From NCBI GenBank assembly GCA_019312835.1, contig JAFDCJ010000103.1:1-33983 (forward strand): a stretch of DNA of 33,983 nucleotides, written 5' to 3'. Source of the stretch: Deltaproteobacteria bacterium (GTDB taxonomy: Bacteria > Desulfobacterota > Desulfobacteria > Desulfobacterales > JAFDCJ01). This document shows positions 1-33,983 of this stretch, in pieces. The notes under the pieces were generated by a model. That model did no database searches, had not been told where the DNA came from, and was given only the letters and a program-made list of their open reading frames with translations. Position 1 is the stretch's first letter; each line of letters begins with the position of its first letter. Both the position numbers and the translations under genes were made by a program.

Positions 1-292
1 CTCCCCCGAACAGGCCCGGCGGTATTAGGAATCGTTCTCATTTACATTAAATTTCCAATGTGCTAACTTGGTTGACACTAAATTCGAAAAAGATTGAATT
101 CATAGCCGGAGCACTTATATTCCGAAAAAAGCCATTGCCAATTTTTGTGTAACACGTTACAGATGGTTGGTACTGAATCACCATCCCCTAACTGTAGAAA
201 TAAGAGGAATTTCTACTACTTGCATTATTAAGCGCCGTCAAGCAGTTCTATCTTCTTGCTGATGTCAGATTTATTCGCTCGAGGATCTGATT
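1..292. other. Noncoding leader of the ABC transporter genes
   Basis: No credible gene is seen in these 292 bases. A perfect -35-like TTGACA lies at 72-77, with a 4/6 match to a -10 box (TTGAAT, 94-99) at 16-nt spacing, so a promoter for the downstream permease is possible but weak. A short perfect inverted repeat has arms at 194-201 and 209-216 around a 7-nt loop; it could be an operator or chance. The region is more AT-rich than the genes that follow. Confidence 0.4.
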
Positions 293-991
293 ATGCCTGC
301 AGAAAAAATTCTATCAGAATCGCAAAATGACACCGGGCAGGTGCAACGGCAGGTCAAACTTCCGTTCTTAAAGTCGGTGGAAATCTCCATCAAAAGCATA
401 AAGGTCCGATTCTTCCGGTCACTCATCACCACCATGAGCCTGGTGTTGGCCGTTTCGTTTTTAAGTTTTGTGGGGGTCAGCAACGACATTGCCAACGGGA
501 TGCTTGCCAAGAAGGATCCGGAGTTGCGGCGGCAGCTGGAAAATTCCGGGTATGATCTCAAGCCGGGAGATCTTAGCGTGGGCAGCAGCCCCAAGCAACG
601 GTGGCTGGTCATCTTATCGCTGCTGGTTTGTGTCGTCGGGATCGTCAACGCCCAGTTAATGGCCGTGACGGAGCGTTTCCGGGAAATCGGAACCATGAAA
701 TGCTTAGGTGCCCTGGATCGATTCATCCTGCGCCTCTTTATCCTCGAGGCCGGTATACAGGGTTTGGCCGGCGCCGGGCTGGGTGCGCTGCTGGGAGCTG
801 TTTTTTCCCTGTTCAATGGTTGGTTGCGCTTTGGCCTCGAGTCGCTGAAGTCGATATCCCTGACCAGCCTGGTCGTTTCGATTCTGATTGCCACCGGCGT
901 CGGTTGCCTGTTGAGCCTGCTGGGTGTGTTTTATCCGGCTCTCATCGCGGCTCGAATGCAACCGGTGGAAGCGATGCGGGTGGAGCAATAA
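293..991 (+). CDS. FtsX/MacB-type ABC permease lacking a large extracellular domain
   Basis: This is a 232-aa inner-membrane permease. One membrane segment lies near residues 45-65, followed by an FtsX-like C-terminal core with segments near 102-122, 150-178 and 189-218. The cytoplasmic loop TERFREIGTMKCLGA (126-140) and the tail ARMQPVEAMR (220-229) are characteristic of the FtsX/MacB/LolC permease family. Only about 36 residues separate the first two membrane segments, where family members usually carry a periplasmic domain of roughly 200 residues. The ATG is preceded by GAGGATC at a suitable distance. The ATPase gene follows after about 190 bp, then a giant permease of the same fold, so a heteromeric transporter is inferred. 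Substrate unknown. Confidence 0.85.
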   Translation: MPAEKILSESQNDTGQVQRQVKLPFLKSVEISIKSIKVRFFRSLITTMSLVLAVSFLSFVGVSNDIANGMLAKKDPELRRQLENSGYDLKPGDLSVGSSPKQRWLVILSLLVCVVGIVNAQLMAVTERFREIGTMKCLGALDRFILRLFILEAGIQGLAGAGLGALLGAVFSLFNGWLRFGLESLKSISLTSLVVSILIATGVGCLLSLLGVFYPALIAARMQPVEAMRVEQ

Positions 992-1033
992 CAAGAATGT
1001 TGAAATCGGAATGCGGAATTCGGAAGCTGTCGG

Positions 1034-1113
1034 GATAGCTGACTTCGAGCGATAATATCATAACGCACGACTAATATACTAGAATCGAAGTAGTATTCGA
1101 TACTTCAGCTATC
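1034..1113. repeat. Intergenic inverted repeat, 'AGCTATCAGCTATGA' word family
   Basis: The spacer between the short permease and the ATPase contains GATAGCTGA (1034-1042) and its exact complement TCAGCTATC (1105-1113). The word continues on the right as repeated AGCTATCAGCTATGAACT units up to about 1139. A related word (AGCTTTGAGCTTTCAGCTT) reappears near 31831-31850. The left arm is short, so folding is less certain than for other repeats in this window. Confidence 0.5.
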
Positions 1114-1179
1114 AGCTATGAACTATCAGCTATGAGCTGGCACTGGAAGTGCCTCGGGTGAAACGACAAAGGAGATGCC

Positions 1180-1917
1180 ATGGCAGGGGCCGGCAGTATT
1201 GTTCGAGTTACGGGTGTTACCAAAGTATTTAAGCTCGGCAAGATCGACGTCCATGCTCTCAAGGGGATAGATCTTGAGATCGTCAAAGGTGACTATATTT
1301 CCATCATGGGGCCGTCCGGATCCGGCAAAAGCACCCTTTTTAACATGATCGGGGGCTTGGATAAACCGACTTCCGGCAAAGTCTTCATCGATGAGGTGGA
1401 CATTGCGCAACTGGATGCCTACGAGTTGGCCTGGCTGCGTTGCCGCAAAATAGGCTATATTTTTCAAACCTTTAACATTATTCAGGTTATGACCGCCCTG
1501 GAAAACGTGACCCTGCCAATGGTTTTTGCCGGCATGAACAATGACGCGGCCGTTGACAAAGGCATGGAGCTTCTCCATCTGGTTGGCCTGGGTGATCGTT
1601 TCAGCCATAAACCCTTTGAACTTTCCGGCGGCCAGCAGCAGCGCGTTGCCGTTGCCAGGGCGCTGGCCAATGATCCGGCAATCATCCTGGCCGACGAGCC
1701 CACCGGCAACCTGGATTTGACCACCGGGGAAGAGATCATCTCGCTGTTGAAACGGTTGAGCCAGGATCGCGGTGTAACGGTGATTTCGGCGACCCACGAT
1801 TTTAAAATGCTCAATGTTTCAGACCGGGTGATCTGGATCCGGGACGGCCGGGTCGACAAAATCGAGGACCGCGAAGAACTGTCGATTTCCATCGGTCAGA
1901 TTGGATCGAGGGAATAG
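1180..1917 (+). CDS. ABC transporter ATP-binding protein, LolD/MacB type
   Basis: This 245-aa cytoplasmic ATPase energises an FtsX-type ABC transporter. The nucleotide-binding motifs are complete: Walker A GPSGSGKST (44-52), Q-loop Gln96, signature LSGGQ (148-152), Walker B ending ILADEP (169-174) and switch His206. The segment AWLRCRKIGYIFQTFNI (84-100) is typical of the LolD/MacB/FtsE group that pairs with FtsX-fold permeases. A strong Shine-Dalgarno (AAAGGAG) precedes the ATG. It lies between the two permease genes, and the giant permease starts about 130 bp downstream, so it most likely drives both. LolD itself is an alternative name, but no LolC/E-type pair or lipoprotein context is present. 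Confidence 0.93.
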   Translation: MAGAGSIVRVTGVTKVFKLGKIDVHALKGIDLEIVKGDYISIMGPSGSGKSTLFNMIGGLDKPTSGKVFIDEVDIAQLDAYELAWLRCRKIGYIFQTFNIIQVMTALENVTLPMVFAGMNNDAAVDKGMELLHLVGLGDRFSHKPFELSGGQQQRVAVARALANDPAIILADEPTGNLDLTTGEEIISLLKRLSQDRGVTVISATHDFKMLNVSDRVIWIRDGRVDKIEDREELSISIGQIGSRE

Positions 1918-2048
1918 TTGCGGGTAACGAGTTGCCGGCGGCAGAGATCGGCGCAGGGTTGGTCACCGTGCCGACCGATGTCCCGTAACCGTTGAAGGCG
2001 CGATTGATTTTGTCACATCCGAATGCAACAATTAAGGTTGTTATAAAA

Positions 2049-5000
2049 ATGAAAAAAAGACGTCTGACATATCAATTACCAACGGATGGTGATGGTATTG
2101 ACGGCATACCGGCATTGAATCTTCGGTTCAACCGTCGCGCCACGCGCACCGCGCGGCCCGGAACCCGCCACTTTTTGTTTCTCTTCCTATCACTGTTACT
2201 GTTAAATTGGCTGTTACCGGCGACCGACGCCCTGGCAGCGCCCAACGAACCGGAGGCCTTCAAAGAAACAATCTTGCGGCTGTCTTCTTTTGGAGACCGC
2301 AGCACAGGCTCCGACGGTAACCGGGAAGCCGCAGCCTATATCAAGGAACGGTTCGAACAACTTGGCTTTGAGACCGTTGGGACCCACGAATTTGCGGTTC
2401 CCGTCTTGCAGGATGAAAAAAGCACCATCAGCATACCTGGCCGCGTGGAAGCACTGCCTATCCGACCGCTGTGGGGTAACGCGGTTACGCCTCAAACCAT
2501 TGCGCCTCCCGGAATTAAAGCCCCGCTGGTCTATGTCGGCCGGGGCGACCTGCACGATCTTAACGGCAAGGCCATCGAGGGCGGCATCATCCTGATGGAG
2601 TTTGATTCCGGTAAAAACTGGCTGCATGTTGCCAATCTGGGTGCCAAGGCCTTAATATACGTGGATCGCGGGACATCATCCCGAGTCCGGTTTGAAGAGA
2701 AGTTTGAGCTTTCGCCCATTCAATTTCCCCGTTTCTGGATGCCGGCCAGGCAGCTCGAGGATTTGTTCCCCGGCTTTGAAACCAGGCCGGCCGGCCGGCT
2801 GGCCGAAAACGTCAACCTGGTATCGAAAACAAGCTGGCGCAACCTTATCACCCAAAATGTGTACGCCATTGTTCCCGGAGCCGATCCCGATCTCAAGGAG
2901 CAATCGGTGATGGTGGAGGCGTTTTACGACAGCACCGCCTGGGTTGCCGGCCTGTCGCCCGGAGCCGATGAAGCCTTGAGCGTCGCCACCCTTTTGAATC
3001 TGGCGTGGTATCTAAGGGATCATCCTCCCGGCCGGACGGTTGTTCTGGTTGCCACCAGTGGACGTGCCCAGACGCTGGCCGGGATGCGTGAATTGATGTG
3101 GAGCCTGACGACACGGTCCAAAATCCAGCGCGAAATGAAGCGCGATTTGCAGGCCCTGGTAAAAAAATCACGCAAAACCATTACCGCATTGGAGCAGGCC
3201 GCATTTGAGCCGGCAGATCCGGATGACGCGGCTGCGCAGGAGCGTCAAAGCCTGATCAAGGCGGCTCTGGAAGAACGTATAAAGACGGTATCCGATCATC
3301 TTTCACGCCGCTTGATATGGCTGCGAATGCGGGCGAAAGCGATCCAGAACCAGGCGCTCATTGACCAGCTGGCCGCTGAACGGATGCTGCTGCGGCGGCT
3401 GGTGTGGAAGCCGGCCTACACGAATTTACTGCCCGACGAGCGACAGATGCTCACCCGCCTGGTGCCTGAGGCAATTGAAGACCAAAAAGCCATTCTCGCC
3501 GATGCCAAAAATCAGCTGGACCTGTTGGCCAGTGCCAGGGCGTTTCGCGGCGAGGTCAAAGTCTTCGATCTGACAGCGGCGGTATCGCTTCATCTATCCA
3601 GCCACGGCGACGGGTTCGGTGCCTTTAATTATGGCTGGCAGTATCCGTTTCGAGAGAGGATTAACCGCACGGGGGCCTATGCACTGCTCGACGAGGTCCT
3701 GCGGGCCGGGGCGCTGAAGGTTGAAAACGCCACCGGCGACCAGGGCATTTACAAGGATACCCTGCGGCCGAGCCGGCGACGTTCATGGCAGAGTTATTTT
3801 CTGGATCGTCCGGCTCTGGGCGGCGAAGTTACCGCCCTGGCCGGAATTCACGGGTTGACCTTTGTTACCACCCATGATGCCCGATCGGCCTGGGGCACGC
3901 CCGGCGACACCCCTGATGGCGTCAATTTTGAATTCGCCTTAAAACAGAATGCGGTTGTGGCCGGCCTGGTTCAGCATCTGGCCGGTGCGCCCCAAATCCA
4001 TGAAGGTGTGTTCCCCCGCAACGGGATCAGTGAAATCAACGGCAACGCCAAGTTTTTGCGCCACGGAGAGCTGTTTGCGGACAAGCCCGCGCCGGGATCG
4101 GTGCTGCTGTGCTACCAGGGACCGGCCCGCCATTACGCCATCGTGGACCACATGGGCAAATTTCACCTGCGGGGCCTGGCCGACAAGAAACACAGTTACC
4201 ACAAAGTGATTTTCGAGGGGTATAAATTTGACGATGTCACCGGCAAGGTCATGTGGACCATCGACAAAGAGCAAACCGGTAAAAACTCTTACCGGGTGAA
4301 AATGTTTCGCCGTCACATGGAGACCGATCTGATCATGTTCGCCAGCAAGGGCATAACCCTGTTCGATCTTCTTGAGCCGCGCACATTTCGTTATCTTCAC
4401 AAAGGCAATGTAATTGACGGCCGGCGTGAGGCCGACCCCCTGCGATATTTTTACAGCCGCCTGGACACCTGGATTTCCTATTACCGCGATGCATCCAGCA
4501 TCACCACCATTTTTTTAGAGGACGGCACCCCGTTGAAGCTGACCCTGTCGGACAGTGTGCTGCGCAAGAAATTGATTTTGTTGAACGCCACCAAAGACAA
4601 CCCCCAGGGCAGCGGTTACATGGTGGAAAACTGGCCGGTTTTACATCGCACGGCGTATAGGGTCGCTCGGGATATCTGGACCCTGCTGACACCGCGCATT
4701 GAAAACCTTGAAAAACGTGGGATTTTCAACGAACGCATCCGCAATCTTCAACAGGCCGGGATCAAACAGCTGGAGCGGGCGGAGACCGCTTTGGCAAAAC
4801 AGCAGTATGACCAGTTTTTCGAAGCCACCGCCCGTTCATGGGCGCTTTCCAGCCGGGTTTACGACGATGTCGAGAAAACCCAGAAAGACGTCCTTTACGG
4901 CGTGCTGTTTTACATTGCCCTGTTTGTCCCCTTTGCCTTCTGCCTCGAACGCCTGCTGTTTTCCTATTCCAATATTTACAAGCGGATCGTCGCTTTTATC

Positions 5001-7028
5001 GGCATCCTGGTATTGTTGATCATCATCATCTATAATGTTCATCCTGCTTTCCGACTGGCATACAGTCCCATGGTTGTCATCCTGGCGTTCTTTATTATGG
5101 GATTGTCGCTCATCGTAACGCTGATCATCTTTTTTCGCTTTGAAGACGAAATGGCCGGGTTGCAGACCCATGCCCAGCTGATTCAATCCGGCGAAATCGG
5201 GCGTTGGAAGGCGTTTGTAGCGGCGTTTCTGCTGGGCGTCAGCAACCTGAGGCGCCGCCGTCTGCGCACCGCGCTGACCTGTGCCACCCTGGTCATCCTG
5301 ACGTTTACCATCATGAGCTTTACCTCGGCCAAATCCCTGCGGCTGCATGCGCGGGTGTTATATGACAGCCAGGCGGCCTACCAAGGTTTTCTGTTAAAAA
5401 ACGTAAACTGGAGGAGTCTGCCGCCGGAGGCCTTTGGCCGCATTGAGAATTCCTTTGGGGATCAGGCGATGGCCGTCCCCCGCGTTTGGCTGGAAGATGA
5501 GGACCGCACGCGTTCGACCAGAGTACCCGTGTATGCAAACGGCCGGGCTTTTGAAGCCCAGGGGATGGTGGGGCTTGCAGCCGAAGAGGCCCTTGTCTCC
5601 GGACTCGACGCCATTCTTTTGGCCGGGCGCTGGTTGAGGCCGGACGATGACCAGGCGGTGCTTTTGCCGCGGCGCATGGCCGAGCAGCTGAACATCGATC
5701 TTGCCCAAAACCCGGACCAGAACGTCTCGCTCTGGGGAATGCCCTTTAAGGTTGTCGGTATCTTCTCCGGCAGTAAATTGCAGGCGAGCAACGACTTGGA
5801 CGGCGAGCCATTGACGCCGGTAATCTTTCCACGGGAAATGTCATCGGAGTTGACCGAGGTGGAAGAAGAAGCAATGGAATCCGGCGATGATGTGAGGGAA
5901 TTTCAAAGCCGCTATCAGCACATTGCCGGAGATCTGACCCTCATCGTACCCTACCGCTTTTTGCTGGCGGCGGGGGGACATTTAAAGGGTGTGGCCGTCC
6001 ATCCCCGCAACCCGGATACCGTTGAAGAAACCGCCCGGGACCTGATCGATCGGTTTGGGCTGTCCCTTTTCAGCGGGGAGCCTGACGGTACCTACCTCTA
6101 CCACGCCAGTGACAGTATGAGCTACAGCGGGGTCCCCAATATTATAATCCCGCTGATTATCTCGGTTTTCATTGTTTTGAACACCATGATCGGCAGTGTT
6201 TATGAACGCAAGCGCGAGATTGGGATTTATACCTCGGTTGGACTGGCCCCTTCGCACGTGTCGTTTCTCTTTATTGCCGAGGCCATGGCCTTTGCCGTTC
6301 TCAGCGTGGTATTCGGTTATCTGCTGGCCCAGGTTACGGCCAAGCTCTTTGCCGAAACAGCCCTATGGTCAGGGATCACCGTAAATTATTCATCCATGTC
6401 GGGTGTTGCGGCCATGGTCCTGGTAATAGGGGTTGTGCTGGTTTCGGTGATCTACCCGTCCAAAGTAGCCGGTGAAATTGCAATGCCGGATATCAATCGG
6501 ACCTGGACGCTTCCGCCGGCCCGCGGCAATGAGCTCGAAATGACCCTGCCTTTCCTGATGACCTATCAAGAGCATCGCAGTATCGGCGGATTTTTATTTG
6601 AATATGTGGACGGGCACAGGGATATTACCCACGGTATGTTTTCAACGGCCGATATCGAATTCGCATTTGTCTGCCAAAGCCCGCCCGGCTTGGCTCAAAC
6701 CGCCTCCGACTGCCAGGAAGACAATTGTGACCACGAGCAGTGTCTGCAGATCAGATCCCGTGTCTGGCTGGCGCCGTTTGATTTCGGCATCATGCAGCAG
6801 GTCGAGATCCAGTTCAAGCGTGCGGCTACCGAGCCCGGTTTTCTTGAAATAACGATTCGCTTGAATCGAGAAACCGGCGAAGCCAACGCCTGGCACCGGA
6901 TCAACAAGACCTTTCTCAATGAGATTCGCAAGCAATTGCTCATCTGGCGCTCCTTTGACGACCCCACCAAGGCCGAATACGAAGCCCTGCTGATTGATGC
7001 TGAAAAAAAATTAGGGCTGGTTGAATAG
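2049..7028 (+). CDS. Giant ABC permease with degenerate M28-peptidase-like extracytoplasmic domain
   Basis: A protein of about 1659 aa. Residues 40-62 form a signal-anchor-like helix. A PA-like segment (about 158-206) and an M28-aminopeptidase-like segment (about 266-351) follow. In the latter, the family's metal-binding His-x-Asp appears as AFYDS (His replaced by Phe), GADE keeps its Asp, and the usual Glu-Glu pair is absent, so peptidase activity is unlikely. Three membrane helices lie near 948-969, 979-995 and 1008-1029. An FtsX/MacB permease unit follows, with helices near 1078-1094, 1364-1381, 1406-1427 and 1451-1469 and the loop YERKREIGIYTSVGL. The C-terminal ~190 residues are soluble, with four Cys in 24 residues. 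The ATG at 2049 was chosen because AAGG lies 11 nt upstream; a TTG at 1992 is in frame without a ribosome site. Likely partner of the preceding ATPase; substrate unknown. Confidence 0.85.
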   Translation: MKKRRLTYQLPTDGDGIDGIPALNLRFNRRATRTARPGTRHFLFLFLSLLLLNWLLPATDALAAPNEPEAFKETILRLSSFGDRSTGSDGNREAAAYIKERFEQLGFETVGTHEFAVPVLQDEKSTISIPGRVEALPIRPLWGNAVTPQTIAPPGIKAPLVYVGRGDLHDLNGKAIEGGIILMEFDSGKNWLHVANLGAKALIYVDRGTSSRVRFEEKFELSPIQFPRFWMPARQLEDLFPGFETRPAGRLAENVNLVSKTSWRNLITQNVYAIVPGADPDLKEQSVMVEAFYDSTAWVAGLSPGADEALSVATLLNLAWYLRDHPPGRTVVLVATSGRAQTLAGMRELMWSLTTRSKIQREMKRDLQALVKKSRKTITALEQAAFEPADPDDAAAQERQSLIKAALEERIKTVSDHLSRRLIWLRMRAKAIQNQALIDQLAAERMLLRRLVWKPAYTNLLPDERQMLTRLVPEAIEDQKAILADAKNQLDLLASARAFRGEVKVFDLTAAVSLHLSSHGDGFGAFNYGWQYPFRERINRTGAYALLDEVLRAGALKVENATGDQGIYKDTLRPSRRRSWQSYFLDRPALGGEVTALAGIHGLTFVTTHDARSAWGTPGDTPDGVNFEFALKQNAVVAGLVQHLAGAPQIHEGVFPRNGISEINGNAKFLRHGELFADKPAPGSVLLCYQGPARHYAIVDHMGKFHLRGLADKKHSYHKVIFEGYKFDDVTGKVMWTIDKEQTGKNSYRVKMFRRHMETDLIMFASKGITLFDLLEPRTFRYLHKGNVIDGRREADPLRYFYSRLDTWISYYRDASSITTIFLEDGTPLKLTLSDSVLRKKLILLNATKDNPQGSGYMVENWPVLHRTAYRVARDIWTLLTPRIENLEKRGIFNERIRNLQQAGIKQLERAETALAKQQYDQFFEATARSWALSSRVYDDVEKTQKDVLYGVLFYIALFVPFAFCLERLLFSYSNIYKRIVAFIGILVLLIIIIYNVHPAFRLAYSPMVVILAFFIMGLSLIVTLIIFFRFEDEMAGLQTHAQLIQSGEIGRWKAFVAAFLLGVSNLRRRRLRTALTCATLVILTFTIMSFTSAKSLRLHARVLYDSQAAYQGFLLKNVNWRSLPPEAFGRIENSFGDQAMAVPRVWLEDEDRTRSTRVPVYANGRAFEAQGMVGLAAEEALVSGLDAILLAGRWLRPDDDQAVLLPRRMAEQLNIDLAQNPDQNVSLWGMPFKVVGIFSGSKLQASNDLDGEPLTPVIFPREMSSELTEVEEEAMESGDDVREFQSRYQHIAGDLTLIVPYRFLLAAGGHLKGVAVHPRNPDTVEETARDLIDRFGLSLFSGEPDGTYLYHASDSMSYSGVPNIIIPLIISVFIVLNTMIGSVYERKREIGIYTSVGLAPSHVSFLFIAEAMAFAVLSVVFGYLLAQVTAKLFAETALWSGITVNYSSMSGVAAMVLVIGVVLVSVIYPSKVAGEIAMPDINRTWTLPPARGNELEMTLPFLMTYQEHRSIGGFLFEYVDGHRDITHGMFSTADIEFAFVCQSPPGLAQTASDCQEDNCDHEQCLQIRSRVWLAPFDFGIMQQVEIQFKRAATEPGFLEITIRLNRETGEANAWHRINKTFLNEIRKQLLIWRSFDDPTKAEYEALLIDAEKKLGLVE

Positions 7029-7125
7029 TTGGTTTTAGTTAAATAGGAAATTGGTCAAATAGAAAAATAGTTGCATATAAAAACCCGGCACCTGCGATCT
7101 GACACCTGAAACCTTAAGAATTTAT

Positions 7126-9168
7126 ATGGAAACCGAAAACCAGCGGAACATCACTAGCCGTCAATCCCAACCAGAAGCGGAACCAACAGCCTCCGGCCAC
7201 CGAATCCGGCTGCGCGCCATTTTGCTGGGCTGCGCTCTGGCCCTTGCGATCTGCCTGATTACACCCTTTAACAATGCCTACCGGCAGGGGACGCCCCTGG
7301 CGGGCGGACATTTTCCCCTGGCCCCGTTTTATTTTTTCATGTGGCTGGCGATAGTTACCGTTTTCATTCGATGGCTGTTCAAGGGCCGGAATCTGCTGAC
7401 CGGCAAAGAACTGCTGGTGACCTGGGCCCTGATGGTGCTGCTGTCCGGGATTGCCTGGACCGGGTTGGCGCGGACTTTTTTCATTAACATAACCGCCCCC
7501 TATCACTTCGCATCGGTCGAGAATCGCTGGGAGGAAGTGTTATACCCGCTTTTGCCCAAAAGCTGGTATCCCCAGAGTCAGGAAGCGATCGCCGAATTTT
7601 ATAACGGCGTGACCGGGGGCAGGCAGATGGGCTGGCTGGAGGTTTTAGGCCAGATCCCCTGGGACGCCTGGCTGGTGCCACTGGTCGGCTGGGCCGGTTT
7701 CGTCCTGCTGTGTTATATCGTAATTGCCTGCGTGGTCAGCCTGTTGAGCAAACAGGGCCTTTACAACGAACGCATGAATTTTCCGCTGTTGCGGGTTCCG
7801 CTGTTGATGCAGGAAGCCATCGACAACAACGAGCTGGGGCAGTTTTTTGCCAATCGATTCTTGCTGGCCGGGCTCCTTATACCGGTATGCCTGCATTTGA
7901 TGAACGGGCTTAATTTTTACAACCCCTCCATTCCGTCGATTCCCACGTTGATCCTGGCCGGAAAATATTTTCCGAAACACGGCTTTTTTTCAGGCTTTTA
8001 CAAGCTGAAAATCTATATTTACCCGGCCTTCATCGGCTTTGCCTTTTTAACTTCCAAGCAGATATCCTTTTCTTTCTGGTTGTTCTATATTGTCGGTGCG
8101 GTGCTCATCGGTTTTTTGTTCTCTTTAGGTTTGAATATACCGGAAGCCGCCCTGGGCGTTACCTTCGGCCCAACCCTCTCCCGGCCCGAGGAAATGCAGA
8201 TGGTCGGTGCCTATCTGGTGTTCTTTGTCTTTCTGGCCTGGCTGGCCCGGTTTCATTTTCTTGATATTCTGCAAAAAGGGTTTGGCCTTAAAGAAGATAA
8301 AGATGCAGAGCAGGAATGGCTGTCGACCCGGCTGGCTTTCTGGGGGGCCGTCGGCGGCGGGCTGGCCATCGTCGCCTGGTGCCACTATTTCGGACTGCCG
8401 TTTTTGTTTTCCTTTCTGGTGGTGGGGGCGTTTTTCCTGTTCACCCTGGTGGCCACCCGGGTGATTTGCCAGGGTGGAATTGCCTATTTTACGCTGACGG
8501 CTGCGCCCCTTGACGGCGTCATTGCTTTTTTTGGCACCCGATTTTTCTCAGGGGTTGGCCTTGTGGTCGCCGGCGTGGTTCAAAAATTGCTCTTTGTCGA
8601 TTTACGCGAGTCGCTGATGGCCTCCCTGCTGCATGCGCGCAAGGTTACCGACAAGACCACGAATAACCGCCGGATCTTCACGGTGATCATGCTAACCCTG
8701 GTTGCGGGGGTCGTTGTGTCCTTTCTGGCCATGCTGGTGCTTTGCTACAAATTCGGCGTGCGCGAACTCGGTCTGGACTGGGCCACCCGGACAACCGTGG
8801 CTGTCTACGATGACATCTACAGCCTTATCGAATCCCCCGCCGAACCCAGCCAGTGGGTTACGATATTCACCCTTGCCGGCGCCGTTGTGATGCTGTTGCT
8901 GGTGATCTGCTACCACCGGTTTTACTGGTGGCCGATCCATCCCATCGGTTATCTGACCGCCTACAGCTCCGCCATGCGAATTCTCTGGTTCAGCTTCTTC
9001 ATCGGCTGGCTTTTCAATGCCTTGTGCATACGTTACGGCGGCGTGATGTTGTTTAAAAAGCTGCGCAATTTTTTTATCGGATTGGTCATCGGAGATTTTC
9101 TCATGGCCGGTTCCTGGGCCATCTATGGGCTGTTTAGTTATTCCAGCTATCTGGTGCTGCCGAACTGA
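7126..9168 (+). CDS. DUF6785/DUF6784 polytopic membrane protein, OPT-like
   Basis: A 680-aa inner-membrane protein with about a dozen hydrophobic helices. The N-terminal part (about 30-580) matches my memory of the DUF6785 family. The tail from about residue 600, beginning WWPIHPIGY and containing RYGG and KKLRNFF, matches DUF6784. The segment NERMNFPLLRVPLLM (214-228) corresponds to VEKLPFPMAPVAALG in the next gene and to the Pro-rich signature of OPT-superfamily oligopeptide transporters. An extracytoplasmic loop near 125-180 is rich in Trp and Pro. It lies about 100 bp after the giant ABC permease and about 110 bp before the OPT-like gene, same strand. Transport of a peptide-like substrate is inferred from the fold only. 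Confidence 0.75.
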   Translation: METENQRNITSRQSQPEAEPTASGHRIRLRAILLGCALALAICLITPFNNAYRQGTPLAGGHFPLAPFYFFMWLAIVTVFIRWLFKGRNLLTGKELLVTWALMVLLSGIAWTGLARTFFINITAPYHFASVENRWEEVLYPLLPKSWYPQSQEAIAEFYNGVTGGRQMGWLEVLGQIPWDAWLVPLVGWAGFVLLCYIVIACVVSLLSKQGLYNERMNFPLLRVPLLMQEAIDNNELGQFFANRFLLAGLLIPVCLHLMNGLNFYNPSIPSIPTLILAGKYFPKHGFFSGFYKLKIYIYPAFIGFAFLTSKQISFSFWLFYIVGAVLIGFLFSLGLNIPEAALGVTFGPTLSRPEEMQMVGAYLVFFVFLAWLARFHFLDILQKGFGLKEDKDAEQEWLSTRLAFWGAVGGGLAIVAWCHYFGLPFLFSFLVVGAFFLFTLVATRVICQGGIAYFTLTAAPLDGVIAFFGTRFFSGVGLVVAGVVQKLLFVDLRESLMASLLHARKVTDKTTNNRRIFTVIMLTLVAGVVVSFLAMLVLCYKFGVRELGLDWATRTTVAVYDDIYSLIESPAEPSQWVTIFTLAGAVVMLLLVICYHRFYWWPIHPIGYLTAYSSAMRILWFSFFIGWLFNALCIRYGGVMLFKKLRNFFIGLVIGDFLMAGSWAIYGLFSYSSYLVLPN

Positions 9169-9278
9169 CGCTGGTTATTGGTTATTTGTTATTCGTCAAT
9201 GGAAGCCTTTTCAGACCGCATGTGTTTTGAGGTGTCTTCCAAATAATCAATAACTATTAACAATGAACGGATAATTGA

Positions 9279-11240
9279 ATGTACGAAGACAAGGAACTGC
9301 AGGAATACAGAGATCTTCTGAAGACGCCCGATCATTTTGAGGAAGGATTCGATTGGAAAACCTTTGTGGGTGCAATTTTTATCGGGTTTCTCATGATGCC
9401 CGGCAGTATGTACCTGCAGCTGGTTATCGGCACCGGAATCGGACCGGCGGCGCGCTGGGTAACCATTATTTTGTTTGCCGAGCTTGCCAAGCGATCCTAC
9501 AGTCAACTAAAGCAGCAGGAGATTTTTCTTCTGTATTATATGGCCGGGGCCGCGCTGGCAACACCGTTTCAGGGCCTGTTGTGGAACCAGTACCTGGTCC
9601 AGTCCGATGCCGCCCGGATGCTGGGATTAACCGAATTCATCCCCACTTGGGTTGCGCCGGCACCGGATTCGGCCTCGCTGGTGGAGCGAACCTTTTTTCA
9701 CCGGGATTGGCTGATCCCCATTCTCCTTCTGGTGGGAACCCAGATAATTCAGCGTATTGACCAGTTTGGCCTGGGGTATGTATTTTACCGAATTACCTCC
9801 GATGTCGAGAAACTGCCGTTTCCGATGGCACCGGTGGCAGCCCTGGGCACGATGGCATTGGCCGAATCAACCGAAGAAAAAGACAAAAGCTGGAAATGGC
9901 GCGTTTTTTCTATCGGGAGTGTGATCGGCCTTGTTTTTGGCGGCATATACGTTTTATTGCCGACGGTTTCCGGTCTGTTTTTGATGGAGCCGATTCGACT
10001 GATTCCCATTCCCTGGGTGGAGCTGACCGGCCACACCGAAGAGGTGCTGCCGGCGGTCGCGACCGGCATTCAGTTTGATCTCGGGCTGGTGTTTATCGGG
10101 ATGGTCCTGCCGTTCTGGGCCGTTATCGGCGGCCTGGCGGGGCTGATTATCACCGTCATCGCCAACCCGATTCTGTACCGCCACGGCATTTTAAATCGAT
10201 GGCATCCTGGCATGGGAACTGTCGACACCATTTTTGCCAACAATTTCGATTTTTATCTGAGTTTTGGTATCGGTCTGGGCTTGGCGATTGCGTTGATCGG
10301 TGTCTGGCACGTCATGCGATCTTTCGGTAATCGCGGCGGCAGCCAGCAGGGCAGCCTGAAGGATTTATTTCGACCGCCACCGGGCAGGGGAGACTTCAAT
10401 TTTTGGATTGGGGTCGGCATTTACGTTTTTTCCACGGTATCATACGTTGTCCTGTGCGTGTGGCTGGTTCCCAATTTCCCGGTGGCCTTTTTTCTGGCCT
10501 ACGGGTTTATTTACACGCCCATCGTTTCCTATATTACAGCACGCATGGAAGGTATTGCCGGTCAGTTTGTGAGTCTGCCGCTGGTCCGGGAGGCCAGCTT
10601 TATTGCCGGCGCCAAGTATTTCGGCTATCAGGGCATCGAGATCTGGTATGCGCCGATACCGATTCATAATTATGGGGAGGCCACCGTAAAATTTCGCGAA
10701 ATCGAGCTGACCGGCACCAGCATTCGCGGAATCATAAAATCTGAAATTGTGGTCTTTCCGGTTGTGATGGTCGCCAGCCTGCTCTTTTCCCAGTTCATCT
10801 GGCGCCTGGCCCCCATTCCTTCCAGTGCCTACCCCTATGCCCAGGAACTATGGCACCTGCAGGCCCTGAATACCCTGTTGATGCAAACATCCACCCTGGA
10901 GGGAAATTCGCTGTTTTACCAGGCCCTGAACTGGATTTATGTCCTGGCCGGCGTCGGTCTGGGGGTGGTCACTTACGGGGTGCTGACCCTTTTCGGCCTG
11001 CCGGTTATGCTGGTCTACGGGATGGTGCGCGGGTTGGGCCAGAGCGCCCCGCACGGTCTGATACTGGAAGTGGTGGGTGCCCTGCTGGGGCGTTATTTTT
11101 TCCTGAAAAGATACGGCGCCATGTGGCGGCAGTATGCACCGGTGCTGCTGGCCGGTTTTTCCTGTGGCATGGGGCTGACCGGCATGTTCGCCATGGGGAT
11201 TACCCTGATTTTAAAATCCCTCGGACGGCTGGCGTATTAG
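9279..11240 (+). CDS. OPT-superfamily-like membrane transporter
   Basis: A 653-aa polytopic membrane protein with a short charged cytoplasmic N-terminus (1-26) and many hydrophobic helices. The sequence KLPFPMAPVAALGTMALAE (178-196) resembles the Pro-rich pore signature of oligopeptide/metal-chelate transporters of the OPT superfamily. Layout parallels the preceding gene: a helix beginning QEIFLLYYMAG, an extracytoplasmic loop with conserved Trp and Pro (about 120-142), the FPM signature, and a C-terminal block with FFLKRYG. The two may form a heteromer or be paralogues acting in sequence; that is inference. Gap to the upstream gene is about 110 bp. A GGAT-containing weak ribosome site precedes the ATG. 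Substrate unknown. Confidence 0.72.
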   Translation: MYEDKELQEYRDLLKTPDHFEEGFDWKTFVGAIFIGFLMMPGSMYLQLVIGTGIGPAARWVTIILFAELAKRSYSQLKQQEIFLLYYMAGAALATPFQGLLWNQYLVQSDAARMLGLTEFIPTWVAPAPDSASLVERTFFHRDWLIPILLLVGTQIIQRIDQFGLGYVFYRITSDVEKLPFPMAPVAALGTMALAESTEEKDKSWKWRVFSIGSVIGLVFGGIYVLLPTVSGLFLMEPIRLIPIPWVELTGHTEEVLPAVATGIQFDLGLVFIGMVLPFWAVIGGLAGLIITVIANPILYRHGILNRWHPGMGTVDTIFANNFDFYLSFGIGLGLAIALIGVWHVMRSFGNRGGSQQGSLKDLFRPPPGRGDFNFWIGVGIYVFSTVSYVVLCVWLVPNFPVAFFLAYGFIYTPIVSYITARMEGIAGQFVSLPLVREASFIAGAKYFGYQGIEIWYAPIPIHNYGEATVKFREIELTGTSIRGIIKSEIVVFPVVMVASLLFSQFIWRLAPIPSSAYPYAQELWHLQALNTLLMQTSTLEGNSLFYQALNWIYVLAGVGLGVVTYGVLTLFGLPVMLVYGMVRGLGQSAPHGLILEVVGALLGRYFFLKRYGAMWRQYAPVLLAGFSCGMGLTGMFAMGITLILKSLGRLAY

Positions 11241-11617
11241 AAATGAATAATGAATATCGACTATTGAATAATGATTGCTTTTGGAATGGCGAATGACATT
11301 GGGATGAAGAATGTCGATTGTCGAATGTCGAATTAAGGAATACTATCGATTCTAGCCCCCTCCCATAAGCCCTCCGGCTCGGCTAGGCGCGTCGCAGGCC
11401 GCCAGGGGAGGGAAGTTAAATCTGTCTTTTCCGGGTTTTGTAAAGAAGGATGAATCATATCCAATGCACGGAGCGAAGCGACATCCTTCGTTCGTCATTC
11501 GTCAATCCAGAGTCATTCCAATATAGGCTTGCTTCATTCTATAATTCTGATTATATTCTGACTGTTCCTCATTAGACATTCGTCAATCGACATTCGTCAT
11601 TCCAAACGGGGGCCGCT
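11241..11617. other. Noncoding spacer with nested inverted repeats
   Basis: No gene is seen in these 377 bases. The left part is built of GAATGTCGAATT-like words and the right part of the complementary ATTCGTCAATCGACATTC words. In the middle, a GC-rich element begins CCCCCTCCC (near 11356) and ends GGGGAGGG (near 11412), itself able to pair through about 7 bp. The spacer separates the transporter genes from the small exported protein and may act as a terminator or an mRNA structure. Confidence 0.6.
11309..11595. repeat. 20-bp inverted repeat, 'GAATGTCGATTG' word family
   Basis: The arm at 11309-11328 pairs with the arm at 11576-11595 over 20 positions with a single mismatch. Flanking copies of the same word extend both arms imperfectly (11241-11336 and 11487-11606). 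The arms are 247 nt apart and enclose a second, unrelated GC-rich hairpin. Confidence 0.8.
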
Positions 11618-12241
11618 ATGAAAAAAATCATAATAATATGCCTTAATCTGGCAGTCATTTTTGTTTGTGGCACCAGCCGTGCCGGTGATGTTCCCCATCA
11701 GATCGCTGTTTTCGTCTTAAATGAGAATATTTCCAAGTTTGAAGACTATGTCATCATGGAAACCGCCTTGCCGATCCGGCACATGGAGAATATCGAGGAG
11801 GTGGAGTTAAAATCCATAAAGGGCATTAAAAGCGGTTTGATTGCTTACACCACGTGTGCGGCACCGGGTATGATCGCCCGGGTCAAACTGAAGTACAGTG
11901 ATTCCACCAAAGACTTTTATGAAGAACTTCTCAAACGAATTAAACAGAAATTCGGTGCACCCGATGAATACCTGGGAGATCCTTTTCACATCGTTCTCAG
12001 TTGGAAGTGGTCCTTTGTCGATAAAAATAATGACCGCATCACCATGACCCTTCAGCACAACACCATGGATACCGAAGAAAAGAGGGGCAATTCCATTAAG
12101 CTCACCAACCGAAGCCTGATAGGTAAAGATCTAAAATGCTATCGGGCCAAAGAACTCGATCAAAGACAGAAATTGCGGCACCGCGATTGGCAGGTCATGG
12201 CACCGGGACTGTCCGGCTGGGATCTGTATGTACCGAGATAA
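11618..12241 (+). CDS. Small exported protein of unknown function
   Basis: A 207-aa protein whose N-terminus is a classic Sec signal peptide: two lysines, a hydrophobic core (4-17) and a probable cleavage site after SRA (20-22). There is no lipobox, so a periplasmic soluble protein is expected. The mature part is mixed alpha/beta with few distinctive motifs; KDFYEELLKRIKQKFGAPDE (98-117) looks like an amphipathic helix plus loop, and WKWSFVDKNNDRITMTL suggests beta strands. I do not recognise the family. It is isolated between two repeat-bearing spacers, so any link to the transporter genes upstream is positional only. Confidence 0.7.
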   Translation: MKKIIIICLNLAVIFVCGTSRAGDVPHQIAVFVLNENISKFEDYVIMETALPIRHMENIEEVELKSIKGIKSGLIAYTTCAAPGMIARVKLKYSDSTKDFYEELLKRIKQKFGAPDEYLGDPFHIVLSWKWSFVDKNNDRITMTLQHNTMDTEEKRGNSIKLTNRSLIGKDLKCYRAKELDQRQKLRHRDWQVMAPGLSGWDLYVPR

Positions 12242-12260
12242 AGAATTGGAGAGCTGGAGT

Positions 12261-12334
12261 AATGGATCGGTGGAGTGTTGGAAGGGAAGTCTGCTACTTC
12301 ATCTTTCATTATTCCAATACCCCACCGCTCCAAT
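12261..12334. repeat. Inverted repeat, 'GGAGTATTGGAG' word family
   Basis: The arm at 12261-12283 pairs with 12312-12334 at about 19 of 23 positions; one mismatch is a possible G-U pair. The enclosed loop is only 28 nt. The same word family occurs at 22721-22794. It lies between the exported-protein gene and the next reading frame. Confidence 0.7.
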
Positions 12335-12395
12335 ACGCCATTTCCCCCTTGGTGGTTTCAACAGCATTGAATCACAACCTTTTCGAATTTGACCT

Positions 12396-13277
12396 TTGAC
12401 TGATAATTGGAAACAACTCGCCTGGAACGGTATCCGCTGTGAGACACCGGTCCGATGGGATGTCCGGCAGATTGGGGCTCACCATCTAATACTTGAAGAT
12501 GAAACCGGACCGGTCATGGAGGTCAAGTGGGGGGCGGTGAAAGGGACGTTTTCCCACCGAGCCCACCTGAAAAGACTGGCCGCGCTGCAATCCAGACGGA
12601 ACCAGATCACGGTGGCCGAGTGGATCCTGCCGCCACCCTGGGAAAAGGCGTTGGCAGACTTTGAGGCCGGCGGATTCTTGTGGCAGAGTCCGGGGGCCAG
12701 CGGTCGAGGAGCCATCCTGTTCTGCACGGTTTGCCGCACCGCCACCCTGATACAATTTTTTGGGGATAGCTCGGTTGATCGCGAAAAGGTATTTCTGAAG
12801 ATTTTGAGATCTTTGCGGGATCACAGCCAGGATGGTTGGCTGCCGTGGTCAATTTTTGATATTCGGGCGATCCTGCCGCAGTCCCTTCAACTGCATCGGT
12901 TTCGGTTTGAAGCCGGCAACTTTGAACTCGCCTTTACAGCTGGTAGAGACCGCATTTATTTGCATCGCTGGGCCCCGGCAGCCGCCTTATTGGCCGGCCG
13001 CGATCTGGTTGCCTTTGCCGGAACCATTCCAGAATTTGCCAGGGGCACGCCGCGGCCGACGACGCTTAACGCTTGTGAAGCTGTCGAATGGGAAGAAAGG
13101 CCCGCCAACAATTGGTGGCGCAATCTGGATCGGTTCAAAAAAAAGCCGTCGTTTTTTTTCTTTTGCTTGTGGTATCTGGAAAAGCAAAATCGAATTCTGG
13201 GCCTTCGGGCCGAAGGCAAGGGCCCGCTTGATCTTCAGCTGGTGAAACAGATTTATGAGCATTATGAAAGTCTTTAG
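12396..13277 (+). CDS. Uncharacterised protein upstream of a PqqD-like gene
   Basis: A 293-aa soluble protein with no signal peptide and unusually many aromatic residues. I do not recognise the family. Near residues 245-265 it has a basic-hydrophobic patch containing FKKKPSFFFFCLWYLEK. The only start near the 5' end is a TTG at 12396; an in-frame TGA lies just upstream, no clear ribosome site is visible, and the first internal ATG is about 40 codons in, so the N-terminus is uncertain. The reading frame overlaps the PqqD-like gene by 23 nt, which suggests translational coupling and a joint role. Continuous coding character over 880 bases makes it a real gene. Confidence 0.7.
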   Translation: MTDNWKQLAWNGIRCETPVRWDVRQIGAHHLILEDETGPVMEVKWGAVKGTFSHRAHLKRLAALQSRRNQITVAEWILPPPWEKALADFEAGGFLWQSPGASGRGAILFCTVCRTATLIQFFGDSSVDREKVFLKILRSLRDHSQDGWLPWSIFDIRAILPQSLQLHRFRFEAGNFELAFTAGRDRIYLHRWAPAAALLAGRDLVAFAGTIPEFARGTPRPTTLNACEAVEWEERPANNWWRNLDRFKKKPSFFFFCLWYLEKQNRILGLRAEGKGPLDLQLVKQIYEHYESL

Positions 13278-13650
13278 GAAAAAGCCCGCGGCAGGTGGTA
13301 TGAACCGGTCGGAGGCTCTGGCGCGCAAACCGGTCAAAAGCCGGCATGTCACCGAAACCCGACTGGAAACCGGCGAGGTTTTACTTGAATACCCCTTGGC
13401 TGTGCGCCCATTGGTTGCCGCCGTGGCCAGGCGTCTGGGAAAGTCCCGAGAAGACCTGGTACAAATCAAAAAGCTGCAACTAGATACGCTGGGGACCTCT
13501 GTTTGGGACCTTGTGGACGGTAAATGCTCGGTGCGTCGTATTATACAAATCTTTGCCGAAACCCATCGGTTAGATAAAAAGGAAGCCGAGGTTTCCGTCA
13601 CTCAATTCATCCGTGAATTGGGGCGGCGCGGTCTGCTCGGCTTGCGGTGA
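13255..13650 (+). CDS. PqqD-like peptide-binding protein
   Basis: A 131-aa protein whose C-terminal ~85 residues fit the PqqD/RRE-type winged-helix fold: LDTLGTSVWDLVDG, then a helix with RRIIQIF, then a final helix ending ELGRRGLLGL. PqqD proteins bind precursor peptides for radical-SAM modification in PQQ and RiPP pathways. Here no radical-SAM enzyme, precursor peptide or PQQ gene is nearby, so the role is unknown. The N-terminal ~40 residues are basic and probably disordered. It overlaps the upstream unknown gene by 23 nt. Two in-frame ATGs (13255 and 13264) are possible starts. Confidence 0.72.
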   Translation: MSIMKVFRKKPAAGGMNRSEALARKPVKSRHVTETRLETGEVLLEYPLAVRPLVAAVARRLGKSREDLVQIKKLQLDTLGTSVWDLVDGKCSVRRIIQIFAETHRLDKKEAEVSVTQFIRELGRRGLLGLR

Positions 13651-13683
13651 GTTTAGTTCAATAGTTGAATAGTTCAATAGAGA

Positions 13684-13754
13684 ATTAGTTGATTAGTTGA
13701 AGAGGCGGATTCACAAACCATTTATCTATTTAACTAATTTCCCAATCAACTAAT
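13684..13754. terminator. Inverted repeat between convergent genes, candidate bidirectional terminator
   Basis: ATTAGTTGATT (13684-13694) is the exact complement of AATCAACTAAT (13744-13754). It fills the gap between the ends of the + strand PqqD-like gene and the - strand STAS gene, where a bidirectional terminator would be expected. There is no long T-tract, so termination is inferred from position. The word belongs to the 'GTTGATTAGTTGA' family, also found at 23186-23253 and 26072-26139. Confidence 0.45.
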
Positions 13755-13755
13755 C

Positions 13756-14088
13756 CTAAAAGGATTCAAGGGCTTCCTCCATGGTGGCGACGATGGGCAG
13801 GAAAGAATCAAAACCTGCTATTTCGAAGACCTCCTTGACATAGTCCTGCATGGAGCAAAGCATGATGCGGCCATCTTCGCGCTTGATGGCCTTGGTGGCT
13901 TTTAATATTACACGCAGACCGGCGCTTGATATATAATCAAGATCCTTAAAATCAACCACCATGTTTTTTGATCCGTCGGATATCGCCTCGAATAGCTTTT
14001 GCTCGAATCCCTGTGAGGTATTTGAGTCCAGGCGACCGTTGAGCTTAAAGATATTGATGCCGCTTTGTTTTTCCTCAATGATTTCCAT
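13756..14088 (-). CDS. STAS-domain anti-sigma factor antagonist (RsbV/SpoIIAA-like)
   Basis: A 110-aa cytoplasmic STAS protein. Such proteins bind an RsbW/SpoIIAB-type kinase when unphosphorylated, freeing the kinase's other target. The conserved segment DLDYISSAGLRVILKA contains the phosphorylatable serine (Ser55 by alignment with SpoIIAA, or Ser54). Length is normal for the family. GGGAGGA sits just upstream of the ATG. It is the last gene of a - strand cluster, about 110 bp after the RsbW-like kinase gene, which is its obvious partner. A PP2C phosphatase able to reactivate it is encoded upstream in the same direction. Confidence 0.92.
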   Translation of the reverse strand: MEIIEEKQSGINIFKLNGRLDSNTSQGFEQKLFEAISDGSKNMVVDFKDLDYISSAGLRVILKATKAIKREDGRIMLCSMQDYVKEVFEIAGFDSFLPIVATMEEALESF

Positions 14089-14200
14089 TTACCGTCCTCC
14101 CGGTTGGTGGGTTTCAGCTGTAACCCCTGAGTATCATCCTTGCTGAGCAAACAACGCTCAATCAGGCGTTTAATTTTTTGCAAAAAAGTACGAGGCCCAT

Positions 14201-14632
14201 TTAGGTCTCTTCGGAACTTATCTTTTTTTTCAAGTTTAGCACGTTTTTATCTTCACATCTTTCGTAGCAGATCTCGTCCATCAACTTTTTCATGATGTGA
14301 ATTCCCAATCCGCCGATTTTGCATTTCTCCACAGAACAGGAGACATCAGGGCTTTCAAATTCGATGGGATTAAAAGGCTTGCCGTCATCCTCGATACACA
14401 GGCAGAGTTGATCATTTTCAGGTGTGAGCGTGATCCTGACGAGGTGTTCCTCATCATCTTGAAAGCCATAGGAGATAATATTGGTGAACAACTCGTCTAA
14501 GGCAAGGTTGATCTCAAATATAAGCTTTTTGGAAAGACCGAATTGTTGGCCGAAGGTTTCCAGATTCTGGCAGAGTCTATCCAATTCGGACAGGTCGCTT
14601 TTGAGTTCAAATGAATACGTGTTTTTCGCCAT
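14201..14632 (-). CDS. RsbW/SpoIIAB-like serine kinase (HATPase)
   Basis: A 143-aa GHKL-type ATPase of the anti-sigma kinase family. The N-box contains Glu47 and Asn51 in ALDELFTNIISYGF, the G1 box is EDDGKPFNP (81-89) and the G2 box is GGLGIHIMKKL (107-117). Such kinases phosphorylate a STAS antagonist and sequester a sigma factor or other partner. The STAS gene lies directly downstream and a cyclic-nucleotide-binding-like gene directly upstream. No sigma factor gene is in the window, so the output target is unknown. A GAGG ribosome site precedes the ATG. Confidence 0.9.
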   Translation of the reverse strand: MAKNTYSFELKSDLSELDRLCQNLETFGQQFGLSKKLIFEINLALDELFTNIISYGFQDDEEHLVRITLTPENDQLCLCIEDDGKPFNPIEFESPDVSCSVEKCKIGGLGIHIMKKLMDEICYERCEDKNVLNLKKKISSEET

Positions 14633-14740
14633 TAACCCGTACCTCAGCTATTGATGATTCAATTATGCGGTTAGCTCCAGAATCTGTCGTGGTCATAATT
14701 TAAGGCCGTTAAGGGCTGTTGCAGCCCAGGCATCGAACAA

Positions 14741-15265
14741 TCAAATAAGGGTTACGCCCAATTGGTTCAAACATTCGCCGCATTGATCGCCACGATTCGA
14801 AAGGAATCGCTCTTCCCAGGTATCGATGCTCTTGGCTACGGCGTTGAATATCTTGGCCAGCAAACCTGGGAACTGCTCCATGGTTTTGGAAAATTTTTCA
14901 CGGTTTAGCACCAGACAGGTTGTTTCGGTGGCCGACTTCAGCGAAAACAGGCGCTTGGTCTCCCCCAGCAAGGTCAGGCCGCCGATGAACTCGCCGGTTT
15001 TGTATTCTCGAACTCCGATTGTTTCGCCGTTGTCCCGGCGTTCCAGTCGGGCTTGGCCGCTGATGATATAAAACGCCTGGCCGTCGTCTTCATCCTGGCT
15101 GAAAATGTATTCGTCCTGCTTGAACTTTTCTCTGGAACAAAGATAAGCGAAAACCTTAAGGGTTTCAAGTGGTAGTCCAGAGAAAAAATAGATTTGTCGC
15201 AATAGCTCCAGATTTTCCTCGAATTCACTCGACGGTGTCGAGTTATTTTTTTCCAACAAGCTCAT
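14741..15265 (-). CDS. Cyclic nucleotide-binding-like (CRP-fold) protein without DNA-binding domain
   Basis: A 174-aa protein with one cNMP-binding-type beta-barrel (about 28-135). The phosphate-binding cassette reads FIGGLTLLGETKRLFS (93-108): the Arg is kept (Arg105), but the Glu that usually contacts the ribose is Gly96, so canonical cAMP binding is doubtful. No helix-turn-helix follows; the tail is a helix ending in CGEC (162-165). It therefore looks like a sensor or adaptor, not a transcription factor. The start overlaps the end of the ABC exporter gene by 23 nt and has an AAGGAA ribosome site, implying translational coupling. Confidence 0.85.
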   Translation of the reverse strand: MSLLEKNNSTPSSEFEENLELLRQIYFFSGLPLETLKVFAYLCSREKFKQDEYIFSQDEDDGQAFYIISGQARLERRDNGETIGVREYKTGEFIGGLTLLGETKRLFSLKSATETTCLVLNREKFSKTMEQFPGLLAKIFNAVAKSIDTWEERFLSNRGDQCGECLNQLGVTLI

Positions 15266-17756
15266 ACAGCATTCCTTTCCGGGCCATCAACTCATCATAA
15301 GTGCCCATTTCAAGAATTTTGCCGGCTTTCATGACCGCCACCTTGTCGAAGTTTTTAATGGTATCCAATCGGTGTACAACTGAAACCACCGTGCTTTTTT
15401 TCTTCCAGCGGGTTTCCAGCAGGTTCTGGATACGGGCCTGGGATCTGTTATCCAGGGCGGACGTTGCCTCATCCATAATTAAGATTTTCGGTTCCTTGAG
15501 AAACACCCGCGCGATGGCCAGTTTTTGTTGCTGACCACCGGACAATTTATCGCCCTTCGTACCAACCTGATAGTGCATTCCGATTTCAATAATTGTTTCC
15601 AGAAGATCCTCCTCGATTAACAACTGGATGATGCTCTGGTTGATTCGCTCCTGGGCCTGGGGATTACCGGTCTTGGTTTTACCAAAGAAAATATTGTTCA
15701 GGATCGTCTGGGAGTAGATATATTCCGACATCTGGATAAATGTAAAAGCTTCCGGATCATCCTTGGAGATGTTCTCCCTGAAGAGGGCCCGCCCCTCGAG
15801 GATCAAGGTTTCCAGGATTTCCGGCAGGGCCGCCATTTTATGCACACCGGGGGTGAAGCGCAATGCCAGCTCCAGCAGTTTACGGTGATCGCCATCCTCC
15901 AGTTCATGCAGTTTCTTCCTTTTCAGGTGCTCTACCAGTACCTTAAAATCGTCCAGTTCATCGGCATTGATCGGGCTTTGCTCGAAAAATACGGCATCCG
16001 GCGGCAGATTGCCCAAAATATCGACGGTTTGCCGGCACAGCGTCACACCTAAGCTGAGTAAAGGTCGGGTCAGGTCCGCGGTTTTCAGAAACCGCAGAAA
16101 ATAGTTGTTGCGCGACAGGTTCTCGTCGCTAAAGTCGCTTTTGTTGGGAGCGCCAAACGTCAGGTTCTCGGCCACACTGGAATAGTAAAGATACTTATTT
16201 TCGTTAAAAAACTCGACATAATCCGCCAGGTCCTCCCCGTAATCCCGCTGAAAATTTTTACGAACCTTGACGATCGTGTTTACCAGCGCTTCATTTTTTT
16301 CATGGGTGAGGATTGCGTTCAAACCAAAGCGCAACACATCCACGAAAATACCGGTTTGATGCAGGACCGCAATGACATCGTCAAGGGACGGCCGCTGTTC
16401 TTCCCCCCCCCGGCCGTTGCCGTCCAATTTAGCCAGGCTGGAATAAAGAATGTTTTCCTCGATGGTGCCGTCAAATATAAACGGGCTCTGGGCGACAAAG
16501 CCGATGTTATTGACCATGTCCTTTTTGGTCAGATCCGATACTTCTTGATTGCCGATCAGCACGCTGCCGCCGGTGTATTTGTAGAGTTGGCCGATACACA
16601 TGGCCAGGGTGCTTTTACCGCTGCCGGAAAAACCCACCAGAGCCAGATGCTCGCCTTCGGTCAGGGATATGTTGATGCCGTCGAGCAGGCGAATGCCGGT
16701 GTTGGTGACAAAGGATAAATCCCGCACCTCAACGTCGCCCGCCAGCTGCATCGGCTCACGGTCTTTGGGCTTAAGCGCGTGCTCGGGTTCAACGTCAAAA
16801 TATTCCATGGTGCGTGTGTAGTTGATCTTGCCGTCCTGGTAGACCTGATAAAATTCGATCAGCTCTCTCCAGGGTTCAAACAGGCGTTCCTGGGCAGATA
16901 AAAAAGCCACCAGGGCACCCAGTTCCAGTTGGCCCTTGATGGTTAGATAACCGCCCAGGACAAAAACCAGAAAAGGCCCCAGGCTGGTGAAAAACCCGTT
17001 AGCGGTCTTAACCGCAAACCGGTAAAGGCTCCAGACGATCCTGATTTTCAGCAGCCGGTCCACCAGCGAGTCATATTTGCGGTTTTCGATGTCGTAGGCA
17101 CCGTTGCCGTGAATTTCATGGACACCGGAAATGGATTCCGCAATGCGGGCGGAGAATTTTCGGGCCGCATCGACGCGCTTCTTGTTGGCCTTGTTGACCC
17201 CTCTTTGGAGCAGCGGTATGAGAAAGACGACGATAGGGTAAATACTCAGCGATACCGCCGCCAGAAGGGGATTGAGCCAGAAAAGGTAGACGGCGAAAGC
17301 CAGCAGGGTCAGGAGGTTGGTTACCGGGCTGGCCACCGCCATACCCACAAAGTTGCCGGGCAGGGTCAGTTCATTGGTCAGGGCATTGACCACCGTTCCG
17401 GGCTGGGTTTTTCTGAAAAAGTTCAATGGCAGCGTCAAGATATGGTGGTAGAGAGCCTTGCGCATGCGCGCCGTGGTGCGCTGGCTGATGAGGGTTTGGA
17501 TGACGTTGGTCACATATTTTAGCAGGCTGAAAAAAACGACCGCCGCCAGGTAAATACCGCAATACATCAGCAGCAAGTCAAGGTTGCGCAGTTTGACAGC
17601 TTCATTGATGACGCGCTTTTGCATTTCAAGGGGCAATACCCTGGCCCCCACCATCACAATGATGACGATCAAAAGCAGTATTTGATATTTGAGGTTGCCG
17701 GCGAATATCCAGGAAAATAGAGACCGCTTAACAATAGGGGGTTCAGATTTTGCCAT
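15243..17756 (-). CDS. ABC exporter (fused permease/ATPase) with a large NBD insertion
   Basis: An inner-membrane exporter half-transporter of 837 aa. Numbered from a GTG five codons earlier, the transmembrane domain spans about 30-310, Walker A is GFSGSGKST (380-388), Q-loop Gln428, signature LSGGQ (743-747), Walker B ILIMDE (763-768), D-loop SALD (771-774) and His800. All catalytic motifs are intact. Family members normally have about 100 residues between Q-loop and signature; here there are about 315. The extra part holds two more segments resembling the post-Q-loop element: YLYYSSVAENLTFG (527-540) and YIYSQTILNNIFFG (684-697), after FIFDGTIEENILYS (431-444). The ATG at 17756 has GAGGGAG upstream, unlike the GTG at 17771. 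It heads the cNMP-RsbW-STAS gene series. Substrate unknown. Confidence 0.9.
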   Translation of the reverse strand: MAKSEPPIVKRSLFSWIFAGNLKYQILLLIVIIVMVGARVLPLEMQKRVINEAVKLRNLDLLLMYCGIYLAAVVFFSLLKYVTNVIQTLISQRTTARMRKALYHHILTLPLNFFRKTQPGTVVNALTNELTLPGNFVGMAVASPVTNLLTLLAFAVYLFWLNPLLAAVSLSIYPIVVFLIPLLQRGVNKANKKRVDAARKFSARIAESISGVHEIHGNGAYDIENRKYDSLVDRLLKIRIVWSLYRFAVKTANGFFTSLGPFLVFVLGGYLTIKGQLELGALVAFLSAQERLFEPWRELIEFYQVYQDGKINYTRTMEYFDVEPEHALKPKDREPMQLAGDVEVRDLSFVTNTGIRLLDGINISLTEGEHLALVGFSGSGKSTLAMCIGQLYKYTGGSVLIGNQEVSDLTKKDMVNNIGFVAQSPFIFDGTIEENILYSSLAKLDGNGRGGEEQRPSLDDVIAVLHQTGIFVDVLRFGLNAILTHEKNEALVNTIVKVRKNFQRDYGEDLADYVEFFNENKYLYYSSVAENLTFGAPNKSDFSDENLSRNNYFLRFLKTADLTRPLLSLGVTLCRQTVDILGNLPPDAVFFEQSPINADELDDFKVLVEHLKRKKLHELEDGDHRKLLELALRFTPGVHKMAALPEILETLILEGRALFRENISKDDPEAFTFIQMSEYIYSQTILNNIFFGKTKTGNPQAQERINQSIIQLLIEEDLLETIIEIGMHYQVGTKGDKLSGGQQQKLAIARVFLKEPKILIMDEATSALDNRSQARIQNLLETRWKKKSTVVSVVHRLDTIKNFDKVAVMKAGKILEMGTYDELMARKGMLYELVGKK

Positions 17757-18166
17757 AGAGAGCTCCCTCACCCAACTGAGTTGTGTATCCCCGCTAGTTG
17801 AAAAATACTACAGGGGGCGGGTATTTTCCGCAAGGGCAAGCGCCCGTTGGTTTTCAACGCGTGCAAACGAAAAATCGAACTGCTACCTATCCTATCAATT
17901 CGTAATTATTACTATTAATGTTAAACGATGACAAGGATAATCTCGTGAAACGGGATTTGCGGAAAAGTATAAAACTTATGGGTGCCTTGTCTTGTAACCA
18001 GTCAGGGGCCCATTTAGCCAAAACGCCGAAGATGTATCGGCTCGGCCCTGTCATGGAAGACAGCATCGAAACCTTGCTCTACCTGCCCGGGACTATTTTA
18101 GTCACCTGAGCCCACCTGTCAAGTTTTTTACCGCCAGGGGTGACCCAACCTTGCCCGGCATTGAGC
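17757..18166. other. Noncoding region upstream of the ABC exporter operon
   Basis: About 400 bases separate the PP2C gene end from the exporter start. The half nearest the exporter (17870-17940) is AT-rich and holds a promoter candidate for the - strand. Neither strand shows a convincing gene; a 63-codon frame on the + strand lacks a ribosome site and family resemblance. The spacer suggests the phosphatase is transcribed separately from the exporter-to-STAS genes. Confidence 0.5.
17905..17934 (-). promoter_or_regulatory. Candidate sigma-70-type promoter for the ABC exporter operon
   Basis: Read on the - strand, TTGTCA (17934-17929, 5/6 match to the -35 consensus) is followed after 18 nt by AATAAT (17910-17905, 5/6 match to the -10 consensus). 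The expected transcript start near 17898 would give a leader of about 140 nt before the ATG at 17756. Supported by motif and position only. Confidence 0.4.
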
Positions 18167-19609
18167 TTACAAGAGTTTAACCACGACCAGGGTGACATCG
18201 TCTTCCTGGTCGGCGGTTCCCCGAAACTGATTCAGCCCTTCGATCACGGCGGTTTGGATGGCAGCGGCCGATGCGGTTGAATATTGGGCGACGGTTTCCC
18301 TCAGACGGTCCAGGCCGAACATTTCGTTCCTGGCATTGCGGGTTTCCTGGATGCCATCGGTGCCGACCACCAGAACACTTCCGGGGGCCCAGCCCCGGGA
18401 ACTATATTGTCGATATTCATAATCGGCATCAACGCCCAGGACCATTCCTTCCCCCGTCAGGTTTTCGAATCCGTTTTGGGCCGGATCATAGAGCAGGGCC
18501 GGTTCATGTCCGGCGCGTACCCAGCTCAGCTTTTTAACGGCGACATTGATTTCCAAAAAAAACATGCTCATAAACCGGCTTGTCTTCGCGCTGTCCCGGG
18601 TCAGGGCCTGATTGATATCGGCGGCCAGTTTGGCCGGGCCCTGATAGTTGTTTACGCCGGATATTAAAAAGGCCCTGGCGGTGGTCATCAGCAGGGCGGA
18701 GCCGACCCCGTGATCGGAAGCATCCGCAACCACCACGCCCAAATTTTGATTGGGCAGCTTAAAAAAATCGTAATAATCGCCACCTGTTTCGTCGCAATAG
18801 ATGCTGGTGCCGGTCAGCTCGAGTCCGGGATGCTCCGGTGCGGTTGCCGGCAATAGATTTTGTTGAACCTCCTCGGCCAGCTTCAACGCCGTGATCAGTT
18901 TGGTGCGATGCCGGAGTCCCTGGATCATCGAGTTGGTGTGTCCGGCGATCAGGCCGAATTCGTCGCGGGTGGCGACCGGCACCGTGCGCGAGAGGTCACC
19001 CTGGCTGACGCGCTCCAGGACATCGGTCTGGTTGTTGAACAAAAGTCTCAAATTCCTGGAGTAGGATACAATCAGGTTGACCACCAGAGCCAGCAGGACG
19101 GTCATGATGAAAAACATTTCCTTGGCCACCGACCATTGGGCCTTGGCAAGAGCGGCTGCGTTCTGTTCGATTCTGGACAGCCAGACAATATCCCGGCCGA
19201 ACACCAAAACCACAATAGCCGTTACAAATATCGCGGTTGTAAAGGCCACCAGGGAAAACCTGCGGGTCATGGAATACAGCCGTTGCGGCGGCGGGAGTGT
19301 GCCGGACTGCGAAACTGCATTGTTGATGTTGGCCCGCTCCCGGGCCAGGGCCGTGTCCAGCGCCAGAAAAAAGCCCAGGATAAGGCCACCGAAGAGGACC
19401 GCGTATCCGTTGATGAGGGGAACCGCCAGAAGCGCTCTGTTCAGCGCCATTACCACAGCGGCAGCCACCAGGCATAAAACCAGGTCCATCACAAACTGGC
19501 GCTTGGGCTGGTCGGCCTCAGTCGCCGCCAACACAACCCTTTGCTGCACATAGGGGCGCAGCGCCAGGACAGCCAGGAAGCCGAAAAAAACGATTACCCC
19601 CAGCGTCAC
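18167..19609 (-). CDS. Membrane HAMP-PP2C serine phosphatase (SpoIIE/RsbU-like)
   Basis: A 480-aa frame from a GTG start. Membrane helices lie near 2-20, 42-61, 66-84, 120-137 and 165-182; a HAMP linker spans about 186-240 and a PP2C SpoIIE-type phosphatase domain about 265-480. Metal-binding acids are visible: Asp278 in GGDYYD, Asp296 in VADASDHG, Asp418 in GTDGIQE and Asp470/471 in EDDVTL. Such enzymes dephosphorylate RsbV-like STAS proteins, and one is encoded downstream on the same strand. The GTG has no good ribosome site. In the same frame upstream, 29 sensible codons from an ATG at 19723 are followed by a TGA (19634-19636), so the true protein may be 518 residues if the stop is read through or is an error. 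Confidence 0.85.
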   Translation of the reverse strand: MTLGVIVFFGFLAVLALRPYVQQRVVLAATEADQPKRQFVMDLVLCLVAAAVVMALNRALLAVPLINGYAVLFGGLILGFFLALDTALARERANINNAVSQSGTLPPPQRLYSMTRRFSLVAFTTAIFVTAIVVLVFGRDIVWLSRIEQNAAALAKAQWSVAKEMFFIMTVLLALVVNLIVSYSRNLRLLFNNQTDVLERVSQGDLSRTVPVATRDEFGLIAGHTNSMIQGLRHRTKLITALKLAEEVQQNLLPATAPEHPGLELTGTSIYCDETGGDYYDFFKLPNQNLGVVVADASDHGVGSALLMTTARAFLISGVNNYQGPAKLAADINQALTRDSAKTSRFMSMFFLEINVAVKKLSWVRAGHEPALLYDPAQNGFENLTGEGMVLGVDADYEYRQYSSRGWAPGSVLVVGTDGIQETRNARNEMFGLDRLRETVAQYSTASAAAIQTAVIEGLNQFRGTADQEDDVTLVVVKLL

Positions 19610-19723
19610 GGGGGGTATTACTTCCAGAAACGGTCAGACCTGACCACCATAGGTGGTCAGGCCCACAACGGCAAAAGCATAATGAATCAGGATTCTCAAA
19701 GGCGAGGGCTTATTGATTTCCAT
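19610..19723 (-). pseudogene. In-frame 5' extension of the PP2C gene, interrupted by TGA
   Basis: Starting at ATG 19723 (weak GGAT ribosome site 7 nt upstream), the frame encodes a basic start, MEINKPSPLR, then a hydrophobic segment ILIHYAFAVVGLTTYGGQV. A TGA at 19636-19634 follows, then PFLEVIPPV running into the annotated GTG frame without a shift. The product would be a coherent extra membrane helix, which argues that the gene is really 18167-19723 with one nonsense codon. Causes could be a TGG-to-TGA mutation, a sequencing error or recoding. Confidence 0.6.
19639..19661. repeat. Perfect 10-bp hairpin next to the in-frame TGA
   Basis: CCTGACCACC (19639-19648) and GGTGGTCAGG (19652-19661) are exact complements around a 3-nt loop. 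In the - strand transcript the stem ends two bases before the TGA codon. It has no T-tract. It lies inside the interrupted reading frame and may be chance coding sequence (Leu-Thr-Thr-Tyr-Gly-Gly-Gln) or a structure affecting decoding. Confidence 0.7.
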
Positions 19724-19760
19724 AATTGATCCAGGTATCCCAAAATTATCGGTTTGCTAA

Positions 19761-19789
19761 AGCATAATCAGCCAGACTGCATAAATCAA
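19761..19789 (-). promoter_or_regulatory. Candidate promoter for the PP2C gene
   Basis: On the - strand, TTGATT (19789-19784) and TATGCT (19766-19761) are separated by 17 nt, each a 4/6 match to sigma-70 consensus. Transcription would start near 19754, about 30 nt before the ATG at 19723, which supports that ATG as the natural start. Weak motifs; position is good. Confidence 0.35.
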
Positions 19790-19799
19790 TGCTTTTATT

Positions 19800-19829
19800 T
19801 TGACAATACTTTGAACAAAAGATTATATA
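19800..19829 (+). promoter_or_regulatory. Sigma-70-type promoter for the DUF2065 gene
   Basis: A perfect TTGACA (19800-19805) is followed after 18 nt by TATATA (19824-19829) in a strongly AT-rich stretch. The predicted start near 19836 leaves a leader of about 40 nt before ATG 19876. It is divergent from the PP2C gene's presumed promoter, so the 19740-19830 region is a divergent promoter. Confidence 0.6.
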
Positions 19830-19875
19830 TACAGCCTGTATCAGTTGTCTTAACACCGGATATTGGAATGCCATA

Positions 19876-20061
19876 ATGAAATTTTTCTTATGTGTCCTGG
19901 GCATGGTGATGATTGTGGAAGGGCTGCCCTATTTTGCGGCACCCGCTAAAATGAAATACTGGGTTCAAAAGGTTGTCGCTACTCCCGACAGCTCATTGCG
20001 ACGGCTGGGGCTGGTATTGATGGTGCTGGGTTTGAGCCTGGTTTATTTCGGCCGGACTTAG
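19876..20061 (+). CDS. DUF2065 family small membrane protein
   Basis: A 61-aa protein with two hydrophobic helices (about 2-20 and 43-58) joined by a basic loop containing AAPAKMKYWVQKV. The pattern of an N-terminal helix ending in a Glu-Gly, a Pro-rich turn and a second helix after LRRLGLVLMVLG matches the DUF2065 (YjeT-like) family. Function is unknown. Its own promoter lies upstream and a short hairpin follows the stop, so it may be transcribed alone before the queuosine genes. Confidence 0.85.
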   Translation: MKFFLCVLGMVMIVEGLPYFAAPAKMKYWVQKVVATPDSSLRRLGLVLMVLGLSLVYFGRT

Positions 20062-20062
20062 A

Positions 20063-20098
20063 GCGATGGGCAGTACCATCGCGTGTTTAGTTTTTAGT
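20063..20098 (+). terminator. Candidate terminator after the DUF2065 gene
   Basis: GCGATGG (20063-20069) pairs exactly with CCATCGC (20076-20082) around a 6-nt loop, directly after the stop codon. A T-rich run (GTGTTTAGTTTTTAG) follows, although the T-tract is interrupted. This may stop transcription from the DUF2065 promoter. Confidence 0.4.
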
Positions 20099-20174
20099 AT
20101 TTTGTGTTTGGTACTGAGACCATTCCGCCCTGGCGGACTGAAACACGAAACACCAAATACGAAACACCAAACAC
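20083..20174. repeat. Inverted repeat, 'GTGTTTCGTGTTTGG' word family
   Basis: The left arm (20083-20113), made of GTGTTTAGT/GTGTTTGGT words, is complementary at about 24 of 30 positions to the right arm (about 20141-20174), made of GAAACACCAAATAC words. The same family is at 28251-28277 and 32773-32846. It lies in the leader of queA. Confidence 0.7.
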
Positions 20175-20235
20175 AATAAAATATAGCATTTTACACCAGT
20201 TGGCTCTAAAATTGGTTTTGAACTTTATTAGCGCA

Positions 20236-21300
20236 ATGTATTCACTAAAAGACTACAACTACTATTTACCCCCGGCATTGATTGCCCAGCAGCCGATTGT
20301 TCAGCGAGACCGTTCTAACCTGTTGAGTATGGACCGGCAAACCGGTGAGCTTTCCCATCACCGTTTCAATGAAATCGGAGATTTTCTTCAACCGGGGGAT
20401 GTCCTGGTGATAAACAATACGGCCGTCATACCCGCCCGTCTTGAAGGCCGCAAGGAGACCGGCGGTAAAGTAGAGGTTCTGATTGCCGATTACAATGGCG
20501 GCCTAGAATCCATCAGGCAAAGTGGCGAGTTTGTCTGCCAGTGTTTGATAAGCGCCTCCAAGCGGCCGGTTGCCGGGGCGCGCTTATATTTTGAGGAGGA
20601 TCTAACTGCCGAAGTCCTGGATTCAGACAAAGCAAGCTACACCCTGAGATTTTCGACCGGTGACAAATTTGAAGAAGTACTGGATCGCATTGGCAAAGTG
20701 CCGCTGCCGCCTTATATCAAAAGAAATTCCGGGGCGGTCGCTTCCCAAGACGACAGAAATTCGTATCAGACCGTTTATGCCAGCCACAAGGGGGCCATTG
20801 CAGCGCCCACCGCCGGCTTGCATTTTACCCGGAAGCTGCTGGAGCAGTTAGCCGCCACAGGCGTTAAAATTGCGCCGTTAACCCTGCACGTGGGCGTTGG
20901 TACGTTTTTGCCGGTTCGAACAGACGATATCCGCCAGCATTCCATGCATTCGGAGCCCTTTACGATTTCGCATGATGCGGCTGCCACCATAAACTCGGCC
21001 CGGGCGGGCGGAAAAAGGATTATTGCGGTGGGCACCACCTGTGTGCGGACGCTTGAATACGCCGCCGATGCCCGGGGCGGGGTGGCGGCCGGAAGCGGCA
21101 GCTGTGACCTGTTTATTTACCCCGGCTATGTCTTTAAAGCCATCGATGCGATGATCACCAATTTCCATCTGCCCCAATCAACCCTACTGATGCTGGTGTC
21201 GGCCTTTGCCGGTCGGCAGAAGATTTTAGACGCCTATCAGACGGCGATCGACAGGAAATACCGGTTTTACAGTTATGGGGATGCGATGCTGATAATGTAG
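20236..21300 (+). CDS. queA: S-adenosylmethionine:tRNA ribosyltransferase-isomerase
   Basis: A cytoplasmic enzyme of 354 aa that transfers and isomerises the ribosyl moiety of SAM onto preQ1-modified tRNA, giving epoxyqueuosine. Family landmarks are the start YSLKDYNYYLPPALIAQQP, the motif DVLVINNTAVIPARL, the Ala/Pro-rich APTAGLHFT, HVGVGTFLPV and the end YRFYSYGDAMLI. The start at 20236 aligns with the conserved family N-terminus; the frame is open a further 44 codons upstream, but that part crosses the repeat and has no homology. No strong ribosome site is visible. tgt, the preceding step of the same pathway, lies 156 bp downstream. Confidence 0.96.
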   Translation: MYSLKDYNYYLPPALIAQQPIVQRDRSNLLSMDRQTGELSHHRFNEIGDFLQPGDVLVINNTAVIPARLEGRKETGGKVEVLIADYNGGLESIRQSGEFVCQCLISASKRPVAGARLYFEEDLTAEVLDSDKASYTLRFSTGDKFEEVLDRIGKVPLPPYIKRNSGAVASQDDRNSYQTVYASHKGAIAAPTAGLHFTRKLLEQLAATGVKIAPLTLHVGVGTFLPVRTDDIRQHSMHSEPFTISHDAAATINSARAGGKRIIAVGTTCVRTLEYAADARGGVAAGSGSCDLFIYPGYVFKAIDAMITNFHLPQSTLLMLVSAFAGRQKILDAYQTAIDRKYRFYSYGDAMLIM

Positions 21301-21420
21301 CAGCTGCCGGCCAGCTGCCGGTAGAGGGTATAAGGTTGAAGGTATAGGGTTGAAATATGAGCGGCGCAAGGCCGAATTTTCAGAACCGTGAGCCCTGGGC
21401 CGTGGGCCGTGCGCCAGTAG

Positions 21421-22566
<1,146 letters not shown>

Positions 22567-22881
22567 CCGGTTTGGACAACAAAAATGGATTGCCGGTATG
22601 GGGACCGGCGCAAGTTTGGGTTGCTCTTTTCATATTCTGGCTTAACTTAAGATCCAGATCGCTATGAATTCAGTTGTCTATGATTAATAGCCAAGTAGAA
22701 GATGGTTGCCATTTAGTTTAGGAGTGCTGGAGTATTGATACAAAAGCTGAACGTGCTTTTCCAGCACTCCATTACTCCAATACTCCAGCACTCCATTGTT
22801 GGCAAATGAAAGCAAGCTACTGAACCCTGAGTCACTTAAATTTGGACTATAAAGCCTAAATAAACTGAAGGAGAATATATC
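22567..22881. other. Noncoding spacer between tgt and the NifU-domain gene
   Basis: No gene is seen in these 315 bases. It contains one strong inverted repeat (22721-22794). Near 22588-22606, GCCGG/CCGGC can form a short 5-bp hairpin. The final 20 bases carry GAAGGAG, the ribosome site of the next gene. No convincing promoter was found. Confidence 0.5.
22721..22794. repeat. 17-bp perfect inverted repeat, 'GGAGTATTGGAG' word family
   Basis: The arm at 22721-22737 (GGAGTGCTGGAGTATTG) is exactly complementary to 22778-22794, enclosing 40 nt. Additional copies of the word (CCAGCACTCCATTACTCC) precede the right arm, so alternative pairings are possible. The same family is at 12261-12334, some 10 kb away. 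Confidence 0.85.
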
Positions 22882-23103
22882 ATGAAAGAAAAAGTTGAAG
22901 CTGCACTGCAAAAAGTAAGACCGATGCTCCAGGCCGACGGCGGTGATGTTGAGCTGGTTGACGTTCAGGACGGCATTGTGACAGTTCGCTTGCAGGGTGC
23001 CTGCGGCGGATGTCCCATGTCCCAAATGACCCTTAAAAATGGGATCGAAAGAATTCTGAAACAGGAAGTGCCCGAGGTCGTGTCTGTCGAATCCGCCCCC
23101 TAG
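22882..23103 (+). CDS. NifU-like C-terminal domain Fe-S scaffold protein
   Basis: A 73-aa single-domain protein of the NifU C-terminal (Nfu) family, which carries Fe-S clusters and passes them to apoproteins. The cluster-binding motif CGGCP (41-45, with Cys41 and Cys44) follows the family hallmarks [11 protein letters not shown] and [10 protein letters not shown]. Length is normal for stand-alone bacterial Nfu domains. GAAGGAG lies 8-10 nt before the ATG. It sits between the queuosine genes and the methylmalonyl-CoA genes; a functional link to either is not established. Confidence 0.93.
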
Positions 23104-23185
23104 CAGCGGCCTGCGGCCTTTTGGTTAAATAGAAAATAGTCGAGATATGTCGAATATAGTTGATTAAGTTTATTGAGTTGATCAA

Positions 23186-23253
23186 GTTGATTGGGTTGAC
23201 AGCGGAGAACGTCCCATAGTCAAATAGATTGTTATCCCTTAAACCCAATCAAC
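23186..23253. repeat. Inverted repeat, 'GTTGATTAGTTGA' word family
   Basis: GTTGATTGGGTT (23186-23197) pairs exactly with AACCCAATCAAC (23242-23253), and the pairing continues beyond a one-base bulge (GTTGAT / ATCAAC). It occupies the spacer upstream of the epimerase gene. Just after the preceding stop codon, GGCC-TGC-GGCC (near 23108-23118) forms a small separate hairpin. Confidence 0.75.
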
Positions 23254-23277
23254 CAATCAACTGCCACAGGAGGTGCA

Positions 23278-23682
23278 ATGAAGGTTTTGAAAATCGACCA
23301 TCTTGGGATTGCCGTCAACAGTATTGACCAGGGCAAAACCTTTTGGACGGATGTATTGGGTCTGAAGTTTGAAGGCTCCGAAACCGTAGCGGAACAGAAA
23401 GTGACCACGGCCTTTTTCCCGGTTGGCGAAAGTGAGGTAGAGCTGCTCGAATCTACGGCACCCGACGGGCCCATTGCCAAGTATCTGGAAAAAAAGGGCG
23501 AAGGTATCCAGCATGTCGCCTTCAGGGTGGAAAATATTGAAGCGGCCTTACAGGAGCTGAAGGAAAAAGGAATCCGGCTGATAGATGAGAAACCGCGCCA
23601 AGGGGCCGGTGGTGCTAAGATTGCATTTTTACATCCTAAAAGCACCAGCGGTGTGCTGGTTGAGCTGTGCGAGAGAGATTGA
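23278..23682 (+). CDS. mce: Methylmalonyl-CoA epimerase
   Basis: A 134-aa metalloenzyme of the VOC superfamily that interconverts (R)- and (S)-methylmalonyl-CoA. Expected metal ligands are present: His8 in KIDHLGIAV, Glu55 in EVELLE (Gln in some homologues), His79 in IQHVAF and Glu129 in VLVEL. The start at 23278 has an AGGAGG ribosome site about 5 nt upstream. It is followed on the same strand by methylmalonyl-CoA mutase, which uses its (R)-product, and then by the carboxyltransferase genes that use the (S)-form, so the pathway order is clear. Confidence 0.96.
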
Positions 23683-23748
23683 GGCCCCGCGTTACAAAAA
23701 TCCCCGCGTGTAAAAAATTGGTATCTGGTTAATGGTTGCCGAAACCAC

Positions 23749-23833
23749 CCGGTATAAGGTATAGGGTGTATGGTATCGGGCTGAACTATCAGAATCTTCT
23801 ACCTTTTACCCTATGGCCTATACCTTATACCGG
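23749..23833. repeat. 17-bp perfect inverted repeat, 'GGTATAAGGTATAGG' word family
   Basis: CCGGTATAAGGTATAGG (23749-23765) is exactly complementary to 23817-23833, with a 51-nt centre in which further words (GGGTGTATGGTA and TACCTTTTACCC) pair imperfectly. It lies between the epimerase and mutase genes. A single arm of the same family is at about 21321-21350, in front of tgt. Confidence 0.88.
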
Positions 23834-23906
23834 CTTGGAATGGCAGCCTTAGATCTTTATACTGAACAGCATATTAAACTAAATATTCCAAAGGAGCACA
23901 CCCGTT

Positions 23907-26033
23907 ATGTCCGAGCATCCCGACAAGCAAAAATGGATTGATCTTGCGACCAAGGAATTAAGGGGCAAGCCGCTTGAATCTATAGACTGGCTGACGCCGG
24001 AGGGCATCCCGGTCAAACCGGTGTACACCGCCGAAGATATCGAAGGTATGGAGCACGTGAACACCCTGCCGGGATTGCCGCCCTACGTGAGGGGCCCCAA
24101 GGCCACCATGTATGCCGGCAGGCCCTGGACCATCCGCCAGTATGCCGGGTTTTCGACGGCCAAAGAATCCAATGCGTTTTATCGCCGGTGCCTGGCAGCC
24201 GGGCAGAAGGGGCTTTCCGTGGCCTTTGACCTGGCAACCCACCGGGGGTATGACTCCGATCATCCCCGGGTTGTCGGCGATATCGGCAAGGCCGGTGTTG
24301 CGGTGGATTCGGTCGAAGATATGAAAATACTTTTCGACCAGATCCCCCTGGATGAGATGACGGTTTCCATGACCATGAACGGTGCCGTACTGCCGATTCT
24401 GGCCGGTTATATTGTAGCGGCCGAGGAGCAGGGCGTCAGCCAGGATAAACTAAGCGGCACGATCCAGAACGACATCCTGAAAGAATTTCTCACCCGCAAC
24501 ACCTACATCTACCCGCCCGGACCGTCCATGCGCATCGTGTCGGATATCATCGGCTACTGCTCGAAAAATATGCCCAAATACAACACCATCAGTATCAGCG
24601 GGTACCACATGATGGAGGCCGGGGCTGATTCCGTGCTGCAGACCGCTTTTACCATGGCCGACGGTGTGGAATATGTGCGCGCGGCGCTGGATGCCGGATT
24701 GGACATCGATGCCTTTGCACCGCGGCTGTCCTTTTTTTTCGGAATCGGGATGAACTTTTTCATGGACATTGCCATGCTGCGGGCAGCGCGCTTTTTGTGG
24801 CACAAACTGATGAGCCAGTTTAATCCGAAGAATCCGCGGTCAAGTATTTTGCGCACCCACTGCCAGACATCCGGCTGGAGCCTGACTGCCCAGGACCCCT
24901 ATAACAACATCATCCGCACCACCCTGGAGTGTTTGACCTCTGCTTTGGGCGGCACCCAGTCACTGCACACCAACTCATTTGACGAGGCCGTGGGGTTGCC
25001 GACGGATTTTTCGGCCCGCATCGCCCGCAACACCCAGATCATTGTGCAGGAGGAGTCGCAGATCTGCAATGTCGTCGACCCCCTGGCGGGCTCTTATTAT
25101 CTGGAAGCGCTCACCGACGGGATCGTGCGCGAAGCCGGCAAGATTATTGCCGAGGTAGAAGAGATGGGCGGTATGGCCAAGGCCATCGAAACCGGTATGC
25201 CCAAATTGCGGATCGAGGAATCGGCGGCAAAGCGGCAAGCCCGCATCGACCAGGGCAAAGACGTCATTGTCGGGGTCAATAAATATCAGATTGATGAAGA
25301 TGTCGATCTGGAGATACTGGAAGTTCCGTCCAGCGTGCGCGACGAGCAAATTGCCAGACTCAAGGAATTGAGAGCCTCCCGCGATAACGAAGCCGTCCAA
25401 AAAGCTCTGGAAGCCCTGACAAAGGCAGCCACATCCGGGGATAATCTGCTGCATCTGGCTATCGAAGCTGTCAGACACAGGGCCACGGTCGGCGAAATCT
25501 CCGATGCGCTCGAAAAGGAGTTCGGCCGCTATGTGGCGACCACCCAGTGCATTTCCGGGGTGTATGCCGCCGAGTACGGCAAGAATGACGTCATCGACGC
25601 CTTGCACAAGCGCGCCGAACAATTCCAGGAAAAAGAGGGAAGACGGCCTAGGATTCTGGTCACCAAAATGGGCCAGGACGGTCACGATCGCGGCATCAAG
25701 GTCATCGCCACCGGCTTTGCGGATCTCGGGTTTGATGTGGATATCAGCCCTTTGTTCCAAACCCCTGATGAAGTCGCCAAAATGGCGGTGGAAAACGATG
25801 TGCATGTCGTTGGCGTCTCCAGCCAGGTCGCCGCCCACAAAACGCTGGTGCCCCAGCTGATCGAGGCGCTGAAATCCGAGGGCGGGGAGGATATACTGGT
25901 GGTGGTCGGCGGCATTATCCCACCGGGCGATTACGATTTTCTCTACGATGCAGGGGCAGCCGGGGTGTTTGGTCCCGGAACACCGGTTACCGAATCAGCC
26001 GATCAGGTGCTCGATGCCCTGGAAGGGAAATAG
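23907..26033 (+). CDS. scpA: Methylmalonyl-CoA mutase, B12-dependent, catalytic and cobalamin domains fused
   Basis: A 708-aa cytoplasmic enzyme that interconverts succinyl-CoA and (R)-methylmalonyl-CoA with adenosylcobalamin. Residues about 20-560 form the TIM-barrel catalytic domain: [16 protein letters not shown] (68-83), Arg209 near the CoA site and His234 in [10 protein letters not shown]. The cobalamin-binding domain covers about 580-705, with the base-off motif DGHDRG (591-596, His593 as cobalt ligand) and the VGGIIP segment. Length matches the catalytic large subunit. No small subunit or MeaB-type chaperone gene is in the window, so it is probably a homodimer, with the chaperone elsewhere. 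AGGAG precedes the ATG. Confidence 0.97.
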
Positions 26034-26046
26034 CCTGCGGCTATTT
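26028..26046 (+). terminator. Hairpin overlapping the mutase stop codon
   Basis: AAATAGCC (26028-26035) pairs exactly with GGCTATTT (26039-26046) around TGC, and the stem includes the TAG stop codon. No T-tract follows, so intrinsic termination is doubtful; it may protect the 3' end of the mRNA. Confidence 0.45.
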
Positions 26047-26335
26047 AGTTGAAAAGTTGATTAAGTTAAATAGTTGATTAGTTTAGAGGCTTGCAGTCTT
26101 TCTGACTATCAGATCACCCCAAATTCAACCTAATCAACTGATCAACCAATCAACTAAACACACCTTTTTCTCTTGACAAAAACGGACTTGTATAGGAAAT
26201 TGCAAGTTTGATTTCATCTCTTCAATAAAAATCTACTGCATCACTGCGGCAGTCCGCAGCGCATATTCAATGCTACCTTTTCCCGCCGGCAACAGAATCC
26301 GGCAGGGAGATATAAAAGACGAAAGGAATGGGACG
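26034..26335. other. Noncoding spacer between mutase and carboxyltransferase genes
   Basis: No gene is seen in these 302 bases. The first 130 bases hold the stop-codon hairpin and an inverted repeat of the GTTGATTAG family. A perfect -35-like TTGACA lies at 26173-26178, but no acceptable -10 box follows at 16-18 nt. The last 25 bases include the AAGGAAT ribosome site of the next gene. Confidence 0.5.
26072..26139. repeat. Inverted repeat, 'GTTGATTAGTTGA' word family
   Basis: AGTTGATTAG (26072-26081) pairs exactly with CTAATCAACT (26130-26139). Further copies of both words flank the arms (26046-26085 and 26123-26158), so several registers of pairing are possible. Confidence 0.7.
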
Positions 26336-27889
26336 ATGGGTATCGTGGAAGACAAAATAAATGACCTCAAAGCCCGGCAGGCGAAAGTGCTTGAAATGGG
26401 AGGGGAAAAAGCTGTTGCCGCCCAGCGCGAAAAGGGTAAGCTGACCGCCCGGGAGCGAATCAACCTCCTGTTCGACGACGGCACCTTCCGTGAAATTGAT
26501 ATGTTTGTCAGCCACCGCTGTGATAATTTCGGTATGGAAAATGTTGATATCCCCGCTGACGGCGTGATAACGGGCCACGGCCTGGTGGACGGACGAGCGG
26601 TGTTTGCATTTGCCCAGGATTTTACTGCCCGGGCCGGCAGCCTCGGTGAAATGCATTCTAAAAAGATTTGCAAGGTCATGGACCTGGCCATGAAAGCCGG
26701 CGCACCCTTTGTGGGCATTAACGACTCCGGCGGTGCCCGGATACAGGAAGGTGTAGATGCGTTGTCCGGCTACGGCCAGATATTCTTTCGCAATTCGGCA
26801 GCCTCGGGCGTCATCCCGCAGATTTCAGCCATCATGGGGCCCACTGCCGGCGGCGCCGTGTACTCACCGGCCATGACCGACTATGTATTCATGGTAAAAA
26901 ACAGCAGCTACATGTTTATCACCGGACCCGACGTGATTAAATCCGTCACCGGTGAGGAAATCAGCTTCGAGGAACTGGGCGGCGCTAAAGCCCACAACGA
27001 AAAAAGCGGGGTCGCCCATTTTGCCTGTGAAAGCGATGAAGATGCCATCGACCGCATCAAGCGGCTGCTTTCCTATCTTCCTTCCAACAACATGGAAGAT
27101 CCGCCTTATGTCGATACCCGCGACGACCGCAACCGCACCGACGAGGCGCTGAATGCGATCATTCCTGACAACCCCAATAAATCTTACGACATAAAAGACG
27201 TTATCCGTTCCATCGTCGACAACAACGAGATTTTTGAGCCCCACGAGTATTTTGCCCGCAACATCGTGGTTTGCCTTGCCAGATTAAACGGCAGAACCGT
27301 CGGTATCATTGCCAACCAACCCAATGTGCTGGCCGGCTGCCTTGACATCAACGCTTCGGATAAAGCCACCCGCTTTATCCGTTTCTGCGATGCGTTTAAC
27401 ATCCCCATGTTGACCATTGCCGATGTGCCGGGGTATCTACCCGGCAGCCAGCAGGAATGGGGCGGTATTATCCGGCACGGGGCCAAACTTCTGTGGTGTT
27501 ATTCTGAAGCGACCGTACCCAAATTGCTGCTGGTAACCCGCAAAGATTACGGTGGATCTTATCTGGCCATGTGTTCCAAGGATCTGGGCGCCGACATGGC
27601 ATTTGCCTGGCCGACGGCTGAAATCGCGGTGATGGGGGCCGCGGGCGCAGCCAATATCATCCACCGCAAAGAGATAAAAGAGGCACAGGATCCGGAGGCC
27701 AAACGTCAGGAAAAGATCGATGAATACAACGATCTTTTTTCAAATCCCTATATAGCCGCCAGCCGGGGATACATCGACGCCGTTATTTTACCGAGTGAAA
27801 CCCGGCCGCGCCTGATCGATGCCCTTGAGGCCCTGTGCACCAAGCGTGAAACCCGACCCCCGAAGAAGCATGGGAATATTCCCATGTAG
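26336..27889 (+). CDS. Acyl-CoA carboxyltransferase, 12S/PccB type
   Basis: A 517-aa biotin-dependent carboxyltransferase subunit of the crotonase-like fold that moves CO2 between (S)-methylmalonyl-CoA/propionyl-CoA and carboxybiotin. Landmarks are VGINDSGGARIQEG (126-139), IMGPTAGGAVYSPA (166-179), the C-terminal oxyanion region GGSYLAMCSKDLGAD (406-420) and VMGAAGAANI (432-441). Length and motifs equal those of PccB, the 12S transcarboxylase subunit and the alpha subunit of methylmalonyl-CoA decarboxylase. The downstream 5S-biotin fusion and the absence of biotin carboxylase favour the transcarboxylase role. The start at 26336 follows AAGGAAT; 22 more codons upstream are open but lack a ribosome site. 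Confidence 0.93.
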   Translation: MGIVEDKINDLKARQAKVLEMGGEKAVAAQREKGKLTARERINLLFDDGTFREIDMFVSHRCDNFGMENVDIPADGVITGHGLVDGRAVFAFAQDFTARAGSLGEMHSKKICKVMDLAMKAGAPFVGINDSGGARIQEGVDALSGYGQIFFRNSAASGVIPQISAIMGPTAGGAVYSPAMTDYVFMVKNSSYMFITGPDVIKSVTGEEISFEELGGAKAHNEKSGVAHFACESDEDAIDRIKRLLSYLPSNNMEDPPYVDTRDDRNRTDEALNAIIPDNPNKSYDIKDVIRSIVDNNEIFEPHEYFARNIVVCLARLNGRTVGIIANQPNVLAGCLDINASDKATRFIRFCDAFNIPMLTIADVPGYLPGSQQEWGGIIRHGAKLLWCYSEATVPKLLLVTRKDYGGSYLAMCSKDLGADMAFAWPTAEIAVMGAAGAANIIHRKEIKEAQDPEAKRQEKIDEYNDLFSNPYIAASRGYIDAVILPSETRPRLIDALEALCTKRETRPPKKHGNIPM

Positions 27890-28003
27890 GGAGTTTGTCG
27901 GTTGGCCCGTTGAGTCCGTTAGCCCGTCGCGATGATCGGATTACAGACATTTCTTTACCGGCTAACCGGCCTACTGACCTAACCAGATTGAAAGGGTGAT
28001 CCA

Positions 28004-28234
28004 ATGACTGACGATAAGAAAATGACCGCTGCAATCGCCGCCGTCATGAGCTATCTCCAGGATGAAGAGGCCGTTTACGCGCAGGCGGCCATGGCCGGTA
28101 TGCTCCAGGCACCGGCTGCTGCCGTTAGTGCGGCCGACATCCTTAAACCGTGGGCAATGAGTGGCAGGCAGGCGCAGATGCAGATGCGCAACCTAATGCA
28201 AATGAAAACATTTCATCGCCATAAGAGCTTCTGA
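28004..28234 (+). CDS. Small soluble protein between carboxyltransferase subunits, possible assembly subunit
   Basis: A 76-aa protein with a good ribosome site (GAAAGGG) before the ATG. The N-terminal helix KKMTAAIAAVMSYLQDEEAV resembles the soluble C-terminal end of OadG/MmdD-type subunits of sodium-pump decarboxylases. An Ala-rich linker (about 30-45) follows, then a Met/Gln-rich basic tail containing GRQAQMQMRNLMQMKTFHR. There is no membrane helix, so it is not an OadG proper. By position, 115 bp after the 12S gene and 69 bp before the 5S-biotin gene, I infer a docking or linker subunit comparable to MmdD/MmdE. I cannot name the family with confidence. Confidence 0.7.
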   Translation: MTDDKKMTAAIAAVMSYLQDEEAVYAQAAMAGMLQAPAAAVSAADILKPWAMSGRQAQMQMRNLMQMKTFHRHKSF

Positions 28235-28244
28235 GAGCGATCTC

Positions 28245-28286
28245 AAAAAAGTGTTTCGTGTACCAGACACCAAACACCAATTTTTT
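28245..28286 (+). terminator. A-tract/hairpin/T-tract, intrinsic-terminator-like
   Basis: Six A's (28245-28250) are followed by GTGTTTCGTGT (28251-28261), a 5-nt loop and ACACCAAACAC (28267-28277; 10 of 11 pairs), then CAA and six T's (28281-28286). The shape is that of a bidirectional intrinsic terminator built from the GTGTTTCGTG word family. Sitting between two subunit genes of one enzyme, it may attenuate rather than stop transcription. The ribosome site AGGAG of the next gene follows directly. Confidence 0.5.
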
Positions 28287-28302
28287 ACAGGAGAACATTA
28301 AA

Positions 28303-30321
28303 ATGAGTGACGAAAATGCAGTCAAAATGACCACAATGAATTATGACAAGGACCGGCCGACGGCGGAAAATCCCGTTAAGATCGAGGATCTCAGCCTGCG
28401 CGACGGGCACCAGTCGCTGTTTGCCACCCGCGGCCGAACCGAGGATATGATTCCAGTGGCAGAAATGATGGATGAAGTCGGCTTCTGGGCCATGGAAGTC
28501 TGGGGCGGTGCCACCTTTGACACCATGCACCGGTTTCTAAACGAAGATCCCTGGGAACGAATTCGAACCCTGAAGCGTTACATTAAAAAGACCCCCTTTT
28601 CCATGTTGCTCAGGGCACAAAACCTGGTGGGCTACCGCAACTATGCCGATGACGTTGCCAGGGCCTTCGTCGAGCGAACCGCTGAAAACGGGATGGATAT
28701 TTTCAGGACCTTCGATGCCCTCAATGACTACCGCAATATTGAAACGGTGGTTCCGGTCATCAAAGCGTCTGGTAAACACTTTCAGGGCTGCATCTGTTAT
28801 ACCATGACCGAACCGCGCATGGGCGGCGAGGTTTACAACATCGACTATTTTGTCAACAAGGCCAAGGCCCTCGAAGACATGGGCGCGGACAGCATCTGCA
28901 TCAAGGATATGGCCGGGCTGATTGCCCCCTACGACGCCTATGCCATTGTCAAGGCCCTTAAAGAGAATGTCAAACCGCCGATTCACCTGCACAGTCATTT
29001 CACTTCGGGCATGTCGCCCATGAGCCATCTCAAGGCGATTGAGGCCGGGGTAGACATCATCGACACCTGCATGTCGCCTTATGCCTATCGCACCTCCCAT
29101 GCGGCCCTCGAGCCGCTGGTGATGACCCTGCTGGGCACCAACCGGGACACCGGCTTCGACATCAAGCAGCTGGCGGCCATCAATGAGAAATTTGAAAAAG
29201 AAATCATGCCCAAATACCGGCATTTGCTGGACGACACCAAGATGTCGATCATCGACATCAACGTTCTGTTGCATCAGACTCCGGGTGGCATGCTGTCCAA
29301 TTTGGTCAACCAGTTAAGGGAAATGGATGCTCTCGATAAGATCGATGAGGTTTACGCCGAATTGCCGCGGGTCCGAAAGGATCTGGGACAGATACCGCTG
29401 GTGACCCCCACCAGCCAGATTGTCGGCATTCAGACGGTCAACAACGTGCTGTTTGATGATGAGAACGAGCGCTACAAAATGATTACCGCTCAGGTCAAGG
29501 ACCTTTGCTACGGGCTGTACGGTAAAACCGCGGTTCCCATCAATCCGGAAGTCCAGAAAAAAGCCCTCAAAGGCTATGAGCGCGGTGAGGAGCCGATTAC
29601 CTGCCGACCGGCCGAGGTCCTGGAGCCTGAACTGGCGAAAGCCAAATCAGAAACGGAGGGTTTGGCCGTCGATCTGGATGATGTGCTGATTTATGCCCTT
29701 TACCCGGTTACCGGCAAAAAATTTCTGAACTGGAAATATGGCAAAGAGCAGCCGCCGCCCGAGGTCAGACCCAGAACCCTGGAAGACGCCAAAGCCGAAC
29801 TGGAGCTGCTTAAAAAGGCCAAAGCAGGCCAGCTGGTTGAAAAGTCGACCAAAGCCGCGCCTCCCAAAGGCGAGAACCTGCGGACCTTTAATGTGTTTGT
29901 GGATGATGATTTTTTTGAGGTTGGGGTCGAGTCCCTTGACGGCGCCCCGATGATCAACTATGTCCAGCCGATGGCGGGAGCGATGCCCGCCCCCGCCATG
30001 CCGGCGGCTGCTCGGGCAGCCGCGCCGGCCCAGGCACCGGCGGCCGCACCGGCCGCTGCCAAAGCGGCGCCCCCAGCCGAAGCGGCCCCCGCACCGGCGG
30101 CTGTCGAGGGCACGCCCTTGAATGCCCCGATGCCCGGACTGATCATCAAATATGAGAAAAATGTCGGTGACGCCATCAACGAAGGCGAAACAGTGGTCAT
30201 CTTAGAGGCCATGAAGATGGAAAATGCCCTGCCGGCTCCGGCCAGCGGCACCATCAAGGCCATCAACTACAGCAGTGGCGATTCGGTTGCCAAGGGTGAT
30301 GTGCTCTGTGTAATCGGATAG
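28303..30321 (+). CDS. 5S-type carboxyltransferase fused to biotin carrier domain
   Basis: A 672-aa enzyme that exchanges CO2 between carboxybiotin and pyruvate/oxaloacetate. The TIM-barrel starts with LRDGHQS (32-38) and contains the lysine motif CIKDMAG and metal-site HLHSH. A conserved carboxylase domain follows (to about 520), then a long Ala/Pro linker (about 545-600) and a biotinyl domain with EAMKMEN, biotinylated Lys638. This layout matches oxaloacetate decarboxylase alpha, pyruvate carboxylase subunit B, or a fusion of transcarboxylase 5S and 1.3S. With the 12S gene upstream and no membrane decarboxylase beta subunit, methylmalonyl-CoA:pyruvate transcarboxylase is preferred. ATG 28303 is preceded by AGGAG; 15 upstream codons were excluded. 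Confidence 0.93.
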   Translation: MSDENAVKMTTMNYDKDRPTAENPVKIEDLSLRDGHQSLFATRGRTEDMIPVAEMMDEVGFWAMEVWGGATFDTMHRFLNEDPWERIRTLKRYIKKTPFSMLLRAQNLVGYRNYADDVARAFVERTAENGMDIFRTFDALNDYRNIETVVPVIKASGKHFQGCICYTMTEPRMGGEVYNIDYFVNKAKALEDMGADSICIKDMAGLIAPYDAYAIVKALKENVKPPIHLHSHFTSGMSPMSHLKAIEAGVDIIDTCMSPYAYRTSHAALEPLVMTLLGTNRDTGFDIKQLAAINEKFEKEIMPKYRHLLDDTKMSIIDINVLLHQTPGGMLSNLVNQLREMDALDKIDEVYAELPRVRKDLGQIPLVTPTSQIVGIQTVNNVLFDDENERYKMITAQVKDLCYGLYGKTAVPINPEVQKKALKGYERGEEPITCRPAEVLEPELAKAKSETEGLAVDLDDVLIYALYPVTGKKFLNWKYGKEQPPPEVRPRTLEDAKAELELLKKAKAGQLVEKSTKAAPPKGENLRTFNVFVDDDFFEVGVESLDGAPMINYVQPMAGAMPAPAMPAAARAAAPAQAPAAAPAAAKAAPPAEAAPAPAAVEGTPLNAPMPGLIIKYEKNVGDAINEGETVVILEAMKMENALPAPASGTIKAINYSSGDSVAKGDVLCVIG

Positions 30322-30325
30322 CTGA

Positions 30326-30520
30326 CAGAAGACAGAGGACAGAAGACAGAGGACAGAGAACAGAAGACAGAGGACAGATCGCAGAAGACAGAAAGCAGAT
30401 GACAGAGGAATAGATGATACTATTATTCTGTTCTCCATAGTTGAAATCCTGTCATCTGATCTCTGACTTCTTAGAATGTCATCTGTCTTCTGACATCTGA
30501 CCTCTGTCTTCTGTTTTTTT
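30326..30520 (+). terminator. Long inverted repeat ending in a T7 tract, 'GACAGAGGACAGAAG' family
   Basis: CAGAAGACAGAGG (30326-30338, repeated at 30340-30352) is exactly complementary to 30501-30513, which is followed at once by seven T's (30514-30520). Many imperfect copies of the word fill both arms (30323-30412 and 30462-30513). It lies between the 5S-biotin gene and sucC and has the form of a very long intrinsic terminator or attenuator. Confidence 0.55.
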
Positions 30521-30583
30521 GGCCTCCAACCCTGATATACCGCATTCACATATTACCATTGCATCGTTAGGAGATGTACAGAA

Positions 30584-31747
30584 ATGAAAATCCACGAATA
30601 TCAGGCCAAGGAATTATTCAAAAAGTATGACGTGCCCGTGCCCCAGGGTAGCGTCGCTTTTACTGCGGATGAAGCGGTCGAGGTCGCCGGGGCGTTGGGC
30701 GGTTATCCCGTGGTGATAAAAGCCCAGATCCATGCCGGCGGCCGCGGCAAAGGCGGAGGGGTAAAACTGGCCCAATCCCAGACGGAAGTTGCTGATGTTG
30801 CCGGACAGATTATCGGCATGAATCTGGTGACCCACCAGACCGGTGCCCAGGGCCGGCCGGTTAAGAAAGTTTTGGTGGAACAGGGGCTTAACATTGCCCA
30901 AGAGCTTTATCTGAGTATTATCCCGGATCGGGAAACGGCCAAGATTGTGGTGATGGTCAGTGAAGCCGGCGGGATGGATATCGAGGAGGTGGCGGCCAAA
31001 ACACCGGAAAAGATCATCAAGGTCGGCATCAATCCCCTGCAGGGTATCCAGGCCTATCACTGCCGGGAAATAGCCTTTGGTTTAAACCTGTCCCCGGCGG
31101 TTATGAAGCCTTTAGTGGCCATGGTCAAAAATCTCTACCGGATGTTTGTCGAGTATGATTGTTCGCTGTTGGAGATCAATCCCCTGGTGATCACGGCCGA
31201 AGAGAGCGTGATTGCCCTGGATGCCAAGATCAATTTCGATGATAACGCTCTTTTCCGCCACAAGGATATTCTGGAATACCGCGACCTGGACGAGGAAGAT
31301 CCGCTGGAGGTGGAGGCATCCAAATTCAACCTCAACTACATCAACCTGGACGGCAATGTGGGCAACATGGTCAACGGTGCCGGCCTGGCCATGGCCACCA
31401 TGGATCTGATCAAGCTGGCCGGCGCAGAACCGGCCAATTTTCTTGATGTCGGCGGCGGTGCCAGCGCCGAAATGGTCGAAAACGGTTTTAGAATCATACT
31501 GAGCGATCCCAACGTGAAAGGAATTCTGATTAATATTTTTGGCGGCATCCTGCGCTGTGACGTGCTGGCCGAGGGCGTTGTTCAAGCCGCCAGGAAAACC
31601 GGCATCAAAGTTCCGGTGGTGGTGCGCATGGAGGGGACCAACATCGAAGAAGGTCGCCGTATCCTGGCCGAATCGGGTCTGAAATTGACCACGGCCACCG
31701 ACCTGAAAGACGCCGCCGCCAGGGTAGCTGAGATGGTTAGCGGGTAA
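30584..31747 (+). CDS. sucC: Succinyl-CoA synthetase beta subunit (ADP-forming)
   Basis: A 387-aa ATP-grasp subunit that binds nucleotide and, with SucD, interconverts succinyl-CoA + ADP + phosphate and succinate + ATP + CoA. Landmarks are the start [20 protein letters not shown], the nucleotide loop [16 protein letters not shown] (46-61), the metal segment [10 protein letters not shown] and the C-terminal ligase part with LDVGGGAS and [13 protein letters not shown]. Length equals that of the family. TAGGAGATG lies 8-14 nt before the ATG. It is followed by sucD, and it closes the pathway begun by the mutase upstream. Confidence 0.97.
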
Positions 31748-31889
31748 GGGCCTTCGGCCGTCTTAGGTTAGAGGTTTGAGGTTGGAGGCTGAGCGGCTGA
31801 ATATTCAAGCCTTCAACCTGCTGCTTTATAGCTTTGAGCTTTCAGCTTCGAGCGATTAATCCTTTTTTAGATATTATCGGGGCAAAACC

Positions 31890-32762
31890 ATGAGCATCTT
31901 CGTAGACAAAAATACACGAGTGGTCGTACAGGGCATTACCGGCAAAGAGGGGCAGTTCCACACCCGTCACTGCATCGATTATGGTACCCGGGTAGTGGCC
32001 GGGGTGACGCCGGGTAAAGCCGGTCAAAAAATGGATGATGTCCCTGTGTTTAATACGGTCCGGACAGCCGTGGCGGAAACCGGGGCCAACTGCAGCCTGA
32101 TTTTTGTGCCCCCGCCGTTTGCAGCCGATGCCATCATGGAGGCCGCGGATGCCGGCATCGGTGTCATCGTGGCCATTACCGAAGGGATTCCGACCCTGGA
32201 CATGATGCGGGTCATGAATTATCTGGCAGGCAAGCCCTCGCGCCTGATCGGCCCTAACTGTCCCGGCATCATCACCCCGGGTGAGGCCAAAATAGGCATT
32301 ATGCCGGGCCCGATTCATAAGCCCGGGGGCCCGATTGGGGTCGTATCGCGTTCCGGAACCCTGACCTATGAGGTGGTCAATCAGCTGACACGGCAGGGCA
32401 TCGGCCAGAGCACCTGTATCGGAATCGGCGGCGATCCGATCATCGGATCCAACTTTATCGATTGCTTGCGCGCTTTCGAGGAAGATACCGACACCAAAGG
32501 CGTGGTGATGGTCGGTGAGATCGGCGGAACCGCCGAGGAGGATGCTGCCAGATTTGTATCTGAAAAAATGAGCAAGCCGGTTGTCGGTTTCATCTCCGGC
32601 GTTACAGCGCCGCCGGGGCGTCGTATGGGCCATGCCGGTGCCATTATCAGCGGCGGCAGCGGCACCGCCGAAGCCAAGATCAAGGCCATGCAAGCGGCCG
32701 GAATCCATGTCAGTAAAAACCTGGGAGCGCTGGGCGAGCTGTGTGCTTCCGTATTTAAATAG
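31890..32762 (+). CDS. sucD: Succinyl-CoA synthetase alpha subunit
   Basis: A 290-aa subunit carrying the CoA-binding Rossmann domain ([22 protein letters not shown], with GITGKEG at 15-21) and the active-site histidine phosphorylated in catalysis, His248 in [13 protein letters not shown] (245-257). [19 protein letters not shown] (121-139) and SRSGTLTYE (153-161) are also family motifs. It follows sucC after 142 bp containing weak AGCTTTGAGCTT words. A GGGG-containing ribosome site precedes the ATG. Length is standard for the family. Confidence 0.97.
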
Positions 32763-32772
32763 TTAGTGTTCG

Positions 32773-32846
32773 GTATTTGGTGTTTTGTGTTAAGGACTCC
32801 ATGTCTGCAAGGCTTTGCTAAATACCAAACACGAAACACCAAATAC
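32773..32846. repeat. 19-bp inverted repeat, 'GTGTTTCGTGTTTGG' word family
   Basis: The arm at 32773-32791 pairs with 32828-32846 over 19 positions, with one potential G-U pair (32786 with 32833) and the other 18 perfect. The centre is 36 nt. It occupies almost the whole gap between sucD and hypA. Confidence 0.85.
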
Positions 32847-32866
32847 GCCTGAACAGGAAATTTAGC

Positions 32867-33232
32867 ATGCACGAAATGGGCATTGCCCTGCAGATAGTTG
32901 AAATTGCCACCGCTTCGATTCCGCCGGATGCCGGCGCTGTCAGGGTGGAGAAGATCAATCTAAAAATCGGCAAACTGGCCGCGGTGGTGCCCGAAAGCCT
33001 GCGGTTTTGTTTTGACATCGCCGTCAAAGATACGCCCCTGGACGGGGCCCGGCTGGCCATCGAGGAACTGCCCGTGGTGGCCAGGTGCAATGACTGCCAG
33101 ACCCAATGGATCATTAAAAGTCCGGCCTTCAAGTGCGAAAACTGTGACAGCGGCTCGCTGGAAATACTTTCCGGCCGTGAGCTGGATATCGAATCCATTG
33201 AGATTGCCGAAGAGGACGACCATGTTTCTTGA
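32867..33232 (+). CDS. hypA: Hydrogenase nickel incorporation protein HypA
   Basis: A 121-aa nickel metallochaperone for NiFe-hydrogenase maturation. His2 of the conserved MHEMGIA start is the nickel-binding residue of the family. The zinc site has two CxxC pairs, CNDC (74-77) and CENC (92-95). Length is typical. It overlaps hypB by 11 nt, so the two are translationally coupled. A NiFe-hydrogenase must be encoded elsewhere; none is in this window. Confidence 0.95.
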   Translation: MHEMGIALQIVEIATASIPPDAGAVRVEKINLKIGKLAAVVPESLRFCFDIAVKDTPLDGARLAIEELPVVARCNDCQTQWIIKSPAFKCENCDSGSLEILSGRELDIESIEIAEEDDHVS

Positions 33233-33983
33233 TAAATTATTTAAGACCCCGAAATATTATCACCATGACGGTACCCGCCATTCCCATCCCCATACCCATG
33301 GTTCGAATGAGGGCTCGGGGATCACCACCCATAAAAGCGGTACCCGCGAAATCAAGGTGATTCGCCGGGTACTGGACGTCAATGAACAAATGGCGGAGCA
33401 GAACCGCAAACTGTTTACCGAAAAAGGCATCTTTGTGCTCAATGTGATGAGCTCGCCGGGTTCCGGGAAAACCACCACTCTGGAAAAGACCCTTCTACGG
33501 ATCGCATCTCAAATCAAAAGTGCTGTCATCGTCGGTGACATTTGTACCACCAACGACGCCGACAGGCTGGCCGTCAGCGGTGTCCCGGTGGTCCAGGTCA
33601 ATACGGATGAATTCGGGGGCGACTGCCACCTGGCCGCCCATGTGATTGAAAAGGCAGCCGGGGGTCTTAATCTGGATGACATCGAATTGCTGATCGTCGA
33701 AAATGTCGGCAACCTGGTCTGTCCGGCTGAATTCGACATCGGGGAAGATGCGCGTGCGGTGGTGCTGAGCGTCACCGAAGGCGAGGACAAACCGGCCAAA
33801 TACCCGCTGATGTTCAGGGAATGCGAGGTGGCCCTTTTAAACAAGATCGACCTGCTGCCCTATCTGGATTACGACAAGAATAAAGCCGTGGAATATATCC
33901 ACCAGGTCCACCCGGACATGCCGATTTTTGAAATCTCCGCCAAAACCGAGGAGGGCTTCGACCCCTGGCTGGCGTGGCTGATC
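33222..33983 (+). CDS. hypB: Hydrogenase/urease nickel incorporation GTPase HypB (3' end beyond window)
   Basis: The frame from ATG 33222 (GAGGAC ribosome site) runs open to the last base, giving 254 residues and no stop, so the C-terminus is cut by the window edge. It is a SIMIBI-class GTPase that delivers nickel with HypA. Visible motifs are Walker A SSPGSGKTTT (77-86), GDICTTNDADRL, ENVGNLVCPAEFD with the metal-binding Cys, and the guanine motif NKIDLLP. The N-terminus has a modest His cluster (His14, 15, 20, 22, 24, 26) but no CxxCGC motif. Nearly the full domain is present. Confidence 0.95.
   Translation, partial: MFLDKLFKTPKYYHHDGTRHSHPHTHGSNEGSGITTHKSGTREIKVIRRVLDVNEQMAEQNRKLFTEKGIFVLNVMSSPGSGKTTTLEKTLLRIASQIKSAVIVGDICTTNDADRLAVSGVPVVQVNTDEFGGDCHLAAHVIEKAAGGLNLDDIELLIVENVGNLVCPAEFDIGEDARAVVLSVTEGEDKPAKYPLMFRECEVALLNKIDLLPYLDYDKNKAVEYIHQVHPDMPIFEISAKTEEGFDPWLAWLI

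Follow-up and report, generated by a model that had tools for sequence, protein, structure and literature searches.

Inverted arrays of 7-9-nt words in the intergenic gaps of a Desulfobacterales genome, candidate hairpin DNA repeats of fast turnover

Gaps between genes of a Desulfobacterales genome contain hairpins in which one degenerate 7-9-nt word, repeated in tandem, makes up two opposed arrays separated by a loop, and we put the probability at about one half that these are dispersed non-coding DNA repeats ('heptad-word hairpins') with fast turnover by slippage and concerted change of the arms. Since a given gap has different words in related genomes, the material looks more like a hairpin-forming DNA repeat of fast turnover than like a gene switch. 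Heptad-word hairpins enlarge operon gaps in central metabolism, can lead gene callers and terminator predictors astray, and provide a natural record of hairpin-linked slippage and concerted change. The analysis started from a window of 33,983 nt (JAFDCJ010000103.1, positions 1 to 33,983, assembly GCA_019312835.1), for which an earlier note had described inverted word repeats in most spacers. Genomes compared carry labels of the type G000, the congeners including G001, G002, G003, G005, G006 and G007.

Abundance and architecture

Tandem arrays of 7-9-nt words were found in 31% of the intergenic gaps (137 of the 447 surveyed within 1.06 Mb of the source genome) as against 9 gaps (2%) after shuffling, and their density is 1.08 per kb in intergenic DNA versus 0.0065 per kb in coding DNA, the latter being 165 times poorer. 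In a survey of 296 gaps no longer than 500 bp, drawn from 717 kb of the same genome and comparing ungapped inverted repeats with dinucleotide shuffles, a score of at least 11 was reached by 40.9% of the gaps versus 1.1% of the shuffled ones and a score of at least 13 by 30.7% versus 0.0%, in agreement with the earlier claim that chance does not explain the words. Reverse-complement matches across different gaps attain score 11 in 4.1% only, and the words are therefore gap-specific. Neither outcome named beforehand as refuting the earlier note was observed, since shuffled spacers do not score alike and the words recur elsewhere in the genome. The claim that most spacers carry them holds for the window, but genome-wide the proportion is about one gap in three; the claim of at least seven families is exceeded, since the source genome has well over fifteen, and the words proved to be tandem arrays, most commonly of period 7 (140 of 203 arrays) and also of periods 8 and 9. 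The loop of the best pair has a median of 69 nt, and many gaps contain mixed word families or a single arm.

The elements of the window are as follows.

1007..1025, strand +: single G-type array CGGAATGCGGAATTCGGAA (CGGAATG) in a mixed gap, lacking a matching right arm
1105..1138, strand -: single array TCAGCTATCAGCTATGAACTATCAGCTATGAGCT (AGCTATC) of another family in a mixed gap, lacking a matching opposite arm
7017..7113, strand.: mixed gap, GTTGAATAGTTGG.. on the left and TGACACCTGAAACC (GGTKTCA family) on the right, at 7100-7113
9173..9254, strand.: GTTATTN hairpin, GGTTATTGGTTATTTGTTATTCG ... CAAATAATCAATAAC (9240-9254)
11299..11605, strand.: GAATGTC hairpin, arms 11299-11333 and 11571-11605, fold z -5.4
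12248..12341, strand.: GGAGTNNT hairpin, arms 12248-12282 and 12309-12341, fold z -4.9
13654..13757, strand.: GTTGATTN hairpin, best pair 13681-13694 and 13744-13757
20083..20174, strand.: GTGTTTN hairpin, arms 20083-20112 and 20145-20174, fold z -3.6
21326..21415, strand.: mixed gap, GGTATAAGGTTGAAGGTATAGGG on the left, GAGCCCTGGGCCGTGGGCCGTGCGCC on the right
22721..22796, strand.: GGAGTNNT hairpin, 17-bp perfect arms 22721-22737 and 22778-22794, fold z -7.4
23158..23262, strand.: GTTGATTN hairpin of period 8-9, arms to 23200 and from 23242
23749..23833, strand.: GGTATAN hairpin, 17-bp arms 23749-23765 and 23817-23833, upstream of methylmalonyl-CoA mutase
26045..26158, strand.: GTTGATTN hairpin with inverted pair 26045/26123 and loop motif TCTGACTATC, downstream of methylmalonyl-CoA mutase
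27894..27984, strand.: GTTNGCCC / CCGGCTAA hairpin, pair 27894/27958
28251..28278, strand.: short pair GTGTTTCGTGT / ACACCAAACACC, sequence read directly
30324..30515, strand.: GACAGAN hairpin, left array 30324-30404, right arrays 30449-30515, fold z -9.3
31765..31853, strand.: partly mixed gap between succinyl-CoA ligase subunit genes, GGTTNGA on the left, AGCTTTGAGCTTTCAGCTTCGAGC on the right
32773..32846, strand.: GTGTTTN hairpin, arms 32773-32791 and 32828-32846, 18 of 19 positions paired, fold z -5.4

The inverted word pairs described before are real at 11299/11571, 12248/12309, 13681/13744, 20083/20145, 22721/22778, 23186/23242, 23749/23817, 26045/26123, 28251, 30324/30449 and 32773/32828, and perfect arms of up to 17 bp are seen at 22721/22778. 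For the family listed at 1034, the AGCTATC array at 1105-1138 lacks a matching opposite arm and shares its gap with CGGAATG at 1007-1025. The single arms near 7030 and 21321 and the relative near 31831 belong to gaps (at 7029, 21301 and 31748) that are mixed or partly mixed. In the first of these, 7017..7113, the fold z is +0.5 and there is thus no hairpin. GTTATTG (9173/9240), GTTNGCCC (27894/27958) and GGTTNGA (31765) had gone unlisted.

Polarity and relatedness of the arms

The G-rich strand of the word is directed inward from either edge of the gap. Two-array gaps of the source genome are arranged G..C in 38 cases, C..G in 4, G..G in 5 and C..C in 2, and the corresponding counts are 22 versus 3 in congeners and 32 versus 7 in other Desulfobacterota. 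Slippage alone does not account for this polarity rule. Both arms are of the same word family in 70% of G..C pairs versus 5.8% of cross-gap pairs, about 30% of the G..C pairs being of mixed family. Arms of one gap are no more alike than same-family arms of other gaps in the final comparison, from which a bias of the first one (gaps picked by pairing score) was removed; with families pooled the test gives p=0.039, driven by the mixed GTTGATT family. Templated copying, if any, is therefore old or quickly scrambled, and a precise inverted duplication by foldback copying was rejected as a recent event, since arms do no better with their own partners than with arms of other gaps.

A purely local mutational origin, in which slippage builds the array and foldback template switching the inverted arm, gap by gap, would agree with whole-unit changes, degenerate units and the intergenic position. 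It is however made very improbable by the facts that words are common to gaps, genera and families with a reversed-pattern control of zero, that the arms are not recent copies and that a conserved core is common to gaps. Least probable of all, and of a speculative nature, is a putative telomerase-like writing, whereby a polymerase would copy a 7-9-nt template repeatedly onto 3' DNA ends. Such writing would explain the inward, 3'-ward G-rich strand, the independent arms of the same word, the degenerate units and the dominant period of 7; if true, one word would be placed on both break ends before joining, and many words would mean many templates.

According to the preferred reading, that of dispersed hairpin repeats, the repeats would spread ectopically into gaps in which their arrival destroys nothing, and their arms would lengthen and shorten by slippage and swap units with same-word copies elsewhere. 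A single-stranded or cruciform hairpin may furthermore serve as template during replication or repair, such that a change of word would pass from arm to arm, and the arms would remain of one word family because the hairpin itself is the template. Array length varies by whole units, and genome G238 contains two copies of a 195-bp block between which each arm differs in length by exactly one 7-bp unit, an exact gain or loss in a recent duplicate which bears out the earlier suggestion of replication slippage.

RNA-level signals

The notion that the words act as mRNA hairpins under selection, be it as 3'-end stabilisers, attenuators, processing sites or intercistronic insulators, would agree with strong predicted folds, the window gaps having a mean z of -3.6 in sense, and with a slight excess in co-directional gaps (31%, versus 23% of divergent and 20% of convergent ones). 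The antisense fold of the window gaps is however equal (mean z -3.3), with no strand preference, and divergent gaps carry the words too. Arm mismatches on the transcribed strand comprise 53 G-U versus 48 A-C (61 versus 71 with weaker segments included), there is no G-U bias among them, and RNA selection was rejected by these counts. In addition, congeners with the same gene order have the gaps empty or filled with other words, and no match to Rfam 15 at gathering score was found in the window. Stabilisers and attenuators, as once proposed, are thus not supported, and the mRNA reading is altogether rather improbable. Nor do the hairpins conform to intrinsic terminators, which have a short G+C-rich stem, a small loop and a U-run after genes, since the loop median is 69 nt and words occur in divergent gaps, in keeping with the earlier dismissal of ordinary terminators. 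Heptad-word hairpins would accordingly not be gene-specific RNA regulators, and any effect on the host may be neutral or of a general kind, through gap spacing or a DNA hairpin.

Turnover among relatives

At corresponding gaps, congeners have other words or nearly no spacer. The gap at 9173..9254 is 17 bp long in G005, that at 30324..30515 is 24 bp in G005, that between the succinyl-CoA ligase genes is 142 bp here versus 8 bp in G006, and that at 23749..23833 has other words in G001, G005, G006 and G007 and is 33 bp in G003. Only at 27894..27984 among the window gaps are the words kept in congeners (G007, G002), with a differing unit number. Words of the source genome recur abundantly in distant Desulfobacterota families (reversed-pattern control zero) and are absent from most others, one word family forms inverted arrays also on a Gemmatimonadota plasmid, and phages searched for the GACAGAN hairpin gave no match. 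Among culturable bacteria, Desulfonema magnum and Gemmatirosa kalamazoonensis have word arrays. Heptad words are thus common to distant lineages yet rewritten within one genus. The proposal that words travel as one package was rejected, since G142, in which GGTKTCA is most abundant (304), has no GTTCAN arrays.

Conserved core and mobility

One conserved core occurs at 35 places (E<1e-3) in the source and related genomes, and a fragment of it lies inside the 11299..11605 hairpin at about 11468-11487 (E=0.3). It is flanked by four word classes, and the arms differ between copies yet are mutually complementary, scoring 11.9 with their own partner versus 7.1 with arms of a different class, a comparison that uses arm scores and hand-read examples and leaves aside loose-pattern word-class labels, which are partly wrong. 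The core has the orientation of the genes in 5 cases and the opposite one in 3, inverted repeats bound it in one core class, and Rfam 15 gave no credible match over core elements. Loops are unrelated in most word families, and copying of the complete element is therefore shown for the GAATATC/CTAAAG class only, a few others being suggestive of it. In the GTGTTT, GACAGA, GGAGT and GGTKTCA families no conserved core bounded in this way was found, and a universal motif sought across loops was not found, there being within-family motifs only, such as TGACTATC in 5 loops against a Markov expectation of 0.0. An arm-loop-arm arrangement resembling the 23158..23262 hairpin is found at G000:C169, C355 and C3.

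Non-autonomous mobile elements of MITE- or REP-like type, with the words as terminal repeats and a transposase acting on the hairpin ends, would agree with the conserved core, the near-empty congener gaps and the dispersed copies with arm-loop-arm similarity. This reading is nonetheless unlikely. Loops are unlike in most families, and unit number, word and phase are too variable for terminal repeats of a fixed kind. Target duplications were not seen, the junctions of near-empty congener gaps being unreadable at 80-85% identity, and neither element boundary nor mobilising enzyme was found in congener gaps and in a search for Y1 transposases. The source genome has a single weak match to PF01797 (Y1, RAYT/IS200-type), and mobilisation by RAYT was rejected for the word-richest genomes, G142 and G238, which have none at E<=1e-8. 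The earlier suggestion of a dispersed product is sustained by genome-wide recurrence, the nearly empty gaps of relatives and the conserved core of at least one family.

It has also to be considered whether the hairpins are DNA-level sites for an abundant architectural protein, or supercoil-absorbing cruciforms, in which pairing and not sequence is selected. Complementarity is indeed retained around one core while the word changes, and the polarity rule, the indifference to strand and the exclusively intergenic position are in agreement with such a role, but many gaps are mixed or single-armed and congeners lack hairpins at many gaps. The diversity of the words furthermore makes one specific binding protein unlikely, and the reading is quite improbable, more so than that of mRNA hairpins.

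Relation to known systems

No description of multi-word inverted arrays was found in the open literature, subscription journals lying outside the coverage, the papers that turned up for the word sequences themselves were all unrelated, and a third of the gaps of this genome are thus filled by a repeat class without description there. The nearest described analogue is the heptad stem P6b of the Nostoc tRNA-Leu(UAA) group I intron, which has Class I TDNGATT and Class II NNTGAGT heptads, with degenerate units of 7 nt in both halves of the stem, copy number varying by whole heptads and the word class swapped repeatedly and independently at one place while the stem is kept, and whose repeat classes are of unknown origin according to the authors (PMC4476775, PMC3488679). 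Degenerate 7-nt tandem units, complementary arrays forming a stem, variation by whole units and class replacement are all found here as well. The Nostoc stem is however one site in a transcribed intron with two classes only, whereas here hundreds of intergenic gaps per genome carry many classes, with a polarity rule, mixed gaps, one core with different words, no G-U bias and no strand preference. Heptad-word hairpins would set the unexplained Nostoc class switches in a testable genome-wide context.

Marine Beggiatoaceae have the heptamer TAACTGA as intergenic direct repeats, patchy over distant lineages and with a proposed horizontal origin (PMC4679880). Heptads between genes and a patchy distribution across distant lineages are common to both, but that system consists of direct repeats of one heptamer with no inverted partner, whereas here there are many words, and the two-array G..C gaps (38 of 447) are at odds with it. 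Cyanobacterial STRR are likewise tandem heptanucleotide repeats in intergenic positions with lineage-specific words; to our knowledge they have not been described as polar inverted arrays that exchange words around a core. REP/REPIN elements and MITEs are hairpins dispersed between genes in many copies, whose consensus is fixed and which are often accompanied by a RAYT or transposase. The fixed palindromic consensus of 20-40 nt of REP/REPIN elements is not found here, since the arms are built of 7-9-nt units in tandem, from many families whose arrays vary in number and class, and the word-richest genomes lack the Y1 enzyme. Separate REP-like families are also present in the source genome.

Inverted words in intergenic gaps

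The window (C103 bases 1-33983) is part of the 6.0-Mb draft genome G000, and its word gaps are flanked by ordinary metabolism genes, namely queA, tgt, a biotin carboxylase subunit, two succinyl-CoA ligase subunits and, judging from sequence, probably methylmalonyl-CoA epimerase and mutase as well. The best matches of the mutase are in Desulfobacterales. Direct reading of the places listed in the earlier note confirmed eleven inverted word pairs as described, whereas AGCTATC near 1034 is not one, and a further three in the window had been overlooked. With genes called by a simple hexamer model in 717 kb of G000, ungapped inverted repeats (+1/-2) score at least 11 in 40.9% of 296 gaps of 60-500 bp and at least 13 in 30.7%, as against 1.1% and 0.0% of dinucleotide shuffles. 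When different gaps are compared with each other, a reverse-complement match attains 11 in just 4.1%, and the word is therefore specific to its gap. Tandem arrays of period 6-9 are furthermore found in 137 of 447 gaps (1.06 Mb of G000) versus 9 shuffled gaps, the density at period 7 or 8 being 1.08 per kb of gap versus 0.0065 per kb of coding sequence, and folding of the window gaps gives a mean z of -3.6 on the sense and -3.3 on the antisense strand.

Words and polarity

In the same 447 gaps 140 arrays have period seven, 38 eight, 23 nine and 2 six. Spelled 5'-3' along the G-rich strand, typical period-7 words are GGTKTCA, GACAGAN, GGTTCAN, GTRTTTN, GTTATTN, GGTTNGA, GGTATAN, GAATRTC, CGGAATG, GTTRCGN, GGCGCAN and GATRCTN, those of period 8 GTTGATTN, GGAGTNNT and GGAATNNT, and those of period 9 CTAAAGTGN, ACAGGATTA and ACGCAGAGG, with unit variation at one or two fixed positions. 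Gaps with two arrays mostly have the G-rich array before the C-rich one (38 G..C, 4 C..G, 5 G-G, 2 C-C), so that, the structure being symmetric, the G-rich strand runs into the gap from either edge. Congeners follow this rule by 22 to 3 and other Desulfobacterota loci by 32 to 7, and some families have a C-type array at the left (AAATTCGAAGCACGAA, CCAAGCACCAAATT). G..C neighbours share a word family in 31 of 44 cases and are mixed in 13, while cross-gap pairing predicts 5.8% same-family.

Constant core, changing arms

Loops within one word family are mostly unrelated, an exception being the GAATATC family, whose conserved core resembles AAGGTATTCTGTCGATTTTATAAAAGACAGAGCGAAGCGATTCCATCCTT and matches as a profile at 35 places (E<1e-3) in G000 and its relatives.

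Words flanking the core (L, locus; G006, a congener)
GAATATCGAATGTCGAAG: G000 L250:2043 and L051:1089; G006 L199:12046
CTAAAGTG: G000 L216:5416; also L113, L167 and L205
AATGACTAATG: G000 L037:14643 and L047:2613
CAACATCGAACGTC: L124 and L122

The two arms around one core pair at a score of at least 10 in 68% of cases, versus 11.8% for left and right arms of different, approximately labelled classes. Since flanking words differ and yet own arms match, both arms can take on another word with the core constant.

Another case of constant core and variable arms is a third family of about 150 bp with core GCTCACGTACTGCGTGTACGCTCCGC (L039:1454-1671, L041:2416-2912, L029:6428-6776), whose outer arms differ by copy (AAAACCAAATTG, AAACGGTTCAAAA, GGCGAATTGAAA). 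The loop end CAGATCCTTCAAACTA is common to gaps L038:797 and L038:12942, whose words differ (GTTGAT, GTTATT).

Turnover in congeners

At orthologous gaps, taken where gene order is conserved, words differ nearly everywhere among congeners. The gap before the putative methylmalonyl-CoA mutase has GGTATAN in the window, GTTATTN in G007, CGGAATG and GTTGCGN in G006 and G005, and several words in G001. Five word-bearing window gaps are nearly absent in congeners:

9169: 17 bp in G005
30322: 24 bp in G005
31748: 8 bp in G006
22567: 1 bp in G006, 23 bp in G001
21301: 5 bp in G003

Gap 27890 alone keeps its words (G007, G002), with differing unit numbers. A 195-bp block found twice in the distant genome G238 (1421-1615 of L273 and L277, 70 bp of non-word flank included) is nearly identical at both sites, except that the left and the right array each differ by exactly one unit of 7 bp.

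In the Olavius symbiont G006 the gap homologous to window 1918-2064 holds a run of about 500 bp of GATGCTG/GATGCTC/GATACTT units (L199:2063-2756), one word array grown to some 70 copies. A stretch downstream of the mutase that congeners conserve, TTTTTCTCTTGACAAAAA...TGTATAGGAA (window 26034-26269; L205, L209, L214), is likely a sigma-70-type promoter (TTGACA) serving the operon that follows; it adjoins an unconserved word hairpin.

Possible mechanism

Selection on RNA predicts that arm mismatches on the transcribed strand be G-U rather than A-C, but co-directional gaps have no such bias (53 G-U versus 48 A-C; 61 versus 71 with weaker segments). Inverted words occur in 30.6% of co-directional, 19.6% of convergent and 23.2% of divergent gaps. 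Relative to genes the core lies in either direction (5 same, 3 opposite), and no RAYT-type enzyme was found in the word-richest genomes. Were the arms exact inverted copies, those of one gap should match each other better than same-word arms elsewhere; with selection bias removed they do not, except in the heterogeneous GTTGATT family, and such copying was rejected as a recent event. On these grounds we favour dispersed DNA hairpins that undergo slippage of units and exchange between copies and change their word in concert, in which one arm may template the other.

Spread across genomes

Among 297 sampled Desulfobacterota genomes GGTKTCAGGTKTCAGG occurs in 19, with 101 copies in G000, 304 in G142, 89 in G238, 16 in G219 and 13 in G241, G142 and G238 each belonging to another family than G000; the reversed control pattern has none in these five. 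GTTCANGGTTCANGGTTC occurs in 66 of the 297 and is absent from G142, G219 and G241, so that each genome draws a vocabulary of its own from a shared stock. Beyond Desulfobacterota, three pairs of the type ACCGCAGAGGACGCAGAGGACGCAGAGG...CCTCTGCGTCCTCTGCGTCCTCTGCGGTT lie within 49 kb on plasmid 1 of Gemmatirosa kalamazoonensis (Gemmatimonadota).

An unannotated stretch of 4.7-kb Salmonella plasmids (e.g. NZ_CP064913.1:374-417) has 85-93% identity to a GGTKTCA tandem query, possibly as replication-origin iterons resembling it by chance.

Relation to known repeats

Open-access literature, to which our search was confined, yielded no description of multi-word inverted arrays. Of the systems described, the Nostoc trnL intron comes closest: in its P6b stem degenerate heptads pair, length changes by whole units and one heptad class has repeatedly been supplanted by the other (PMC4476775; PMC3488679). 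The TAACTGA repeats of Beggiatoaceae are direct and of a single word (PMC4679880), whereas the present arrays are multi-word and inverted. G000 also has inverted pairs of a REP-like family, GTGGGAGCGGCTTTCCAGCCGCGATT (L046:2071-2345, L056:5992-6417, L033:1188-1427), which unlike the word arrays has a fixed consensus. A second fixed-consensus family found in gaps is GTCATGCCGGACTTGATCCGGCATCCAG ... CTGGATTCCGG(A)TCAAGYCCGGAATGAC (L055:190-424, L076:8319-8529, L063:4051-4281).

Follow-up and report, generated by a model that had tools for sequence, protein, structure and literature searches.

What fills the long interval between the Q-loop and the signature motif of an ABC exporter encoded by a Deltaproteobacteria bacterium, and what might it serve? 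The question concerns the helical subdomain, the ABC-specific part of the nucleotide-binding domain (NBD), which carries the signature, couples ATP use to the membrane domain and normally occurs once per NBD. The exporter gene lies within a stretch of 33,983 nucleotides, hereafter referred to as the window.

Exporter locus and length of the insertion

The features discussed below are listed by position in the window.

13756-14088, minus strand: STAS anti-anti-sigma-type protein (PF01740, E 1e-22; TIGR00377 above cut-off)
14201-14632, minus strand: RsbW-like serine kinase/anti-sigma-type ATPase (PF13581, E 1e-27)
14741-15265, minus strand: stand-alone cNMP-binding-fold protein, 174 aa (PF00027, E 2e-15, sole Pfam match)
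15243-17756, minus strand: ABC exporter half-transporter gene, 837 aa, ATG at 17756; membrane domain at about residues 20-320 (PF00664, E 7e-35) and one NBD (PF00005, E 7e-28, two stretches)
15531-15545, minus strand: signature LSGGQ, residues 738-742, intact as read from the sequence
15546-15821, minus strand: copy R3, residues 646-737 (RxxF helix, strand 671-673, YIYSQTILNNIFFG, helices)
15822-16037, minus strand: non-repeated 72-residue segment, residues 574-645 (QTVDILGNLPPDAVFFEQSPI...LLELALRFTPGVHK), following copy 2
16038-16292, minus strand: copy R2, residues 489-573 (RxxF helix, strand 514-516, YLYYSSVAENLTFG, helices)
16296-16496, minus strand: copy R1, residues 421-487 (Q-loop with Q423, PFIFDGTIEENILY, helical subdomain)
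16608-16634, minus strand: Walker A GFSGSGKST, residues 375-383, likewise intact
18167-19609, minus strand: SpoIIE-type PP2C phosphatase with MASE10 and HAMP (PF07228, E 4e-40; PF20970, E 9e-21)

The exporter has the layout of type IV exporters (ABCB/MsbA-like), in which ABC_membrane is followed by one NBD in a single chain. The Pfam ABC_membrane match covers residues 30-293 and ABC_tran extends from residue 358 onward, in two separate stretches, the pattern that an insertion into the NBD would produce. The remaining exporter motifs, i.e., the Q-loop (Q423), Walker B (ILIMDE) and the H-loop (H795), are all present, and outside the variant stretch from Q-loop to signature the chain is ordinary. 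Pfam reveals no C39 peptidase, giving only ABC_membrane, ABC_tran and a weak, sub-threshold SMC_N match (E 1e-6), which is most likely due to NBD motifs common to both. The protein stays below the cut-off of every NCBIfam model listed, the best similarity being to MsbA.

From Q423 to L738, the first residue of LSGGQ, the exporter measures 315 residues. The comparison set of five ordinary exporters, one from Sinorhizobium and the other four from the source genome, has 56 residues from the Q-loop Gln to LSGGQ and 104 from Walker A to LSGGQ, so that the excess amounts to about 259 residues. A first-pass annotation of this DNA had counted the 315 residues correctly but set them against a usual value of about 100, a figure that belongs to the stretch from Walker A to the signature. 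A homologue search yielded full-length proteins carrying the same insertion; among 44 of them the interval ranges from 314 to 323 residues, with many invariant positions. With 44 full-length homologues and an insertion of near-constant length, a pseudogene or an assembly artefact was rejected.

Three copies of the helical subdomain

Three motifs, PFIFDGTIEENILY, KYLYYSSVAENLTF and EYIYSQTILNNIFF, each with a [FY][IL][FY] start (residues 426, 522 and 679), recur between the Q-loop and the signature. Each is associated with an Asn (Asn435, Asn531 and Asn688) that is invariant in 47/47 aligned homologues, Rhizobiales included. The first-pass annotation had recognized the three segments and their Asn at the right places but numbered the starts 431, 527 and 684, a shift of +5 that arose because residues were counted from an upstream GTG (842-aa ORF) and not from the ATG at 17756. 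Self-alignment, a check proposed there, is clear in the single sequence for copies 1 and 3 (score reached by 1/2000 shuffles) and copies 2 and 3 (0/2000) and marginal for copies 1 and 2 (296/2000).

Because single-sequence self-alignment is too weak for the latter pair, profiles of the copies were built from the 47 homologues and compared using hhalign. All pairs are related: probabilities are 92.5% for R1-R2, 93.1% for R1-R3 and 98.45% for R2-R3 (E ~4e-15, more than 80 columns). A profile of five ordinary exporters matches R1 (98.5%, E 2e-15), R2 (93%) and R3 (89%, all 66 columns). In each of the six profile comparisons, 0/60 column-shuffled controls reach the real score. Moreover, when the insertion profile is compared with PDB sequences, the R1 end and the R3 end both align to the Q-loop-to-signature stretch of solved exporters, and the R3 profile covers the Q-loop-to-LSGGQ stretch of Ste6, MsbA and PglK chains.

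These matches define the repeated unit as the Q-loop strand plus the helical subdomain. The NBD thus contains three tandem diverged copies of this unit, and homologues keep them. Multiplication of the entry to the helical subdomain, as originally proposed, is strongly supported by the profiles and extends to the whole subdomain; the repeated element, which had been taken to be 14 residues long, measures about 65-95 residues. A single canonical helical subdomain is usual, though not strictly defining, for type IV exporters; here there are three. It is the canonical helical subdomain that the copies resemble, and an SMC/Rad50-type coiled-coil insert was rejected on that ground. R2 and R3, each preceded by an RxxF helix, are more closely related to one another than either is to R1, a pattern consistent with two successive duplications. 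R3 ends in a VGxxG loop that runs into the signature. Residues 580-645, located between R2 and R3, resemble neither the repeats nor canonical NBDs in profile comparisons (<1%).

Structure predictions were obtained using AlphaFold2 with an input alignment of 45 homologues, rhizobial rows being left out. The full chain is modelled with a pLDDT of 83.9, which rises to about 90 over most of the insertion, and its best fold matches are type IV exporters. The insertion alone adopts a confident fold (pLDDT 89.8, pTM 0.82), for which Foldseek returned no PDB match at E<=0.001. Unrelated folds and lack of conservation were the two observations that, according to the first-pass annotation, would refute multiplication; neither was observed. 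In the model, copies 2 and 3 feature the same order of long helix, strand, short helix, strand and helices, with the strand-helix-strand core at a constant offset of 157 residues, and the insertion is kept among homologues.

Partner genes and distribution of the family

The three-copy architecture spans Desulfobacterota and Alphaproteobacteria. A scan of the genome collection identified 48 loci, all in Desulfobacterota/Deltaproteobacteria records, and the insertion profile is present in 28 of the 395 Desulfobacterota genomes drawn. The range beyond Desulfobacterota rests on the plasmid collection, in which homologues were found in Rhizobium, Sinorhizobium, Phyllobacterium, Shinella, Mesorhizobium, Azospirillum, Tritonibacter, Methylobacterium and others. 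No relatives of the exporter were found in the phage collection. Catalytic motifs are intact in every Desulfobacterota row aligned.

In contrast, the Walker A Lys, the Walker B acidic residues, the signature and the H-loop His are wholly or largely lost in the alphaproteobacterial proteins that were read, which form a separate clade in the tree. All three copies persist despite this decay, and the cNMP partner is mostly kept. Their product is full-length (903 aa), with about 64% identity between genera. Being full-length and conserved across genera, these homologues do not look like decaying genes. The rhizobial branch, widespread among the plasmids of rhizobia, resembles a pseudo-ABC transporter in which everything but the ATPase has been kept. 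Examples with degraded motifs are L083:6423-9134, L084:6426-9140, L111, L112 and L113. Rhizobiales homologues often adjoin glycosyltransferase or FkbM methyltransferase genes, which hints at surface glycans, in the rhizobial branch only.

In the window, the cNMP-fold domain is not part of the exporter polypeptide but a separate 174-aa protein, in which Pfam detects no DNA-binding domain. The start codon of its gene overlaps the 3' end of the exporter gene by 23 nt. A cNMP gene is located directly downstream of the exporter in 62 of the 69 loci with at least 500 nt of downstream sequence, across two phyla, and this partner occurs throughout the exporter tree. In Azospirillum and Tritonibacter homologues, the cNMP domain is fused to the C-terminus of the exporter. 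A linkage that is nearly constant, together with two fusions, suggests that a separate sensor-like subunit controls the exporter directly.

The pocket of the cNMP protein, GGLTLLGETKRLFSL, has Gly in place of Glu and retains the Arg, and thus lacks the complete phosphate-binding cassette of the CRP type, represented in E. coli CRP by R82 and by E72, which contacts the ribose of the cyclic nucleotide. Most Desulfobacterota partners have Gly at the position of the pocket Glu (GGLxLL..RLFSL), and Rhizobiales partners retain the Glu (GEIAIL..PRTATV); its state by lineage is roughly the reverse of that of the ATPase motifs. Ligand binding is uncertain because the residue that contacts cAMP has been replaced. 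Judging from the pocket, the partner in the window may bind another nucleotide or none, and the signal sensed in this lineage is probably not plain cAMP. A precedent is HetC, an ABC exporter in which the cNMP domain is required for function and binds ppGpp, and in which no thermal shift of this domain occurs with cAMP or 2-oxoglutarate (PMC10986499).

The window also encodes a HATPase_c_2 kinase, a STAS protein and a PP2C phosphatase together, the gene set of a partner-switching system. The similarity of the 14201-14632 protein to NCBIfam RsbW is below the cut-off. RsbW and STAS genes are both found downstream in 37 of the 65 loci with enough flank, and these loci fall on one side of one branch of the tree, which includes the window's clade. 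Some members of the family have the SpoIIE-type phosphatase as an upstream partner. Other Desulfobacterota families and Alphaproteobacteria carry the insertion without RsbW/STAS; restricted to a single clade, the RsbW/STAS genes cannot be the reason the insertion arose, and they were rejected as its cause. Since the cNMP partner spans the tree and RsbW/STAS occupy one branch, the former is the old partner and the partner-switching module a later recruit.

Other neighbours were noted in passing. Two plus-strand genes, 12396-13277 and 13255-13650, converge on the operon and are kept beside it in most close relatives; one has no Pfam family above the cut-off and the other is PqqD-like. The same pair is found nearby, on either strand, in some distant relatives. 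The tandem large membrane proteins encoded at 7126-9168 and 9279-11240 (plus strand), one DUF6785/DUF6784 and the other without a Pfam match at E<=0.1, are unrelated to the exporter finding.

The non-repeated segment, residues 574-645, varies with the presence of the cNMP gene. Its conserved positions are kept at 0.77-0.94 in most cNMP-linked clades. In contrast, only 0.44 are kept in one four-member clade (L043, L044, L094 and L096), which is elsewhere conserved (0.92 in the membrane domain, 0.88 in the C-terminal part of the NBD). The cNMP gene is absent downstream in L043, L094 and L096; in L044, the sister of L043, the flank is too short to be scored. Within the insertion of this clade, the segment is eroded relative to the rest (0.44 vs 0.76, permutation p 0.004). 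The same test in five comparison clades was flat in four and revealed a weaker drop (0.49 vs 0.63, p 0.08) in the fifth, f47, which keeps the cNMP gene. As one clade represents one evolutionary event, the link is suggestive only. Directly upstream of the exporter, L043, L094 and L096 carry a gene for a HAMP-SpoIIE phosphatase, with overlapping frames in two of the three, which suggests that control may have passed to this phosphatase where the cNMP gene is lacking.

The source genome encodes a second three-repeat exporter (G000:C221:3431-5932, L088; 56% identity), located between antiporter-like and HSP20-like genes, with no adjacent cNMP, RsbW or STAS gene. Residues 574-645 are fully kept in this paralogue, which can be reconciled with docking only if the paralogue also uses the cNMP protein encoded in the window. 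The FF..SP motif is not kept in the fused Azospirillum and Tritonibacter proteins. On its conservation pattern, the segment is the best candidate docking site for the cNMP protein, with Q576, T577, L581, F590, F591, S594, E600, R633 and F634 as candidate contact residues. The first-pass annotation had suggested that the insertion docks the coupled regulators in general. For the cNMP protein this is plausible, given the 62/69 adjacent genes, the two fusions and the erosion; for RsbW and STAS it is not supported, as these are confined to one clade and the insertion occurs without them.

Possible roles of the insertion and known systems

The best explanation, to which we assign a probability of roughly 0.55, is that the tripled helical subdomain serves as a platform for a cNMP protein controlling the pump. 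R1 supplies the real Q-loop and R3 the loop into the signature, with R2 and the non-repeated 72-residue segment spliced between them. The exporter, for which export is predicted, would work as a homodimer with a normal ATPase motor, and R2 together with residues 574-645 would build up a platform in the cytosol, at the helical side of the NBD. The co-translated cNMP-fold protein may bind this platform and report a cytosolic signal. Once bound, it could restrain or promote rotation of the helical subdomain, the movement by which LSGGQ reaches the opposite ATP and the NBD is coupled to the membrane domain. SpoIIE/RsbW/STAS would have been recruited later, in the window's clade, presumably giving the pump or the subunit a second input.

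The helical subdomain of an ABC exporter normally receives the coupling helices, and precisely this part has been copied; moreover, all copies keep the core with its invariant Asn, as expected for a retained structural groove. The extra copies might, as the first-pass annotation had also suggested, enlarge the interface between the NBD and the membrane domain, through additional coupling helices or a dimer brace, with the cNMP protein acting elsewhere. We consider this unlikely, though worth keeping in mind, because the membrane domain (PF00664, residues 30-293) shows no matching enlargement relative to ordinary exporters, and the constant partner is a soluble cNMP protein whose presence is tracked by the non-repeated segment. 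The alphaproteobacterial homologues, which lost the ATPase motifs yet keep the three copies and mostly the cNMP partner in a conserved full-length product, would fit a non-transporting signalling or scaffold protein with a dispensable ATPase and the cNMP protein as its true input. These proteins form a clade apart, however, and the aligned Desulfobacterota proteins, that of the window included, have intact catalytic motifs, which makes such a role for the family somewhat less likely again.

Neutral expansion at a tolerant insertion site, with no specific role, appears very unlikely. Rad50 and SMC proteins also carry inserts between the Q-loop and the signature. The interval is a known site of long insertions in UvrA, RecF and RecN (PMC3688454). 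Neutrality is nonetheless disfavoured by the conservation of the insertion, the length of which stays within 314-323 residues with many invariant positions, and which outlasts the loss of catalytic motifs.

Beyond the platform reading, we tentatively propose a distinct architecture, in which tandem triplication built an allosteric platform for a dedicated cNMP subunit and the rhizobial assembly outlived its ATPase to become a dead, cyclic-nucleotide-linked membrane protein; the odds are slightly against this fuller account holding as a whole. A three-copy family spanning two phyla shows that the motor can be rebuilt from inside, and lets one ask, as in a natural experiment, which of the copies does the coupling.

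We know of no ABC transporter with a multiplied helical subdomain, and none was found in a limited search of the open-access literature. Type IV exporters such as MsbA, Sav1866, TM287-288 and TmrAB likewise combine one membrane domain with one NBD and intact motifs, but have one helical subdomain, with 56 residues from the Q-loop Gln to LSGGQ, in place of three copies and a 72-residue insert. In UvrA, RecN, Rad50 and SMC proteins, the long insertion at the same place, from Q-loop to signature, is a coiled coil or an unrelated domain; in contrast, the insert described here lies within a membrane transporter and is built from copies of the helical subdomain already present. As in RsbW/SpoIIAA/SpoIIE modules, the window's clade encodes a kinase, a STAS protein and a PP2C phosphatase next to the exporter, but these genes are missing from other insertion-bearing branches, and no sigma factor target was identified. 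HetC and the peptidase-containing NHLM/NHLP exporters are likewise ABC exporters tied to a cNMP-fold domain. In HetC this domain is N-terminal and accompanied by a C39 peptidase, whereas here no peptidase was found, the NBD is enlarged, and the cNMP domain forms a protein of its own, encoded downstream, or, in Azospirillum and Tritonibacter, a C-terminal fusion. Insertions at this site and exporters with a cNMP domain, such as HetC, are thus already known; what appears to be new, as far as the papers searched go, is the multiplied helical subdomain in an ABC transporter.
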